Both the position numbers and the translations under genes were made by a program. From the IMG/VR virus record IMGVR_UViG_3300021963_000049, positions 1 to 64,000 of that record: DNA of 64,000 bases; one strand, given 5' to 3'. Within the stretch, counting starts at the first letter, position 1; each line of letters opens with the position of its first letter. This document shows positions 1 through 64,000 of this stretch, in pieces. A model generated the notes under the pieces. The model searched no databases. It worked only from the letters and a program-made list of their open reading frames with translations, and had not been told where the DNA came from. The stretch comes from a virus.

Positions 1-2
1 CT

Positions 3-2318
3 AAGCAATATATCATTGACTATACAGGTCAAATGGTTTCTAATATGAAACCTACTGGAGATGTAGTAAGAGAAGTAGCTAAAGAAGTAAACTCTCAAGC
101 TGATCCTAGTGAACCATCTAATACTAAAGAGTCACAGATTCTAAAGAATAATCCAAAAGAATCATCTACTGCAGAGCAACTAAGAGTTTATAATGCTGAT
201 GAAAATCCATTTGATGTTATGCCAGGTACAAAAACTCCTGAGCCATTAATTCAATATGATCCAGTTACTCAAAATGCAGAAGTACCTGCTACAGAACCAG
301 TTGCAGCTAATAATGTTTACACTGGAGCAATGGGCTCTACAAATGAAGAGTTCTGTTATCCAAGTGGAGTATGTTATTCAAAAACAGAGCCACAACAGTA
401 TGATTCTGCATTATTTACTGAAATACCAAGAGTACTTTCAAAATATGCAAGTGATAATAATTTAGATTTTACTCAATTAAATGAACATGGATACCCAGTA
501 AAATTAGATTTATCTAAAGTAACTAAAGATGATGTAGTAAATGCTATTAAAAATGATGAAAGATGGTTAGACTTATCTGGTGTACCAATAGGTGAAATTA
601 CTAATCTTGATGATTATGCTGATCAATGGTTAAAGTATCAGCAAGCAAATCAGAAAGCTTATGGTAATACAGATTATGATAGTTTTTGGAATGATGATGC
701 ATACTCTGATTGGTTAAATGTTACAGGAACTCCAGGAGAAGATGGGCCAAATGATATCTGGACTACAGTGCCATTATTAAAAATGCAACAAAAACAATAT
801 GGTGGTGCTAGCTCAGAAATGGGTGGCTTTGTAAGTCAGAAAGATCCATTATATAAATTTATATATGGAGGTGATGATGTTATGATGCCATATGATGACC
901 AAGATCTACCAATGGCACAAAATGGTGGTGGCCCAGGATGGCAATATTATACAGATTGGTTATATAATCAACCAACTAAAATATATAATACAGGAGAAGA
1001 TCCATATGAACTTACAACAAGACCTTTACCTGAAGAACTAATTACTTTAAATGAAACTGGAGATGAAACTACAGATGAAGCTGTAGATAGCCCATCAGTA
1101 AGAAAAGCCCAATTAAATTATATACCTAGATATAGAACAACTTCAGGTGGTTTATTTAGAACATTAGCTCCTTGGAATCCAATTGCAGGATATGCTGGAT
1201 CTTGGGCAAAACAAATGACATTACCATATATGGTAGGTAGCAATACTCCATATGGCGGTAGCATGTCTGGCTTAACTCCTGTTGCAAGACAAGTAACTAA
1301 AACTGGGTTGTTAAGTGGAAGACCAAAGAAATGGGTTGACTATTATCAAACCCCAGGAGTATCAGGATCTACATTATATAAAAGCTCAACAGGTGATCTA
1401 CAGATGTATAATCCAAATAGTGTAAACTTAATGGAGTCTATTAACCAACAAAGAGGGGAAAGACAAGCTCCAGCAGATAAGTATGGTGTAGAAGAAGAAA
1501 CTTGGAAAGAGTTGTCTGCTCCAACTAAAGGAGCTATTAAAAGAGGATATAGAAAAGGTGAAAGAAATGATAGAAGAGCAGCAAGGGCTGAAGAAAAAGA
1601 AAAGTTTTTTCCAGGTGGATCTATACTAAATAGTAGTACAGATGATAATCCATTTAATACTCAGCCTGCATGCCCTCCGGGATACTTTAAAGATCCAGCA
1701 TCTGGAGTATGTAAAAACTTTGCGGGAGAAGTAGTGGCATCTAATCAAGCTTCATCAGCTGTAAAGACTTTCCAAAGTGGAGCTCAAGATCAAATGAATA
1801 CTAATGCATTCCAAGCAACTGGTACTAATCCTCTTACTGGTCAAGACTATGCTTATACTAAAGATGGAAAACTAACAAAAAATAATTTAGATCCGGTATC
1901 TAATTTAGATCAACAATCAGAACTTGTTGGTGTAGAGTATAAGAATAAGAACATGTATAACATTGATCCAGAAGCTGGATTAAATGTATTCAATGCTGGT
2001 GTCAGAGGTGTACTTGGTAAAGTTGATGAGATAAGAAATAAAAAACTTGAAAATCAACTGATGAAAGATACAACAGCAGTTGAAAACATATACTCATCAC
2101 AGACACCACAATTTAGAGGAGACTGGGTTGATTATGGTTCACAAGTTGGTCAGTTTAGACAACCTGAGATGGGACAGAATAGAAGTAGTTTCTCATCATA
2201 TGGACAAAGAGGTGGCTTTATGCAGACCGGTGGATTTACACAAGATGATGAAGTGTACATGACAGATGAAGAAATAGCAGACTTCATAGCAAATGGAGGT
2301 GAAATAGAATACTTATAA
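3..2318 (+). CDS. virion structural/cargo-type protein, 5' end cut by window edge
   Basis: The frame is open to the left edge of the window. Codons from position 3 read KQYIIDYTGQ before the first visible ATG at 33, so the true start probably lies upstream and at least 761 residues are seen. The protein is rich in Asn, Gln, Gly and Tyr, lacks membrane segments, and has a small CPPGY...VCK cysteine pair near residue 545. Its C terminus is a Gly/Met-rich stretch followed by an acidic end (EVYMTDEEIADFIANGGEIE). From memory, similar tails end structural or cargo proteins of crAss-like phages. It ends 8 nt before the next gene in a closely spaced late operon. A virion role is inferred from position and composition; no enzymatic motif was seen. 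Confidence 0.6.
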   Translation, partial: KQYIIDYTGQMVSNMKPTGDVVREVAKEVNSQADPSEPSNTKESQILKNNPKESSTAEQLRVYNADENPFDVMPGTKTPEPLIQYDPVTQNAEVPATEPVAANNVYTGAMGSTNEEFCYPSGVCYSKTEPQQYDSALFTEIPRVLSKYASDNNLDFTQLNEHGYPVKLDLSKVTKDDVVNAIKNDERWLDLSGVPIGEITNLDDYADQWLKYQQANQKAYGNTDYDSFWNDDAYSDWLNVTGTPGEDGPNDIWTTVPLLKMQQKQYGGASSEMGGFVSQKDPLYKFIYGGDDVMMPYDDQDLPMAQNGGGPGWQYYTDWLYNQPTKIYNTGEDPYELTTRPLPEELITLNETGDETTDEAVDSPSVRKAQLNYIPRYRTTSGGLFRTLAPWNPIAGYAGSWAKQMTLPYMVGSNTPYGGSMSGLTPVARQVTKTGLLSGRPKKWVDYYQTPGVSGSTLYKSSTGDLQMYNPNSVNLMESINQQRGERQAPADKYGVEEETWKELSAPTKGAIKRGYRKGERNDRRAARAEEKEKFFPGGSILNSSTDDNPFNTQPACPPGYFKDPASGVCKNFAGEVVASNQASSAVKTFQSGAQDQMNTNAFQATGTNPLTGQDYAYTKDGKLTKNNLDPVSNLDQQSELVGVEYKNKNMYNIDPEAGLNVFNAGVRGVLGKVDEIRNKKLENQLMKDTTAVENIYSSQTPQFRGDWVDYGSQVGQFRQPEMGQNRSSFSSYGQRGGFMQTGGFTQDDEVYMTDEEIADFIANGGEIEYL

Positions 2319-2326
2319 CTTACAAT

Positions 2327-5300
2327 ATGTATAGAAAAGTTAGAATAAAAAAGGCACCACAAGCCAGAACAGGATACCAAGTTCAGGGAGCATTAGTAAA
2401 TGATGTTCCAGCAATGGGTGGTAAAGACTATAATGCCTATATTGGAAAACCACAATTAGCATTAAGTAAATATATTACTGGTGTTCCTAGAGAAGAAGCA
2501 AATCTTGAGGCAGAAGGAGGTGAAACTGTTTATGGAGATATCAATGGAGATGGAATGGCTGAGCATAAGATTATCAAAGGCCCAAGACACTCTAGTGGAG
2601 GTGTTCCATTAAACTTACCAGATGATACTTTTATCTTCAGTGATACAAGATCTATGAGAGTTAAGAAGCCAGAGATCTTAAAGATGTTTGGTAAAGGAGC
2701 TGGTTCATATACACCAGCACAATTAGCTAAGCAATATGATGTAGAGAAGTATAGAAAAATTCTACAGGATCCAAACTCTGATGTATTAGATAGAAAAACT
2801 GCAGAGTTAATGATCAAGAATTATACTATGAAACTTGGTGCATTAGCCTTAGCACAAGAAGCTTCAAAAGGATTCCCTCAAGGAGTTCCAGTTGTTGCTC
2901 AACCTTATATGGAAGCTCATGGGTTAACAATTGAAGATTTTATTCCAAGAGAAGTTTCTAATACTGTAGATAGTTTGAAAGCTAAAAGCACTTCTCAAGA
3001 AGCAAATGCAGTTGAGACAGAGCAATCAGAAGATCAAATGCAACAAGCTCAAGAGTTAAACCAGGGTCAACCAGTTGCAGCACCAATGTCAGAGCAAGAT
3101 GCAATGATGCAACAGCAAGGAATCCCACAAGAAGGTATGATGAGATTTGGTGGACCAATGGCAGCATATGGTATGACAATGGGAGGTTATGATATGCCTT
3201 TTGCTGAATATGGTATGCCAATGGGATCTGGTATGTCTCAAAACTATCAAGGAAGAGGCAGAAGAATGCAAGGAAGCGGACCTATGTTTGCAAGAGGCGG
3301 TTACTTGCCAAAAGCTCAAGATGGTTTTGAAGTTGATGTAACTGGTATGGATGAAGCTGCAAAAAATAGAGCTTTATTTGATGCTAGAAAAAACAATCCA
3401 GGTAAACAGATTATTGTAGTAGATAATGGTAAAAAGTCAACTTTAAAATATGAACGTGCAGCTCCTACAGAAACTGGTAAACTTGATATGAATCAATGGG
3501 GTAATACTTCACAAGCTAAAGCTGCTGCAGCACAATATGCTTTATTAGAAGAGCAATTAAATGATGAAGAAGTTCTTAATAAATTATATGAAGAAACTAC
3601 AAATGCATTAAAGGATAAGAAATCTTATTTAAGTAAAAAAGGTTACCAAGGTCAAACTTGGGAAGAAAGGGGTTATGCTTTACCAACTAAAGAAGAAATA
3701 AAACAACAATATCTTAATCACCAGAAAAGAAACTTGATGTTCCAAGCAAAAGCAATTGATCCTAGATTATTTAATGATAGTGGTCAAGGTCTTGCTCCTG
3801 CTGAAGATATTTTAAAACTTGGTGCTTTAAATCCACAAACAGGTGAGCCTATTAAAACACTTGATGAAGCTAAGCAAGTAAAAGAATACATGCGTAATAC
3901 TTATGGTGGTAAATTAAAAGATGGAAGTGGAAAAGTAGTTGACCTTTCAGTAAATGAAGTAGCAACTAAAATTGGAGTTCCTCTTGATCCATCTGGTAAA
4001 GATAGAGCTCTTCAACAAGCTACCTTCCATGGGTATTCTAAAATGATCCAAAACTTATCATCATATGATGCAGATACACAATTTGAGTTAAGAAACTTTG
4101 TACCTGAGAATGTTCAAGCTGGGGTAGGTGATGAAGTCAGTATGGGTGGATTGTTTAATAATAAAGGTGTTCAGGTATCTCCTATTGATGACTTTAGAGC
4201 TCCTGAACAATCATACTATGGTAATACTACATTAGGTCACTTAGGATTAGCAGGTGTAGATAAATATAGTTATGAGCCAATTGATGCTGCTAAGTGTCAA
4301 TGTGATGATCCTAATGCTGCAGGTTATCAAGCTAAAGATGCAGAGGGTAATTGTCCGTGTGATCAAAAAGCAGTAGTACAAGATAAGTGTCCTTGTGAAC
4401 AATCTGATGGTGCTACAATAGATACTGGAGTAAATCCAAATACTGGTGAATGTAATCCTTGTCAAGAAGATGTACCATATGATGTAGAGCAACCAGCTCC
4501 TTGGTGGTTACAAGATACCATTAAAACTGCCGGTGCTTTTGGAGATTTAATGAGCATTAAGAAATATATGCCGTGGGCTCCAGGAGTAGACTTAGAAACC
4601 CCAAGACCTACATTCTTAGATCCTACAAGAGAACTAGCTGCAAATGCTGAGCAATCAAATATTGCTACTCAAGCATTAGCACAATTTGCAGGACCACAAG
4701 CTTTATCTGCAAGAGCATCTTCTGTTCAAGGAACGGCTGCTAAAAATGCTGCGGATATCCTATCAAGATATAACAATGCTAATGTTAACCTGGCTAATCA
4801 ATTTGAAACAAATATAGTTAATACAAGAAACCAAGAGTCTATGTTAAGACAGGCTGCTGCTTCTAAACTATATGATCAAAATACAATAGCAAATCAACAG
4901 TATGATAACTCTAAAATGGCAATGAAGAACCAACTTAGAAATTACTATACTAATGCTATTACTAATAGATGGCAAACAGATGCTCTTAACCAAATGTATC
5001 CTAACTATGCGGTTGATCCATCAGTTGGTGGTCAAATGGCATTTACAGGTGCAGATCAAGCTTATAAACCAGAAGCTTCATCAGGTGCTGGTTATTTCTC
5101 TATAAGAGAGCAGTGTAAGCAAGAGCTTGGTGCCGGAGCTACCAATGATGAGTTAGAAGCATGTGCTAAAAATGCAGCAGCTTCAGCAGGAGCATTAGCA
5201 TCAGGCACAGGCTCAGAATATCAGGAAAGAGTAAATGCAGTAAGCAACATGTATCCACAAACACCTCAAGGACAAAAAGGAGGTTCAGTACCAGGGTTTG

Positions 5301-5335
5301 TGTATGCAGATATTATTACTCCATTCCTCTTATAA
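2327..5335 (+). CDS. crAss-like virion/cargo-type protein with Met-Gly-rich and Cys-rich segments
   Basis: A 1002-residue protein. The N-terminal region (about residues 1-190) carries the motif GGETVYGDINGDG followed by GPRHSSGGVPLNLPDDTFIF, which I recall from conserved structural proteins of Bacteroidota phages. About residues 230-330 are low complexity, first Gln/Glu-rich and then Met/Gly/Tyr-rich (repeats such as YGMTMGGYDM and YGMPMGSGM). About residues 655-715 hold eight cysteines as three CxC pairs and one CxxC pair. The last 250 residues are Ala/Asn/Gln-rich and probably helical. It follows the preceding gene by 8 nt and is followed by a 63-nt AT-rich gap with no clear terminator. It is probably packaged in the virion; the exact role is unknown. 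Confidence 0.65.
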   Translation: MYRKVRIKKAPQARTGYQVQGALVNDVPAMGGKDYNAYIGKPQLALSKYITGVPREEANLEAEGGETVYGDINGDGMAEHKIIKGPRHSSGGVPLNLPDDTFIFSDTRSMRVKKPEILKMFGKGAGSYTPAQLAKQYDVEKYRKILQDPNSDVLDRKTAELMIKNYTMKLGALALAQEASKGFPQGVPVVAQPYMEAHGLTIEDFIPREVSNTVDSLKAKSTSQEANAVETEQSEDQMQQAQELNQGQPVAAPMSEQDAMMQQQGIPQEGMMRFGGPMAAYGMTMGGYDMPFAEYGMPMGSGMSQNYQGRGRRMQGSGPMFARGGYLPKAQDGFEVDVTGMDEAAKNRALFDARKNNPGKQIIVVDNGKKSTLKYERAAPTETGKLDMNQWGNTSQAKAAAAQYALLEEQLNDEEVLNKLYEETTNALKDKKSYLSKKGYQGQTWEERGYALPTKEEIKQQYLNHQKRNLMFQAKAIDPRLFNDSGQGLAPAEDILKLGALNPQTGEPIKTLDEAKQVKEYMRNTYGGKLKDGSGKVVDLSVNEVATKIGVPLDPSGKDRALQQATFHGYSKMIQNLSSYDADTQFELRNFVPENVQAGVGDEVSMGGLFNNKGVQVSPIDDFRAPEQSYYGNTTLGHLGLAGVDKYSYEPIDAAKCQCDDPNAAGYQAKDAEGNCPCDQKAVVQDKCPCEQSDGATIDTGVNPNTGECNPCQEDVPYDVEQPAPWWLQDTIKTAGAFGDLMSIKKYMPWAPGVDLETPRPTFLDPTRELAANAEQSNIATQALAQFAGPQALSARASSVQGTAAKNAADILSRYNNANVNLANQFETNIVNTRNQESMLRQAAASKLYDQNTIANQQYDNSKMAMKNQLRNYYTNAITNRWQTDALNQMYPNYAVDPSVGGQMAFTGADQAYKPEASSGAGYFSIREQCKQELGAGATNDELEACAKNAAASAGALASGTGSEYQERVNAVSNMYPQTPQGQKGGSVPGFVYADIITPFLL

Positions 5336-5398
5336 ACTTTGTAGGTTTAATAAACTTATAAAATTTTAATAGTTTTACAATATAGATAAAAACATATT

Positions 5399-8300
5399 AT
5401 GGCAACGTATTTACAAGGTGTCACAGACTACATACCAGATTATCAGCCTTTCCAGCCCAATCTAAATTTCTATGCAAATTTATTACAGGCTAAGCAGACT
5501 CAGTATGATACAAATTATAAGGCAATAAATAATCTTTATGCTCAATTGTACAATGCTGATCTTACAAGAACTGATAATATAGAAAAGAAAGATAATCTTT
5601 TAAAGCAAATAGACTTTAACTTAAAAAGAGTTAGTGGTCTAGATTTATCTTTACAACAGAATGTAGATCAAGCAACTCAAGTATTTAGACCATTCTATGA
5701 AGATAAGTATCTTATGAAAGATATGGCCTGGACTAAGAATTTTAATAATACTTATAACAGTGCCATAGGATTAAAGAACTCATCTGATGAAAAGCAAAGT
5801 AAAAAATATTGGGATACTGGTGTAAAAGAACTTCAGTATAGAAGAGAAGAGTTTAAAGATGCTGCAGCTGATGAGGCATTGAATATGGCAAGTCCAACAT
5901 ATACTCCATATGATAATGCATTAGAGAAATATTTAAAGGTTGCAAAGGATCTAGGTATCAGTGCAGATATAACAAAACCAGATTCCTCTGGTTTATATTT
6001 TGTAAGACAAAAGAATGGAAATCTTATAATGCCGGCTTTACAAAAGTTATTTATAAGCACATATGCAACAGATCCAAATCTTCAGAAAATATATCAAACC
6101 CAAGCTTATGTAGATAGAAAAGATTATATCTATCAAAATGCTGATCAAAAGTTTAATGGAGATAAGCTTGCTGCAGAAAAAGAATACTTACAAGAAAAGT
6201 ATAACTGGTTAAGTAACTATTCAGCAGAGCAATACAAGAAAAATTCTGAAGATACTAAAGCTACTGAAAGCAAAATAACTGCGGTTCAAAATGCAGTTAC
6301 TGAAGGTAATGTAAACTTTAAGCAAAAGTCTTACTTTGAAATGTTAGATCAAGCATTTAAAGTTAATTCTGTTGCAGAAGAAGAAAGTAAAAAGTTAAAT
6401 GATAAAATTAATGGTACTTCATCTTCTACAGTTTCAACTACTAATGGTCTAACACCAACACTAGATCTTAATAATATTGAACTTGCTAGATTAAAAGTAG
6501 ATGCTGGAGTAGCTAATTTTGCAGCTCAACAAGATGTTTTAGCAGCTGCTGATATCTATGCATATAAAGATTTTGTTCAGGATATTAAAGTAAACCCGGT
6601 AGGTCTTGAAGGTTTACAGCACTCAAATGCTGTAGCAAGACTTAATCTGACTCATTCACAAAAAATGCAGCAGATTGCTTATCAAGGTAAACTTAAAGAA
6701 CAAGCTGATGCAAAGAAAGCACTTGTAGAAAGTGGTCAGTATTATTATGATAGTTATGTAGATCCAGCAACTAATGAAGTTGTAATAGGCCCACTTAAAT
6801 TAAATGAGCAGTGGAATGTTCAAAATCAAACTCCAGGTAGCTCAGGACAAGCTGGTCCAGAAATTAAAATTGATCAGAATAATAGAGAAGCAACAAGACA
6901 GGCTGAAAATAAACTTACTGGAAATTATATAGATGACTGGTTTATTAAAATGGCTAATCTTGTTGAGCAAGGGGGAATTACAGAAGAGGAGGCTTGGGCT
7001 ATAATGAATGGTGGTACTAAAAATGGTACAAGAACTTTATCAGGAAATCAGATAGTACAAAGAACACCTATATCAAAACAAACAGCTGAAGAACTTCAAG
7101 CAAGTAAAAACTATAAAGGTAAGGTTGAAAAAGTAGGGGATAAATATTTTTCAGTGAGAGTTGATGAAAAATCAGCAAACTCAATTGAACAATTTAAAAA
7201 ATACTATCAAACTTGGTTATCAGATAAAGATGCTGGTAGAAAAGTTATTCAAGCTAAACTTACAGGTGTAATGGATGGTATGGATGAGTGGATGAAAAAG
7301 AATTCAGGACATCCAATGGCAGAAGGGTATTATAACCAAAACTATTCTAGTGCTAAACAGTGGGTTGGATTATGTGACTCTTATGAACAAGTAGAAATAG
7401 AAAATAAAAATAAAATTAAAGAAGCCTTAACTAAGGCAGCTGGAGGCACTAAAAAAGCAAAAGAAGTAGCTGATTTATATGTAAGAGTTTTAGAAAGTAT
7501 AGATTATGATCCTACTGGCGGCAATGCAAAATATTTATCTAATGTTGAAGAATTTGAAGAATTATTAAAACAAAACTATACAGCCAAAGAATTATTTGGA
7601 GATAAAGACTATGGTACTGAATATCTTGAAAAACATGCTACAACAACAGCAAAATCAAGATATCAACCAAAAGAAAAAATTAAAATATATCCAAGGGTTC
7701 CTGGATCAGCTGCATATACAGGATTACTTGAATCATTAAATAATAGTTATATGAATGTAACTACTAGTCTTGATCCAAATATAGGTTTAAAATCTGTAGT
7801 TCCTGTAACAGCAAGTGCAGGAGGTAAAGCAGCTTTATTTGCAGATAAATCATTCTATAATGTTAATCCAGCTATACCAGCTTCAATGGGATCTAAGGCT
7901 TTTATTGGAACCTATAATGACATAATGAGGATCAACTGGAATCAAGATTTTTCCCAGTATAAAGTATCTGATGAAGGTAGCACCATTACTGCAAGAAATT
8001 TAGATTCTGATTTTGCTAAATCACTCTTAAGTGAATTATATAATGGATTTAAGCCAGGTAGCAAAGTTGCTCCATTTAGAGTTGAGCAATCTCAAGTTGC
8101 TATGGAAAATAGAAAGCTTGGGGCAATGACTATTTATCCTACTATGGAGTTCTTAAAAGATAAAGTTAAATCTGTATATGATCCAGAAACTGAATCTTAC
8201 ACTTCAGAAACAGATGTTGTAAATAAAGCAATTCAAAAGATATATGAAAATGGTTTAACATTTACTGCACCAAGAACAGAATGGACTAATGATTTATTCT

Positions 8301-8674
8301 TAGGGAATGTGCCAACTCCAACAGAACAAATAATAAATGCTAAGGGTAAAATAGAATACAATGATGTAAATAACTCAGGCGGGTTTGTTATGGAAAAAGT
8401 AAATTTACCAAATGTTGATTATAGAATAGCATATAAACTAAGAAGCTTACAAAGTGATGGTTCTGTGATTGATATTCCTATGGATCCACAAAATTTAAAA
8501 AGAGGTAATAATGTAGACCAAGTTTATCAACTTGCTTTTGGAGCTGTTGAAAATATGTACAATGCTAACTTAGAAATGTACAGAAGCTTTCATAAGTCAA
8601 ATAATTTTGAGGCAATGAAAAAAGCTGAAGAGAATTTAGGTTTTACTCCAAGACAAGCAGGATTTAATTTTTAA
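5399..8674 (+). CDS. crAss-like conserved virion/cargo-type protein
   Basis: A 1091-residue protein starting MATYLQGVTDYIPDYQPFQP. I recognise this N terminus from conserved crAss-like phage proteins in the structural block beside the RNA polymerase genes. The first 120 residues look helical, with NLLQAKQTQYD and LLKQIDFNLKRV segments. The rest is a mixed, Lys/Asn/Tyr-rich soluble protein with no signal peptide, membrane segment or catalytic motif that I can see. It starts after a 63-nt gap, the longest in the + block, and ends 11 nt before the next gene, so it may begin a sub-operon with the giant proteins. A cargo role inside the virion is inferred from context. Confidence 0.6.
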   Translation: MATYLQGVTDYIPDYQPFQPNLNFYANLLQAKQTQYDTNYKAINNLYAQLYNADLTRTDNIEKKDNLLKQIDFNLKRVSGLDLSLQQNVDQATQVFRPFYEDKYLMKDMAWTKNFNNTYNSAIGLKNSSDEKQSKKYWDTGVKELQYRREEFKDAAADEALNMASPTYTPYDNALEKYLKVAKDLGISADITKPDSSGLYFVRQKNGNLIMPALQKLFISTYATDPNLQKIYQTQAYVDRKDYIYQNADQKFNGDKLAAEKEYLQEKYNWLSNYSAEQYKKNSEDTKATESKITAVQNAVTEGNVNFKQKSYFEMLDQAFKVNSVAEEESKKLNDKINGTSSSTVSTTNGLTPTLDLNNIELARLKVDAGVANFAAQQDVLAAADIYAYKDFVQDIKVNPVGLEGLQHSNAVARLNLTHSQKMQQIAYQGKLKEQADAKKALVESGQYYYDSYVDPATNEVVIGPLKLNEQWNVQNQTPGSSGQAGPEIKIDQNNREATRQAENKLTGNYIDDWFIKMANLVEQGGITEEEAWAIMNGGTKNGTRTLSGNQIVQRTPISKQTAEELQASKNYKGKVEKVGDKYFSVRVDEKSANSIEQFKKYYQTWLSDKDAGRKVIQAKLTGVMDGMDEWMKKNSGHPMAEGYYNQNYSSAKQWVGLCDSYEQVEIENKNKIKEALTKAAGGTKKAKEVADLYVRVLESIDYDPTGGNAKYLSNVEEFEELLKQNYTAKELFGDKDYGTEYLEKHATTTAKSRYQPKEKIKIYPRVPGSAAYTGLLESLNNSYMNVTTSLDPNIGLKSVVPVTASAGGKAALFADKSFYNVNPAIPASMGSKAFIGTYNDIMRINWNQDFSQYKVSDEGSTITARNLDSDFAKSLLSELYNGFKPGSKVAPFRVEQSQVAMENRKLGAMTIYPTMEFLKDKVKSVYDPETESYTSETDVVNKAIQKIYENGLTFTAPRTEWTNDLFLGNVPTPTEQIINAKGKIEYNDVNNSGGFVMEKVNLPNVDYRIAYKLRSLQSDGSVIDIPMDPQNLKRGNNVDQVYQLAFGAVENMYNANLEMYRSFHKSNNFEAMKKAEENLGFTPRQAGFNF

Positions 8675-8685
8675 TTAGAATAATA

Positions 8686-11600
8686 ATGGCAGAAGAAAAT
8701 ACAACAGATCCGGTAGGACAAATGTCAAATTTTAATTCTTTCATTGATCCTGCAAAGATTGAGATGGAAGCTTATAAACCTATTGGTACACCAGCTTTAT
8801 TTGATGCTCATTCATTACCTGGAGGTAACAATATTTCTAATCCTACATATGCAATTAAAGATGGGACATCTGGTTCTGCTCCTAACTTTCCTGTAAATTC
8901 TGCTTCACAAGTAGCAAAACAAGGTCAAGATAAAGGTATGCTTATAGCTCAAAAGCTTAAAGCAGATCTTAATTTATTAGAGGATAAAAATAATTATTCT
9001 AAAATATATGCTTATGATGCTGGTAAAAATGGTGCATTTAAGGCAAGATATAAAGCATATGGTCAAGAAACATTTGATAAAGTAGGTTTTCATCCATTAA
9101 TAGATAATGAAACTTGGTTTAATGCAAATACAACAGGGTGGGATGACTTTAAAAGAATGATGACTCATTCTGCTTTACCATTACTTACTCAAGGATTTAT
9201 GGATCCTATAAAAAGTTATGCAAGTTTCTTTGGTAATGGTGGAGATATAACAGGTGATTCACTTGGTGCTGCTAGTTATGATGAGTTATCTGCAATAGGT
9301 TATTCTACAAAAGGTGGTTTTGCCGGATTTACTACTAATCTTGTACAATCAGCAGCATACAGTGTTGGTATTTTAGCTGAAGGTGCTGTTGAAGGTGCAT
9401 TGGTTGGAGCAGCTGTAGGTGCAGCAGAAGGTGGTGTTACTGCAATTCCAGGTGCTGCAATTGGAGGTGCCGCTGGGTTTTTAAAAAGCTTATGGAGACT
9501 TCCAAGCGCATTAGCTAAAATGACATTTTCATTTGGTAAGATGGCTGTTAATCTTAATAGAGCAGCAAAATTAGCAGAAGCAAAAAATTTATTTGTCAAT
9601 GCAAGTAAATCTATGGGTAACTTTTTTAATCCATTAGAGAATACTAAGAATGCAGCAATGAACTATGTGTTCAAAAATCCAGATGACCTAACTGCATTAG
9701 CAAGAACTGCAAAAACTGCAGGAGCATTATGGCATGATGCTAAAAACTTAAACATGGCTCTTTCTGAAGGGAGACTTGAGGGAGGTATGGCTGAGAATAG
9801 AGTATATGAGAAATTATATAATGACCACTATAATGTGTATGGTGAGCCACCTGATGATGCAAAGCAACAAGAGTTTCATGATATAGCAAAACAAGCTAAT
9901 CTAACAAATACAATATCAAATAGTTTGCTTGTATTCTATAGTAATAAAATTGCATTTCCATCAATTACACAAGCCAAGTTCTTAAAAGGACTGCCTAAGA
10001 CAGGATTTGGTACTGTAATAGGTAATGTAGGTAAAGAGTATCAGTTAGTATATACTCCAGCTAAAGATGTTGCAGAAGCTGTGTATTCAGCAGAAAGAGT
10101 AAGTTTGGGTAATGCTGTTAAAGCATTTGTTAAACCGAAGATATATGGTAGAGTAGCATTAAATTACTTTAAGAAAAATCTTGTTGAAGGTTTCCAAGAA
10201 GTATCACAAGATGCATTAGCAACTGCAACAGAAGAGTATTATACTAATACATATTATGATCCAGCTGCAAAAAATTTCCAGTATGCAATGGGAACTCTTA
10301 GAGGAGGTTTTGCTAAACAGATGAGTGCGCAAGGTTTTGAAACTTTTTTATCTGGTTTTGCAATGGGTAGTATCCTACAAACACCTTCTACAATTGCTAA
10401 ATATATGAGCATAGGTTATAATAAATACTATAAGTATAGAGATAACTATGATGAATATCTTAAAAATGTAGGAGATAGTGCCAATGAAGCTGTAGATGCT
10501 TTAAACACTATGCATAAAAACGGTAAATATTTTTTTGATCCAAGATTAGGCAACTATGTAAATCAAGTCCTAATAGGTAAAAAAATAGATGATGAGGATA
10601 CTAGAACTAAGAATGAAATAAAGGATGATGAGTTTACTGCATTTACTTCAGCTGTAACAACAGCACTTAGAACAGGAACTTTTGATTTGTTCTTAAATAA
10701 TTTTGCAGGATACAAACAAGCAAGTCCAAAAGATATTGAAGAAGCTTGGAATCTAGAAGAGGGTCAAGGAGAAAAAGCTTTACAAAGTATAGATAAAGCT
10801 ATTAATGGAGCTAAGATTATAGCAAATAGATATAATGAGGCTAAGAAAAAGATGAAGTATCTTAGAAATCTTAGTGACTTAGAGCCAGGCACAGAAGAAT
10901 ATAAAATGGGCCAGTTATATAATGAAGCGTATGAAGCTGGATTAACTAACCTAGTTTATATGCAAAGCGCATTTGATGATAACTTGGGTAGATTAAATAA
11001 TTTATATCAAGACTTAGGTAATCTTAAATCTTTACAGGAAGTAGGATTTACTAATGTAGCTAATCTTGTAGAACCAGGTAAATTAAATAGAGAGATTCAA
11101 ATGCTTCAGACAGAAATTGAAGCAGCAGAAACTTATACAGATCCAACTGCAGTAGAACAAGTTGCAAGAAAGAAAAGTCTTTTAACTGCAATGACCAACT
11201 TTCAAAAAACTCAAGATGGTTTAGTAAATGCTTTTGTAAATAATGAAATAATAAAGCAAAGAAAAGCAGAACTTCTTGCAGAAGATTCATCTCTTACTCC
11301 AGACTCAGCAGAAATGAAAGTTATTGATGAGTTAATCCAAGAGTATGAGGATAATCAAACTAATCCATTCTTAGAGTATAAAGATGCTTTTGCTGAATTA
11401 TTAAGAGCCTATGTAGGTACTCCTGAAAAACAAATTCAGTTAGAGGATGAGATAATGAAAAAGGGTGGCTATGATAGCATGTTTGATGCACTAGTAGATA
11501 CACACATTATTAGAAAAGGAAATGCAGGTTTAATACAGTATATTAACTTACTTAATGATCCAAAAGGTTTCTATGAGCACATAGAAAGAAACTTTGAGTG

Positions 11601-14600
11601 GATGAAGAAGTTATATAATAGAAAAGAGCAGTATTATAAAGACATAGTAAACTCTGAGCTTACTAACATCCAAAGAAATGAGATATTAAATACTCTTGCA
11701 GCTCAAGGTATTTATGTTGACTTAGAAGAATTTGCTAATTGGGTAGAAAACCATGATAATCTTCCTTCTTATTTTATAGATGCTCCTAAAGGCATGATCA
11801 TCAATGAGGGCAGTATCTTATATGATGAGTATATAAAAATCTTTGATGATGCTGCTACACTAGAGGATAATCTTCCATCTAGTAAGATGACTGATAAGGA
11901 AATAGTAGATAGCAGAATCAATGAGATAGAGGATGAGAGAGTTGAAAAACTAGACCAAGCTAAATCTAGATATAATACTGCTCTTAAGAAAGAGATAGGT
12001 TATGATGAAAAAGAGTATGGTGAGAAGAAACAAGAGCTTGCTAATCAGGAAACTGTTTTAGAATCAGAAAAAGTTCAGTTACAAGATAGAAAAAAACTAC
12101 TTGAAAAATCTATCAAACAACTTAACTCATCAGATATAATTGAAGTTCAAGGAGTTTATGCTGCGGCACAAGAACTTGGATATATAACTGATGAGCTTTA
12201 CCAACAGGCTGAAGAAGCGGTAATTGCTAATCCTGATAGACTTGCAGAAGCACAAAAAGCTTTAGCTAAATATGATCAATCAATTCCACAGCAAGATAGA
12301 GCTACCGCTGCATTCTATTCAGTTATACTAAAACCATTACTAGAAGATGCTATAGCTGAGATAGATGCTCAATTAGGCCAAGCTGCTCCTGAGTTAATTG
12401 ATCCGGTTACTACAAAATCATATGCAGTATTCCAAGAAGAGCTTAAAGCTATCAATGATAAGTATGATGGTCTAATACAGAATCTAAAGAATGACTTTAG
12501 AAAGCAAGGTATAAATCCAGATGCAGTAACTGAGATAACAGTAGAAACTCCGTATGAGCAAATGCCTCAAGATCTTAAAGACATATTAGATCCATTATTT
12601 GCTGAGCACTTAGAGTTTATTGAAATATCTCCAACACTAGCTGAAGTAGATCCAAATCAATACCAAAGTATTAGATCTAGATGGATTGAGTCTCAGGCAG
12701 CTGTTATTAGAAAATATAATACAGATAAAAAAGCAGAAGTTGCAGAAAGAGCTAAGAAATTAGCTGAGCCACCAGTATTAAAGTTTGCGCCAAAAGGTGA
12801 AAAGCCTGCAAAAATTACTGCTCAAACTAGTGGAACTGCATTATCTGAATACTATGAAAAGATTGCTAAGACTTTAGAAGACGGAGAATATACTAATAAG
12901 AAAAATGAACTAGTACAGTTAACTCCAGAAGATATTGAAAATATTAAAGCTGACTTAGCTGCATTAGAAGGTTATATTGATGCCAGAACAAAAACATATA
13001 GGCCTCAATCTATTGCTGAAGAAGTAGTAGACAATATAGTTAAGAATGTAATAAATGTACAAGACCAAGTAGTTGATGTATTTGATGAGTCTGGTAGAAA
13101 AATAGGTAGAAGATTTGCTGATACACCAGTAATTACAACAGGTGCTCCTATCTCTGCAACAACTGCTACTACAGATGCTAAAGCTGATATAGAAAGAAGA
13201 AGACAAGAAGAATTAACTGAACTCGGTCAAAAGCAATTAACAAAAGGTTTCAATACTTTATCAGAAGCAACCAAACCAGAACAAGTTGCTAATGCTATAG
13301 TAAATATTGAACAAAATAAAAATCAAGGAGCAAGGCTTTCAAAAGAACAAGAACAACAATTATCAGAAGCTAAGGCAAAATTAAAAAAAGAAGGATATGA
13401 AATAGTAGATTACAATATAGTTAGATACGGAGAGAATACAATAGTAGAAAGTGTAGATTTTTATAATAGTGAAAAAGATGTCCTTACAGAAGAACAAGCT
13501 AATGCAATAGAATCAAAAATAAATTCATTAGAAAAAAGAGGAGAAGAAGTTCATGTAGATGACTTGCCATCACCTGTATCAAGAACTATTAAACCACTAA
13601 TTAAAAAAGATGGGGTAATGGTTCAAGCCGCAAAAGTTAATACTTTAATTTTTGAAAGTGTTGAACAAGCAAGAGAAGCTATTAAAAAATCAAGAGAAGC
13701 TGGTAATAAAAAACCTAATGCAGCTGATAAAATCAATGCTAAATATGATGCAGAACTAGCTGCTTTAGGAACTGCTCCAACTCAGACAACTGAAGTTATA
13801 TCAAATCTACCTACTAGGGCTACAAAAGTTGCAGAACAAGTTGATCTTGAAATAACAGGTAAAGATCCTTTTCTTTATAATAGATTGGAGGATGAGACTA
13901 TTCAAAAAGACTTTAGAATAGCATTAAATAGCCAAGATATAAAGGATGAAGAGAGACTTAACTTCTTCATGACTGCATTTGAAAAGAAAAATTATCCTGC
14001 ATTTAGATCTAAGAGAAAACTAAAGTTACTTAGAACTTCTCTTGAAAATAATTTTACAGAGGAGAATCTAGTTAATACAGTACAAAGATTGGCTTATGAT
14101 GAGTCAACAATTGCTGGAGATAATGTAGATAATTTAATTAGAGATTTCTTAACTCCTGATGCTGTAACTGGATTTAAACAAATTACTTGGGATCCAAATG
14201 TAATGACAGAAGAGGCATTCAATACTTTATTTCATCCTGCAACAGGTATTGTAACTAAACTTAGACAAGGTATTATTGATGGTCAATATACTATCTTATC
14301 TGAGAATGTTAAAGTATTTGATAGAAATTATAAAGACAATGGTATCACAGGTGAGTTAGACTTATTAGCCATTGACAAAGATGGTAATGTCTCAATTATA
14401 GATATCAAAACTGGTAGATTTAAAAACTGGGAAGCCTATGGAACTGGTGCAAAATCAGATAAGCAAACATACTTCCGGGCTCAGCAATCTATATACAAAA
14501 ATCTATTCTATAACATGACTGGAATAGATGTCCAAAGAATAAGTTTATTACCTATTGGTATAACAACTGATCTTGATGGTAAGATACTAGAGCTTGGATT

Positions 14601-16959
14601 AACAGAACTTACACCTGAAGGTGAGGATACTCTTGAATTAGAATATCTTCCAGAAGTAGAGGCAGCTGGAGTAACTAAAATTGCACCAGTTGAGGCAGCT
14701 CCTACACCTACAACAGTAGCATCTACTGAAGATATAGAAACAAAAAGAAAAAGTGTCTTATTAAGAAAGGAAGATTTAAGTAAAGCTCCTGAGTTTGCAC
14801 AAAAAGCAATTGCTAAAACTGTAGAAGCTATAGATGAAGATATCAGACTACAAGTAATTGAAAAAGCTTATGAAGGAGTTACAGCAAGTCCGATTGCTAA
14901 AGAATTAGGATTAACCACAGAACAAGTAAGAAGTATAAGAACATACTATGGTGTACCTGATATAGCAGATAAACAAGATTATCAAAAATGGAAATCAGGT
15001 ATTGATGCAGAACTAGCTGCTTTAGAAAAAGGAGTTACCGAATCTAAAAAAACAATCCCACTATCTGATCCATCAAAAGTTTCACTAGAAGAAAACTTAA
15101 ACAAGCCGATTGTGTATAATGGCAGACTTGGTAAATTAATTCTTTTAGATGATGGGGTATTTGGTGTAGAGCTAGATCAATCTAGTAAAGTAACTGAATT
15201 AAGTCTAGTACTTGAAGGATTGAAAGCTAGTTTAGAAGTAGAGTTAGGTGAGTTTGGTAATCCTACACAAGCCGCAGAACTTAAAAATACAATTGCTGAA
15301 GTACAAACTGAGTTAGATAAACAAGCTCAAACTAAACAAATCATTGAGTTAACTAGAGATCTGATGCCAGTAAAAGATGGTAAACTATTACTATCTCAGG
15401 CAGGAATATTTCCAATTAATAATATAACTGAAGTAGCTCAAGTAACTGTAATAAATAAAGAGCAATATGATGCTAAGTTTGATGATCCATCAGAAAAAAC
15501 AGCAACAATAAATGGTGTTAAATACACAGTAAATAGAAATGCCCAAGGTAACATAGTTTCATTATCCTATGGAGTTAATGATAAAGCTATTGCAGACATA
15601 GAAGCTGAAACAAAAGCTATTTCAGATAGAATACAAAGTTTAAGAGCTAAGTTTTCTCAAGCCACAACTGAAGAAAAAAGTGTATTGTCTAAAGAGATAA
15701 GTACAGAACTTTCTAAGATTAATCAGCTTAACAGAAAAAGACTAGATCTTTTTGAATCTAATGCCCAGAGAACTGTTTCAGGTGGTAATGCAAACAATTT
15801 AATTTTTGCACTTAACAGACTTCCAAATAGTTTCCAAAAAGGACATCAGCAAAAGAAAGCTAGTGATGAAAAGAGAGAGTTAAAAGAAATAGCAAGTTTA
15901 TCTTCTGCATCAGATGCAGCAAATAAAGCAATGGATGATATCTTAGGATACCAGTATCCGGCTGCTTTAGACAAGCTATTTGAACAAGGTGTATCAAAAG
16001 TATCCAACCAGGATCTATATAAAATATCCATTTGGGCGGAGGATGCATTAGCTAAACTTGAAGAGTTAGCATCAATAATGTATAACAACAATGAAGTAGT
16101 AACAGATATATTTAATCAGATAAATGCTATAGAGGGTCTATTAAATGATCTTCAGTTAATTAAACTAACTAAAAATGGACAAATCAGCAAACAGCAACCA
16201 AAAGAACTCAAAGAACTCTTTGGACCAACAAGGAAAGAATTACCGAACAGGCCTAGTGTATCTGAGGTTCAAGTCCCTGTCGGAGGAAAAACAGAAGCAG
16301 TTTCTAGACAAGCAACAGATGAGGAACTTAGTAAACTCAGAGAAAAAGTAAGAAACATCAAGACTAAAGGTGATGAGCTTATTGGAGAAATTTCTTTAGA
16401 AGAAACTAAACCTACATCTCCAGTTGTTGAAGAAATTCAGAAAACAAAAGATCCGGTTAAGCTTAAAGAAATTTATGATAGAGCTATTATCCAAGAAGCT
16501 AAGAACCCAGGTACTGTAGATCTTAATGCTGCAAAAGAAGCCTTTGACCAAAGAATGACAGAAATTGCAACAGTAATGGACATAGAAAACATTGTTGTTG
16601 ATGAGCCGGTATTATCTAAAAAAGATATAGGTGAAGCTTTGGCAGGTAGCACTTTCTTAGTATCTTCGTTTAGAGGAAATAAGGTCTATATAACCAACCT
16701 AAAAACTGGTAAAGGCCAGTGGTACAATAATAGTGAACTTGTGGAAAATTTTAAGAAAGCTCCGGTAGAAGGTATAGAAATGGAAAAAGAAGTAGAACTT
16801 ACACTAGATGATGTTGAAGATTTCAAATTAAATACTGAAACAGTTAATAATACTCTAGAAGATATAGATGCATTAAATGCTGCAGCTAAATCTGTAGAGG
16901 AAGCTCAAACAAAAGGAAGTTTTAGAAATCAGTTGAAGAATAAAAATTGTAATATTTAA
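8686..16959 (+). CDS. giant virion protein with glycine-zipper membrane segment and PD-(D/E)XK nuclease-like domain
   Basis: A 2757-residue protein. About residues 220-268 form an Ala/Gly-rich hydrophobic stretch with small-residue repeats (GALVGAAVGAAEGG), typical of a membrane-inserting segment in ejected phage proteins. About residues 1070-1150 are a charged coiled coil. About residues 1880-1940 carry a PD-(D/E)XK signature: GELDLLAID, then a hydrophobic strand and IDIKTGR, then QQSIYKNL, matching the D...DxK...QxxxY order of RecB/Cas4-type folds. About residues 2060-2100 contain an HTH-like segment (IAKELGLTTEQVRSI). The sequence DAELAAL occurs twice. The gene is 4 nt upstream of the next giant gene. 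The virion location is inferred from crAss-like synteny; nuclease activity is predicted only from the motif. Confidence 0.65.
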   Translation: MAEENTTDPVGQMSNFNSFIDPAKIEMEAYKPIGTPALFDAHSLPGGNNISNPTYAIKDGTSGSAPNFPVNSASQVAKQGQDKGMLIAQKLKADLNLLEDKNNYSKIYAYDAGKNGAFKARYKAYGQETFDKVGFHPLIDNETWFNANTTGWDDFKRMMTHSALPLLTQGFMDPIKSYASFFGNGGDITGDSLGAASYDELSAIGYSTKGGFAGFTTNLVQSAAYSVGILAEGAVEGALVGAAVGAAEGGVTAIPGAAIGGAAGFLKSLWRLPSALAKMTFSFGKMAVNLNRAAKLAEAKNLFVNASKSMGNFFNPLENTKNAAMNYVFKNPDDLTALARTAKTAGALWHDAKNLNMALSEGRLEGGMAENRVYEKLYNDHYNVYGEPPDDAKQQEFHDIAKQANLTNTISNSLLVFYSNKIAFPSITQAKFLKGLPKTGFGTVIGNVGKEYQLVYTPAKDVAEAVYSAERVSLGNAVKAFVKPKIYGRVALNYFKKNLVEGFQEVSQDALATATEEYYTNTYYDPAAKNFQYAMGTLRGGFAKQMSAQGFETFLSGFAMGSILQTPSTIAKYMSIGYNKYYKYRDNYDEYLKNVGDSANEAVDALNTMHKNGKYFFDPRLGNYVNQVLIGKKIDDEDTRTKNEIKDDEFTAFTSAVTTALRTGTFDLFLNNFAGYKQASPKDIEEAWNLEEGQGEKALQSIDKAINGAKIIANRYNEAKKKMKYLRNLSDLEPGTEEYKMGQLYNEAYEAGLTNLVYMQSAFDDNLGRLNNLYQDLGNLKSLQEVGFTNVANLVEPGKLNREIQMLQTEIEAAETYTDPTAVEQVARKKSLLTAMTNFQKTQDGLVNAFVNNEIIKQRKAELLAEDSSLTPDSAEMKVIDELIQEYEDNQTNPFLEYKDAFAELLRAYVGTPEKQIQLEDEIMKKGGYDSMFDALVDTHIIRKGNAGLIQYINLLNDPKGFYEHIERNFEWMKKLYNRKEQYYKDIVNSELTNIQRNEILNTLAAQGIYVDLEEFANWVENHDNLPSYFIDAPKGMIINEGSILYDEYIKIFDDAATLEDNLPSSKMTDKEIVDSRINEIEDERVEKLDQAKSRYNTALKKEIGYDEKEYGEKKQELANQETVLESEKVQLQDRKKLLEKSIKQLNSSDIIEVQGVYAAAQELGYITDELYQQAEEAVIANPDRLAEAQKALAKYDQSIPQQDRATAAFYSVILKPLLEDAIAEIDAQLGQAAPELIDPVTTKSYAVFQEELKAINDKYDGLIQNLKNDFRKQGINPDAVTEITVETPYEQMPQDLKDILDPLFAEHLEFIEISPTLAEVDPNQYQSIRSRWIESQAAVIRKYNTDKKAEVAERAKKLAEPPVLKFAPKGEKPAKITAQTSGTALSEYYEKIAKTLEDGEYTNKKNELVQLTPEDIENIKADLAALEGYIDARTKTYRPQSIAEEVVDNIVKNVINVQDQVVDVFDESGRKIGRRFADTPVITTGAPISATTATTDAKADIERRRQEELTELGQKQLTKGFNTLSEATKPEQVANAIVNIEQNKNQGARLSKEQEQQLSEAKAKLKKEGYEIVDYNIVRYGENTIVESVDFYNSEKDVLTEEQANAIESKINSLEKRGEEVHVDDLPSPVSRTIKPLIKKDGVMVQAAKVNTLIFESVEQAREAIKKSREAGNKKPNAADKINAKYDAELAALGTAPTQTTEVISNLPTRATKVAEQVDLEITGKDPFLYNRLEDETIQKDFRIALNSQDIKDEERLNFFMTAFEKKNYPAFRSKRKLKLLRTSLENNFTEENLVNTVQRLAYDESTIAGDNVDNLIRDFLTPDAVTGFKQITWDPNVMTEEAFNTLFHPATGIVTKLRQGIIDGQYTILSENVKVFDRNYKDNGITGELDLLAIDKDGNVSIIDIKTGRFKNWEAYGTGAKSDKQTYFRAQQSIYKNLFYNMTGIDVQRISLLPIGITTDLDGKILELGLTELTPEGEDTLELEYLPEVEAAGVTKIAPVEAAPTPTTVASTEDIETKRKSVLLRKEDLSKAPEFAQKAIAKTVEAIDEDIRLQVIEKAYEGVTASPIAKELGLTTEQVRSIRTYYGVPDIADKQDYQKWKSGIDAELAALEKGVTESKKTIPLSDPSKVSLEENLNKPIVYNGRLGKLILLDDGVFGVELDQSSKVTELSLVLEGLKASLEVELGEFGNPTQAAELKNTIAEVQTELDKQAQTKQIIELTRDLMPVKDGKLLLSQAGIFPINNITEVAQVTVINKEQYDAKFDDPSEKTATINGVKYTVNRNAQGNIVSLSYGVNDKAIADIEAETKAISDRIQSLRAKFSQATTEEKSVLSKEISTELSKINQLNRKRLDLFESNAQRTVSGGNANNLIFALNRLPNSFQKGHQQKKASDEKRELKEIASLSSASDAANKAMDDILGYQYPAALDKLFEQGVSKVSNQDLYKISIWAEDALAKLEELASIMYNNNEVVTDIFNQINAIEGLLNDLQLIKLTKNGQISKQQPKELKELFGPTRKELPNRPSVSEVQVPVGGKTEAVSRQATDEELSKLREKVRNIKTKGDELIGEISLEETKPTSPVVEEIQKTKDPVKLKEIYDRAIIQEAKNPGTVDLNAAKEAFDQRMTEIATVMDIENIVVDEPVLSKKDIGEALAGSTFLVSSFRGNKVYITNLKTGKGQWYNNSELVENFKKAPVEGIEMEKEVELTLDDVEDFKLNTETVNNTLEDIDALNAAAKSVEEAQTKGSFRNQLKNKNCNI

Positions 16960-16963
16960 AAAA

Positions 16964-19900
16964 ATGGCTTGTTTATTAGATAAAGTAGATATTCTTGCAC
17001 TTTATAGTGACATCTATGAAGATATTTTAGGGAGAATTAATGGTGAGATAAAAACTAAATTTAATCCTGAAGAATATATTAAACAATTACATAATGAGAT
17101 TGCAGAGGTAAATGATCCTAAGTTTGCTTTAGAAGTAGCACAAGCTACTCCTGAAATCATGTTGCAGGTAATTGCTACAAGAAAAAATGTAAGAGAATAC
17201 TTTGTTAAAAATGAAATAAGCCAAGATCTAATTTCTAAAAGATCTATTGAGTTTGAGAACATAGATGAAGTTATAAAGTTTGTTGCTGTACCACAAAAGA
17301 CTAGAGAGGAAATAGATGAAGAGATTAAACAAGCTAATAAAGCTTCATATAATAAACCTCCTGCTGAACCTTTGCCGGCTAATATCCAGTGGTCATATAA
17401 TGAAAACAATGGTTATAAAGTTGCATATCCATTAGCAACTGTAGGTCAACAAGCTTATGCTGTAAATCCAGCAACAGCAACTGAAGCAGAAAAGAATGTA
17501 AAAGATCCTGAAAAAAATCTATTCTATGATGTTATTAAAGGCATAGTAGCTTTATCAAGAGCTAGAACTTCTGAATCTGATGAAATTATATATCAAGGAA
17601 GATCTCTAGCATTAACAGCTGTTAAAGATTCTGAATTTCCTGAAGATAGTATTACAGCAGCAGATAAAAAGTATCTAGAAAAACCAGATGCCCAAAGAGG
17701 TATCATTGCAGCAATAACAGATACTAATGGAGACTATATTTATTTTACCAATGATGGTGACATAACAGACAATCCAGACAATGGTAGAATTGTATACCAG
17801 TATCTTAGAAGGGTAAACCTAATTGGTGGCAAGCTTTATCTATCAAGTGAATCTGAAAAAAATATTACTCTTGTTCCTGCAGAAACTTTGGCAAAAAGAG
17901 AAGCCCAAAGAATGAGAGATAATGGTGTAGAGGTAACTGAAGAAGATGAAAAGCAAATAGTTAAAAGAATTGCTGATAAACAAACCAATGAGCTTAACCA
18001 GTTATATAGACTTAGGCAGTATATAATGAGTGATGAAGGTACTCCAGTTGTATTACCAATTAATGGTGGTACCTTTGGAATTAGTACAGAAAACATTAAA
18101 GTAATTTCATTTTTAGAGTCTGGATTAACAGAAGAAGATATTGCTAACTATCAGTTAATCAGTACTCCTGGTGAGTTTAATGGTCAAAACTTCTTTACTA
18201 TTACTACAAAAAAAGCAGGAGTACAAATTGATCAAAATATTTTTATGCAAAGAGGGGACATGGATAGAACTCTTGCTGAAAAAATTGCTACAGTATTAAC
18301 TACAACTGCTAAGTTAAAAGGTGAGGAGTTAACACCTGAAGAAAGGCAGAACTTTTTTGAAATCTTCATTAATAATACCACATCAAAGAAATATGGTGGA
18401 TTAAATAGAGATAGAATAACTGCAAAAGCCACATATAGAAATCGGAGATTAGTACTAGCTGTTAATATAAATGGTGAAGAAATACCTCAAGAAGAACTTT
18501 ATACAGAAGAGGCTAAGCAAAAGATAATCAACCACTTACTTGCTGCTGTTCCAAGTACAACAGAGGAAGGCAGATTATATCCTGCAAATATTCAGTATAA
18601 TAAAAAATACCACGGAGGTGAGTTTACAGATTATGAAATATCTGGTGATACAATTAAAGAAGTAAAGAAAAATCACTTTGATACTATTAAGCCTTACATT
18701 AAAATAATTTATAGTACTGAGGATGATAAACTTAAGAATGGTTTAAATGCATATTTAACTTATTCTATTCCTCAGAATATAGTTCCTGCCGGAGAAGTAA
18801 ATTACCAACCAGGAATTCCGCAGCCTAAAAAAACAGAAACAGAAACTAAAAAAGTAACTCAAGCTCCAGCAACAGTAGGAGCTCAGTTTACATATTACAA
18901 TAAATACTCAGATGCCAAAGCTGCTCATAATGATAAGAAGGGAACTTGGGGTCTAAGACCAGCATTAGGTCTTGAGCCAGTAGTTCCTTTTCAGGAACAC
19001 TTTGGAAATCCTTGGGATATAAAAGAAGACAAGTTAAATAAAGTAAAAGCAGTTGATACTCTAGAAGAAGCAGTACAAAACTATGAAGACTGGCTTACTG
19101 GTAAGAAGTTTAAGAATATTCAGAAAGAAAGAAGAAAGTGGATACTTGATCAGATTAATTCTGGAGCCTTAGATACTGCTAATTTTATTTATTATAATCC
19201 TAGAAAAACTGTTAAGACTCATGTTCATGTATTAGTGGATATGATTAATAACAGAGATAAAACAAAAGCTCCTGAGATTGTTGAGCCGGCACCAGTAAAA
19301 ACAACAAAAGAAGAGAAAGTTGAGGTTGACAAAAAAATCTTAAATCTACAAAGTGTTCTTAGCATGCCTTCAAGAACATTGTATAAGAGAGAAAAAGTTA
19401 GACAGAGTTTTCTTGATAGAGTGTTTACATCTAAAGCTGATCTTAAAAAAGCAGATAACTGGTGGAATAACTCAGGTCTATCTCAGATAAAAGTAAATGG
19501 TAAAGTATTATTACCACTTGAAAGAATAACAGAGATAGTTAATTCAGATGCATTTGCCACATTTACAGAAAATGGTATTACATTATATGAGGCTGATGGT
19601 GGTACTCCAATAGATCTTTACCATGAGGCATGGCACGGGTTCTCTCAGCTTGTCCTTACTCCAGAACAAAAGACTGATTTATATAATGAACTTAGAACAT
19701 ATCCTAAGTGGTCTAATGCAGAGTTCTTTGATATAGAGGAGGATATTGCTGAAGACTTCAGATCATTTATGAAGTTCAATAAAAAATTCCCGGGCTTATT
19801 AGGAAAAATATTTGAAGCAATAGGTAAGTTACTTAGAAAGCTTTATGGTAGAATTACCAGACAAGATATGACAAGACCAAGAGATATTGCTTCTGTAAGA

Positions 19901-22900
19901 GAATATTTTGACTTGTTATATAAATCAGATAAGAATCCTGAAGTATTCCAACAGTTTAGTCCAAGTGTAAACAATTTAATGTTTACAAAGTTGAATAGAT
20001 CTAAAACTATTCAGCCTCTTAAAGCTCAGGCAAAGCATTATCTTGAGTTTACATTAGAAGAGAGTACTAAAGCTGTAAGAGTTATAGATAGTTTAATTGG
20101 AATTGAGTTTCAAAACTATAACAGAGATAACAATACAACTGCCGGAGCAGTAAGAATTTTAGCTAATCCACAGAATAGATCATTGCTTTATAGATCAGTT
20201 AGAGATAGACTAGAGAATATTAGAATAGCTTATACTGAAGCATATGAAAAAGCTTTCTTTGAAAATGAGGAATCTGAAAATCCAGATCTATTCTTACAGC
20301 AGGATCTAGAAAACAAGATGCTATATTTTACAAAGCTTGTAGAAAACTTTGGAGATGTAGATCTTTCATTAGAAGGAAAACAAAAGACTGGTGTGGTTGC
20401 ATATCACATGAAGAAGTCTAAGTTTTCTGCAATTAAACAAGCCTATGCTGATTTAACTGAAGATCCAACTGATTTAGATAACAGTCAAATATTTAAGCAA
20501 GATGGTGGTAATACAGTAGCTTCTAAAGATATTGCAAGTGAAGAAACCATGATGTTGTTGTCTAGTATATTTAAAGTACAGAGAACAGCAGATGGGGAAA
20601 TAGAAGAAATAACTGATGAGTTTGGTATTCCTGAGTTAGAAGATCCAGATACTATTTGGAATAGACTTGCAAAAGTTCTTGCTGGTTCATTTGATGAAAC
20701 TGAAATGTATAAGAGAATAGTTGAAAGTTCAAATAACTATCCTGAGTTTTATCAATTGCAAAGTTTATTGCCAAATCCATATGTTCTTTCTCCAGGAAGT
20801 TATGTAACTAACACAGAGTTTGATACTGAAACTAAGTTTTGGCAGGATCTTAAAAAGCCAAGGATACCATATATACAGTTAAATCTTACAAAGAATACTG
20901 AAGGAAAGAGAGCTGGTACATATGAAGCTAGGCTTTCAAAGGCAAACTTTGATGTATATAAAGTTATCAGTGACTGGTCTTCTAATTTTATTACAGCTGA
21001 TACTTCTGTTAACCCTTATATAGTTGAGGATGGTTATAACAGAAACATGCTTGACATTGATAAGTTACTAGATCCTAAAAAGTTTGGTAATAAAGAGTTA
21101 CTTAACAGTGCAGAGTCTATTGAGTTATTAAAAGCATTAGGAATTAATCTTGATACAAGTAGCCCAGCAATTATGGCTATTGTAAATAGTAGGAGTCAAC
21201 TTTTCTCTAATAGATTTGGTATCAATAGAATTTTAAGTGTTCTAAAGCAAGTAAATAAAGCTACAGATCAAGGAGCAATAGATGAATTCAGAAGAACACC
21301 ATTAACATTTTTACTTAATGGGTTATCCTATGATTTAAGGATAGATAAGTCAGAGACTGAAGAAATGAAAACTAGGATAAGAGTCTTGGCTGAATTACAA
21401 AACATGTATTCTGATTCATATTCTAACTTTAGTGTATTGAGTCCAGAAAGAAACAGAGTATGGGAGCATTTCTTAGATAATACAATCACTAGAGTTGTAA
21501 CATCACTTAGAAAAGCTGAAAACTGGGAAGAGCTTACATCTGATGAGGCTGATCCAAATGGTATTTTTAAACACATGAGATGGTTGTCTGAGAATAATAA
21601 TACATTCTCTAACTTCTCTAAGTTATTAAATACTGTATTCTATCTTGATCCATTATCAAAAAACTACGGTAAAAAGAAACCAGATGCAAATCTTGTATTA
21701 AATAATGTAGCAGGTACACAGTTAGTTGGTAAAAGCTATGATGAAACTACTGGAGTTTCTACAGCATCAATGGATGCTACAAGTAAATTCCTACAAGAGT
21801 TTAATACTTTATTGTTAAATGGTATAGAGGAGTTCATGAGGCATGCTTCTAAGAACACTGCAATGGGATTAACTTCAGCAACTAAAATAGAAACTTATCA
21901 AGGTAAAAACTCAGATAAGTTATATGTTGATGTTGAGGCATTTAGACCTGGTAGTTTTGGGGAATCCAAAGCCTTTGATATCATATCCGGATATTTATCT
22001 GGTGAGGCTAACAGAATCTTTAGATTTAGTTCTGATATAAAGAAGTTTGCACAGTTTGCAGGTTATAATAGAGAGGTAAGAAGAAAGGATGGCAGAATAG
22101 TTATGGCCGGTCAAGCATTTACTGCATTTGATGATGTCTTATCTTTAAACATACAGAAAGAACTATATACAATTATAGATAATGCTGTTAAGAATAAACA
22201 AGCAGACTTCAATATGATGGATGTTCTAGATCAAGATTTAGATTTAAGAGCCAGAGTAGAGAAAGATGTTAGAAATTATTTTGATAAGCAAACACAAAAA
22301 AACCAAGATAGATTAAATAAAGCAAGATATGTAGATGCATCATTAGTAAATAAAGCTGATGTTCAATATATAGATCTTACTTTAGATCAAGTAGACAATA
22401 TACTTGTTAAAGCATATAGTTACAACTCTTGGATACATAAGTTTGAGACTGCAATAATTGCCTATGGTGACTTTGCACAATACAATCATGAAAAAGAAGA
22501 GTTCCATAAAAGAAATGCTGGTTTAGGCTCAGGTGGTAGAGGATTCCGTGCAGATTTAAGAGCCCAGACTTTTGTAAATAATCCTACTCTATTCAAGAGA
22601 TATTATGCAGATAGAATGGGTTATGCTACAAGAAAGTATGATGGTACTTTACATACTGCTATAATTAAAGAGATAGAGTTACCATCAAAAATGTATGATG
22701 AGTATCATAAAGAACTTGTAGATGTATATACTAAAAGACTAGGTAATAAAGAAGAGGCTAAGAAGTTGGCAGATACTGCAATGAAAGAGTATAAGTCAAT
22801 GAAGATTGCAGATGGTCAAGGTCACATAACTTTTGAGACATATAGAATGCTTAAGAAACTTGAGGGTAACTGGACTGATCCACAAGAAAAATTATACAGG

Positions 22901-23509
22901 CAAGTATCACTTGGAGAAAATATTGCTATAGAAGATGTAGTAGAGTATTTTCCACCTTATAAGCTGCAGTATTATGGTAATATTCAAACTACTGGTCTTC
23001 CAGTAACTTCATTCCATAAGTTCTCACTTGCTCCAATTATACCTGGTGTTGCTAAGGAAGGTACTCCACTTTATGATTTGCATCAACAGATGATGGCTCA
23101 GAAAATAGACTATGCTTTATTTGAGTCTGGTTCTAAAGTTGGGCATATTGGATCAGGAGATCAAATACTAAATCCTGATGGTACCTTTAATAAAGATGTG
23201 CAGTTTACTAACAATGTAGTTTTTGCTGAGTATCTTAAGAATCAGACAGAAGTAAATTCAAGCTTTAAGAAAAAATCTATCTTCTCTACTCAGATGAGAA
23301 AGTTAATTCTTGAAGGTTTGTATGAGAAAGGTGTGATTGATACAACAGAGGAAGATAAGATAACATCTCCAATAGTAAATAAATATCTTAATGATGTTTC
23401 TGAGTATACAGACTTGTTAAAGCTAGAGTTCTTAGAAGAAATAGGCTATGATGAAACTACTCCGGGAGAGTATACTCCTAGAGATAAGAACAGCATGGGT
23501 AACTTGTGA
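16964..23509 (+). CDS. giant virion protein: zincin-like site plus N-terminal part of virion RNA polymerase
   Basis: A 2181-residue protein. A zincin-type HExxH occurs as HEAWH at residues 887-891, followed by an acidic helix (DIEEDIAEDF) that could give a third ligand. The C-terminal third looks like the region before the catalytic barrel in crAss-like RNA polymerases. It includes YGDFAQYNHEKEEFHKRNAG with a Gly-rich stretch near residues 1834-1865, where related polymerases carry conserved GD/AQY and KR residues. The stop TGA overlaps the next gene's GTG start (GTGA). That next gene continues the polymerase and holds the metal-binding motif, so this chain is either one subunit of a split enzyme or the first part of a frameshifted fusion. 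The assignment rests on family knowledge. Confidence 0.7.
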   Translation: MACLLDKVDILALYSDIYEDILGRINGEIKTKFNPEEYIKQLHNEIAEVNDPKFALEVAQATPEIMLQVIATRKNVREYFVKNEISQDLISKRSIEFENIDEVIKFVAVPQKTREEIDEEIKQANKASYNKPPAEPLPANIQWSYNENNGYKVAYPLATVGQQAYAVNPATATEAEKNVKDPEKNLFYDVIKGIVALSRARTSESDEIIYQGRSLALTAVKDSEFPEDSITAADKKYLEKPDAQRGIIAAITDTNGDYIYFTNDGDITDNPDNGRIVYQYLRRVNLIGGKLYLSSESEKNITLVPAETLAKREAQRMRDNGVEVTEEDEKQIVKRIADKQTNELNQLYRLRQYIMSDEGTPVVLPINGGTFGISTENIKVISFLESGLTEEDIANYQLISTPGEFNGQNFFTITTKKAGVQIDQNIFMQRGDMDRTLAEKIATVLTTTAKLKGEELTPEERQNFFEIFINNTTSKKYGGLNRDRITAKATYRNRRLVLAVNINGEEIPQEELYTEEAKQKIINHLLAAVPSTTEEGRLYPANIQYNKKYHGGEFTDYEISGDTIKEVKKNHFDTIKPYIKIIYSTEDDKLKNGLNAYLTYSIPQNIVPAGEVNYQPGIPQPKKTETETKKVTQAPATVGAQFTYYNKYSDAKAAHNDKKGTWGLRPALGLEPVVPFQEHFGNPWDIKEDKLNKVKAVDTLEEAVQNYEDWLTGKKFKNIQKERRKWILDQINSGALDTANFIYYNPRKTVKTHVHVLVDMINNRDKTKAPEIVEPAPVKTTKEEKVEVDKKILNLQSVLSMPSRTLYKREKVRQSFLDRVFTSKADLKKADNWWNNSGLSQIKVNGKVLLPLERITEIVNSDAFATFTENGITLYEADGGTPIDLYHEAWHGFSQLVLTPEQKTDLYNELRTYPKWSNAEFFDIEEDIAEDFRSFMKFNKKFPGLLGKIFEAIGKLLRKLYGRITRQDMTRPRDIASVREYFDLLYKSDKNPEVFQQFSPSVNNLMFTKLNRSKTIQPLKAQAKHYLEFTLEESTKAVRVIDSLIGIEFQNYNRDNNTTAGAVRILANPQNRSLLYRSVRDRLENIRIAYTEAYEKAFFENEESENPDLFLQQDLENKMLYFTKLVENFGDVDLSLEGKQKTGVVAYHMKKSKFSAIKQAYADLTEDPTDLDNSQIFKQDGGNTVASKDIASEETMMLLSSIFKVQRTADGEIEEITDEFGIPELEDPDTIWNRLAKVLAGSFDETEMYKRIVESSNNYPEFYQLQSLLPNPYVLSPGSYVTNTEFDTETKFWQDLKKPRIPYIQLNLTKNTEGKRAGTYEARLSKANFDVYKVISDWSSNFITADTSVNPYIVEDGYNRNMLDIDKLLDPKKFGNKELLNSAESIELLKALGINLDTSSPAIMAIVNSRSQLFSNRFGINRILSVLKQVNKATDQGAIDEFRRTPLTFLLNGLSYDLRIDKSETEEMKTRIRVLAELQNMYSDSYSNFSVLSPERNRVWEHFLDNTITRVVTSLRKAENWEELTSDEADPNGIFKHMRWLSENNNTFSNFSKLLNTVFYLDPLSKNYGKKKPDANLVLNNVAGTQLVGKSYDETTGVSTASMDATSKFLQEFNTLLLNGIEEFMRHASKNTAMGLTSATKIETYQGKNSDKLYVDVEAFRPGSFGESKAFDIISGYLSGEANRIFRFSSDIKKFAQFAGYNREVRRKDGRIVMAGQAFTAFDDVLSLNIQKELYTIIDNAVKNKQADFNMMDVLDQDLDLRARVEKDVRNYFDKQTQKNQDRLNKARYVDASLVNKADVQYIDLTLDQVDNILVKAYSYNSWIHKFETAIIAYGDFAQYNHEKEEFHKRNAGLGSGGRGFRADLRAQTFVNNPTLFKRYYADRMGYATRKYDGTLHTAIIKEIELPSKMYDEYHKELVDVYTKRLGNKEEAKKLADTAMKEYKSMKIADGQGHITFETYRMLKKLEGNWTDPQEKLYRQVSLGENIAIEDVVEYFPPYKLQYYGNIQTTGLPVTSFHKFSLAPIIPGVAKEGTPLYDLHQQMMAQKIDYALFESGSKVGHIGSGDQILNPDGTFNKDVQFTNNVVFAEYLKNQTEVNSSFKKKSIFSTQMRKLILEGLYEKGVIDTTEEDKITSPIVNKYLNDVSEYTDLLKLEFLEEIGYDETTPGEYTPRDKNSMGNL

Positions 23510-26500
23510 ATATAATTAGAGAGAACTTAGAAAGAGAAGACTTGCTAAGTGATGATTTAATAGAATTCATAGATGTATATGATACTACTGGAGACTTGGT
23601 ACATGACTTATCTTTGCATCCAGACTCTGGTAAAATTGAAAAGCTTTTGCTTTCAATGATTAATAAAAGAATTATTAAGCAAAAAGTAAAAGGTGAGCCA
23701 CTAGTTCAAGTATCTTCTGGTTTTTATGAAAATACATTCAGAACTCCTGCTAATTTAAAAGGAGCAACAGATGAGCAAAGAAAGAAGTGGAATGCAACTA
23801 ACTTATTACCAACTTATTACAGAAAAGCAAATGGTTTAACTGCTGCTATGAAAGTAATGGTTGCAATGCAAGGAGATTATTACAGTTTATTTAATCTAGA
23901 ATATGCTAATGGAGAAACCATTGGTATGTTTAATGAAGAGGGTGTTTTAGATATGAACAAATCTCTGGCTAGATTAAATGAGAAAATAAAAGATGATGCT
24001 TGGTTAGATGCAGATAATGGAGCTAACAGAAAAGCAATTACTATGGTGGGTGTTAGGATACCAGTTCAGGGTCTTAACTCTATGGAATTCATGGAAGTAT
24101 TTGAGTTCTTACCACCACAAGCAGGTAACATTATTATTCCACCAGCAGAAATAGTTGCTAAGTCAGGGGGTGACTTTGATATTGATAAGTTAACAATCTT
24201 CATGACTAACTTAAACTCAGAAGGAAAGATCAAAGGAAAAATACTTGATGATAATGCCTGGGTTAAAGAAAGAATTAAAGAACTAAGAGAGTCTGGGGAA
24301 TCAGTATCACAAATGTTCTCTGAACAAAAAGCAGGTTTAGAGAATGAGCTAATAGAAGATATCAGAAAGATACTTGAGCTACCACAGAACTACTCATCAC
24401 TTATTACACCAAATGGTACCTTCTTATTAAAATCTATTGCTGAAGACTTAGCACAGGATGTAATGGACTATGATCCATTTGAAAACATGAGCTCTGAGGA
24501 AAGTAACATTAGTGCTGATGGTAAGAAAAAAGTAATCAGCCCAACAAGAGTACTGGAAGCATTATATAATGTCTACAAGCATGAGTCTAATATAGTAGGT
24601 AAGAAGACATTAGGACTAGGAGCTATTGAGAACACATTTAATGTAATCATGAATGCTGCCGGTGCATATATGCCTTCTGTATATGGTACAGCTGAACAGC
24701 CAAGAGAATCTTTATTATTTTTAAGACATAACAAAGACACAGATCCTAATGGAAGAGAAGTAATCTCTATCTCTAGTAGATTTGATGTAGATAACAAAAA
24801 CAAAATAGCTGATGTTATCTCACAGATGATGAATGGCTGGGTGGATGTTGAGAAAGATGCATGGATCTTCTTTATCCAGGGTAACTATGAAGTGGCTCCA
24901 AGCTTATTATATCTGATCAAAGCTGGTGTACCAGTTAAAGAAGCTATTTACTTTGTATCAAATCCATTAGTAAGAGACTATGTAAATGAGCAAAGAATGG
25001 CTAAGTCTACATATGCAGATGTGTTAGGAAAGAAACCAGACTCACCAAATTTTGCAAAATATCAAGCAGCCTCTGAGGTTATTACTAAATATTTTAAAGC
25101 TGATGAGCTTGGTAAGTTCTCTAAAAACTATGATAGATACCTATTAGGTAAAGAGTTATCTGAGAAAGTTCTTGAGGGCAGAGATGAGGATAAAAAATAT
25201 TTCACTGAAAATGAAATGAGAAAACTGATAGCTGATTATAAAACAGGAACAGCTACAGATAAACAAATGGACATGTCAAAAGCAATGTTCTTGCATTATC
25301 TTCAGATAGAAAACCAAATAGGTGGTCTTACTCAGTTAAAGATGAATACTAACCCAGATACAAGTACTAAATCTACTTTGTCTGATGTAGAAAGAACTGA
25401 GTCAAACATAGATAACTTAATGTATGATAACAGAATTGCACCGGAGCTTTTGGGAACATTAATGAATGACTCAGTATTAAAATCATTTTTTAATGGAGAC
25501 TTAGCTCTAGCAGTGAGTAGACCATTATTCAAACTAAGATATCACAAAGCAATAAGTGATTACTTAATTGTAAAAGGTCAAACTTTAAAAGAAGCATCTG
25601 AATCTACATTTGGAGAAAATAGAGTGGATACTTTTATCAATACATTCAGAAATGATATAGTAAGCTTCATCTTCCAGAATGCATTAAGAAGATACAAACT
25701 TGGAGATTCTTACATGTCTTATAATCTTAAGATGGAAGTTCCAGTTAAGTATGCTGCTGAGTTAAAAAGAGGAGCTTTTGTTAAAGAAGAAACTGATGGA
25801 ACAAAGACATTATATGTTGATGAGAAACAGTTAAGAAAAGAATTCATAGACAAAGCTTGGGCTAAAAATTCTGATGCTGAGAATTCATATACTGATAGAG
25901 GATTATATCCACTAGAGTTAGCAGCCTTTATGAAGAATAAGGACTTGAACTTTAACCAGTACTTAAGATTTGTAGCAGAAAGAGAATACATAAGATCTAT
26001 AGAACCAATTTCTGAAGTATCTGAAACTAAGTATTTTAAATCTCAGATGAAAGCTGTAAAACAAGTAAATCCAGATTTAGCAAATGAAAAAGTTGCAAGG
26101 TTTACATATGAGAAGTATATAGCAGAAAAAGCTCTAGAGAATACATTCAATTTACACTACATGTTTAAGAAGAAAGAATCAGCCTTGGCTGTTAAGTATT
26201 CTGACTTCTTAATAAACAATAGAGAGCTTGCATCTAAGTATAGAGTGTTGAGTGTACTAAAACTGGATACAAACCAGGATGACAGTACCTTTAATATCTA
26301 CCTGGCAGATAAAGACTTGAACAATGAAAAGGCTACTGAATACACTAAGAATTTAATGGATCTTTCCAATGTCAATGTTAAAAAAGTATCAGATCCAGAA
26401 GAAAATGCAAGGATCAGTGAGATGTTCTCTAAGTTATCTCTATTCGCATTCATGCAGACAGGTCTTAATAAATCTAAACTAAGCTTTACTAGCATAGTAA

Positions 26501-27336
26501 ACTATAGTGACTTCTTAGATATTGTTGAGAAAGAGTCAGAGTTATTCCAAAAAGCATTGGACAAAAATGGAAATGCAATCTTGGATAACTTCTTTAGCAT
26601 CTTCATGAGAGAAAACAATGTTTATAACCAGGATAAAAATAGATTCAAAGACTATTTATCTACTCTTGACTATGGTAATCTAGATAAGGTAGCTGGATTA
26701 ACTGCAACTACTGCAAAAAGAAAGTCTAAAGAAACTACACCTACTGATGAAAGTATAACCGATGAGCCGGTAATATTCCAAAGATTTGGCTTGAAGGAAA
26801 CAAGAAATCCTAATATCTTGACTTATAACACAACTGATAAGGATAACTTATTCTATGAAGAACTAAGTGATAAGAATAAAGATGTAGTATTTGCATACAA
26901 TGTTACTTTCTTGGAGCTTAAAGAGAAGTTCTTAAAATCATTCCCGGGACAAAGTTCTTTCAATAGATTTGCTCCAGACATGAGTATAAATATTCCAACC
27001 AGTTTGAATAAGCCAGATGATAGCCATTCACTAACCAATCCAGCAGTATTCAAAGATCTTATAGATTTATTTGAGAGAAGGATACAAGCACTTAAAGAAT
27101 TGTCTGATTCTGGTATTAAAATAGCTTTCCCTGAGACAGGTTTTGGTAATCCAGGTAAGATGCCTCAAGAATTATTTGTATATTTAAGTAGGAGGTTATA
27201 TGAAGAATTTGGATATTTGAATCCTGGTTCTACAGTATATGAAGAATTAAGAGAAATTGTAGGTGAATCCCAAGGTATAACTGATGAAGAAATTCTACAG
27301 AGATTAGGCCTAGAGGAAGATCCATTTAAATGCTAA
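23506..27336 (+). CDS. virion RNA polymerase catalytic part (DFDID double-psi beta-barrel)
   Basis: A 1276-residue protein. The metal-binding motif D223-F-D225-I-D227 (SGGDFDIDKL) is preceded by RIPVQGLNSM and EFLPPQAGN. This arrangement is characteristic of the catalytic double-psi beta-barrel of crAss-like/YonO-type single-chain RNA polymerases, whose structurally known member is phi14:2 gp66. The enzyme is thought to be injected with the DNA and to transcribe early genes. The only suitable start is GTG at 23506, overlapping the previous stop by 4 nt. The next in-frame Met is near residue 52, and an in-frame TAA lies at 23500-23502. The N terminus reads as a direct continuation of the upstream protein. 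It ends 4 nt before the next giant gene. Confidence 0.8.
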   Translation: MNIIRENLEREDLLSDDLIEFIDVYDTTGDLVHDLSLHPDSGKIEKLLLSMINKRIIKQKVKGEPLVQVSSGFYENTFRTPANLKGATDEQRKKWNATNLLPTYYRKANGLTAAMKVMVAMQGDYYSLFNLEYANGETIGMFNEEGVLDMNKSLARLNEKIKDDAWLDADNGANRKAITMVGVRIPVQGLNSMEFMEVFEFLPPQAGNIIIPPAEIVAKSGGDFDIDKLTIFMTNLNSEGKIKGKILDDNAWVKERIKELRESGESVSQMFSEQKAGLENELIEDIRKILELPQNYSSLITPNGTFLLKSIAEDLAQDVMDYDPFENMSSEESNISADGKKKVISPTRVLEALYNVYKHESNIVGKKTLGLGAIENTFNVIMNAAGAYMPSVYGTAEQPRESLLFLRHNKDTDPNGREVISISSRFDVDNKNKIADVISQMMNGWVDVEKDAWIFFIQGNYEVAPSLLYLIKAGVPVKEAIYFVSNPLVRDYVNEQRMAKSTYADVLGKKPDSPNFAKYQAASEVITKYFKADELGKFSKNYDRYLLGKELSEKVLEGRDEDKKYFTENEMRKLIADYKTGTATDKQMDMSKAMFLHYLQIENQIGGLTQLKMNTNPDTSTKSTLSDVERTESNIDNLMYDNRIAPELLGTLMNDSVLKSFFNGDLALAVSRPLFKLRYHKAISDYLIVKGQTLKEASESTFGENRVDTFINTFRNDIVSFIFQNALRRYKLGDSYMSYNLKMEVPVKYAAELKRGAFVKEETDGTKTLYVDEKQLRKEFIDKAWAKNSDAENSYTDRGLYPLELAAFMKNKDLNFNQYLRFVAEREYIRSIEPISEVSETKYFKSQMKAVKQVNPDLANEKVARFTYEKYIAEKALENTFNLHYMFKKKESALAVKYSDFLINNRELASKYRVLSVLKLDTNQDDSTFNIYLADKDLNNEKATEYTKNLMDLSNVNVKKVSDPEENARISEMFSKLSLFAFMQTGLNKSKLSFTSIVNYSDFLDIVEKESELFQKALDKNGNAILDNFFSIFMRENNVYNQDKNRFKDYLSTLDYGNLDKVAGLTATTAKRKSKETTPTDESITDEPVIFQRFGLKETRNPNILTYNTTDKDNLFYEELSDKNKDVVFAYNVTFLELKEKFLKSFPGQSSFNRFAPDMSINIPTSLNKPDDSHSLTNPAVFKDLIDLFERRIQALKELSDSGIKIAFPETGFGNPGKMPQELFVYLSRRLYEEFGYLNPGSTVYEELREIVGESQGITDEEILQRLGLEEDPFKC

Positions 27337-27340
27337 TAAA

Positions 27341-30300
27341 ATGGTTTGTGAAGTTAAAGTCAACTCAATAAGGTTTTTACAGAATAATGGTGCTATTGAT
27401 GACATAAGAACAATAACTAATCTTAATAGATTTGAGGAGCTTAATGATAAGCTTACAAGAGTTGCTATAGAAAAGTATGGGTTGAATACTGGTGGCCAAC
27501 AGTTATTTGCTGTCAATACATCTGAGCTAACAGATAGAAAAGGTTCAAGATATTGGAGAGATAATAAGATAGATATCAAAAGAGCTATACCTAATGACAG
27601 GTTATTTGATGAACTACAGGCTCTTAAAAATATTAAGGATAACAGACCGGAGGCTCCTATGTTTATGAAAACTCCAGATGTAGACTTTTCATTAAAAATT
27701 GTAGGTGCTTTAGATAAAATAAACAGAAATAAGTTTGAGTCTTCAAAGTTACAAGGTTGGTTGAATGATCTTCAAAAACAAGGTGTATCTGCACAACAAC
27801 TTGAATTATTTAAAGAAGTTGCAAAACCAGGTATGACTAAAGAAGAAATAGCTGCTGCTATTACTGCTACTTATAGTTATACTGTTGAGATTAATATTGC
27901 TAAAGAGGTTAAGCCAATAGGTAGTGATGGAGAATATTTTGATGAAAATGGTCAACAAATAAGTAAAAAAGAATTTGAAAACTTATCTAAAGATAGACCT
28001 ACTCAGTATTATTCTAACCTAACAGTCCCAGGAGGAACTAACTATATAGAAAATGAATTAGCCACACCTGCTATTATACCAAGTATTAAAGGACATGCTC
28101 AGTTTGCTACAGATAAAGGTATAGGTTGGTTTAGAAGTGATGATAAGGTAGAAGCTATATCAAAACAAGTTTCAAAATCTAAAGTAAATTTTAAAGAAAG
28201 TGAAGATAGGGTAGAAAAAAGAGGTGATAAATGGGTTGCAATTAATAATACAATTGGAGTATTGGATACTTTTAATACAAAAGAAGAAGCTTTATCTTTT
28301 TTAGGTTTAGATGTATCTGAAAAAATAAAAGTAAGTGATGTTAAAACTCGTAGAATACTAGAATTCCAATCTGATTTGTTTCAGAAAGGTAGAGAGTCTG
28401 AATTATTGGTTAATACTTTAAACAGGGATAGAAAAGATAATGTAAGAATACTACAATTAGAAAATATATCTTATGATAGAAATCTTACTAAAGAAGAAGA
28501 ACAAGAATTGAGAAAACTAAATGAACCTAATTTTAATAAAGAAGGTAATCAATTCTTACAACTCCTAAACAAAAACAACAACTGGGTAACATTCTTTATT
28601 AAATCTATTGTACAAGATAGTGCTAAGAAAGGATATGAGAAAGTATTATTTCCTAGTGGTAATACAGCTAGTAAAGTAGAAGGACATACTACTTTAGAAG
28701 AGTTTAAGAAGCAGAAACAAGATAGGATTAAAGAACTTGAGAAAGAAAATCAAGAACTTAAAAATAAAAAATTAGATCTTGAAGTTGAAAAAGCTTATGC
28801 ATCTTTATTTGAACCAATAACACAAGAACAATTTGATAAAGCAAATAAAAATCAAATTGAAAGTAATAATAGAGAAATAAACCAACTTAAACAAGAACTT
28901 GAAAGAGTAGAAGGACCAGAAGGATTTGGTGCTTTAAGACCTATATTTAACTTCTATGAAACAACTGTAGCTAATATCCTTAAAAAACAAGGATATAATC
29001 CTAAGCAAGTTACAGATGAGTATGGTAATACTTGGAATGAAATAAGTATAGAATCTACAAGAGATTTAGGTACAATCATGATGATGAGACCAGATGCCTT
29101 AGTAGATGTTCAAGGTATTCCAATGGTTAATATTGATTTAGGCACTATAAATAATGCTAGATCAAAAGAGATTGGAAATGTATTGGGTCAAAGACTATCT
29201 CAAAGCATGCAGCAAGGTTTTCAAAATATTACTGAAGCTGAGGCAAGAGAACTATTAAAAGCTAGAAAGATACCATATAATGGTGAGCCGGCCTTTTACT
29301 TTGCAGGAACAGTATATGTTGTTGGAGATAATATAAATATAGATACAGTTCTCCATGAATTCTCTCATCCATTATTACAAGGTATAAGAAGATCTAATCC
29401 TAAGTTGTTTAATAACCTCTATAATCTTTTAAAAGGCACAACTGAAGGAGAGCAAATAATAGAATTAGTAAAACAGAGATACCCTGAATTAGAAGAAGAA
29501 AGTGATCTATTTAAAGAAGAAGCATTAGCTTGGAGTCTTCAAAGGAAAGCTTCAAATAAAGTGACTCAACAGGTTGAAACTGAGGGCTTTGACAATTATA
29601 TAAAGAAGATACTTGCAGCTATAAAACAGTTCTTAAGAAATGTATTTGGTGATAAAGTAAATGTAGCTAAGCTAGATGTTAATACTACTCTGGATGAACT
29701 TGCAGACATGCTTTTGGAAAAAGATTTTCAGTTTGAAACTCCAAAAGTTACTGAGGAGGATATAATCATGTATGGTAAGTTCATGCTGTCTGCTGCTGAA
29801 AGAGCTACAGAACTAACTAAAGTAAGTAGTTCAAAATCATTAGAGCAGCTTATTAAAGAAGTATATACCAGAAACTTAGAGCTTTTAAATACAGCAAGAA
29901 AGTTTAAATCAGACAAGGTAATAGGTAATATGATGAAGGAGTCTTTATTTAGAAAAGGAACCTCAGAATATTTACCTGGAATCCAAAGAACATTAAGAGA
30001 TTATCTTGAAGATTTAAGCAAGCCAAATGTTAATGAGCTTATAGAAAATGCAATTAATGCTGAGGAAAGAAGAATCAAAGAAGACAATGCAAGGGCAACT
30101 GCACTAGTAACTTCACTAGATACTATCAATACTACAGTAGATAATATACTCAAGGATCTAAGAAAGATAGAGAATCTACCTAATTTAAATTCAAGAAGTG
30201 TAATTGGGCTTTTAGGTTTATATAAAAGTTTAGCCAGTGCATGGTATGAAAACATAAAAGACATTGATGCAATTCTATCTGAAGAAGTAGATGTAGATGT

Positions 30301-33300
30301 AAACAATCCTTTCTACCAGACAATAAATGAGATAGCTTATAATATTACCAGAGTTCAAGCTAGAATTGGAAACTTGTATAAGAAGAACAATGTTCAGTTT
30401 GTAGTAGAGATTACAAGCTACATGAATGAGTTTGTAACCAAGAGGCTTAATGAAAACTTAGGTAAGGCATTAAAGGGAGCAATTCCTGAGAATCAATTGG
30501 AAGATACACTAAATGAGGTATATAATAAAGTAATAAACCAAAGTTTTACAGATGATGATGCTGCAGAACTAGTAAAGAAAGGTGTTCCAAAGCATATCTT
30601 AGATAAATTTCTTAAAGAGTACAAAGATTTCTTTGTAACTCCAGAAGAAATTAGAAAGCACTTAAGCGGTGAGGCTAGAGATGTTACATTCTTTAACCGG
30701 TGGTTGGAGAGTTATAGCTCCAGTAATGATATTATAGTCGGGCCTGTTGCCATGTTCATACAGGATCAGAAGACTGAAGTAGAAAACAAAGTCTGGAAAG
30801 ACTCAATGGAGTTTAGAAGAAAGCTCCAAGATCTATTGCCTAGAGTAGGCTTCAGTAAATTAAATACAACTCAAGTAAGAGATTTAGTATCTGAAGAAGA
30901 TACAATAATGTATTTTGACAAAGAGACCGGTAAGCCAGTAGAAAAGAAAGTAAGAACTTTTCTTAATGAGTTTGGTAATGGCTGGAGATACCAACAAGAT
31001 ATCTTAGAGTACAATCTTGCTATGGCAAAGGAATCAAAGGATCAAGAAGCTATTTCTAAAGCCCAGGCAGAACTTAGACAGTTCAATAGAGACTACATGT
31101 ATGATGAGTATGTTCCAGAGTACTATGAGAAGGATGAGATATTTAATAGATCTGAAGTAGGTGGATTAGCATATTTAGCAAGAAGAGAGGCTCTTAATGA
31201 GTATAATAACTTAGTCAATCAGTTTGATAATGAACTAGAAAGACTAGAAAACTACTCTTCTATTCAAGCTGCTTGGAGAAAGTACACACAGTTATCTGAG
31301 TTATATTATGAAGATGGTACTCCAAAGGTAGATGATCCAGAAAATGGTATCTATGACCTTAGTATTGCAAAGGTATTACTAGAGTACAAAGAAGCTACAA
31401 AAGATTTTTCTGAGTTTGTTCCAATTGAGGGCTCCTTACAAACATCTTATAATGAAGTTGTTGCACTGCTTGAGTCTCAAGGAATAACAAAAGGATCCGG
31501 AGAATTTAAGAGAAAAATTAGAGAGTGGGAAAGACAAAACTTAAGAATTGTAAACACAGAAGAATTCTATGAAGAAAGAGCTGCAGCTATAGAAAAGATA
31601 ATCAGACTGCAAGCTAAGATGAATTCTGTAATGAATACTCAGTTTAATGTTGGGGATGCATACAAAAAAATATCTGAGTTAATTTTTGCTTATAAAGATG
31701 AACAAGGTCAGCCAATAAGCACTGCATTAAGTGAAGATAGGTTAAAAATGATCAAAGACACAGAGCAACAAATCATAGACTTCAAGTTTAACTTTGACAT
31801 AAAGACTGGTCTTACAAAGGATCAAGCTGGTGAATTAGAGATACTTGCTGAAATTGCAAAGAAGAGACCGGATGATATGACTCCTGAGCAAGAATCCAGA
31901 TATGTATATCTAATCAATCTACAGAATAATGCTGGTATAAATCCACAGGATGCATTGGATCTTCAAGATGCATTTAAAGAACTAAGTAATCTTCAGACTA
32001 GAATACCTACTGAATATTACATGGAGGCATTAAACTATAATCTCTCAAAGCAGAATGTAAAAGAGCTGAATGAAGATGAGGTAGATGACTTTATAAACTC
32101 AGATGAGTTCCAGTTGCTGCTTGATGCAGATGAGAATTTCAAAAAATGGTTTAACCTTAATCACATTACCAAAAAAGTCTTTAATAAAAAGCTCAATGAC
32201 TATGAAGAGGTATATGATAAGACTAGAGCAAATACTGTTGCTGTACCAAGGAACTCTAAATATATCAAGACTACCAAGATAATAGATACAGAAACTAATC
32301 AGGAAATAACTCTTATGGGTGTTCCTAATATTAGACACTCAAGATACCAGGTAAAGAATAAGTACAGAACAATTCCATTTGGAGAAGATAAGTCTCAGTA
32401 TGTTGGTAAGTATATAGATAATAAAGGAAACTATTTACCAAGGCCATTTAATCCAAATGATAAAAATAGTGCTAAGGATGCTAGGTTTATCAATAAAGAA
32501 TACCTTAAATTAAAAGCTGAGAACTCACCAAGATTCCAATTGTTAGAAGCAATGAAAGAATATTCATTGTCTCAACAAGAAGGCATGTCCAACTATGGTA
32601 AGCTATATTTAGATCTACCTAGATATGCTATAAAAAGAATGGATATCTACCAAGTTATGCAGAAAGGTAAGTATGGAGAGAGATTTAAAGAGCTTGGTTC
32701 AAATATTAAAGAATGGCTTAAGCAATCAGTTGGTAAGTCAGCTGTAGATTTTGAGAATGACTTAAACTATGATCCAAAAAATAACTTGGTAAATACAAAT
32801 CTTCAAGGAGATAGAGTAAGTTATATTCCTGTAACAGGTATCTATAATCTAGATCTAGATATTACTGATGCTGATGTATTAAATGGTTTGTTTAGATATG
32901 CTATGTCCATTCAAAGCCAGGGTAAATTATATGAAAGTTTACCATTAGTTGAAGGTTTGTTAGATACATTAGAGGATCCGGCAAATAAGCCTAAAAATCT
33001 TGATAAGTTCCAGAAAGGAATGTTTAATCTAAGAAACAAACTACAAAATGTAAATAAAGAAGGAGCTACAAACAATAGACTTGGACAGTTAAGGTCACTA
33101 ATTGAAAGAGAATACTATGGTAAAAGAGTTGTTGGTATGGAGGAAAACCATCCAAGAATTTCTAAATGGCTTCAGACTATTCAAGGATTATCAGCTAGAG
33201 GATCTCTTGCTGTAAACATTCCTTCAGACTTAAAGAATAAATACTCTGGGTATGTCCAAACTCTTATTGAAGCTGCAGGAGGTGAATTTATAACATTAAA

Positions 33301-34684
33301 AGATCTTGCATTAGCAACTCCGTGGGCTACTAAAACTATGTTAGAGTGGACTAGTAAAGGTATCTATGCAGTTGGGCCGGGCCCATTATCCACACAAATA
33401 GTAGAAATATTTGACCCAGCATTTAAAACTAAAGATGAATTTGGTAGATCTGTAACAAGAAGTTTATTCAAAGACTTAGTTAATGGTGAGTGGATGTACA
33501 TGCATAGAAAGTTTGGTGAGATGGAAGTAGCAATGAAGCTATTTGGATCTTTTATGTATGGACAAAAAGTAGATCAAATGCTATCTGATGGTAAAGTAAA
33601 GTCTATAAGATACATTGATGCTTGGGAGAAAGATCCTGAAACTGGAATTGCAAGATTAAAGAAAGGTATACACCCGGCATGGAGTAATTTATCAGTATTC
33701 CATACTTATATAAAAGGTGAGACACTAGAGGAGATAGCAAAGAAATACTATATTACAAAAGAAGAGTTGATGGCTAAAAATAAAATTAAGTCAGAGACTC
33801 AGTTGGAAGATGGTCAGGAGATTATAATTGCAAAATCTGAGAAGTTTAAAGCATTTAAAAATCAAATACAAGGAGTATCAAGAAAACTCTTTGGGGTTTA
33901 TGATGAATTTGGTCAGCCAGAGGGTAATAAATTAATGCTCTATAGAATGTTTATGTTCTTAAGAAAGTGGTTTACACCAATGCTTGTGAATAGATTTGGT
34001 ATGGACACATCTAAAGAAAACTTTGGTAACTATAGATATGACTGGGCATTAGGTAAATATACTAAAGGTTACTATGTTAGTGCTTTCCAAACTTTATGGG
34101 GATTAATAAAGAGCAAAGGTCAGGATTATAAATACATGTCCAAAGATCAAAAAGCTGCGCTTATTAAAACTGCATCTGAAGCTCTGGCAATGATAATGTT
34201 TACTTTAATTGTAAGTGCTCTATTTGGATTTGATCCAGATGATGAAGAAAAATGGAAAAAATTAAAAGCTAAATCTGGGCCTTTATTTAGCCCAACATTT
34301 AAAACCTATGGTTGGTTATCAAATCATGCTCTTAATTTAATATTAGGAATTGAAGCTGAGACAGGTGCCTTTATTCCATTACCAAGTATCTTTGGAATGA
34401 ATCTAGGATCTGATGATTATATCAAAATGCTAACTTCAACTTCAGCTGCATTCTCAAATACATTGGTATTATATACACAAATACTTGGGGACTTCTTTAA
34501 CTTTATTACTTTTGATGAAGCTGATAGATATAAAAAAGAAACTGGTCCATACTGGTGGCAACAAAAAGGTTCATTAAAGTTATGGGGTAGATTATTTAAA
34601 ACTATAGGATTTACAGGAATTAGTGGTAGACCAGAGACTTTAATTGAAAACATGCAAGAAAGTGCAACTAGAATAGGTGGTTAA
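27341..34684 (+). CDS. giant virion polyvalent protein: EIQSD-type domain, zincin-like site, LysM-like domain, hydrophobic C terminus
   Basis: A 2447-residue protein. About residues 342-441 resemble the EIQSD-type domain of phage large polyvalent proteins: EFQSDLFQKGRE, then NNWVTFFIKS and GYEKVLFPSGN. An HExxH zincin motif occurs at H672-EFS-H676, with a downstream EEALAW near residue 725 that could supply the third ligand. About residues 2120-2165 fit a LysM fold (HTYIKGETLEEIAKKY, then LEDGQEIIIAK), which would suggest peptidoglycan contact. Near residues 2279-2298 is a hydrophobic segment, followed by Gly/Trp-rich sequence. This is the last giant gene of the block, 4 nt after the polymerase gene. 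Co-packaging and ejection with the polymerase is inferred from synteny. Confidence 0.65.
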   Translation: MVCEVKVNSIRFLQNNGAIDDIRTITNLNRFEELNDKLTRVAIEKYGLNTGGQQLFAVNTSELTDRKGSRYWRDNKIDIKRAIPNDRLFDELQALKNIKDNRPEAPMFMKTPDVDFSLKIVGALDKINRNKFESSKLQGWLNDLQKQGVSAQQLELFKEVAKPGMTKEEIAAAITATYSYTVEINIAKEVKPIGSDGEYFDENGQQISKKEFENLSKDRPTQYYSNLTVPGGTNYIENELATPAIIPSIKGHAQFATDKGIGWFRSDDKVEAISKQVSKSKVNFKESEDRVEKRGDKWVAINNTIGVLDTFNTKEEALSFLGLDVSEKIKVSDVKTRRILEFQSDLFQKGRESELLVNTLNRDRKDNVRILQLENISYDRNLTKEEEQELRKLNEPNFNKEGNQFLQLLNKNNNWVTFFIKSIVQDSAKKGYEKVLFPSGNTASKVEGHTTLEEFKKQKQDRIKELEKENQELKNKKLDLEVEKAYASLFEPITQEQFDKANKNQIESNNREINQLKQELERVEGPEGFGALRPIFNFYETTVANILKKQGYNPKQVTDEYGNTWNEISIESTRDLGTIMMMRPDALVDVQGIPMVNIDLGTINNARSKEIGNVLGQRLSQSMQQGFQNITEAEARELLKARKIPYNGEPAFYFAGTVYVVGDNINIDTVLHEFSHPLLQGIRRSNPKLFNNLYNLLKGTTEGEQIIELVKQRYPELEEESDLFKEEALAWSLQRKASNKVTQQVETEGFDNYIKKILAAIKQFLRNVFGDKVNVAKLDVNTTLDELADMLLEKDFQFETPKVTEEDIIMYGKFMLSAAERATELTKVSSSKSLEQLIKEVYTRNLELLNTARKFKSDKVIGNMMKESLFRKGTSEYLPGIQRTLRDYLEDLSKPNVNELIENAINAEERRIKEDNARATALVTSLDTINTTVDNILKDLRKIENLPNLNSRSVIGLLGLYKSLASAWYENIKDIDAILSEEVDVDVNNPFYQTINEIAYNITRVQARIGNLYKKNNVQFVVEITSYMNEFVTKRLNENLGKALKGAIPENQLEDTLNEVYNKVINQSFTDDDAAELVKKGVPKHILDKFLKEYKDFFVTPEEIRKHLSGEARDVTFFNRWLESYSSSNDIIVGPVAMFIQDQKTEVENKVWKDSMEFRRKLQDLLPRVGFSKLNTTQVRDLVSEEDTIMYFDKETGKPVEKKVRTFLNEFGNGWRYQQDILEYNLAMAKESKDQEAISKAQAELRQFNRDYMYDEYVPEYYEKDEIFNRSEVGGLAYLARREALNEYNNLVNQFDNELERLENYSSIQAAWRKYTQLSELYYEDGTPKVDDPENGIYDLSIAKVLLEYKEATKDFSEFVPIEGSLQTSYNEVVALLESQGITKGSGEFKRKIREWERQNLRIVNTEEFYEERAAAIEKIIRLQAKMNSVMNTQFNVGDAYKKISELIFAYKDEQGQPISTALSEDRLKMIKDTEQQIIDFKFNFDIKTGLTKDQAGELEILAEIAKKRPDDMTPEQESRYVYLINLQNNAGINPQDALDLQDAFKELSNLQTRIPTEYYMEALNYNLSKQNVKELNEDEVDDFINSDEFQLLLDADENFKKWFNLNHITKKVFNKKLNDYEEVYDKTRANTVAVPRNSKYIKTTKIIDTETNQEITLMGVPNIRHSRYQVKNKYRTIPFGEDKSQYVGKYIDNKGNYLPRPFNPNDKNSAKDARFINKEYLKLKAENSPRFQLLEAMKEYSLSQQEGMSNYGKLYLDLPRYAIKRMDIYQVMQKGKYGERFKELGSNIKEWLKQSVGKSAVDFENDLNYDPKNNLVNTNLQGDRVSYIPVTGIYNLDLDITDADVLNGLFRYAMSIQSQGKLYESLPLVEGLLDTLEDPANKPKNLDKFQKGMFNLRNKLQNVNKEGATNNRLGQLRSLIEREYYGKRVVGMEENHPRISKWLQTIQGLSARGSLAVNIPSDLKNKYSGYVQTLIEAAGGEFITLKDLALATPWATKTMLEWTSKGIYAVGPGPLSTQIVEIFDPAFKTKDEFGRSVTRSLFKDLVNGEWMYMHRKFGEMEVAMKLFGSFMYGQKVDQMLSDGKVKSIRYIDAWEKDPETGIARLKKGIHPAWSNLSVFHTYIKGETLEEIAKKYYITKEELMAKNKIKSETQLEDGQEIIIAKSEKFKAFKNQIQGVSRKLFGVYDEFGQPEGNKLMLYRMFMFLRKWFTPMLVNRFGMDTSKENFGNYRYDWALGKYTKGYYVSAFQTLWGLIKSKGQDYKYMSKDQKAALIKTASEALAMIMFTLIVSALFGFDPDDEEKWKKLKAKSGPLFSPTFKTYGWLSNHALNLILGIEAETGAFIPLPSIFGMNLGSDDYIKMLTSTSAAFSNTLVLYTQILGDFFNFITFDEADRYKKETGPYWWQQKGSLKLWGRLFKTIGFTGISGRPETLIENMQESATRIGG

Positions 34685-34697
34685 TAATAAATAGAAA

Positions 34698-34838
34698 ATG
34701 GCAAAGGCAACTTCAGGAACAGTAAAAAGATTTGAAAAAAGTAGAGTGTCAAGACCTGGTATTCATGCTAAGACAAAGACATCTAAGCTTAAGAAATCTA
34801 AGAATTACCGCAAGGCATATAGAGCTCAGGGCCGGTAA
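34698..34838 (+). CDS. small highly basic protein ending the late operon
   Basis: A 46-residue ORF found by reading the gap: it starts MAKATSGTVKRFEKSRVSRP and ends KAYRAQGR. It is strongly basic (about 16 Lys/Arg) with no acidic patch and no hydrophobic segment. It starts 13 nt after the previous stop and ends 10 nt before the intergenic terminator hairpin, so it is the last gene of the rightward operon. I recall very similar short proteins (SRVSRPGIHAKTKTSK core) in crAss-like and other Bacteroidota phages. A DNA- or RNA-binding role is plausible from the charge but not shown. It carries two CGN Arg codons, which are rare in this DNA. Confidence 0.75.
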   Translation: MAKATSGTVKRFEKSRVSRPGIHAKTKTSKLKKSKNYRKAYRAQGR

Positions 34839-34848
34839 GAAAAAAAAA

Positions 34849-34868
34849 GGGGAACCCGAAGGCTCCCC
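34849..34868 (-). terminator. terminator between convergent gene blocks
   Basis: An 8-bp stem (34849-34856 with 34861-34868) with a 4-nt loop. Read leftward the loop is TTCG, the extra-stable tetraloop, and the stem is followed by eight T's (A run 34841-34848). On the + strand position 34854/34863 is an A.C mismatch, whereas in the leftward RNA it is a G.U pair. The hairpin is therefore best suited to ending the leftward 35433-34872 unit, although the + strand also has a short T-rich tail. Confidence 0.8.
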
Positions 34869-34871
34869 ATT

Positions 34872-35060
34872 TTATTCTTCTTCATCACAGCAGTCACATT
34901 CTTCTGACTCTTGTGGTCCATATTCATTATCAAACCATTCTCTGGCTTGTGATTTATTAGGCATTTCATAATAGCCACAATACATACTGCTTGCTCCAGC
35001 TAGATATGCTTCAAGCATAGCTTTTTTAAATGCTGTTGGATGCATCTTGTTCATTGTCAA
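34872..35060 (-). CDS. small acidic-tailed protein of unknown function
   Basis: Up to 62 residues. ATG codons at 35060, 35054 and 35045 are all possible; the last gives the least overlap with the preceding gene (stop at 35026-35028). The body is helical (AFKKAMLEAYLAGASSMY) and the end is Cys/Glu-rich (ECDCCDEEE). It is the final gene of the leftmost leftward unit and stops 4 nt before the terminator hairpin. Function not recognised. Confidence 0.6.
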   Translation of the reverse strand: MTMNKMHPTAFKKAMLEAYLAGASSMYCGYYEMPNKSQAREWFDNEYGPQESEECDCCDEEE

Positions 35061-35433
35061 TTATATCTTTAATTTGAGGCGGGAAATAACCGGGCCCTTT
35101 TAATATTTTACCATCTTGTCTAAAGATAGGTTTACCATCTTCTCCAAGCTTACTCATATTACTAGACTGTATTCTATCAAATACTTCTTCTATAATATGT
35201 TGCATACCATGTGTAAGTATGGTACCACATAAAATATATAACTGGTCTCCCAAAGCATCAGCAATCTCTACTAAAGAGTTCTTATAGCAAGCTTCTAAAT
35301 ACTCATCATTCTCCTCCTTCATAAGACTATGTCTTAGATTATATATACCATTGGGTACATTCTGTGGCCACTTACCATCTTTCTGACCAAATGCTTTATG
35401 AAATTCTGCTACAGCATCTAATTGTTTCTTCAT
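35026..35433 (-). CDS. MazG-like all-alpha NTP pyrophosphohydrolase
   Basis: A 135-residue protein. The MazG/PRA-PH signature is visible: E40-E41-N-D-E44 on one helix and E56-IA-D59 on the next (EENDEYLEA ... EIADALGDQ), which in this superfamily bind Mg2+ and the triphosphate. The end (FRQDGKILKGPGYFPPQI) is typical of phage phosphoribosyl-ATP pyrophosphatase-like proteins. The likely role is hydrolysis of noncanonical or competing nucleotides during phage DNA synthesis; the substrate cannot be told from sequence. It has its own start region: a Bacteroidota -7 element lies 14 nt upstream of the ATG, just past the terminator of the preceding unit. Confidence 0.85.
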   Translation of the reverse strand: MKKQLDAVAEFHKAFGQKDGKWPQNVPNGIYNLRHSLMKEENDEYLEACYKNSLVEIADALGDQLYILCGTILTHGMQHIIEEVFDRIQSSNMSKLGEDGKPIFRQDGKILKGPGYFPPQIKDIIDNEQDASNSI

Positions 35434-35446
35434 ATTTTATTTTTTG

Positions 35447-35454
35447 CAAAGATA
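35447..35454 (-). promoter_or_regulatory. Bacteroidota-type -7 element TATCTTTG
   Basis: Read leftward the sequence is TATCTTTG, an exact match to the Bacteroidota -7 consensus TAnnTTTG. It sits 14 nt before the ATG at 35433 and directly after the T-run of the upstream terminator. A clear -33 element was not found; TTG in GTTGCTG lies 16 nt further upstream. It probably drives the MazG-like gene with host sigma factor. Confidence 0.55.
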
Positions 35455-35460
35455 AAAAAA

Positions 35461-35484
35461 GGAAGACAGCAACTGCCATCTTCC
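35461..35484 (-). terminator. terminator of the polymerase unit
   Basis: Stem GGAAGA/TCTTCC (6 bp). In the leftward RNA it is extended by two G.U pairs and two G-C pairs to 10 bp with a 4-nt loop, then TTTTTTTATC. On the + strand those two wobble positions (35467/35478 and 35468/35477) are A.C mismatches. It lies 36 nt after the end of the 35520-36803 gene. Confidence 0.8.
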
Positions 35485-35519
35485 CTTTTTTGTTGTTGAT
35501 CTACTTTGTCAAGCAGCTT

Positions 35520-36803
35520 TTAAAAAAAGTCTGGGCCTTCTTCAGTTGGTTCATCAGTAAAATCATCTAAGTCCCAATTAAAACTTTCTTGTTGTTCTTC
35601 TTCTGTAAGCAAACTAAATCCTTGACTTGTTTGTGGCACAGGTGTAGTGTCTATAATTTCTAAGTTAGCTTCTTCTTCTAATTCAAAGTTATCTTCTTCA
35701 GCAAATGGATTTTCTTCTTGTTGAAGTTGCTCAGCTTCAAAAATCATATGATCTTCTGGTGTTGGTTCCAATGAAGGACTGGTTTCCCATATTAAAGCTT
35801 CTAAAACTTCAGTATCTTCTTTAGCTTGTTCTACCATTTTCTCTTCAAGCATTTCAGTAAATGTTTCTACAACAGGAACTTCAAAGCTATTACCTTGAGG
35901 ATCAGTGTATTGAATGACCTCATCTAAAGTAACACTTGAAGCTTCTTCTTGCTGATTTTCAATTTCAGCTATTTGAATTAGAATATTAGTCTGGTTTTCT
36001 GGTTGACCATAATTATTAGCTAATGGGTCTTCTATGGTTTCACTAACAGTGTTGATAGGTTCTTCTATCTGTGCAGGTGCACTGCACTGCTGGAAGTTAT
36101 AGATACTAGAAATAAAATGATGAAGAATTCTCTGATCTTCCATCCAGGTTCTTGGATGTGATTGTTGTAGAGCAAGAGTAACATAGTTATAAAAGGCCCA
36201 AAGACTATCATTACTTTCAAATGTAAAAGATGGTTTTTTCATTTGGTCTCTAATAAAACTTGCTTGTTCTGTAGTTAGAATTCCATACTCTGCAAACAAT
36301 ACACCTAAGAGCTGAGCTTGTTTTCTTGTGTTTAGCATCATCTCTTTCATGGCTGCTTTATCAGAAACTAACTGGTTATAATACATGTAAGCATTTGTTA
36401 CATAATCATCAATTGTAGCTTTTGTTTCTGTATCTGCAGTTCCCATATGCTTTCTAACCCAGCTACCCATATCACCAGAAATCATAACTGAGCCGGTATC
36501 ATTTATATAAGCACCAACCACACATTTAAACTTTACTTGTTTATTATAACTGTTTGTCCAAGCAAACATCATTGATAACTCAGGATCAGAATTAAACTGA
36601 AGTTTATAAATTCCCTGAGCAATTTGTCCATCAGCAGTACATCTGTACTCTTCTTCTACAATACCAAACCCTCCATTAGCAAGGGCTTGATAAGCATAAT
36701 CAATTACAAATTGGTGACTAATTACAGTATAAGTAGCACCATGATTTGGTAAAGGCACACTAATAATATGTGCCTTTGTTGTGTTTTGAATTTTCTTTGG
36801 CAT
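35520..36803 (-). CDS. conserved phage protein, possibly DUF932-like, with long acidic tail
   Basis: A 427-residue protein. About residues 1-240 are a folded domain (VPLPNHGATYTVISHQFVID, later MFAWTNSYNKQVKF and GSVMISGDMGSWVRKH) whose layout resembles DUF932 plasmid/phage proteins. This similarity is a pattern-based suspicion only. Residues from about 250 to the end are strikingly Glu/Gln-rich and probably disordered. The start codon is 1 nt after the polymerase stop codon (36805-36807), implying translation with the DNA polymerase. Function is unknown; proximity suggests a role in DNA replication or in acting as a DNA mimic. It is followed by a strong terminator. Confidence 0.6.
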   Translation of the reverse strand: MPKKIQNTTKAHIISVPLPNHGATYTVISHQFVIDYAYQALANGGFGIVEEEYRCTADGQIAQGIYKLQFNSDPELSMMFAWTNSYNKQVKFKCVVGAYINDTGSVMISGDMGSWVRKHMGTADTETKATIDDYVTNAYMYYNQLVSDKAAMKEMMLNTRKQAQLLGVLFAEYGILTTEQASFIRDQMKKPSFTFESNDSLWAFYNYVTLALQQSHPRTWMEDQRILHHFISSIYNFQQCSAPAQIEEPINTVSETIEDPLANNYGQPENQTNILIQIAEIENQQEEASSVTLDEVIQYTDPQGNSFEVPVVETFTEMLEEKMVEQAKEDTEVLEALIWETSPSLEPTPEDHMIFEAEQLQQEENPFAEEDNFELEEEANLEIIDTTPVPQTSQGFSLLTEEEQQESFNWDLDDFTDEPTEEGPDFF

Positions 36804-36804
36804 T

Positions 36805-38703
36805 TTAAAATAAACTTAATTGGTTTAAATTTGGTTCAAGAGAAGCTATCTCTTTCTTTATCCTTTGTAGATAATAGTCATAGTTGATACTATAATTAGA
36901 AAAGTCTTGCTCTTCATGATCAATATAGACTGTTTGGAGCCAAGGTCCGGCTTCTACTTGTATTTCTCTAGAGTCAGTAAGATTTGTTTTAATAATCTTA
37001 CTACCTTTTTTAGATATATAATATCTGATTGTATGCTGCAGAGGAGTCTTTAAATATTCTCCATCAACTACTTTGTGTTCATAAAACTTCCAGTCACCTT
37101 TTATTTTTACACCACCACAAAAATCAAATATATTTGTGTTAGCTTTAATAAAGTCTTCTGGTCTTATTCCTTTAACAAAATATGCCTGGAGTGCTTTTGG
37201 TATAATTAAGAAGCTCTTGTTTTTATGAAGAGCTAAGTTATCATACTCAAATCTACCTTTACATTTAGACTTACCATCCTCTGTTACAGCAATATAATTA
37301 TTTACATCACCAAGAACAATCTTAGAATATGTACCGTGTTCTAACTCAAGACTGGTAATTTCTTCCCATCTTTTGCAGATCTCCATATACTTATCCATAT
37401 ATTCTCTTGGAATCATAGTCTCTAAACCATCAGTATTCTGCATAAGTGGAACTGCTCCGGGAATTTCTTCACAGATCATTTCATACAGCATGCTTAGACT
37501 TAGCTGACCATTGATAGTAATCCTCATAGTAAACTCAGGATCATATAGAAAACTATTCTCATCATTACTTAAACCATAAGTAGAATTTAGAATAATCTTA
37601 TATACATAATTCTTAGGATTGCTCTTAGGTATTTTCTTTCTTTCTTCAAAGAACCATTCATACAAAGCACAGAATTCTTCTTTTGGCAAGTGTGCCGGAG
37701 CCCATTTATTTCTAATTGCAAGATTAGGATAATAACTGACAACATCTGAAGTCATGATAACCATATCTTGGTTAGACTTATAAACTTTAGTAGTTCTGGC
37801 ACCATGAATACCACCAAGACCATAATCTGTCTTTACACCTTTATACTTTATAGAATATTTAAAACCACCTTTAGTTTCTTCTGGAAATATAGTTATATCC
37901 TGAAATTTCTTTAACAAAGTCTGAAAGGTTGCAGTTTTAAATTCTATATAAGGTAAGATTATATCTTTAACCACAATCTTACTCCTATGAGTTCTCATGT
38001 TTCTAAGATCATATTTCTTGATCCCAGTTTGCTTACTCAAAAAGTATAAGAATAGTTCTTTAGATATTCTTGGCTCAGAAGCAGAAAATAAATCAATATT
38101 ATACTCTTCAGTTAAAGATTTTCTTAGTGAAATTTGCTCTTTACTTAGATGCATAATTGCCTTAGTAGACTTAACATCATTAATACAATAGGTTATAATC
38201 TCAGGAATTTGTTCTGCAGTAACTTCAGTAGTATGATGAATTGGCATATCTATAATATTCTTCCAATCCATACTAAACTGAATCCACTTTAAACTAGATC
38301 TCTTAGCATTATTGTCCCAGTGATTAAGCTTATAAACATCTACTTGTCTAATACTTAAATCTCTTGGACTAAATTCTAAGAACTGCCCTTCATTACTTCT
38401 TCTGATTGTATCCTGTGCTTTGCCATATAAGAACTTGGCAATGGTCTTACCATCTTGTTCTATTAACTGTTCTGCATTCTTTAGGATGTGCTCGGTGATT
38501 TGGCTATCAAAACCAATCCCATTAAAACTAACATGCCATTCATCCCGGTCTTTATTCCCAAGCAAGAAATATACTAAGCTTGTGATATCATTCCTAGACT
38601 CATGGCATACAAAGATCTCTTGATCTTCTGATCTGATATCTTCAAACACTGCAATAAAACAGTTGCTTAAAGTCTCATAATCCATTACCCAATGTGTTCT
38701 CAT
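36805..38703 (-). CDS. family B DNA polymerase with 3'-5' exonuclease
   Basis: A 632-residue protein. Exonuclease motifs: Exo I D8-Y-E10, Exo II around N61...F65-D66, Exo III Y172...D176. Polymerase motifs: motif A D320-VVSYYP, motif B K369-IIL-N373-STY-G377, motif C QNTDG with D425. The first Asp of the usual DTD is Asn (N423), as in some phage PolB enzymes. It is shorter than cellular PolB (about 800 residues or more) but complete in motifs. It is the main replicative polymerase candidate of this phage; crAss-like phages carry either a PolA or a PolB type. It overlaps the upstream zinc protein by 4 nt (ATGA) and is followed 1 nt later by the DUF932-like gene. Confidence 0.93.
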   Translation of the reverse strand: MRTHWVMDYETLSNCFIAVFEDIRSEDQEIFVCHESRNDITSLVYFLLGNKDRDEWHVSFNGIGFDSQITEHILKNAEQLIEQDGKTIAKFLYGKAQDTIRRSNEGQFLEFSPRDLSIRQVDVYKLNHWDNNAKRSSLKWIQFSMDWKNIIDMPIHHTTEVTAEQIPEIITYCINDVKSTKAIMHLSKEQISLRKSLTEEYNIDLFSASEPRISKELFLYFLSKQTGIKKYDLRNMRTHRSKIVVKDIILPYIEFKTATFQTLLKKFQDITIFPEETKGGFKYSIKYKGVKTDYGLGGIHGARTTKVYKSNQDMVIMTSDVVSYYPNLAIRNKWAPAHLPKEEFCALYEWFFEERKKIPKSNPKNYVYKIILNSTYGLSNDENSFLYDPEFTMRITINGQLSLSMLYEMICEEIPGAVPLMQNTDGLETMIPREYMDKYMEICKRWEEITSLELEHGTYSKIVLGDVNNYIAVTEDGKSKCKGRFEYDNLALHKNKSFLIIPKALQAYFVKGIRPEDFIKANTNIFDFCGGVKIKGDWKFYEHKVVDGEYLKTPLQHTIRYYISKKGSKIIKTNLTDSREIQVEAGPWLQTVYIDHEEQDFSNYSINYDYYLQRIKKEIASLEPNLNQLSLF

Positions 38704-38930
38704 CTTACCTTTTTAAATAAACCTTCATAAATTGGATCTTGTAATTTTTTACTGTCAATCCATACTCTTGTTTCATTAGGCATTATTGCTTCACATTCTG
38801 AACAATGCTCAATCCTTTCTGAATGATTAGGACTACAACAGTTGCATTTAATTGGAAAATTAAAATAGGTAATTCTTAATGGACCATCTATTTCACAATA
38901 CTGACAAGGTCCCCATGGTAATTCTCCCAT
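38700..38930 (-). CDS. small zinc-ribbon-like protein
   Basis: A 76-residue protein with seven cysteines: C9-x2-C12, then C29, C31, C32, then C43-x2-C46, enough for one four-Cys zinc site plus extras. It overlaps the polymerase start by 4 nt, so the two are translationally coupled and it is the first gene of the polymerase unit. No homologue was recognised. A nucleic-acid-binding or polymerase-accessory role is inferred only from the zinc knuckles and position. Confidence 0.65.
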   Translation of the reverse strand: MGELPWGPCQYCEIDGPLRITYFNFPIKCNCCSPNHSERIEHCSECEAIMPNETRVWIDSKKLQDPIYEGLFKKVR

Positions 38931-38977
38931 AATACTTGTGTTCAGTTAAGCTGTTCCCCCATTTAGTTTATAAAAAA

Positions 38978-39004
38978 TTCTAGGGTATTGTGAGTACCCT
39001 AGAA
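38978..39004 (-). terminator. terminator after the 39019-39375 gene
   Basis: Perfect 10-bp stem TTCTAGGGTA/TACCCTAGAA with a 7-nt loop, followed leftward by six T's (38972-38977). It ends the 42226-39019 unit. The 47 nt between it and the ATG at 38930 hold no obvious TAnnTTTG element. Confidence 0.85.
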
Positions 39005-39018
39005 TAATTATTAATTAA

Positions 39019-39375
39019 TTATTTGGATACTTCAGCCTCCATAAAAGCATTATAGTCAAATGTATCTGCATTTACTGCAAATCCATGTACTAAATCTTTA
39101 ATAGCTACTTTATCTTCAATGTAGAACTCCTGAAATACTTCCAGCTTGTGTCTTTCTTGTTTGATACCTTTGGCACCAGAAAGAGCTTGACCATAATCAT
39201 CTAGCTTAGGAAGCATGTGCAAGGTTACCTTCTTAATTTTAGATATGATAACAAATACTTTGCTATCAGGATCAAATATACATTCTACATAAGGACATGA
39301 TTCTGTTAAAGGAATCAGTCTAAAAGTTTGTTTGTCCTGCCAAGTGGCTTGGACCATCATCATTGATTTTTCCAT
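39019..39375 (-). CDS. conserved phage protein of unknown function
   Basis: A 118-residue soluble protein, predicted mixed alpha/beta with beta strands in the first half (ATWQDKQTFRLIPL, KVFVIISKIKKVTLHMLP). No catalytic motif was recognised. It has a candidate promoter directly upstream and a perfect terminator 14 nt downstream, so it may be strongly or separately expressed. Confidence 0.65.
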   Translation of the reverse strand: MEKSMMMVQATWQDKQTFRLIPLTESCPYVECIFDPDSKVFVIISKIKKVTLHMLPKLDDYGQALSGAKGIKQERHKLEVFQEFYIEDKVAIKDLVHGFAVNADTFDYNAFMEAEVSK

Positions 39376-39388
39376 TTTGTTGATTTTT

Positions 39389-39961
39389 TTACAAATTTAG
39401 TTTAGTTTCTATATTTTCCAAGTCTGCAACAGCCATTATTAGTTGTTCTTTTTCTAAATCAGGTTTGCTACAGAGCTCACCAACTGAGATAAGAGTTTCA
39501 ACATCTACTCCTAAAAGCTCTGCATAATTACTATAATGCTTCTCAGGAAGCAAATAACTATGCATATAGGAATAATTGCCACTATACTTATCAAAGAAGT
39601 TTAAAATTTGTTGCTTTAAATTCAGACTTAGTTTGCTGTATTTACCATTCAGAAAGTGTGACCAATCATCACCTAAATCAGAAAAATCAAATGTTACAAC
39701 TGTTGTGCTATCATTTACTCTTACAAAGTCATTCAGCCTAGTATGCTTGAGTAATATATTTTTCTCAAACTGTACATACTCTGCATCTTCTCTACTATGA
39801 TATACACATACCAGTTTCATATCCTCGGGAGCATATGTGTCATTCCAACTAAGATAAGTCTCAGCCGGAATTACACTTGTCCCTCTTTTAATTCCAAGGA
39901 GCGGATATATAAAAACCTTGGACTTTTGAAAGTATTTACTATACACAGAACTTAAAGCCAT
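39389..39961 (-). CDS. hypothetical phage protein
   Basis: A 190-residue soluble protein. An N-terminal half with beta-strand character (KVFIYPLLGIKRG, MKLVCVYHSREDAEYVQFEK) leads to a helical C-terminal half. No domain was recognised. It lies 5 nt after the PD-(D/E)XK nuclease gene in the same unit, so a link to DNA processing is possible but unproven. Confidence 0.6.
   Translation of the reverse strand: MALSSVYSKYFQKSKVFIYPLLGIKRGTSVIPAETYLSWNDTYAPEDMKLVCVYHSREDAEYVQFEKNILLKHTRLNDFVRVNDSTTVVTFDFSDLGDDWSHFLNGKYSKLSLNLKQQILNFFDKYSGNYSYMHSYLLPEKHYSNYAELLGVDVETLISVGELCSKPDLEKEQLIMAVADLENIETKLNL
39392..39399 (-). promoter_or_regulatory. Bacteroidota-type -7 element TAAATTTG
   Basis: Read leftward the sequence is TAAATTTG, matching TAnnTTTG. 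It ends 17 nt before the ATG of the 39019-39375 gene and lies inside the last codons of the preceding gene. No clear -33 box. In AT-rich DNA one such match can arise by chance. Confidence 0.35.
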
Positions 39962-39966
39962 AAAAT

Positions 39967-40986
39967 TTACAATTTTGTATTACCTACTGCTAAGTCATAT
40001 GGTAGATCATATCTCTTGTTCTTATAGTGCCATTCAGCAATTTTAAGAACTTGTTTAAAATCTATTCTCCATTGTGACATAGATTCTTCTGACACTTGGA
40101 AAGGATAAACTAAATTGTATTTGTCAATTACAATATAAGTTACTTGCATTTTCCAAAGGTGTTTGTCTGGCATGTCTTTTAAGAATTTATCTGCAGCTAG
40201 TACAATATAGATAACAGCTTGTATCCAATATTTGTAATACTCAACAGCTTCAGGAAAATCTTGAATAGACTTGCCAGTTGTCTTTAAATCATTAATAAAA
40301 ATTGTTTTAGACTGCTTATCAATAACTATGTTATCAAGAACTCCATGAAGACCAAAAGGCAATCTGTCATGATCCATCTGAATATGCAACTCATTATATA
40401 CTTCAATGTGATCATCTTCCTCTGTCTTATCTAGCTGTAATAAAGCTCTTACATCCTTATTACTTTTTAGTATCTCTACCTGTGCTTTGCAGCCATCCAA
40501 AGTAGGTTGATCTACTACTATTTTGTCTAAACTTTTCTTGAGGAATTCAAAATACTCTTTATTCTCTTCAGTGAGAACTTTTTCTATTCTTTGAGCATCT
40601 GTTTTAAGGGCTTGATAAAGATTTGCTACAAGTAGCTGTGTGAGTATATCTTGAGAGTAGTCTTCCAAAAGTAAAGAATTATTTCCAACTGAGCAATGTA
40701 TCCGGAAAATATTATCAATAATTTTTCTTTGACTGTCTGTAGGAAACTTCCCTGGCATGCTCATAAACTTATCATCATATGTATCAGGTTCAAATAATAG
40801 ACAGTGCAGGACACTCCCTCCTATGAGGTGAGCATCCTTACTATCTTCTCTTTGGTTGAGCACATAATGGTTATAAAAAGCTGCGGGTGAAAAAAGTAGT
40901 TTGTTTAAACCACTGTAGCTAAAATAAAATTTCTTCTGATAGAATTTTTCTAATTCATCAGAACCACTCAAAGTCACTGGTGTCAT
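39967..40986 (-). CDS. PD-(D/E)XK nuclease (Cas4/RecB/exonuclease VIII type)
   Basis: A 339-residue protein. Motifs in order: GGSVLHCLLFEP (H61, the fold's N-terminal His), GVLDNIVID (D218), INDLKTTGK (D233-x-K235) and Q256...Y260. This is the H...D...DxK...QxxxY layout of Cas4/RecB/exonuclease VIII-like enzymes. It probably degrades linear DNA ends in recombination or host DNA breakdown, together with the Sak4-like ATPase encoded upstream. It overlaps the preceding gene by 29 nt. No iron-sulfur cysteine set was seen. Confidence 0.85.
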   Translation of the reverse strand: MTPVTLSGSDELEKFYQKKFYFSYSGLNKLLFSPAAFYNHYVLNQREDSKDAHLIGGSVLHCLLFEPDTYDDKFMSMPGKFPTDSQRKIIDNIFRIHCSVGNNSLLLEDYSQDILTQLLVANLYQALKTDAQRIEKVLTEENKEYFEFLKKSLDKIVVDQPTLDGCKAQVEILKSNKDVRALLQLDKTEEDDHIEVYNELHIQMDHDRLPFGLHGVLDNIVIDKQSKTIFINDLKTTGKSIQDFPEAVEYYKYWIQAVIYIVLAADKFLKDMPDKHLWKMQVTYIVIDKYNLVYPFQVSEESMSQWRIDFKQVLKIAEWHYKNKRYDLPYDLAVGNTKL

Positions 40987-42226
40987 TTTTCTCTTCTGTT
41001 TGATTAATATTTAATTCTTCTTCAGGGACCCCTGTAGACTCTTCTAATTCTATTAACTCTGACTTAAGCTCATTTCTCTCAATTCTTAGTAATGCAGTTT
41101 CTATATCTTCATCAATAATTTCATGCTCCTGAAAAAGGGTGGCTTCAGAAGCTCCTTCTGGAACAAAGTCTTCTAGATGCTGATAACTATAATTAGTATT
41201 TACTATCTTAAGAGCTTCTTCATTTATAGTAATGGTCTTTACTTTAAAATAAGTTGTGCTACCAGAATCATAAATTTCATCAGAATAATTGGCCATTAGA
41301 ATATTTAGCTTATCAGTATCAAGAACACCCTTGTTTATTAAAGACATTACTATTTCGTCAATACTAGTACTCATATAATTTTTATTCTTACCAAGATAGC
41401 CTAGCAAAGATTTAAAATTAACATGGTTCTTAGTATGACAGTTACTCATTTGGTAATAGTGCTCTTTAAATAACATTTCAATATACAGCAAGCTTTCTAG
41501 ATAATTAGAATTTGCCATAATCTCCATGGCCAAGATATGATTATCATTATCTGAACTCTCAAACATATCAGATAACTGCTCAAACATAGCACCATCTATA
41601 ATAACTGCATCTTGTCCATTAATATGTTTAAGTAATTTGCTTTCATTATATACTTTAATATTTAAAACATGTGGAAAATAGGCCTTGTAGCTATCATTCA
41701 CTTTATAAAAAGAGTTAGAATATTGCAAAGAGCTAACTACTTCTGGAATTTGTCTTGCCCCATAAAATAATTTTGAGTTTCTAATCTCACTAGATGAACT
41801 ATAACTTATAAATATTACATCCTCTTTATAAAATTCCAATGCAGATTCTACATTCTCTGAATAATACTCATCAACATATTCTTTTACAGATTCAAATACT
41901 TGTTTAAATAGCTCTGTTGGCATACTATAATACCAGCTATGATCAGATATTTTATGTACTGTAGATCTACATGCAAAAATATGTGTAGCATCTTCAATAT
42001 ATCTCACAGATTTAATACCATATTCCATGGTTAAATCTTTCAATTTTACTCTTGGTATGTTTACTCCAGGTAAAAAATATAACTTATCTCCCTTGGTAGG
42101 AATATAATCATCATCTGATAATGGTATACCAGAACTAGATGTATCAATAGTACCAAATACTGGTTCTACTTTTATTTGTACATCACTACTATTTGTTTCA
42201 ATTTCAAAATATAAATAGTTCTTCAT
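40958..42226 (-). CDS. hypothetical protein with a domain shared with the 44675-45067 gene
   Basis: A 422-residue protein, first gene of its unit. Residues about 1-200 are beta-rich. Around residue 230 it has SSDNDNHILAMEIMANSNY, followed by a Tyr-rich region, closely matching SSDADNHIIAFETLKNVKF in the 130-residue protein at 44675-45067. The C-terminal 80 residues are acidic and probably disordered. Function unknown. It overlaps the PD-(D/E)XK gene by 29 nt. The hairpin of the preceding unit ends only 13 nt before its ATG. Confidence 0.6.
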   Translation of the reverse strand: MKNYLYFEIETNSSDVQIKVEPVFGTIDTSSSGIPLSDDDYIPTKGDKLYFLPGVNIPRVKLKDLTMEYGIKSVRYIEDATHIFACRSTVHKISDHSWYYSMPTELFKQVFESVKEYVDEYYSENVESALEFYKEDVIFISYSSSSEIRNSKLFYGARQIPEVVSSLQYSNSFYKVNDSYKAYFPHVLNIKVYNESKLLKHINGQDAVIIDGAMFEQLSDMFESSDNDNHILAMEIMANSNYLESLLYIEMLFKEHYYQMSNCHTKNHVNFKSLLGYLGKNKNYMSTSIDEIVMSLINKGVLDTDKLNILMANYSDEIYDSGSTTYFKVKTITINEEALKIVNTNYSYQHLEDFVPEGASEATLFQEHEIIDEDIETALLRIERNELKSELIELEESTGVPEEELNINQTEEKNDTSDFEWF

Positions 42227-42239
42227 AGATTTAATATTA

Positions 42240-42265
42240 ATAGAGGGAGACTTATCCCCCTCTAT
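42240..42265 (-). terminator. hairpin between the MoxR and nuclease units
   Basis: In the leftward RNA this is an 11-bp stem with a TAAG loop, including one G.U pair (42248/42257, A.C on the + strand), followed by TTAATATTAA. The T-run is weak, so it may be a partial terminator or a leader structure of the next gene. A second smaller inverted repeat, TAAAGG/CCTTTA, lies at 42294-42312. Confidence 0.55.
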
Positions 42266-42319
42266 GTTTGTTTTAATTAAATTAATGGCTCACTAAAGGG
42301 GAAAATCCTTTATGTTGAT

Positions 42320-43489
42320 TTATTTTACAGCCATCTTCACCACGTCTTGGTTCATCATGAGCTGGCTAAACTTAACCTTATTACCATTGACTATCTCTTT
42401 GATCATATAATATCTCAAGTCATTGGTAAAAGCTTCACAGTCTGTAGTTAGCTTAGCAATTCTATCTATGATAGGCTTAGCTACTGAACCTTTCTCAGCC
42501 AAAGTCAAAGAATAATTTATGACCCTGGTTGCAATTACACTAGATATATCAGCCCGGAACTCATCATCTTTACCAACTGCATTGGTTAAAGAGTTCATTA
42601 CATACTGCTCATCCTTGGTCAAGATATCTTCTGGACTAATAATTCTATCCAGCTTATTGTTAATAAACATGGTAAACATAGAACTAAAATCTACTCCAAC
42701 TGAACCCTCACCAATCATTTGCACAAGAGGCAGGCTATCTTCAAACTTGCCAATAGAACTAATTGCATTGAAGAAAGTAGTAATAGATCTTGGATTAACT
42801 CTTTGATTTACCAGTTCTGGATGCATCAACATGAAGTTAATACATCTACCATCTATGCCAGCTTTCTCTGCCCACTTAGCCCAAACATCAGCATCATACT
42901 TTAACTCAACAGAAATAAATCTAGTCTTCTGAGCTACATCCAGAGAAGTTACATTATAATCACCATTGTCTGGATTAGTAGTCAAGATAACATGCCAGTT
43001 CTTTGGTAGCTTCCAAGAAACATATTCTTGTCTATCTAATATCTCCATAGTAGCTTGCATAAATCTATGGTCTGCCCTAGTATAATCATCAAGAATCAAG
43101 AATCCACCTTCTCCTTTCCCCTGAATCCATTCAGGAGCAGCATGTGACATTCTCTTTCCTATAACTTTATAACCTTTGCTAGTTGCTGCAGTTATCTGAG
43201 ATTCATTAATCCAAGTAGTCTTACCTTCTGCATTTTGTATTTCAAATTCTTTAACAGGAAACCCAACCAAGTCACCTAATTCTTCCAGCTGAGATAAATT
43301 CAGCTTAACTACTTGCATACCAAGTTCTTTACCCAATTGCATGATTGCAGAAGTTTTACCCAAACCAGCATCACCCTCAATATTAATTGCCACAGGAACT
43401 TTACCTTCCTTCTGAATGTGTTGGTTATTATTAACCATGTGCTTAATAAAGTTTTTTAACTCTTCTACATTTAATTGTACTTGATTCAT
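42320..43489 (-). CDS. MoxR-like AAA+ ATPase
   Basis: A 389-residue protein. Walker A GDAGLGKT (39-46), Walker B FLILDD (130-135) and sensor 1 TTNPDN (N172) identify a MoxR/CbbQ-type AAA+ ATPase. Such ATPases act with VWA-domain proteins as chaperone-like remodelling machines that insert metals or alter target proteins. The gene directly upstream, 11 nt away, encodes a VWA protein, so the pair is almost certainly functional together. The target in the phage cycle is unknown. It is the last gene of its unit and is followed by the 42240 hairpin. Confidence 0.88.
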   Translation of the reverse strand: MNQVQLNVEELKNFIKHMVNNNQHIQKEGKVPVAINIEGDAGLGKTSAIMQLGKELGMQVVKLNLSQLEELGDLVGFPVKEFEIQNAEGKTTWINESQITAATSKGYKVIGKRMSHAAPEWIQGKGEGGFLILDDYTRADHRFMQATMEILDRQEYVSWKLPKNWHVILTTNPDNGDYNVTSLDVAQKTRFISVELKYDADVWAKWAEKAGIDGRCINFMLMHPELVNQRVNPRSITTFFNAISSIGKFEDSLPLVQMIGEGSVGVDFSSMFTMFINNKLDRIISPEDILTKDEQYVMNSLTNAVGKDDEFRADISSVIATRVINYSLTLAEKGSVAKPIIDRIAKLTTDCEAFTNDLRYYMIKEIVNGNKVKFSQLMMNQDVVKMAVK

Positions 43490-43500
43490 TTTTCTTTTTT

Positions 43501-44682
43501 TTATAGTTCTAACTTAATTACTTTGCCTGGTAAACTTTCATTCATATAGGATCTTTCTGATAAGACCCAAAGAACATTGCCTCTTGGCTTTACATCTGCA
43601 GTGCACTCACCATCAGTAAAATATACTAGGCTTGTATATTTTTTCAGGTTTGCATTATAATACTCAAGGACAGGATCAAATTCAGTCCCACCTCTACCAT
43701 TTACATTTATCTCATTCTTGCCTTTATATGGCTCAATAGATTTAATACTAGTATCACATTGTATAATAGTTATATCCACTCCAGCCTTATAAATATGATG
43801 AATCTCATTCATAAATTCTTTAAGTTCATCATTACTTACTGAACCTGAAGTATCTATGGCCAACAACATATGTTGTCTCATCTTAATCTTCAGACCTGGA
43901 TTGTCACTAAATCTGCGGTTCTCTTTTCTTCTGATCTTTTTGGTAAATACTTTTGTACTAATACCAGTAAACCTTCTAATAAAACCTCTCCAGTCAAATT
44001 TAGGCGGAACAATTTCTTCTATTATAATAACCCCTTCTATCTCTCCAGGAATAGTACCCCTTTTCTTTATAGTCTGTTCTTTAGCATCATTAAGAACTTT
44101 CTGTAGTTGTTTCTCTATAAGCTTCTGTTCTGCTTCTGTAAGATTCTCAAACTCTTCCCAGGTGCTATGATCAGGTATATTACCATTCTCTATGTCCTCT
44201 AGAAGTTTATCCATATTAGAGTCACCAGTGGTACCAGTTTTATCCTTTTCATCCTGAAGTTGATTCAGTTTGTCATAATAATATCTAGCACCGGCCTTTC
44301 TATCTAGTTGGATATCAGTATAATTATCTATGTCAATACCACCTTCTGGTAAATATTCTTTATCAATATACTGATTAATCTCCATATCCATAGCCACATT
44401 TGCAAGTCTTTTATTTGTAAACTTAAAAAATGTAGTCAGGTGTCCAAAAGCAATATGAAGTAACTCATGCTTCAATAATCCAAGTCTGTGCTCTTCACTA
44501 AGACTTTCCCAAAACTCCGGATTAATTGCAAGCTGATAGTTAATTCCATTCTTGCTTACACCAGCTGTGGGAACTCTTTTACCATCCCACAACTTATTGA
44601 GCATAATAAGAAAGAACCCATAATAGGGCTCTTTCAACATCAGCTCTTTACTTGTTTTACTAAGACTTTGCTGTTTATCCAT
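43501..44682 (-). CDS. VWA-domain protein with N-terminal HExxH metallopeptidase-like domain (MoxR partner)
   Basis: A 393-residue protein. The N-terminal domain has HELLH (72-76) followed by AFGH, like the putative metallopeptidase domain that precedes VWA in DUF2201-type proteins. A middle linker of about 80 residues is acidic. The C-terminal VWA domain has a complete MIDAS: D277-T-S279-G-S281, T333 and D357 (YFTDGE). It is encoded just before the MoxR ATPase, the classic arrangement of a substrate-recognition partner. It overlaps the upstream gene by 8 nt. Its likely role is remodelling or cleavage of a host or phage protein; the substrate is unknown. Confidence 0.85.
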   Translation of the reverse strand: MDKQQSLSKTSKELMLKEPYYGFFLIMLNKLWDGKRVPTAGVSKNGINYQLAINPEFWESLSEEHRLGLLKHELLHIAFGHLTTFFKFTNKRLANVAMDMEINQYIDKEYLPEGGIDIDNYTDIQLDRKAGARYYYDKLNQLQDEKDKTGTTGDSNMDKLLEDIENGNIPDHSTWEEFENLTEAEQKLIEKQLQKVLNDAKEQTIKKRGTIPGEIEGVIIIEEIVPPKFDWRGFIRRFTGISTKVFTKKIRRKENRRFSDNPGLKIKMRQHMLLAIDTSGSVSNDELKEFMNEIHHIYKAGVDITIIQCDTSIKSIEPYKGKNEINVNGRGGTEFDPVLEYYNANLKKYTSLVYFTDGECTADVKPRGNVLWVLSERSYMNESLPGKVIKLEL

Positions 44683-45067
44683 TGTCTTTTAGTGTTATGT
44701 TAATCTCAAAACTATCTGTTGGGTACCCAATTTGCTCAAGCATCTTGGTCATATCCCTTACAAAATACTCCATAAATAACTCTATTGAAGTCTTAGAACC
44801 TTTGTTTGCTGTTATCAAACTCAAAGTTGCTGGACTTGTTAAAGGCTTATCAGGCAGTATTTTAACTAATTTCTTATAAATAGGTAAGCAGTTTTTTTCC
44901 CAATATTTAATATCATGACTGCTATATTTGTACATTACAAGGATCTCTCCTACATAATCTTCAAACTTTACATTCTTAAGAGTTTCAAATGCTATGATAT
45001 GGTTATCTGCATCTGAAGACTTAAGCATATTAATCAGATTCTTTGTTTCTTCTTTGTTAAAAATCAT
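44675..45067 (-). CDS. hypothetical protein, helical-repeat-like, related to part of the 40958-42226 protein
   Basis: A 130-residue protein. Residues about 10-60 (MLKSSDADNHIIAFETLKNV...) align by eye with the middle of the 422-residue protein. The pattern resembles HEAT-like helical repeats found in phage proteins. It overlaps the VWA gene by 8 nt and the upstream stop by 1 nt, so it is coupled to the MoxR-VWA pair. An adaptor role for that system is conceivable but is inference only. Confidence 0.6.
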   Translation of the reverse strand: MIFNKEETKNLINMLKSSDADNHIIAFETLKNVKFEDYVGEILVMYKYSSHDIKYWEKNCLPIYKKLVKILPDKPLTSPATLSLITANKGSKTSIELFMEYFVRDMTKMLEQIGYPTDSFEINITLKDNG

Positions 45068-45396
45068 CAGTCTTCAATTTTGTGACCTAATACTTTTGTT
45101 ACATACTCTTTATATTCTGCTCTAGTTAATACATGTAGTCCTTCATATGTTTCACCTGCATCAAATATTTTCTTTACAGCATATAAAACATCAATGGTTT
45201 TCATATACATCTCACCCATAAATGATACCTCTCTATTAAAAAGAGAAGGATCTAATTCTAATGAAGTTATCTTCTTTTCTCCATCTTTTGTTATAGTAAG
45301 TGTCATTACTAATTCTGATTCATCAGGATTTGCTTCATTTGTGAAAACAACTCTAATTTTTTCATTTTTTAATTCAACTTCTTTTACATTTTCCAT
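45067..45396 (-). CDS. hypothetical protein
   Basis: A 109-residue protein: an N-terminal beta-rich part (KIRVVFTNE, ELVMTLTIT) and a helical C terminus (LTRAEYKEYVTKVLG). No family recognised. Start and stop each share one base with the neighbouring genes (TAATG pattern), so it belongs to a translationally coupled chain from 46314 down to 44675. Confidence 0.6.
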   Translation of the reverse strand: MENVKEVELKNEKIRVVFTNEANPDESELVMTLTITKDGEKKITSLELDPSLFNREVSFMGEMYMKTIDVLYAVKKIFDAGETYEGLHVLTRAEYKEYVTKVLGHKIED

Positions 45397-45743
45397 TAGT
45401 CTTCAATTTTAAGTGTTTTAATCATCCATTCTTCAGGTTTGCCAGACTCTAAAGCCTTTACCCATTCTTTTGCACTAGGAATATATCCAAAGCAATCTTC
45501 TTTAACATGCTGTTCACCAATATATCTTGTGTATACAGTTTTTCCTACAGAGTTTACAAAACTAACTCCAAAGACTCTTTCCAATTCAAATATACCTTCA
45601 CTATGGTGTCTAAACATTCTATGTTTACTGTGCCCAATCCAACTTTTAGTTTCATCAAACCACTCATGGTACTTTAAGTACTCTTCAGGTTCTCCACCAA
45701 ATTTCTTAGAAGAGCTTCTACTGTGATCCCAAGGATGTGCCAT
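45396..45743 (-). CDS. DUF6915-family protein
   Basis: A 115-residue protein that matches a family I recognise as DUF6915: MAHPWDHSRSSSKKFGGEPE, then a His-rich helix (HRMFRHHSEGIFELERVFG) and TRYIGEQHVKEDCFGYIPS. The conserved His residues (RHH, EQHV) could bind metal. The family occurs in bacteria and phages and has no known function that I can name. It starts on the last base of the preceding stop. Confidence 0.75.
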   Translation of the reverse strand: MAHPWDHSRSSSKKFGGEPEEYLKYHEWFDETKSWIGHSKHRMFRHHSEGIFELERVFGVSFVNSVGKTVYTRYIGEQHVKEDCFGYIPSAKEWVKALESGKPEEWMIKTLKIED

Positions 45744-45913
45744 TATATACTATCTAAATAATCTAACATATTACCTCTAGCATTATTAAAGCCTTCTGCT
45801 CTAGCATCATCACATAACTCTTCTACTCTTGTTATTATTTCTTCTTTTAACTCATCTGTTAATGTTTGAAGGTCCAAACCTTCAATCCATTCATTAAATT
45901 CATCTATATTCAT
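45743..45913 (-). CDS. small acidic helical protein
   Basis: A 56-residue ORF found by reading the gap: it starts MNIDEFNEWIEGLDLQ and ends LDYLDSI. Both ends share one base with their neighbours: the upstream stop at 45913-45915 and the downstream ATG at 45743 form TAATG overlaps, strong evidence that it is translated. It is acidic and helical, with no motif recognised. Confidence 0.7.
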   Translation of the reverse strand: MNIDEFNEWIEGLDLQTLTDELKEEIITRVEELCDDARAEGFNNARGNMLDYLDSI

Positions 45914-46314
45914 TAGTCTGCAGATTTTTCTATTAAACTTCCTTCATGCTGATAATCCTCTGTGTTATAATATCTAACATGATTCTCAATTATATACTTA
46001 CCAGATGGTACACAAATACATAAATCACCAAAACCACCTTCATTATTCCACCAGTCTTCTATATCATCAAGAATTTTATATGCAAAGGTTTCTATTGCTG
46101 CATATGCTTCTTGATCTAAATCTGCAAGACTATTCTCATGACCCCATGATTCAGTTTTATCATCTACATCTTCTGGAGTTTCACAAGGTTCAGCTGTATA
46201 GTTTATTGATTCTATGGCACCGGAGTCTCCTCCACCATCATAATGTATCTTAATACCAGTAACACCAAGGTCAGCCAACTTCAAGAGAAGGCTTGTCATT
46301 TCTAATTCTGTCAT
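45913..46314 (-). CDS. DUF6878-like protein
   Basis: A 133-residue protein. A conserved-looking YDGGGDSGAIESI motif near residue 25 and WWNNEGGFGDLCICVPSGKY near residue 90, with an acidic body, fit the DUF6878 pattern as I remember it. Function unknown. It is coupled by one-base overlap to the downstream small gene and starts 1 nt after the GIY-YIG gene ends. Confidence 0.6.
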   Translation of the reverse strand: MTELEMTSLLLKLADLGVTGIKIHYDGGGDSGAIESINYTAEPCETPEDVDDKTESWGHENSLADLDQEAYAAIETFAYKILDDIEDWWNNEGGFGDLCICVPSGKYIIENHVRYYNTEDYQHEGSLIEKSAD

Positions 46315-46315
46315 A

Positions 46316-46741
46316 TCATTTTGTTTTATAGAAGCGGCCTAAAATATTTCCATTAAGAAACACTTCTTTCTCAAGCACTTCATATTTGAATTGATGTTTT
46401 ACTTCTTGGTATGTTAACTCCATCTGGGAGTAACATATTCTAAGAATTACTCTGTTAATCACAACACCTGCTTTATGGGCATCTTTTAAGATCTTATTAC
46501 TACTGTAATATCTCATAAAATCAGGTTTAAGCTCTCTTACATATTTCTTTAGTCTTTTGTCTGTTGACATAGCCAAAGCTTTTTTACCAAGAGGTCTTTT
46601 AATATTAGCAAAGAAGTTCTTCTTGCCAATATATGCTACAGACTTACCATCTATGATAGCAGTCATAATATAGATGAACCCTACACCTCCTTCAGGTATA
46701 TCACCTTCAGTAAATTCTTTACCTTGATATATCCAACTCAT
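46316..46741 (-). CDS. GIY-YIG-like nuclease
   Basis: A 141-residue protein. GFIYIM at residues 21-26 and YIGKK at 37-41 form the GIY-YIG core. MRYYSS near 76-81, E108 in the CYSQMEL helix and N130/N132 near the C terminus fit the expected later catalytic positions. The whole layout resembles T4 Seg-like and cyanophage free-standing nucleases. It may be a homing-type or host-DNA nuclease. It overlaps the primase start by 4 nt, so it is part of the replication unit rather than an inserted mobile gene. Confidence 0.75.
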   Translation of the reverse strand: MSWIYQGKEFTEGDIPEGGVGFIYIMTAIIDGKSVAYIGKKNFFANIKRPLGKKALAMSTDKRLKKYVRELKPDFMRYYSSNKILKDAHKAGVVINRVILRICYSQMELTYQEVKHQFKYEVLEKEVFLNGNILGRFYKTK

Positions 46742-47718
46742 AATGCTTGTTTTAATAATGGAAATAATTTATCTCTTACAGCTTCAACACCAAAGTCTTT
46801 TACTGAATCAGATAGATCTTTAGACATATCCAGAATTATTTTATTAATTCCATACTTGTCCTTATATCTATCAGCAGCTTTTATACCTGGTTCATCATTA
46901 TCAAACAGGACAATGATTTTGCTATACTTTGGAAATAACTTATTCATTGTAGTTTCTCCAATCATTGTATTCTCACTATCTGGAGCAATACACTCTATAT
47001 TCCCTATGTTAAGCTTTGTAAAAGCCATAAGATCTTTAAGAGAAGATACAATTAGTAAATACTTTTTCTCATAAGTTAACTGGTCAATACCTTGAGTATA
47101 GTTATGGACTTTAATAAACTTTTTATCTGGATTCTTTGGAAGATAAATCTTAAACAACTCACCATCATCTCTAAAGTAACCATACATGTATGGCTTAGAG
47201 AATCTAAATGAAGTTATAGTACCATCTTCTTCCCGCTTCTCCATTATAAAATAACTAAGTGGAGAAACATTATATTTTTCCAGAATAGAAGACCCAATCT
47301 TATAACTCAACCAATACTTCTGATCTAGATTATTCCAGTGTCTAATTTCATGGTCTACTACTTTAAATTTATCATGAGACTTAATCTCCGGCCTTTCTGC
47401 TGTAGTATTATGTTTTAAATACTCTTCATAGTCAGAAATAACTTTCTTAGCAGCAGCATCTCTATTGGCCATGTTAAACATAAACTTTACCAACTCAATA
47501 CCATCTCCCTGAAAACCAGAGGAAAAATCTTTAAACTTATAAGAGTTACTGTTATCTGTATAGATAAACATAGAAGGAACTTTGTCCTTAGAATTAAATA
47601 CAGATAGTATTTTTACATTTTGACCAGTAAGATTTTCTTTTAAACCTAAATAATATTCAAATATCCAAGTGCTTGGAACATCAAATATATTACTTACATA
47701 AATTCTAGTAGAAATCAT
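46738..47718 (-). CDS. DnaG-like TOPRIM primase
   Basis: A 326-residue protein. The C-terminal half has a TOPRIM-like fold: LLIVSSLKDLMAF (about 221-233) followed by LFDNDEPG with D273-x-D275. The usual first TOPRIM glutamate (EGxxD) is Ser here (SSLKD), a variation I recall in related phage primases. The N-terminal part resembles a primase core without an obvious CHC2 zinc finger. It makes primers for the family B polymerase. First gene of its unit; the hairpin of the preceding unit ends 18 nt upstream of the ATG. Confidence 0.8.
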   Translation of the reverse strand: MISTRIYVSNIFDVPSTWIFEYYLGLKENLTGQNVKILSVFNSKDKVPSMFIYTDNSNSYKFKDFSSGFQGDGIELVKFMFNMANRDAAAKKVISDYEEYLKHNTTAERPEIKSHDKFKVVDHEIRHWNNLDQKYWLSYKIGSSILEKYNVSPLSYFIMEKREEDGTITSFRFSKPYMYGYFRDDGELFKIYLPKNPDKKFIKVHNYTQGIDQLTYEKKYLLIVSSLKDLMAFTKLNIGNIECIAPDSENTMIGETTMNKLFPKYSKIIVLFDNDEPGIKAADRYKDKYGINKIILDMSKDLSDSVKDFGVEAVRDKLFPLLKQAL

Positions 47719-47736
47719 AACACCTAAATTAAAATA

Positions 47737-47768
47737 TTAAGGGGGAAACTTTTCTGATTCCCCCTTAA
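47737..47768 (-). terminator. terminator after the ssDNA-binding candidate gene
   Basis: Perfect 11-bp stem TTAAGGGGGAA/TTCCCCCTTAA with a 10-nt loop, followed leftward by TATTTTAATTT. It ends the large 60299-47775 unit and lies 6 nt after the last stop. Confidence 0.82.
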
Positions 47769-47774
47769 CTATCA

Positions 47775-48458
47775 CTAGTCTAGGTCAAAATCAGAACCAA
47801 CTTTCTTTGGAAGTGATAAATCATCATCCTCCCCAAACTGTTTAACTTCAGTTACTTCAGCTTTCTTAAGGTGTGTAGCCTCAACATAAGTAACTACTTT
47901 ATCAGAACCTTTTTCAGCAAAAGCATATTTCCCTTTATCAGATTTTGGTAAATACATGTCATAGTTTGTATAACCAGTCTTGCTAATATATTCTTTACCA
48001 GCCACACAGAATTCTATATATTTATCTTTAAAAGGAGCAGATCTATTAAATTCTTTTATAAGATCTTCAATAGTATCATGAACATTATCTTGCTCAATAA
48101 ACCAATCATTTATTCCAAGAGTCTTACACAAGTTCTGCATAAAGATCATAATAGATCTATCTCTCTGAATTTTAATTCCAGATTTAGTCTCACCATCAGC
48201 AAATGCATATTGGCTAGCTTTTACTCTACCAATCTGACCTGCATAATGTCCAGCATCAGGATTATCTTTATCAAGCATAAAACCTTCAAATCCATCAATT
48301 GGTTCTGTTTCCACATTAAGAATTAAATGTAGAGCTCCAGGTATAAACTGATATTCTTCTAGTTGTATGCTATTAATTTTTAATGCATGGTTTCCTGGTG
48401 AAATTGTTTTTGGTAATCCTGAGCCTCCTGTGCCCAAATCTGTTGTACTTAAACCCAT
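47775..48458 (-). CDS. candidate single-stranded DNA-binding protein
   Basis: A 227-residue protein. The beta-rich N-terminal two thirds fit an OB-type fold (LKINSIQLEEYQF, LHLILNVETEP). The protein ends in an acidic tail finishing SDFDLD, like the C-terminal tails that SSB proteins use to recruit partners. It lies between the primase and the Sak4-like ATPase, where crAss-like phages encode an ssDNA-binding protein. The assignment rests on tail, fold impression and context rather than a definite motif. Confidence 0.6.
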   Translation of the reverse strand: MGLSTTDLGTGGSGLPKTISPGNHALKINSIQLEEYQFIPGALHLILNVETEPIDGFEGFMLDKDNPDAGHYAGQIGRVKASQYAFADGETKSGIKIQRDRSIMIFMQNLCKTLGINDWFIEQDNVHDTIEDLIKEFNRSAPFKDKYIEFCVAGKEYISKTGYTNYDMYLPKSDKGKYAFAEKGSDKVVTYVEATHLKKAEVTEVKQFGEDDDLSLPKKVGSDFDLD

Positions 48459-48476
48459 TTTTTTACTTTTTAATTA

Positions 48477-49196
48477 TTATATAAACACTTTGTCCCAACT
48501 GGTTGTTAGAACATTATCTACCATTTCAGATACTACTATCTCTTCATTTCTCAAATGCTCTGGTCTTGCACCACAGGTAACTTCTTCATTAGTTTTAAAA
48601 CTAAGAATAGTTTTGTTTCCCTTGCGGTACATGTAGCCAATTGCATCTGCATTTGCACAGATCAAAGATCTTATTTTACCTGTCAAATCTATATTAGCAG
48701 ACATTACAAGTTCACCTTTATCATCAACTTGTTTGTCTTTAATATGCCCTGATAAAATAATTGTGGGTGCTAATGTATCAATAAAATCCAATACCTGAAA
48801 AAATGCTTGCCTAATATATAAATATCCGGCACCATTAGGTAAGGTTACTACAGTATCCCCATCAAAGTTTTTACCCATTGGAGTTTGACGGTAAAGTTTT
48901 ATAGCTAAAGGCATTATCATTTCTTCTAATGCAGTTACAGTATCTACTGTAATAAACTTATAAGGTTTACCAGCTTCTTTAATAGCTTTACCAACATCTA
49001 GTAATTCTTGAAGACTTCCAATTTTAACCTTCAATGCATCCACATATTCAGTACCATTTTCTAAATCAAGAATCAGATTGTTGTCTAGACCAGCAAATGC
49101 TGTTGTCTTACCAGTTTTTGGCTTAGAATAAATCACAATTCTTTTAGGATTTACTCTTTCTGCCTTTACTTTACTTGTTGGAAGAACTATACTCAT
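48477..49196 (-). CDS. Sak4-like RecA-fold ATPase (recombination)
   Basis: A 239-residue protein. Walker A IYSKPKTGKTT (K30-T31), Walker B FITVDT (D85), and a conserved GHIKDKQ near residue 155 fit the Sak4/AAA_24 RecA-like family of phage single-strand annealing or recombination ATPases. It probably works with the adjacent ssDNA-binding candidate. It overlaps the upstream gene by 4 nt. Confidence 0.82.
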   Translation of the reverse strand: MSIVLPTSKVKAERVNPKRIVIYSKPKTGKTTAFAGLDNNLILDLENGTEYVDALKVKIGSLQELLDVGKAIKEAGKPYKFITVDTVTALEEMIMPLAIKLYRQTPMGKNFDGDTVVTLPNGAGYLYIRQAFFQVLDFIDTLAPTIILSGHIKDKQVDDKGELVMSANIDLTGKIRSLICANADAIGYMYRKGNKTILSFKTNEEVTCGARPEHLRNEEIVVSEMVDNVLTTSWDKVFI

Positions 49197-49837
49197 ATTT
49201 CACTTTTTGTTTGTTTGATTAACTCATTCAACCAAGGTCTTGTACTTACTGGCTTAATTAGCATAATAGCTGCAAGATCCCGGATTGTAATCTCAGACAA
49301 AGGAGCATCTTCAGCATCTAAACTAGGAGCTTCTACTTCTGTTTTAGGAGCAAACTGTTCTTCAAAGTCTGGAAAAACTGAAAGTTTATTCTGTAATTTA
49401 GGCAACTCAGCTTCTTTTTCAGCTTTTCTTTTCTCATAAAGATTATAAGTTATCTCACTTCCATCAGTCATAATAGCTGTAAGCTCACTTACTGGAACTG
49501 TAAAGGAAGAATAGGGATCACCTTTTGCACTTATACCTTCTTTCTTTTCATACTCTTCCTGAAAATAAGGATTGTACTTGTACTTAAATAACTGCCTATC
49601 CTCTAACATAGGTACTACATCTTTAACACCATTAACTTCTATGTTATCATAGAACTCAACATAAAGATCTTCACCCTTTGCAAGCTCAGACTCAAAGAAT
49701 AATACTTGTCTTCCAAACTTACCTTTTTGATAAAATGCAGTTTTAATTAGAAAACAAGGATCTGCAAGTCCCAACTTTCTAAAAGTTTCCATGTGTTGTA
49801 CAAAGAAATCTTTTTCTTTTTCTTTTCTCATTGTCAT
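49193..49837 (-). CDS. hypothetical replication-region protein
   Basis: A 214-residue protein. A folded N-terminal half (KDFFVQHMETFRKLGLADPC...) is followed by a charged linker and a helical C terminus (IRDLAAIMLIKPVSTRPWLN). It overlaps the ATPase by 4 nt and follows the helicase by 3 nt, so it is embedded between two replisome genes. No domain recognised. Confidence 0.6.
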   Translation of the reverse strand: MTMRKEKEKDFFVQHMETFRKLGLADPCFLIKTAFYQKGKFGRQVLFFESELAKGEDLYVEFYDNIEVNGVKDVVPMLEDRQLFKYKYNPYFQEEYEKKEGISAKGDPYSSFTVPVSELTAIMTDGSEITYNLYEKRKAEKEAELPKLQNKLSVFPDFEEQFAPKTEVEAPSLDAEDAPLSEITIRDLAAIMLIKPVSTRPWLNELIKQTKSEI

Positions 49838-49840
49838 AAT

Positions 49841-50836
49841 TTAAATTTTAATTTTTGTACCTGCTTGTGCTGGTGGGTCAATTTCTATAATTCTCATTGT
49901 ATCTCTGTCCAACTTGAAAAAACTAATTCTGGTGGTGCCATTTCTTGACTTCAGAAAGTGAAATACTAAAATGTCCTCATCATGAATAATAAATTTTTCA
50001 GGGCCATAGTGTCTAATCTTCCTTATAGAAGGTTTGTTAATACCCATAACCACATCAGCATGCTGTAATAAAGCATCAGAACCATATATATCAGAATCTA
50101 ATACATAATTACCATATTCACCATCTCTTGATCTTTCTGGAGCATCAATATTTCTATTTAATTGGCTTAGGACTAAAAAGGCCACGGGATAGTGCTTCTT
50201 CATGTGAGTCAATGCTTCACCTAATGCACCTAACATATCAAATTTATCCTTTTGCCCTTTAGCCAACCTAAATAATGCAGAGTGATCTATAGTTACAAGC
50301 ATGTTAGTATACTTTCCATCTTTCTTGTGTTTCTCCATTTGATAATGGATAGTTGCACACATTTCATCTACTGTACATGCATCATAAACCACATCCACAA
50401 AATCTGTTGCTTCAGTTTTTTGATAATAATCTACACATTTCTGGAAGATTGTCTTATCAACAAGCTGGTTCTTACTCATTAATGTATTGTAATCAGCACC
50501 TGTAATCAGACTAAATTTTCTTATTCCACTGGTTTCATCAACCATTTCCATTTGGAACTTAAGTATTCTATATTCTTGATCAGTATTTAGTTCTATAATA
50601 TCACTAATTAACTGCTCCATGAATAAAGTCTTACCAGTTCCTGGTCTAGCACCTACTACAGTGATAGTTCTCCATTCTAATCCATCACAAAAGGCATCAT
50701 TAAATTTTGGCCAGACACTTTTGAGTACTTTTAACTCACCGTTTCTTTTTGCTTTCATCTTTAAGAGTCCCTTCTTTAGAGCATCTCTTTCACTGACCGG
50801 TAGTAAAGGTCTAGCATTATTAAATAATTCTGCCAT
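49841..50836 (-). CDS. dnaB: DnaB-like replicative helicase (SF4)
   Basis: A 331-residue protein. Walker A VGARPGTGKT (61-70) and a downstream LVTIDHSALF Walker B, then VLSQLNRNID, correspond to the RecA-type motor of SF4 replicative helicases. It lacks the N-terminal domain of bacterial DnaB, which is typical for short phage versions. It unwinds DNA 5'-3' ahead of the polymerase. It is flanked by a small membrane protein gene and a putative helicase partner. Confidence 0.88.
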   Translation of the reverse strand: MAELFNNARPLLPVSERDALKKGLLKMKAKRNGELKVLKSVWPKFNDAFCDGLEWRTITVVGARPGTGKTLFMEQLISDIIELNTDQEYRILKFQMEMVDETSGIRKFSLITGADYNTLMSKNQLVDKTIFQKCVDYYQKTEATDFVDVVYDACTVDEMCATIHYQMEKHKKDGKYTNMLVTIDHSALFRLAKGQKDKFDMLGALGEALTHMKKHYPVAFLVLSQLNRNIDAPERSRDGEYGNYVLDSDIYGSDALLQHADVVMGINKPSIRKIRHYGPEKFIIHDEDILVFHFLKSRNGTTRISFFKLDRDTMRIIEIDPPAQAGTKIKI

Positions 50837-50837
50837 A

Positions 50838-51020
50838 TTATTCTGGATTTACATTATTAATTCTTTCCTTACCTATATTATATATCTCATGAAATATTGA
50901 AATAACAAGTTCAATTACTATAAATTGCCATAGTGCCATATTTACAATAAAAAGATCAGTTATGTAATAGCCCAAGAGAGTACCAATAATAGCAAGAAAG
51001 AGTAGTCTTACTCTTGTCAT
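50838..51020 (-). CDS. small two-helix membrane protein
   Basis: A 60-residue protein with two predicted membrane helices (LLFLAIIGTLLGYYITDLFI and LWQFIVIELVISIF) and a polar tail. It overlaps the upstream gene by 4 nt and ends 1 nt before the helicase gene, so the spacing supports real coding. Possible roles include membrane anchoring of the replisome or host modification; not determinable. Confidence 0.55.
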   Translation of the reverse strand: MTRVRLLFLAIIGTLLGYYITDLFIVNMALWQFIVIELVISIFHEIYNIGKERINNVNPE

Positions 51021-51604
51021 ACAATTCTCTCTTTAAAATATACCTGATGGTCATCAGGATTTGATGTAATAAGTTCACAATAATTTGCTAAATCAGATTC
51101 AAAACTTTTATCAGTATTCTGTTTTCTTAAAAAGTACTGAGATGTCCTCATGTAGTCAAAGTTTCTAACTTCATACTCACCAACATACCTCTCAGTAGCT
51201 TTTATTATTATATCCCAATCATAATCATAATTTTCAAAGAACCATCTAAAGGCAACTTCTAGATTCTTAGGAGTAGTTCTTGCATATTTTCCAGAGGACA
51301 GTTTCCTATTAGGAAATATATTCACATACTCCTGTATTTTTTGCAGAAAATCTGCACCCATTAAATCTTTAGAAGTTTTCTTTTTGCTTTTCTTGAAATA
51401 ACCATTTATTTCTTCAATAAAGATAAGACTTTTGCTTGTTAATTGCAAATCTTCTGTCAACCAACCTTCAGTTTGCAGCCTTTTGCATTCAAGTTCTTTG
51501 TTCACAAATTTATATGGAACTGTTTTCTCCCGGATGCAATGCAACACATAATAAGTATTTGGTGTTAGTCCTTCTTGAACCAGCCTTGTAAATATATCTG
51601 TCAT
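51017..51604 (-). CDS. putative winged-helix replication partner
   Basis: A 195-residue protein. The N-terminal 60 residues follow a winged-helix pattern (LTPNTYYVLHCI, CKRLQTEGWLTE, LQLTSKS). The C-terminal part contains AFRWFFENYDYDWDIIIKAT and YMRTSQYFLRK. It lies between uracil-DNA glycosylase and the helicase, where a replisome organiser or helicase loader is often encoded. That role is inferred from context. Confidence 0.55.
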   Translation of the reverse strand: MTDIFTRLVQEGLTPNTYYVLHCIREKTVPYKFVNKELECKRLQTEGWLTEDLQLTSKSLIFIEEINGYFKKSKKKTSKDLMGADFLQKIQEYVNIFPNRKLSSGKYARTTPKNLEVAFRWFFENYDYDWDIIIKATERYVGEYEVRNFDYMRTSQYFLRKQNTDKSFESDLANYCELITSNPDDHQVYFKERIV

Positions 51605-51605
51605 A

Positions 51606-52301
51606 CTACCAAGTTATGTTTTTATACTTTTGAATATCTATAAATAAATTATTAGAGTTCCATTTGGATCCGCTATATGCTGCACTTGCAGGATGCTTTA
51701 CAAAAAACTTAGTGTTATTTGTTTCATCTATTATCTCAGACCACTCTTCTGCCTTTTTACCCATAAATACATATACCAGTCCTGGGTTATAATTATTCAG
51801 CCAGTCTAGTAAATAAGCAGTAAAAGGCTTCCATATATCATAATGGCTACCAATTTTATTTACTTCAGTTGTAAGAGCTGTATTAAGCATCAGTATACCC
51901 TGATTAGACCATCTTTTAAGATCTACATCTTTTGTAACTTCATGCCCATTATACAGTGTCCTATTTATTTCTTCAAAAATATATCTAAGACTTGGCTGTA
52001 ATCTATTAGTATTACTACAGCTAAATGCTATTCCATCAGCTACTCCAATTTGAGGATAAGGATCTTGACCAACCATAACTAATTGTAGTTTATTATATGG
52101 ACATTCTTCAAAGGCCCTAAATACTTGTTTTAATGGTGGTGTAAACCTTTTGTCAGCTTCAGTTAAATTCCAAAGTTTAGTAAGTATCTCATCAAAGTCA
52201 TTACTAAATATAAAAGATTTAAAAACTCTGCTCCAACCACTTGGCTCTAGCTTTTCAAACATTTTTTGTTTAATCAGTTCAAGATCTAAATTTTGTTTCA
52301 T
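51606..52301 (-). CDS. ung: uracil-DNA glycosylase, family 1
   Basis: A 231-residue protein. GQDPYP at residues 78-83 gives the water-activating Asp (D80), and HPAS at 203-206 is the Leu-loop motif (usually HPSP). LNTALT near 139-144 gives the uracil-binding Asn. It removes uracil from DNA. The length equals bacterial family-1 enzymes. UDG is a recurrent crAss-like phage gene. Its start is only 22 nt from the start of the divergent + strand gene. Confidence 0.95.
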   Translation of the reverse strand: MKQNLDLELIKQKMFEKLEPSGWSRVFKSFIFSNDFDEILTKLWNLTEADKRFTPPLKQVFRAFEECPYNKLQLVMVGQDPYPQIGVADGIAFSCSNTNRLQPSLRYIFEEINRTLYNGHEVTKDVDLKRWSNQGILMLNTALTTEVNKIGSHYDIWKPFTAYLLDWLNNYNPGLVYVFMGKKAEEWSEIIDETNNTKFFVKHPASAAYSGSKWNSNNLFIDIQKYKNITW

Positions 52302-52308
52302 ACATTTG
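52301..52308 (+). promoter_or_regulatory. Bacteroidota-type -7 element TACATTTG
   Basis: TACATTTG matches TAnnTTTG and lies 15 nt before the ATG at 52324, correctly placed to transcribe the isolated + strand gene. It overlaps the first bases of the divergent UDG gene. No clear -33 box was defined. Confidence 0.5.
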
Positions 52309-52323
52309 TTTTAAAAATTAATT

Positions 52324-52638
52324 ATGGCTATCAAAGTAAAAGAGATGAAAGATGATGCTATTGTTAACATACCAGTTAATAAGAGCTATTATCTAATGAT
52401 GAAAGGTTTATCCTATTATCTATTTACTTATATGGGTAAAGTAGAAAATCCTGATGAATATCTCAAAGATACTTTAAGTAAAAAATATCAAGACCTTGAT
52501 GACCTCCAAAAATCTTTTTATACTGTAGCTTTATTTCTTGGACAGGTTGAACAACAAACAAGAGATGAAGAAAAATACATAGAAAAAGAAATATTAGAGC
52601 CTGGGGATGAAGGATACATTCCACCTAAGCAAGATTAA
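52324..52638 (+). CDS. conserved small phage protein, oppositely oriented inside the early block
   Basis: A 104-residue protein: MAIKVKEMKDDAIVNIPVNK, helical middle (SYYLMMKGLSYYLFTYM, DDLQKSFYTVALFLGQVEQQ) and an acidic end, EKEILEPGDEGY. I recall this tail from conserved small proteins of Bacteroidota phages. It is the only + strand gene between 34839 and 63861. Its 3' end overlaps the convergent gene at 52625 by 14 nt. Function unknown; its own promoter element suggests separate timing, perhaps late. Confidence 0.75.
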   Translation: MAIKVKEMKDDAIVNIPVNKSYYLMMKGLSYYLFTYMGKVENPDEYLKDTLSKKYQDLDDLQKSFYTVALFLGQVEQQTRDEEKYIEKEILEPGDEGYIPPKQD

Positions 52639-52999
52639 TATTCAAATCTTTTCCAATTTCTATACAAGCTTCAATAGCCAAGGCTATTTCATCTTTGCTG
52701 CAGTCTTTAAAAGATTTACACTCTTCCATTCCATCTATGATATAGCATAGTCCAGAATGCTTTTTAACAAGAGTCTTCATCTCTTCAAATGTATAACCAG
52801 ATTCTTTAGCCAATTCTCTAATACAAGCATGCACTTTTGCTAACTGTGCTAGACTATGATCTGAATCAGCTATGTTAATATACATCTCTACTTTCTGACC
52901 TTCTTTAATTTTATCAGAAAATATCTGGTAAGCTACTTTATCTTTAGGATGTTCATATGTAAGCTTACCATTCTTCTTAATTAGTTTTACTGTAACCAT
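52625..52999 (-). CDS. conserved phage protein, possible recombination role
   Basis: A 124-residue protein. N-terminal beta strands (VTVKLIKKNGKLTYEHPKD) are followed by helices with QLAKVHACIRELAKESGYTF and SKDEIALAIEACIEIG. The layout is reminiscent of NinB-like recombination proteins, but I could not confirm it. It converges on and overlaps the + strand gene by 14 nt and overlaps the upstream gene by 13 nt. Confidence 0.6.
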   Translation of the reverse strand: MVTVKLIKKNGKLTYEHPKDKVAYQIFSDKIKEGQKVEMYINIADSDHSLAQLAKVHACIRELAKESGYTFEEMKTLVKKHSGLCYIIDGMEECKSFKDCSKDEIALAIEACIEIGKDLNINLA

Positions 53000-53238
53000 G
53001 TTGTAGTAAGTTGTTTTAACATCTCAATACTCTGCCGGTCTCTAATCCTAGCACCTAACCAGTCAAAGTTTTTTACTTCCCAGTTATTATTATGAGCTAC
53101 ATCATTCTCATTAGAAACTAATACTAACTCATCCATTAATTTTAGCTGGTAATAATAATAGTCATAGCCATTTTGGCTATCTGCATCTAGGACATCAATC
53201 TTTTGAAATCCTAGATCAATTAAATCTTCTTCTGTCAT
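52987..53238 (-). CDS. hypothetical acidic protein
   Basis: An 83-residue protein: acidic N terminus (MTEEDLIDLGFQKIDVLDAD), Tyr-rich strand (GYDYYYYQLKLMDEL) and a basic end (ARIRDRQSIEMLKQ). It overlaps both neighbours by 4-13 nt within a tightly coupled chain. No family recognised. Confidence 0.55.
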   Translation of the reverse strand: MTEEDLIDLGFQKIDVLDADSQNGYDYYYYQLKLMDELVLVSNENDVAHNNNWEVKNFDWLGARIRDRQSIEMLKQLTTTWLQ

Positions 53239-53819
53239 TTATTTATTGGTTTTAAAAATATATCCTGAGATAGTATTTTAACTGGATAATCTTTTTGTAT
53301 CTCTGCATACTTAGAGTTATCTTCAGAGTATGCACCAAGTTCTTTTACTCGGGTGCTTCTCAGAGTCTTCATAGCAAGATATACTAAGTTAAAATTGTCT
53401 CTATCTTCTGAATTCAACATGTTCCACATGTTCTCTATCTCTTCAGCTGTTATATAACCAGTTTCTCTTAGTAATTGCATTTCTGCCATTAGTATAAATG
53501 GTTTATATTCTCCAGCTTTAGTTCCTCTTTTATATAGAAACCAGAGATAGTTTAGATTATTATCTACAGTTTTTGTCATCTCAAAATGTTCATCCACAAT
53601 TTCAGATATAAATACCTCAAATCCTTTTAGTTTTTCCATAATCTCATCAATTTTAAATAAGTACATAAGAGTATCCATGTTCATAGAATCATCTTGTACA
53701 TAGTAACCTTTACTTTCTAATTGATTTAAAGCATCTTTTGGATATCCAGGATACATGGGAGTATTCCATGTTTCATAAGGCCTTCTATTGTATACAGACC
53801 TTGTTAAATAGTTTGTCAT
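53235..53819 (-). CDS. hypothetical phage protein
   Basis: A 194-residue soluble, mostly helical protein. The N terminus is Tyr/Arg-rich (NYLTRSVYNRRPYETWNTPM). No domain recognised. It starts inside the stop of the upstream 25-residue ORF (TGATG) and overlaps the downstream gene by 4 nt. Confidence 0.6.
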   Translation of the reverse strand: MTNYLTRSVYNRRPYETWNTPMYPGYPKDALNQLESKGYYVQDDSMNMDTLMYLFKIDEIMEKLKGFEVFISEIVDEHFEMTKTVDNNLNYLWFLYKRGTKAGEYKPFILMAEMQLLRETGYITAEEIENMWNMLNSEDRDNFNLVYLAMKTLRSTRVKELGAYSEDNSKYAEIQKDYPVKILSQDIFLKPINK

Positions 53820-53896
53820 CAGTCTAATTTTTTATATAGACAGGAGATTACTGCTATAAAAATAAAACTGCCAATTTGCTCACATAACTTCTTCAT
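53819..53896 (-). CDS. 25-residue membrane peptide
   Basis: MKKLCEQIGSFIFIAVISCL plus five residues: one hydrophobic helix with basic ends. It is found only by reading the gap. The start overlaps the previous stop (ATGA at 53893-53896) and the stop overlaps the next ATG (TGATG at 53817-53821), so it is linked into the operon at both ends. This supports real translation in spite of the size. Function unknown. Confidence 0.5.
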   Translation of the reverse strand: MKKLCEQIGSFIFIAVISCLYKKLD

Positions 53897-53976
53897 TTTT
53901 CAAAGTAGTTAATTATTATTGCTATTGCAATATAAACAAGAATTGCTGTTCCAATAATTATAAGTGTACCTAACAT
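53893..53976 (-). CDS. 27-residue membrane peptide
   Basis: MLGTLIIIGTAILVYIAIAI followed by seven residues ending NYFEK: a single membrane helix with almost no loops. It starts 1 nt after the upstream stop and its TGA overlaps the next ATG by 4 nt. Very short hydrophobic peptides of this kind can act in lysis, superinfection exclusion or protein regulation; which applies here cannot be told. Confidence 0.5.
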   Translation of the reverse strand: MLGTLIIIGTAILVYIAIAIIINYFEK

Positions 53977-53977
53977 T

Positions 53978-54196
53978 TTATTTATTATTTCTTTGTTTAT
54001 CTTCTTTGTAGCTTATCCAAAAACCTATAGCTACAATTATATTCATACCAAAGGAAGCAATAAATTCATAAATATCCTCATATATGTTAGTCATTAAGTG
54101 AAAATGACCTAACATCCAGAAAGGTATAGATAAGTTTTGACTTACCCATACCACCAGATATTTTATAAAATGTTTCACTGTAAACTTTCTAGGCAC
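53978..54196 (-). CDS. small membrane protein
   Basis: A 72-residue protein with a basic N terminus (MPRKFTVKHFIK) and two predicted membrane helices (about 13-35 and 45-63). It overlaps the exported-protein gene by 22 nt and leads a chain of three small membrane ORFs. Function unknown. Confidence 0.55.
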   Translation of the reverse strand: MPRKFTVKHFIKYLVVWVSQNLSIPFWMLGHFHLMTNIYEDIYEFIASFGMNIIVAIGFWISYKEDKQRNNK

Positions 54197-54591
54197 TTAT
54201 CTGCCCATTTTGTACTCCACCAGCAAAATGCATCACCTAAATACATCTTTACATTTCTAGAAAAATATGTAACTTGTACAGTCTGTCCTGCAAATGTAAC
54301 TGTCTTATCTTCTTTAGTCTCTATAACATCCTTAACTAAGTTAAAAAAGTCTATCATATCTTGTTTAGATGTAAAACTTACTGTCTCATATACACTAATC
54401 TGTTGGTACTGGCAGTCTTTAAATACAATAGAGTAGCTGTATGAAGAATCAGAAGCTATAGACTTATACAAAGAATGAAAACCCATAGAGTGCCTATATA
54501 CTAATTCTGATTCTGGTGTATTTTCTACTGTAATCTGTGCAGATGCATTAATCCCTAATGCTAATACTGCTAAAAATAAAATTTTCTTCAT
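54175..54591 (-). CDS. exported protein of unknown function
   Basis: A 138-residue protein with a classic signal peptide: MKKILFLAVLALGINASAQ, with a likely cut after ASA at residue 18. The mature part is beta-rich with Tyr/Ser-rich segments and a C-terminal FCWWSTKWADKC pair of cysteines that could form a disulfide in the periplasm. It resembles short secreted Bacteroidota proteins, so it may have been acquired from a host. Possible roles are superinfection blocking or envelope change. Confidence 0.65.
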   Translation of the reverse strand: MKKILFLAVLALGINASAQITVENTPESELVYRHSMGFHSLYKSIASDSSYSYSIVFKDCQYQQISVYETVSFTSKQDMIDFFNLVKDVIETKEDKTVTFAGQTVQVTYFSRNVKMYLGDAFCWWSTKWADKCLESLQ

Positions 54592-54621
54592 GTTTTTAAG
54601 TTTAAAAATTAATCACCTTCT

Positions 54622-54885
54622 TCATTGTTTATCCCTTTTTCTCTGTTCTTTTTTTGCTTCTTTATAGTACTGCGTGAACTCTCTTGTAATTTCAGATACC
54701 TTTGCAATCTCTCCTGAATTCTCTGATTCAAATTGCTGTTGTCTATCTTTCTCTTGTTGCTGCTCATATTCTTTCCATTCAAATATTTGTAATTCTTGCA
54801 TTCTTCTTAGATCAGCTATTGTAGCTTCTCCTGGTATATTACCATTTTGCATAATATCCATGTAAAGATCTTTCATTCTTCCCAT
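54622..54885 (-). CDS. small charged coiled-coil protein
   Basis: An 87-residue protein, Gln/Glu/Lys-rich (EWKEYEQQQEKDRQQQFES) and predicted to be helical throughout; no signal or membrane segment. It overlaps the HTH gene by 13 nt. No family recognised. Confidence 0.55.
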   Translation of the reverse strand: MGRMKDLYMDIMQNGNIPGEATIADLRRMQELQIFEWKEYEQQQEKDRQQQFESENSGEIAKVSEITREFTQYYKEAKKEQRKRDKQ

Positions 54886-55310
54886 AATTTCAAGCTTTTT
54901 TCTATAAACAATTTGATTGTTTCTCTTATATCTTCATGGCCTAATATAGATCCGGCAGTTTTTAGTTTATTAATCACTTTAATATCAAGATCTAGCTGTA
55001 TACTTCTTATTTTGTTAACAGCTTTAGTCCTTTCTATTACACTAAAATCAAATGGAAAACTAACTGAGTAAACATAAACATTCTTTTTGTACATAGCATC
55101 TTTGTAAAAATCCAAAGCAATAGTCTTATTATGATTAATAGTAAATCTATTTATACCAGTTAAATTAGCAATTTGATGCTCAGACATCATGAATCTATAA
55201 GCTAAAATAGCAATTAGATAACTTCTTTGATCTACAAGTACTCTTTTCCTAGATTTCTTATCTAAAGAAGAAAGTGCTTTTAAGACATCTTCCTTTGTAT
55301 AATCTTCCAT
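54873..55310 (-). CDS. HTH DNA-binding protein
   Basis: A 145-residue protein. Residues about 28-70 (RSYLIAILAYRF, SEHQIANLTGINRFTINHNK) form a helix-turn-helix reminiscent of DnaA domain IV or sigma-like HTH modules, where HNK follows the recognition helix. The C-terminal part (LDLDIKVINKLKTAG) is alpha/beta. It may regulate early transcription or origin use. Confidence 0.6.
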   Translation of the reverse strand: MEDYTKEDVLKALSSLDKKSRKRVLVDQRSYLIAILAYRFMMSEHQIANLTGINRFTINHNKTIALDFYKDAMYKKNVYVYSVSFPFDFSVIERTKAVNKIRSIQLDLDIKVINKLKTAGSILGHEDIRETIKLFIEKSLKLWEE

Positions 55311-55313
55311 ATC

Positions 55314-55490
55314 TTAAATAAAAAATGGGAAAAGCAATCCCTTAATTTCACATACAAATGGAGCTATAATAATAGTGCTTAAGAATCCACTATCTTGAGC
55401 CCATAAATACCAAAAATAAAAAGTGTAAAAGTGAGCAATTATTAGGTAAATAGCAAGACTTACACTTAATAAGTTTAAGTTATTGAACAT
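55314..55490 (-). CDS. small membrane protein
   Basis: A 58-residue ORF found in the gap: MFNNLNLLSVSLAIYLIIAH and two hydrophobic helices rich in Phe, Tyr and Trp, ending KGLLFPFFI. It ends 3 nt before the HTH gene start and begins 17 nt after the preceding stop. Coding is supported by operon spacing and the absence of stops; function unknown. Confidence 0.5.
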   Translation of the reverse strand: MFNNLNLLSVSLAIYLIIAHFYTFYFWYLWAQDSGFLSTIIIAPFVCEIKGLLFPFFI

Positions 55491-55507
55491 AAATAAATAT
55501 ATTAAGT

Positions 55508-55771
55508 TTATACTAAATCTAATTCTGCTTCTTTAACTTCTTCAGATTCTAAAACCACTTCTTCAAATGGAACAAATCTATCAGCAGAATAGTATTCATA
55601 TGGAAATGAGTCAGGACTTAGTTGTACTTCTTTAAGTAAAAAGCCTAATTTTCCAGGAGTAAGTGCCATATTTACAAACTCTGTAACTGTATACACTTCA
55701 CCTTCTTTTATCCATTCATGTGCTGGAATTCTAGAAGGTTTGTTTTTAGCATCAATGCATATGACTTTCAT
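55508..55771 (-). CDS. conserved small phage protein
   Basis: An 87-residue protein starting MKVICIDAKNKPSRIPAHEW. I recall this N terminus (MKVICID...KPxxIP...W...GE.YTV) from small Bacteroidota phage proteins. ATG 55771 is preferred over 55780 because it fits the family start and reduces overlap with the ClpS-like gene to 20 nt. SH3-like beta fold likely (GEVYTVTEFV, GFLLKEVQL); acidic tail. Confidence 0.65.
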   Translation of the reverse strand: MKVICIDAKNKPSRIPAHEWIKEGEVYTVTEFVNMALTPGKLGFLLKEVQLSPDSFPYEYYSADRFVPFEEVVLESEEVKEAELDLV

Positions 55772-56006
55772 TAATCTCAATTTCAGATATTATACCAAGA
55801 GAGTCTAGAATAGTGCTCATTTCATATACTTCATCAAAGGCACCAGATTTTACATGGCATTTACCATTATGATGTGCTATAGTAGCACATTGTTCAGCTT
55901 GTATTGGATCATGGCCACATTTCCTAATTAAACAAGCTATTATATAATGGAATGAATTCTCATCATCATTATACATTATTAGTTTATATGGTTTATTCTC
56001 TTCCAT
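55752..56006 (-). CDS. ClpS-like adaptor
   Basis: An 84-residue protein. YKLIMYNDDENSFHYII matches the N-end-rule binding pocket of ClpS (Asn-Asp-Asp N13-D15), followed by CLIRKCGHDPIQAEQCATIAHHNGKC, where H45 corresponds to the pocket His. It is very similar in layout to ClpS of Bacteroidota hosts. ClpS delivers substrates to ClpAP, so the phage could redirect or inhibit host proteolysis. It lies 20 nt after the SF2 helicase gene. Confidence 0.85.
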   Translation of the reverse strand: MEENKPYKLIMYNDDENSFHYIIACLIRKCGHDPIQAEQCATIAHHNGKCHVKSGAFDEVYEMSTILDSLGIISEIEINESHMH

Positions 56007-56026
56007 ACTCCAATATATAAAAAATT

Positions 56027-57133
56027 CTACATATTATCCAGATTTATATTATAGTCTTTCCAGATAATTTTACTTTGATCAAAGTCTTCAAGAGCTTCTT
56101 TTACCCATTTTTCATCTACTGTACCTACATAACATAGTATATGCACAATAGCTTTGTCATCTGGATTTAACCGGAGCAACCGACCAATTCTCTGAGAACT
56201 TTTTCTCTCATTACCATAAGCATGCATGATGATACCTTGTTTAAGATTAGGAATATTAACACCCTCATTTAACTGCAATACAGCAGAGAGTTTATTAATT
56301 TCTCCATTCTTAAACATCAACAGATTCTCTTCAGAATTAGTATTACCACTATGGTAGCTATGGTTACACAATTTATCAGCCTGAGCCTGTGTATTTGCAA
56401 ACAGAATACACTTTCCTTCTATGCTATTGAACAATATGCGGGCATATTTCTCTTTACTAGGATATTCCATAAGAGCTTTCATTCTCATTATCCTAATAAT
56501 ATGCACACCAGATGTTGCTACATCTAGCCTTCTTGTCCAATAACTATAGTTTAAATACTCAGAAGTCTTAAACTTTTTCTTTTGCATTTCTACTTCATAG
56601 TCTTTAACTTCACTAAGCTGTAGCATATGCACAATAATCTGATAGTCATTTAGTATTCCATTTTCTATAGCATCATCAGCTTTAAATGTATATACTATTG
56701 GACAGAATTCATTTACCAGCTTACCTTTCTCAGAGTGCTTATATTTTGGCGGAGTACCAGTCAATCCTAGTATCACACCTTTGTAATTATATAAAAAACC
56801 TCTGTGGGAGTCAAGCAAGCTGTGCACCTCATCCAGATATATAATATCATAATCATTAGGATTATGCTTATTAAGACTTAGATAAGTTGTAAAAGTAATT
56901 CTACCAAGTAAGTGATGCTTATCAAATTTCTCCGCATCATCTTTCCAAGATTGATAAATTGCTTTCTTTGGAGCAACAACCAGGCATCTCATTAGAGCTG
57001 TGCTATTTTTCTCCAGGTGAGTAAGACCAACTAAAGTTTTACCCACACCGGTTCCAAGAACTACACTGCATCTCTTGTGTCCTTCAGTTGCTTCAATAGC
57101 TTTTAACTGTATTTCATCTTTAGTCATAATCAA
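56027..57133 (-). CDS. SF2 DEAD-like helicase
   Basis: A 368-residue protein. Motif I GTGVGKT (27-33), motif II DEVH (101-104), motif III-like TGTPP (125-129) and motif VI QRIGRLLR (314-321) define an SF2 helicase/translocase similar to phage UvsW/RAD25-type enzymes. Likely roles are branch migration, replication restart or recombination. It overlaps nothing; the HNH gene ends on the adjacent base upstream. Confidence 0.9.
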   Translation of the reverse strand: MIMTKDEIQLKAIEATEGHKRCSVVLGTGVGKTLVGLTHLEKNSTALMRCLVVAPKKAIYQSWKDDAEKFDKHHLLGRITFTTYLSLNKHNPNDYDIIYLDEVHSLLDSHRGFLYNYKGVILGLTGTPPKYKHSEKGKLVNEFCPIVYTFKADDAIENGILNDYQIIVHMLQLSEVKDYEVEMQKKKFKTSEYLNYSYWTRRLDVATSGVHIIRIMRMKALMEYPSKEKYARILFNSIEGKCILFANTQAQADKLCNHSYHSGNTNSEENLLMFKNGEINKLSAVLQLNEGVNIPNLKQGIIMHAYGNERKSSQRIGRLLRLNPDDKAIVHILCYVGTVDEKWVKEALEDFDQSKIIWKDYNINLDNM

Positions 57134-57541
57134 TTATTTTAACCATCCCATTAATCTAGCATCTCCTGGATTTGCATGAATCCAATCATGGCAGTTCCGG
57201 CATGCTCCTTTCCAAGTACTTTGAACTAAATAAAAAGCATCTCTGTTGGATCCAGCATATGTATGATGTATATCAGTTGCATTATGTGTACAACCTCCTA
57301 CTTTAATCATACATAATGGATTCTCTGTAAGATATCTTTCTCTTAGTTTGCTGTACTCAGCATCTTTCTTTGCTCTTTTAGCAGAAACGCGGGGGATAAC
57401 AGATTGTGTTGGTTTCTGTGTATCATTATCTTTGCTTTTGTGGCAACTCCAGCAGTATTTACAATACAATAATCCCCCGGTTCCACTACTCTTCCATATT
57501 GGTTTTTCTTCACCACATATATCACAAATTTTTACTTTCAT
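57134..57541 (-). CDS. HNH endonuclease with N-terminal zinc knuckle
   Basis: A 135-residue protein. N-terminal Cys set C6-x2-C9, C27, C30 (and C33); a basic linker; then an HNH core with H92-H93 (DIHHTYAG), C114-x2-C117 and HDWIH (H118, H122). C77 and C84 may complete a second zinc site. Similar to NinG/HNH-type phage nucleases. It may act on recombination intermediates alongside the helicase encoded directly downstream. Confidence 0.8.
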   Translation of the reverse strand: MKVKICDICGEEKPIWKSSGTGGLLYCKYCWSCHKSKDNDTQKPTQSVIPRVSAKRAKKDAEYSKLRERYLTENPLCMIKVGGCTHNATDIHHTYAGSNRDAFYLVQSTWKGACRNCHDWIHANPGDARLMGWLK

Positions 57542-57561
57542 ACTTAAACTTTTACTTTAAC

Positions 57562-58431
57562 TCAGAATATGTATCTTATTGTATTCCAAGGTATTATCTT
57601 ATCATGCAATTCTACAAACTGCTTAATATAATCTGCTTTTCTATTATGCTCATACCTAATATTTTTACCTCCATACTGTGATACTTTTCCTTCTTGTATT
57701 TTAGGTACCCATAATAGTTCTTCTCCAGGAAGTTTATGTGCTAGATTATACTTGTGCTTGTCTTCATTATGAGTTAAAAATATTACTTCAGCTTTGACAG
57801 AATTTTGTGGCCAATGATGTATATAACAGTGCTTTCCTATTATATCAAATAAGAACTCATATTCTATTAACCAATTATCATGAACTATTACAGGACTAAA
57901 ATTTAAATGGACATCATAACCTGCATCAAGAAAATCTGAAACAGAACGGAGTCTTTCATCAATAGAAGATGTATTAGGTTCAAGTATCTTTCTCCACCTT
58001 TCAGGCATTATACTAAATCTAATTCTAATTTTACCTTCAGGATTAAACATTAAAAGTTCTGGATTCACATATTTAGTAGCAAATGAACCCATAGCAAGTG
58101 GATGATCCCGGAAGAAAGCAAATATCTTCTCCCATTCATGATACTTAGCATGTAGTGCAAAATCTTCATTACAAGAGATATCATAAGTAATAAACTCCCC
58201 GGTCTGATTAGGCTTCTCTACATCAGCAAACCATACATGTGAATTAATTTCTGTCAGGATGTCCATAGTATTAGATGCTATAGATAGTCCTTCCGGCTTA
58301 TGCCTCTTCATGTAGCAGTAACTACAATTATATAAACACCCATGTCCAAAACTTGGAGAGATAAAATCTGTAGATCTACCAGATGGCCTAATTATCATAG
58401 ACTTCCTAGTAACTTTCTCTACCAGACTCAT
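57562..58431 (-). CDS. radical SAM protein, spore photoproduct lyase-like
   Basis: A 289-residue protein. C32-x3-C36-x2-C39 (GCLYNCSYC) binds the 4Fe-4S cluster, and the flanks FGHGCLYNCSYCYMKRH and NPEGKIRIRFSIMPERWRK match the SPL-like branch of radical SAM enzymes. Family members repair thymine spore photoproduct, but phage versions are of unproven substrate and may repair or modify phage DNA. It overlaps the small zinc gene by 4 nt. Confidence 0.85.
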   Translation of the reverse strand: MSLVEKVTRKSMIIRPSGRSTDFISPSFGHGCLYNCSYCYMKRHKPEGLSIASNTMDILTEINSHVWFADVEKPNQTGEFITYDISCNEDFALHAKYHEWEKIFAFFRDHPLAMGSFATKYVNPELLMFNPEGKIRIRFSIMPERWRKILEPNTSSIDERLRSVSDFLDAGYDVHLNFSPVIVHDNWLIEYEFLFDIIGKHCYIHHWPQNSVKAEVIFLTHNEDKHKYNLAHKLPGEELLWVPKIQEGKVSQYGGKNIRYEHNRKADYIKQFVELHDKIIPWNTIRYIF

Positions 58432-58604
58432 TTCTTTAAGTATTTTTTCTCAAACTTTTCCCAGCCTTCAAAATTAGCAATCATCAAGTCTAAAGTAATC
58501 TCTTCTTGATGTTCTGAACACATTCCTATTCCTGCTAGATCTAAGTCAGGTTTATATACTCTATAAGCAGGCTTACCACACTTAATACATGTTTCTTTGC
58601 TCAT
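58428..58604 (-). CDS. small zinc-binding protein
   Basis: A 58-residue ORF found in the gap. C6-x2-C9 plus C29 and H32 (MCSEHQ) give a likely CCCH zinc site; the C terminus is helical (FEGWEKFEKKYLKK). Its TGA overlaps the radical SAM ATG by 4 nt, which supports translation and suggests coupled expression. Confidence 0.65.
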   Translation of the reverse strand: MSKETCIKCGKPAYRVYKPDLDLAGIGMCSEHQEEITLDLMIANFEGWEKFEKKYLKK

Positions 58605-58615
58605 TCTATTCTGAT

Positions 58616-58873
58616 TTAAAGTTCATCAAATTGTTTCTGTAACTCATCTAGTTCAACAGTTACTAACTCTATCTCTTTTTCAATAGCTTCCTGCATTATA
58701 CTTTCATTTCTAAAATATAAGTCATCCAGTATATTGTGTGGACCAACTCTGAACTCTAATTTTATTTTTGACAAGTTACAACCTTTAGCATGATGTAGTT
58801 TATTTCTATAAGTATAGAGTGAATTATATTTTTCTTTTAACTCTTTAGCTTTATTAAATATATTGTCTTCCAT
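58616..58873 (-). CDS. small coiled-coil protein
   Basis: An 85-residue protein starting MEDNIFNKAKELKEK. I chose ATG 58873, 1 nt after the preceding stop, rather than the longer 58921 start, which would overlap that gene by 47 nt. Mostly helical and charged (EKEIELVTVELDELQKQ). Function unknown. Confidence 0.6.
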   Translation of the reverse strand: MEDNIFNKAKELKEKYNSLYTYRNKLHHAKGCNLSKIKLEFRVGPHNILDDLYFRNESIMQEAIEKEIELVTVELDELQKQFDEL

Positions 58874-58874
58874 T

Positions 58875-59117
58875 CTATTCTGATTTAAAGGTTTTGTTAT
58901 AGTAGTTTTCTGATTCATCATTTTCTTTTAAGAATGGAATAAAATAAGTATCAGAATCTAAATCACCAGCATTGAAAGCATCTCTTATTTGTTCCTTCTC
59001 CATTTCTTTGGCTTGTTCAATTAACTTATTAAATACCAATACATTTTCTAAATTTAACGGTAAATTAGTTTGTAATATAATTTCTTGTTGCAACCATTCT
59101 ACTGCTGTCTGTTTCAT
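58875..59117 (-). CDS. paralogous small phage protein (copy A)
   Basis: An 80-residue protein: MKQTAVEWLQQEI near the start, EQAKEMEKEQIRDAFNAG in the middle and YYNKTF at the end. The same three blocks recur in the neighbouring gene. I recall this family as common small proteins of Bacteroidota phages. It ends with TAG and overlaps the upstream copy by 4 nt. Function unknown. Confidence 0.7.
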   Translation of the reverse strand: MKQTAVEWLQQEIILQTNLPLNLENVLVFNKLIEQAKEMEKEQIRDAFNAGDLDSDTYFIPFLKENDESENYYNKTFKSE

Positions 59118-59338
59118 TGTTCTTGTTGTTTAAAGGTTTCGTTGTAATAATCTTCACCATATCTCCATATACTCAACATAGGACTTACACCCATAGTATA
59201 TGCTTTACATATTTGCTCTTTCTCAATTTCTTTGGCTTTATCCCAACAATTACGATTGTGTTCAAAATCCTTTTCTGAATATGGTTCTGTATTTAGATTT
59301 TCTAATAACCAATCTACTGCTGTTAACTGTTTTTCCAT
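59114..59338 (-). CDS. paralogous small phage protein (copy B)
   Basis: A 74-residue protein from ATG 59338 (MEKQLTAVDWLLENL); a start at 59347 is also possible. Middle block DKAKEIEKEQICKAYTMG and end block DYYNETF match copy A downstream, so the pair arose by tandem duplication and diverged. The shorter start aligns with copy A and reduces the overlap with the upstream gene. Function unknown. Confidence 0.7.
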   Translation of the reverse strand: MEKQLTAVDWLLENLNTEPYSEKDFEHNRNCWDKAKEIEKEQICKAYTMGVSPMLSIWRYGEDYYNETFKQQEQ

Positions 59339-59472
59339 TCCTTCCATGTATCAAAGTCTTTAAGTTTTTCCATTTGTTCCTGCATCCATTTAGCACCTGC
59401 TATAAACATATTAAATTCATCAGTTGTACTTGCTAATCTTTCAGCAGCTTCTTCTAGTGTTTCTTTTTCCAT
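59323..59472 (-). CDS. small helical protein
   Basis: A 49-residue ORF found in the gap: MEKETLEEAAERLASTTDEF, then FIAGAKWMQEQMEKL. The EEAAER...GAKWQ-type pattern recurs, from memory, in small proteins of Bacteroides phages. It overlaps the downstream paralogue start by about 16 nt. Function unknown. Confidence 0.6.
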   Translation of the reverse strand: MEKETLEEAAERLASTTDEFNMFIAGAKWMQEQMEKLKDFDTWKEWKNS

Positions 59473-59483
59473 ATCAAATCTTT

Positions 59484-59615
59484 TTAAGTATTGCTTTCAT
59501 CTTCTAATTCTTTAAGTATTCTTTCTATTTTATCAAGTTTACTTTCTAGTATATACCCAACAACACCTACCATTATAATTACCATAATAGCAGATGTATA
59601 TATAGCTCCAATCAT
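59484..59615 (-). CDS. small membrane-anchored coiled-coil protein
   Basis: A 43-residue ORF found in the gap: an N-terminal membrane helix (IYTSAIMVIIMVGVVGYIL) and a charged coiled-coil tail (SKLDKIERILKELEDE). It starts 1 nt after the HTH gene stop and ends 11 nt before the next ORF, consistent with operon packing. Function unknown. Confidence 0.55.
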   Translation of the reverse strand: MIGAIYTSAIMVIIMVGVVGYILESKLDKIERILKELEDESNT

Positions 59616-59616
59616 A

Positions 59617-59931
59617 TTACTTAGTTTTAGTTAATACTTTATATTTATATCTTCTGTGGTCTCTTTGAGTAGCAGCCCACTCTTCACCACCTTTGTAGTA
59701 TATCATAGTACCACCTCTGGCAGCTCTGTTTGCTAAATCTCTTTCTTTCTTCTTAGGATCCTGTATAAAAGTGATTAGTCTCCTGGATACTTTAAACATC
59801 TTGGCTAGCTTCCTCTGACTCAGCCCTTGTTTAGTCCAGTATAAGACCATCTCTCTTTGACAAGGAAGAAGCTTAACTCTCCTGTCTAAGAATGGAGAAT
59901 CAAGCTTCATTTTATCTGTCTTATAAGGCAT
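59617..59931 (-). CDS. HTH protein of the phage Trp-repressor-like type
   Basis: A 104-residue protein. Residues about 22-55 (LPCQREMVLYWTKQGLSQRK, KMFKVSRRLITFI) form a sigma/Trp-repressor-like helix-turn-helix. The end is basic (WAATQRDHRRYKYKVLTKTK). I recall similar proteins across phages. It probably binds DNA as a regulator; the target is unknown. Confidence 0.7.
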   Translation of the reverse strand: MPYKTDKMKLDSPFLDRRVKLLPCQREMVLYWTKQGLSQRKLAKMFKVSRRLITFIQDPKKKERDLANRAARGGTMIYYKGGEEWAATQRDHRRYKYKVLTKTK

Positions 59932-59933
59932 TG

Positions 59934-60299
59934 TTATTTTACATAGTAATGATACCTATAGCATGTTTCATCATAAATAATAGCAAGGAAAAATCTCCCC
60001 TTATTATCTGATAGAGATACTAAACATTCTTTACCATTCTGATCTGTAGCATTCCATGTAATATTATGTCTTCTATCCATCAACTCTGATGTTAATGTAT
60101 AGGTATTTAGATTAGAGTATATCTTACCCTGCTCTATTTTGAACACTTCATAACTAAATGCAGGTTCCGGATCATATTTCCAGGCTTTTTTCTTTGCTTG
60201 CCAGTGACCAGTCTCCATTAAATAAGTCTTTAATGTGTCTTGTGAATGTGTTACTAATGCTCCCAGCACAAATAACACTGATAATACAGTTGTCTTCAT
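59934..60299 (-). CDS. exported protein of unknown function
   Basis: A 121-residue protein with an N-terminal signal peptide (MKTTVLSVLFVLGALVTHSQ, likely cleaved near residue 19-20). The mature part is Tyr/Lys-rich and beta-like, with two cysteines (ECLVSL, ETCYRY) that could pair. It is the first gene of the long 60299-47775 unit, 14 nt after a strong hairpin. Like the 54175 gene it looks like a host-type secreted protein. Function unknown. Confidence 0.65.
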   Translation of the reverse strand: MKTTVLSVLFVLGALVTHSQDTLKTYLMETGHWQAKKKAWKYDPEPAFSYEVFKIEQGKIYSNLNTYTLTSELMDRRHNITWNATDQNGKECLVSLSDNKGRFFLAIIYDETCYRYHYYVK

Positions 60300-60313
60300 A
60301 AATTAAAAATTAA

Positions 60314-60335
60314 AGGCTCCCTATTACAGGAGCCT
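60314..60335 (-). terminator. terminator after the 60345 gene
   Basis: Perfect 7-bp GC-rich stem AGGCTCC/GGAGCCT, 8-nt loop, followed leftward by TTAATTTTTAATTT. It separates the 61802-60345 unit from the long replication unit. Confidence 0.8.
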
Positions 60336-60344
60336 GGTTATTAC

Positions 60345-60569
60345 TTAGTCTTCAAGAAATTCTATCATACTTGGTGCACCAGTTAATTTCTTATACATTA
60401 ATTGCACTTTAGCAGCATTTACAGCTCCATTATATGATTTTAAAGCTAATTCTGCTGCTTTAAGATCATTTGTTTCTTCATATACACTTGCTGTAGAATC
60501 AGCAATATTTAATAACTGTGTTCTAACTTCACTAATTGTTTGTGTTTTTAGCTTCTTTACTCTTGACAT
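60345..60569 (-). CDS. small helical phage protein
   Basis: A 74-residue protein: basic start (MSRVKKLKTQ), then long helices (TISEVRTQLLNIADSTASVY, ELALKSYNGAVNAAKVQLMY) and an acidic end. It overlaps the zinc-ribbon gene by 38 nt and is followed by a terminator. Function unknown. Confidence 0.6.
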   Translation of the reverse strand: MSRVKKLKTQTISEVRTQLLNIADSTASVYEETNDLKAAELALKSYNGAVNAAKVQLMYKKLTGAPSMIEFLED

Positions 60570-61308
60570 ACCTATAAAATTTAAGTTGTTTTCTTTTTAA
60601 TTCTAATATTTCTTGTGGAACATCTTCCAATTTAAAACCTAATCTGTTAGCAATAAATCCATCATTCATATGTTCAGATTGCATTTTAAGGACTACAGAT
60701 TTTGGTAATTTATCCACATTCTTATACTCTTCTGGATAATCATACTTTCTATTAGCTTTAGTTTTTTCTAACCATCTTTTTTTCCATTCTTCTTGATAAG
60801 TCTCAAGATCATAACCTTTAGCAAATACTTTTATGTATTTAGCTTTTTCTTTTTTAGTAGAACCTTCAGGATAATTATACTTTAGATTTTTCTTACCAGC
60901 TGTTAGTTTATTATTCATTTTAATAGCTTTCAGTTCTTCTTCAGTAGAAACTCCATATTTAATCATAAGCTTTTTATCTTTTCTTTGCATTGTCATTAGA
61001 CCATTGCACTTTTTGCAAACATGTCTAAAACTAATAGAATCAGCAGATAAAGGCTTACCCTTAACAATAGTTCCCTTTTTAGTAACTTTTTTATAAAAGT
61101 ATTCCCCAGTTAAAGGGAATACTTCTTTGCAGTTACTACAGGCTTTCTCAGTTTTCTTTGGTACTAAAACTACTCTACTATTTGCATATGCCCGAGAGCA
61201 GGTTATACACATAGATCTCAAACCATATTTACCTCTTTTTTGAACATGAAAATTATTTCTTGTAGCAGGTAAATTAGTATTACACTTGGTACAAACTTTA
61301 TAATTCAT
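60532..61308 (-). CDS. double zinc-ribbon protein
   Basis: A 258-residue protein. First ribbon: C6-x2-C9 with C34-x2-C37 and a PATRNNFHVQKRGKYGLRS spacer. Second ribbon: C57-x2-C60 with C98-x2-C101. This four-Cys spacing is typical of zinc fingers attached to phage recombination-endonuclease VII-like proteins. The rest is Lys-rich and helical with repeated YDYPE/YNYPEG and W segments. Nucleic-acid binding is likely; no complete nuclease core was seen. Confidence 0.65.
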   Translation of the reverse strand: MNYKVCTKCNTNLPATRNNFHVQKRGKYGLRSMCITCSRAYANSRVVLVPKKTEKACSNCKEVFPLTGEYFYKKVTKKGTIVKGKPLSADSISFRHVCKKCNGLMTMQRKDKKLMIKYGVSTEEELKAIKMNNKLTAGKKNLKYNYPEGSTKKEKAKYIKVFAKGYDLETYQEEWKKRWLEKTKANRKYDYPEEYKNVDKLPKSVVLKMQSEHMNDGFIANRLGFKLEDVPQEILELKRKQLKFYRYVKSKEAKNTNN

Positions 61309-61310
61309 AA

Positions 61311-61802
61311 TTATGCTTTAGTTCTTAGTCTAGGTAACTGATTTGGATCTGTTGTTAAACTTAAAAAGTTTTTAGGTAACACTCCTTCTTGAATAAAGAT
61401 AGTGATTATATCCTCTTTGGATATATTTAAATCTTTAAAAGTTAAAGTATTCTTGAACTTTTCATCAACTTCAGAATTATCTAGAAAGAATGCTGTTATT
61501 GGACTCTTTGGGAAAAAAGATTCAAACAAAATATTAGTATATTTTATAGTAAGCTCCTGTTTGTATTTATTTATTACAGCTTGGGCTTTCTTATATACAT
61601 TTATTATTCTCTGCTTCTTTTTACTGCACATTTGTTCCAATTCTTGTGCACCAAGTGACTCTAATCCATATAGAGCTCTCTTGTACAAATAATTTTGATA
61701 TTGAGTATAGTTATCAGTTTCATACTGCATCACCAGTTTTTCATTCTTTAACTGGTATTTACCATTATACTCAAGACTCTGTTTTAATTTTTGCTTTTCC
61801 AT
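61311..61802 (-). CDS. hypothetical Gln/Lys-rich protein
   Basis: A 163-residue protein: Lys/Gln/Tyr-rich N-terminal half (QLKNEKLVMQYETDNYTQYQ), helical middle (MCSKKKQRIINVYKKAQAVI) and a mixed C terminus. It starts its unit 33 nt after a terminator and ends 2 nt before the zinc-ribbon gene. Function unknown. Confidence 0.6.
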   Translation of the reverse strand: MEKQKLKQSLEYNGKYQLKNEKLVMQYETDNYTQYQNYLYKRALYGLESLGAQELEQMCSKKKQRIINVYKKAQAVINKYKQELTIKYTNILFESFFPKSPITAFFLDNSEVDEKFKNTLTFKDLNISKEDIITIFIQEGVLPKNFLSLTTDPNQLPRLRTKA

Positions 61803-61835
61803 GTTATCATATACAATTAATCATTACTAAAAAAA

Positions 61836-61861
61836 TAAAGGGAGCATTTCTGCCCCCTTTA
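61836..61861 (-). terminator. terminator after the 61878 gene
   Basis: In the leftward RNA this is a 10-bp stem with one G.U pair (61843/61854, A.C on the + strand) and loop AGAAAT, followed by TTTTTTTAG. It lies 16 nt after the stop of the 61878-62357 gene. Confidence 0.82.
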
Positions 61862-61877
61862 CTACTATCTGTTAATA

Positions 61878-62357
61878 CTATCCTCCAATAGAGAAATCTG
61901 CATTAGGCTGAATAGCTTTTGCTTTTGCACTTTGTGCTGCATAAGCATTGCGCAATTCATCTACATTATCATGCTTAATAAGCATATCTTCTGCATTACC
62001 AGCAAATGAGAACTTAGTTCTGCGGTAGATTGGAAGACCTCCAAGAGTACATACTACTCCTGTCTCACCAGCAATTTTAAGATCTCTCTCTGGAGTTTTG
62101 TTATTGAATGGCTCAAGAGCTTCTTCAATTACAATTTTACCATCAAGTTGTTGACCAGCATAGAATCCAGATTCTTTTAGCTCAGCTACAGTACCAGGAA
62201 TTAATGCTGACACAGGTTTTCTTCTTAAGAAACCATTATCATCTATAAGTGTTCTTACTTGTTGCACACGGATGAAACCATAATCTGAATTGTTTTCAGA
62301 TACATTAACAACAGCTCCAGTTGTTTCATCAGCTAATACAGTTACTTTTGAGTTCAT
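61878..62357 (-). CDS. conserved Bacteroidota-phage protein, beta-rich
   Basis: A 159-residue protein: MNSKVTVLADETTGAVVNVS, then YGFIRVQQVRTLIDDNGFLR, GKIVIEEALEPFN and GLPIYRRTKFS. I recall close relatives with the same blocks in many Bacteroides phages, always without a known function. Beta-rich, with regular charged turns. It has its own strong terminator, which fits high expression. A nucleic-acid-binding or abundant early role is only a guess. Confidence 0.7.
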   Translation of the reverse strand: MNSKVTVLADETTGAVVNVSENNSDYGFIRVQQVRTLIDDNGFLRRKPVSALIPGTVAELKESGFYAGQQLDGKIVIEEALEPFNNKTPERDLKIAGETGVVCTLGGLPIYRRTKFSFAGNAEDMLIKHDNVDELRNAYAAQSAKAKAIQPNADFSIGG

Positions 62358-62481
62358 AATCTCAGTTTTTAAAAGTTAATAAATAAATAATTAAATAGAT
62401 GTTTGTGAGTAGATGTGTACTATATCTTCAGTTACTCAGTCTGAATGATAAGTTAAATAGTATTCTATTGCAAGTCAAATA

Positions 62482-62754
62482 CTATGTATCCAGTGGGCCC
62501 ATAAGGTCAATGATATCATCAAATGGTTCATCATCTGATATTATATCATTTACATTTTCATCATCTGTGGCCAGATAATCAAAATCATAATACTTCTCTT
62601 TGGTGTTTTCTACAACAGCAGAATCAGAAAAAGGATTTATAATGTGTTCACCATAATCTATGGACATCAGATACTGAATGTCCTCATCTGTAAGATCAAG
62701 ATATTGTTCAAGTGTAATATAAATTACTTTACCATTAGGTAACTGGTATAACAT
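62482..62754 (-). CDS. conserved small acidic phage protein
   Basis: A 90-residue protein: MLYQLPNGKVIYITLEQYLD followed by LTDEDIQYLMSIDYG, a pattern I recall from small Bacteroidota phage proteins, then a very acidic C-terminal half (Asp/Glu-rich). It ends with TAG inside a weak 8-bp inverted repeat (62457-62464 with 62478-62485). The 124 nt to the next gene hold nothing else clear. Confidence 0.65.
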   Translation of the reverse strand: MLYQLPNGKVIYITLEQYLDLTDEDIQYLMSIDYGEHIINPFSDSAVVENTKEKYYDFDYLATDDENVNDIISDDEPFDDIIDLMGPLDT

Positions 62755-62784
62755 TATAAATACATAAAGATTAGTAAATGTATG

Positions 62785-62813
62785 ATAATAAGTTTAACCA
62801 GTATAAGTGTAAA
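62785..62813 (-). promoter_or_regulatory. weak sigma70-like promoter candidate
   Basis: Read leftward: TTTACA (62813-62808), a 17-nt spacer, TATTAT (62790-62785), about 30 nt before the ATG at 62754 and just after a terminator. It lies in a 156-nt gene-free stretch. The spacing is good, but Bacteroidota use other promoter boxes and the DNA is AT-rich, so this may be chance. Confidence 0.25.
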
Positions 62814-62844
62814 GTTTAAATTTTGACATTATATAGCTAATAAA

Positions 62845-62868
62845 GGGGAATAGCCTAGACTACTCCCC
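62845..62868 (-). terminator. terminator after the 62911 gene
   Basis: In the leftward RNA this is a 9-bp stem GGGGAGTAG/CTATTCCCC with a TCTAGG loop, including one G.U pair (62850/62863, A.C on the + strand), followed by TTTATTAG. It lies 42 nt after the stop at 62911. Confidence 0.75.
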
Positions 62869-62910
62869 AGTATTACTGTTCAGGAAAAGCATATCTACAG
62901 ATATACTATT

Positions 62911-63330
62911 TTAAAATTCCTCTATAATCTCTAATTCATTAGTGCTTAAATAAGTAGCATCATCTTTTGTAGTACCATTATCTAACACATTTTTATATGA
63001 AACTTGGTACTGAGAATACTCATGGTAGCCTCTAAATTGTCTTACAGTTACAATTACTTTGTCTTCATCATCTGCAAATCTTTCCCGGATTCCTTCTTTG
63101 TTACTACCATAACCTAATCTTTCAACTTTAACTTTACATAAAGTCCCATCAGGTATGATATCTGGTAGCTTATTACCAAGCATAAGCTTAAAGAAATAAT
63201 CTACAGCTGATGAATTACTACAGATCATGGGAGTAAGTAACTTAACAAACTCCTGTGAATTTGGGTCTTTAATTACCTTTTCTAATGCTTTTGCAACATC
63301 AGAGTCATCATATGTTACAGATATTCTCAT
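62911..63330 (-). CDS. hypothetical phage protein
   Basis: A 139-residue protein: helical N-terminal half (DDSDVAKALEKVIKD, FVKLLTPMICSN) and a beta-rich C-terminal half with an SH3-like pattern (GTLCKVKVERLGYG, DKVIVTVRQFRGY). An RNA- or protein-binding adaptor is possible; no family recognised. It is the last gene of the rightmost unit. Confidence 0.6.
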   Translation of the reverse strand: MRISVTYDDSDVAKALEKVIKDPNSQEFVKLLTPMICSNSSAVDYFFKLMLGNKLPDIIPDGTLCKVKVERLGYGSNKEGIRERFADDEDKVIVTVRQFRGYHEYSQYQVSYKNVLDNGTTKDDATYLSTNELEIIEEF

Positions 63331-63332
63331 GC

Positions 63333-63551
63333 TCAGTCATTAATTCTTCTATAATCTAATACTTTAGCTAACAGAGCTTCATTAAAGTTTGTAAAGAACT
63401 TTTTATCAATCATCTTGTGATTAATTACTGGCTCCTCACAGCTATAGCATGTAGACTTGATACCTGTCTTAATTATTTCTCCTTCCGGAGTCATAATATC
63501 TCTCTTAAGATTAAATCCTAAGACTGATGTAATTAAATAACTATCATTCAT
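63333..63551 (-). CDS. small protein with CxxC
   Basis: A 72-residue protein from ATG 63551 (MNDSYLITSVLGFNLKRDIM), chosen because it overlaps the upstream gene by 8 nt rather than 38 nt for the longer start at 63581. A single CYSC pair near residue 35 could bind metal or be redox active. Function unknown. Confidence 0.6.
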   Translation of the reverse strand: MNDSYLITSVLGFNLKRDIMTPEGEIIKTGIKSTCYSCEEPVINHKMIDKKFFTNFNEALLAKVLDYRRIND

Positions 63552-63861
63552 GGCTTCCAAATAAATTAGACATAATCTCACTAACAGTAGACTCCTTCCT
63601 GTGGTGGTCTACTATCTTTTGAAATATTAACATACTCATTGCAATTTCATTCTCATGTTTGCAGTAATTTATTATTTTTTCTAGCATAAGATGTAACTCT
63701 GAGTTACCATCAAATGCCTCTGCTGTGTTCTTTAGCAATTCTTTTACTCTATCCTCAGAGATCCCAAGAATTTCATGCATAAGTTCACTGTTATCATCAA
63801 TAAATAATAACTTAAATTTCCCATCTGTTGGGCATGCTTTTTTTCTTCTGAACAGTTTCAT
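63544..63861 (-). CDS. hypothetical basic-start protein
   Basis: A 105-residue protein from ATG 63861 (MKLFRRKKACPTDGKFKLLF). The longer open frame up to 63951 would run into the tRNA gene, so the internal start is preferred. Mostly helical (ELMHEILGISEDRVKELLKN, MLEKIINYCKHENEIAMSML) with His-rich DHHRKE. Function unknown. Confidence 0.6.
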   Translation of the reverse strand: MKLFRRKKACPTDGKFKLLFIDDNSELMHEILGISEDRVKELLKNTAEAFDGNSELHLMLEKIINYCKHENEIAMSMLIFQKIVDHHRKESTVSEIMSNLFGSHE

Positions 63862-63919
63862 AATCATAATTTTAAGATGTAATTTACTAAATATTTGAGT
63901 TATACACAAAAGTGCATAG

Positions 63920-63991
63920 TAGTTCCACCTGGACTCGAACCAGGAATACAAGCTTAGAAGGCTAGTGTTATATCCCTTTAACTATAGAACT
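63920..63991 (-). tRNA. tRNA-Arg (anticodon UCU)
   Basis: A 72-nt cloverleaf read leftward: acceptor AGTTCTA pairing with TGGAACT (one G.U), D stem GTTA/TAAC with a GG-containing loop, anticodon stem CTAGC/GCTTG (one T-T mismatch) with loop CTTCTAA, anticodon TCT at 63958-63956, 4-nt variable loop, T arm CCTGG-TTCGAGT-CCAGG and discriminator A. CCA is not encoded. It reads AGA/AGG, by far the main Arg codons here, so it probably boosts translation of phage genes. Confidence 0.92.
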
Positions 63992-64000
63992 AAAAACAGG

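What the first reader, a model, noticed from the sequence alone, without database searches (positions are those of the whole stretch)
1..64000. Extreme CpG depletion, with surviving CpGs concentrated in CCGG
By hand count, 1-5400 contains about 17 CpGs where roughly 150 would be expected at one-third GC, and 45001-50040 contains about 8. GpC is common in the same stretches. Of those 25 CpGs about 9 lie in CCGG and most others in GCGG; TCG and ACG contexts are almost absent. CCGG itself therefore occurs at roughly its chance frequency while CpG as a whole is cut about ten-fold. The bias also acts across codon borders: CCG and GCC codons appear mostly before a G. It thus looks like a DNA- or RNA-level pressure rather than simple codon choice. 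Possible causes are methylation and deamination outside a protected CCGG context, a restriction or host-defence pressure, or a host with the same bias.
Basis: partly seen in the sequence, partly recalled or inferred. Interest (0 to 1): 0.72.

Follow-up and report, generated by a model that had tools for sequence, protein, structure and literature searches.

The report
Crass-like phages that shun CpG
This 117-kb bacterial virus and hundreds of its relatives have almost no "CG" steps in their DNA, not because CGs decay but because new ones almost never become established, and a cultured human-gut relative (crAss001) shows the same ban even more strongly while its type of host does not.

Summary
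Confirmed. The window has 154 CpGs against about 1,700 expected (o/e 0.091); the whole 116,688-bp record has 0.108. It is a Crassvirales-type phage. The depletion is even over codon phases, strands and spacers, and 240 IMG/VR loci of relatives share it (0.07-0.46).

CCGG is not a special site. Each flank acts independently and multiplicatively (5' flank T<A<G<C; TCGA o/e 0.005, CCGG 1.34), and a trinucleotide Markov model predicts the CCGG count (123 versus 129).

Methylation-deamination is not supported. No C5-methyltransferase was found, and surviving CpGs are lost only about 3 times faster than other Cs, by transversions as well as transitions. Instead, CpG-creating substitutions are missing: TTG-to-TCG is 15-26 fold rarer than TTA-to-TCA, even between contigs 99-99.95% identical. 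That is the mark of selection, or selection-like fixation bias, on double-stranded DNA.

The trait follows the phage lineage, not the host. Cultured crAss001 has 0.028 (0.01 in its structural half) and DAC15 0.022, although a B. thetaiotaomicron plasmid has 1.17. FpV21 has 0.082, while an unrelated phage of the same host species has 0.97. The agent that reads CpG is unidentified; a CpG-directed nuclease, the phage's own or the host's, is the best guess.

The parts
1..64000 (.). CpG-depleted phage DNA: 154 CpG (o/e 0.091), 66 of them in CCGG; the rest of the 116,688-bp record is alike (o/e 0.10-0.15)
63919..63991 (-). tRNA-Arg(TCT), the only tRNA gene found in the record; its TTCGA loop (TCGA at 63935) is one of only two TCGA sites in 116,688 bp
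36805..38703 (-). family B DNA polymerase (phrog_1252), used to find the relatives; crAss001, equally depleted, is annotated with DNA polymerase I instead
51606..52301 (-). uracil-DNA glycosylase superfamily protein (GQDPYP motif, UNG-like); found in all six depleted genomes and phi14:2, absent from ten other Crassvirales
51017..51604 (-). 195-aa protein of unknown function next to the glycosylase; same distribution
56027..57133 (-). SF2 helicase (ResIII/Helicase_C); same distribution
39967..40986 (-). PD-(D/E)XK nuclease, one of the nucleases to be tested for CpG preference

Best explanation
The genome carries a lineage-borne, double-stranded-DNA-level ban on CpG. Any mutation that creates a CpG, by whatever base change, is almost always eliminated, and the penalty is graded by the two neighbours as if a symmetric reader summed contributions from both flanks (worst TCGA, none for CCGG). 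Shown: depth, evenness, flank multiplicativity, strand symmetry, suppressed gain with only mildly raised loss, presence across the clade and in cultured crAss001, DAC15 and FpV21, and absence from a host plasmid and from another phage of the same host species. Because the trait follows phage lineages, I think it somewhat more likely to be phage-encoded (a host-takeover nuclease whose sites the phage must itself lack) than a host defence.
For: Even over codon phases and in spacers; codon-junction shuffle z about -32. Flanks multiply: TCGA 0.005, ACGA 0.009, ACGT 0.029, GCGC 0.135, CCGG 1.34; independent decay of the two strands would make the rates add, so TCGG could exceed TCGA at most about two-fold, yet it exceeds it 14-fold. 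Flank preference is reverse-complement symmetric on the sense strand. Pairs of relatives: TTG-to-TCG 0.00005 versus TTA-to-TCA 0.00132 per site at 99-99.95% identity, 0.00115 versus 0.0167 at 94-98% (p about 4e-62), transversion routes likewise suppressed, while CpG loss is about 3x and the same for all 5' flanks. In crAss001 isolates, gain is suppressed about 30x (4/8,832 versus 193/14,279) while 37 of 41 CpGs are conserved with respect to C-to-T change. Lineage rather than host. CpGs survive where RNA function needs them: 19 of crAss001's 87 lie in tRNA genes, and one of two TCGAs here is the tRNA T-loop.
Against: No CpG-specific nuclease was identified; the genes shared by depleted genomes (glycosylase, 195-aa protein, SF2 helicase) also occur in phi14:2 (CpG 0.46) and look like a replication module, and one depleted relative has lost the glycosylase motif. 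Graded o/e values imply selection coefficients near the drift limit for many contexts, unusual for a cutting enzyme. Gains and losses were not polarised with outgroups. A mutation process that simply never makes CpG would leave the same record. Crassvirales backbone branches are unresolved.
Confidence: 0.55

Rival explanations
1. CpG methylation and deamination: a CpG methyltransferase of host or phage methylates CpG outside CCGG and the product decays to TpG/CpA.
For: The classic cause of CpG loss; CpG C-to-T loss is raised about 3x.
Against: No PF00145 protein in 24 plus 22 records, including crAss001 and FpV21 (the same tool also missed a known glycosylase in this record, so short or divergent enzymes could escape). 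TpG/CpA o/e of 1.149 is no more than an even spread of the deficit would give (about 1.18). Transversions are raised as much as transitions. At four-fold sites C|G-to-T is 0.162 versus 0.128 for C|A. TCG, the rarest context, is not lost faster than CCG (0.083 versus 0.084). Gain, which decay leaves untouched, is what is suppressed.
Confidence: 0.04
2. A host defence aimed at CpG (restriction-like enzyme or sensor in Bacteroidota) that these virulent phages escape by having no sites.
For: crAss001 and FpV21 also ban GATC, GGCC and CTAG (1/306, 0/62, 2/325; 1/217, 1/5, 14/195), a textbook restriction-avoidance picture. All hosts appear to be Bacteroidota (crAss001, DAC15, FpV21 by record; this phage by total lack of Shine-Dalgarno motifs).
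Against: Phage 6H of the same species as FpV21's host is not depleted (0.966), nor is crAss002 on another Bacteroides species (0.72). This phage avoids no other four-base palindrome (GATC 418/430, GGCC 70/60). A two-base restriction target would also need protection of a host genome full of CpG.
Confidence: 0.25
3. Mutation or repair bias of the phage replication machinery that hardly ever generates CpG.
For: Gain is suppressed already at the shortest distances; depleted genomes share a replication module.
Against: Needs T-to-C, A-to-C and G-to-C all suppressed, on both strands, with a graded two-flank context. The polymerase differs between equally depleted lineages (family B here, DNA polymerase I in crAss001). 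tRNA genes keep CpG.
Confidence: 0.12
4. RNA-level selection (an RNase or sensor reading CpG in transcripts) or codon/tRNA choice.
For: Structured RNA genes retain CpG.
Against: Flank preference is mirror-symmetric on the sense strand, all codon phases are equal and spacers are depleted.
Confidence: 0.07
5. Copying of the host's own dinucleotide signature.
For: General rule for phages; the true host of this clade is unknown.
Against: Cultured relatives differ about 50-fold from host DNA (DAC15 0.022 versus B. thetaiotaomicron plasmid p5482 1.17).
Confidence: 0.05

Closest known systems
CpG suppression in vertebrates and their viruses
   Same: Depth of depletion (o/e 0.1-0.2), all codon phases.
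   Different: No methyltransferase found, no CpG-to-TpG hypermutability, bacterial host, gain suppressed rather than loss raised, retention at CCGG/CCG.
Restriction-site (palindrome) avoidance by virulent phages
   Same: Selection-like elimination of a short double-strand DNA target; in crAss001 and FpV21 it coexists with a ban on GATC, GGCC and CTAG.
   Different: The target is a two-base step with graded flanks, non-palindromic contexts are avoided equally, and in this phage no other palindrome is avoided.
Genomic-signature sharing between phage and host
   Same: A genome-wide dinucleotide bias.
   Different: Opposite to the host proxy in the cultured cases; varies between phages of one host species.
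Bacteroides phage crAss001 / DAC15 (Crassvirales, Steigviridae) and Flavobacterium phage FpV21
   Same: Extreme CpG depletion (0.028, 0.022, 0.082), shared core genes; crAss001 also keeps CCGG best.
   Different: TerL/portal only distantly related (TerL about 25% identity to Crassvirales; 22% to FpV21); flank gradient weak or absent in DAC15 and FpV21.

Membership tests
Crassvirales | crAss-type TerL, portal, major capsid and ring proteins | tested here: met
   TerL phrog_6681 and tblastn to 125 records, mostly Crassvirales; MCP phrog_11589; CrAss_Ring_1 and CrAss_Ring_2 in Pfam; portal and TerL trees. Family placement within the order not resolved.
Methylation-driven CpG depletion | CpG (C5) DNA methyltransferase present | tested here: not met
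   No PF00145 match in 46 record searches; the host genome could not be examined
Methylation-driven CpG depletion | Hypermutable CpG-to-TpG/CpA transitions | tested here: not met
Methylation-driven CpG depletion | 5-methylcytosine at surviving CpG | not testable with these tools
   needs nanopore or enzymatic methyl sequencing
Restriction-site avoidance | Absence of one or more 4-6 bp recognition sites beyond what shorter words predict | tested here: not met
   In this record CCGG 1.04, GATC 0.97, GGCC 1.17 of the Markov expectation; met for GATC/GGCC/CTAG in crAss001 and FpV21
Host-signature mimicry | Phage CpG o/e matches host CpG o/e | tested here: not met
   Tested only through relatives: DAC15 0.022 versus B. 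thetaiotaomicron plasmid 1.17; FpV21 0.082 versus 6H 0.966. Own host unknown.
RNA-level CpG selection (ZAP-like) | Context effects specific to the sense strand | tested here: not met
   TCGG 0.076 / CCGA 0.154, TCGT 0.066 / ACGA 0.042, ACGG 0.36 / CCGT 0.56 on the sense strand
Phage-encoded host-DNA-degrading nuclease with self-avoidance | A nuclease with CpG specificity in all depleted genomes | tested here: inconclusive
   Shared genes found, none known to cut CpG; PF02945 nuclease occurs in this record only among 25

The most novel reading that the evidence does not exclude
Several Crassvirales lineages carry, or constantly meet, an unknown enzyme that recognises the two-base step CpG in double-stranded DNA with additive flank energies; they use it to destroy the CpG-rich host chromosome, or are policed by it, and have purged CpG from their own genomes to near zero (16 of about 1,340 expected in 25-70 kb of crAss001).
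Probability: 0.3. Interest if true: 0.85.

Novelty: new variant of a known kind. Interest (0 to 1): 0.68.

Why it matters
A near-absolute ban on a dinucleotide in double-stranded DNA phages whose hosts are CpG-rich points to an unrecognised DNA-reading activity in phage-host conflict. crAss001 is cultured and belongs to an abundant group of human-gut viruses, so the question is directly testable. If a two-base CpG cutter exists it would be a new enzyme class and a tool. In any case the result warns that composition-based host prediction and binning can fail for these phages.

Tried and rejected
(1) CCGG as a protected or methylated site: rejected, trinucleotides explain it in all subgroups. 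(2) C5-methyltransferase search in 46 records: none. (3) Host from a MAG: two related phage contigs sit in a Campylobacteraceae bin, but the phage has no Shine-Dalgarno motif (0/92 AGGAG, control 2.5%) and an A-rich start region typical of Bacteroidota, so the contigs are probably misbinned. (4) Polymerase type as cause: depleted lineages differ. (5) Glycosylase as cause: UNG-like motif, degenerate in G426, also in phi14:2. (6) PF02945 HNH nuclease shared with crAss001 by phmmer: sporadic. (7) Recent gene imports as CpG islands: no gene stands out after 122 tests. (8) Flavobacterium or Bacteroides host plasmids through protein searches: few useful hits; p5482 was used instead. (9) Literature: ten searches found no report of CpG depletion in crAss-like phages (among them); only open-licence papers are held.

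Full report
Observation. The window holds 154 CpGs, o/e 0.091, while GpC is at 1.20. The remaining 52,688 bases of the record give 0.10-0.15, the whole 0.108. No gene is a significant outlier after correction for 122 tests. Codon-junction CpG is 117 against 744.6 +/- 19.3 after shuffling synonymous codons within genes. By codon phase the o/e is 0.092, 0.130 and 0.140; in spacers it is 0.148.

What the genome is. A Crassvirales-type virulent phage: TerL phrog_6681, MCP phrog_11589, CrAss_Ring_1/2, family B DNA polymerase, DnaB-type helicase, primase, glycosylase. TerL is only about 25% identical to named members. None of 92 genes tested has AGGAG upstream, the region 3-5 and 11-13 bases upstream is A-rich, and this is the Bacteroidota style of start site (the attribution to Bacteroidota rests on general knowledge). 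The own host is unknown.

Flanks, not CCGG. Relative to NC x GN, retention is TCGA 0.005, TCGT/ACGA 0.009, ACGT 0.029, GCGA 0.019, GCGC 0.135, CCGA/TCGG 0.069, ACGG/CCGT 0.148, GCGG/CCGC 0.370, CCGG 1.344. The values factor into one weight per flank (T<A<G<C), so CCGG is predicted by trinucleotides (123 versus 129). The pooled clade gives the same picture (TCGA 0.006, CCGG 1.12), and so do CCGG-rich and CCGG-poor subgroups. If each strand's C decayed independently, rates would add and TCGG could exceed TCGA by at most about two-fold; it exceeds it 14-fold. On the sense strand, contexts and their reverse complements agree within about two-fold, as expected of double-stranded DNA and not of RNA.

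Kinetics. In pairs of relatives surviving CpGs are fairly stable: loss by C-to-T is 0.083-0.089 per site at 94-98% identity for every 5' flank, against 0.02-0.05 at other Cs, and transversion loss is raised 2-6 fold. At four-fold sites C|G-to-T is 0.162 and C|A-to-T 0.128. What is strongly changed is gain. TTG-to-TCG is 0.00115 against 0.0167 for TTA-to-TCA (17/14,723 versus 420/25,216, p about 4e-62), and 0.00005 versus 0.00132 in pairs at 99-99.95%. CTG-to-CCG is suppressed only about 1.5-fold against CTA-to-CCA, and transversion routes follow the same flanks. Decay of methylated CpG predicts the reverse: normal gain, fast loss, transitions only. Standard weak-selection theory, with log-odds of retention as scaled selection, predicts roughly what is seen (for 10-fold depletion, loss x2.6 and gain x0.26). 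Counts are unpolarised pair differences; the pairs within a bin were chosen to overlap little, but a few share a contig.

Breadth. Eighty loci found by polymerase, 80 by terminase and 80 of a sister group have CpG 0.07-0.46 and median TCG 0.03-0.04 of expectation. Among named phages (whole or near-whole records): crAss001 0.028, DAC15 0.022, FpV21 0.082; phi14:2 0.46; ten Suoliviridae and Intestiviridae 0.52-0.87. Between 25 and 70 kb crAss001 has 16 CpGs where about 1,340 are expected, and in its isolates CpG gain is suppressed about 30-fold. Of its 87 CpGs, 19 lie in tRNA genes (1.8% of the genome), and CCGG is the commonest context elsewhere (18 of 68). Here one of the only two TCGA sites is the T-loop of the tRNA gene.

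Host or phage. Plasmid p5482 of B. thetaiotaomicron VPI-5482 has CpG 1.17; DAC15, isolated on B. thetaiotaomicron, has 0.022. Phages 6H and FpV21 both infect F. psychrophilum and have 0.966 and 0.082. So the trait follows phage lineage. Depleted genomes plus phi14:2 share a glycosylase, a 195-aa protein and an SF2 helicase absent from the ten others. This may only reflect ancestry: trees leave the backbone open, and crAss001/DAC15 are sisters of phi14:2. crAss001 and FpV21 also ban GATC, GGCC and CTAG, classic restriction targets; the present phage does not.

Conclusion. Selection or selection-like bias on double-stranded DNA against CpG is well supported for the clade and for crAss001. The identity of the CpG reader is inference: a CpG-directed nuclease, phage-borne somewhat more likely than host-borne.

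Noticed in passing
L271/L282/L283 (crAss001, MH675552), whole record: crAss001 has 1 GATC (306 expected), 0 GGCC (62) and 2 CTAG (325) by Markov expectation; crAss002 has 2 GATC (272), FpV21 1 GATC (217). Very strong restriction-type palindrome bans in cultured Bacteroidota phages.
   Followed up: partly
L283:21453-21596 (crAss001 record 96,453-96,596, minus strand): Rfam finds a tRNA spread over 144 bases (46.6 bits), so apparently interrupted, in an unannotated gap upstream of the TROVE-domain gene; the gap is a local CpG cluster. Surviving CpGs may flag structured RNA genes in such genomes.
   Followed up: partly
L001:1337-1937 (record 65,337-65,937, just outside the window): 601-bp stretch without an ORF of 60 aa or more, holding 8 CpGs, the densest CpG spacer of the record; no Rfam match. 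Possible structured RNA.
   Followed up: partly
window 57562-58431 (-): Protein matching Pfam SPL (spore photoproduct lyase) in a phage whose host is probably a non-sporulating Bacteroidota.
   Followed up: no
L084 and G024 contigs C73, C136: A Campylobacteraceae MAG contains two contigs of this phage group, probably binned wrongly.
   Followed up: partly
L341 (G426 record about 97,109-97,813): Relative with a glycosylase whose catalytic motif is changed (GQDPYP to NQGPSP), suggesting a non-catalytic role such as a replication factor.
   Followed up: partly
L102 versus L267: Two phages of Flavobacterium psychrophilum with CpG o/e 0.08 and 0.97: a warning for composition-based host prediction.
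   Followed up: yes
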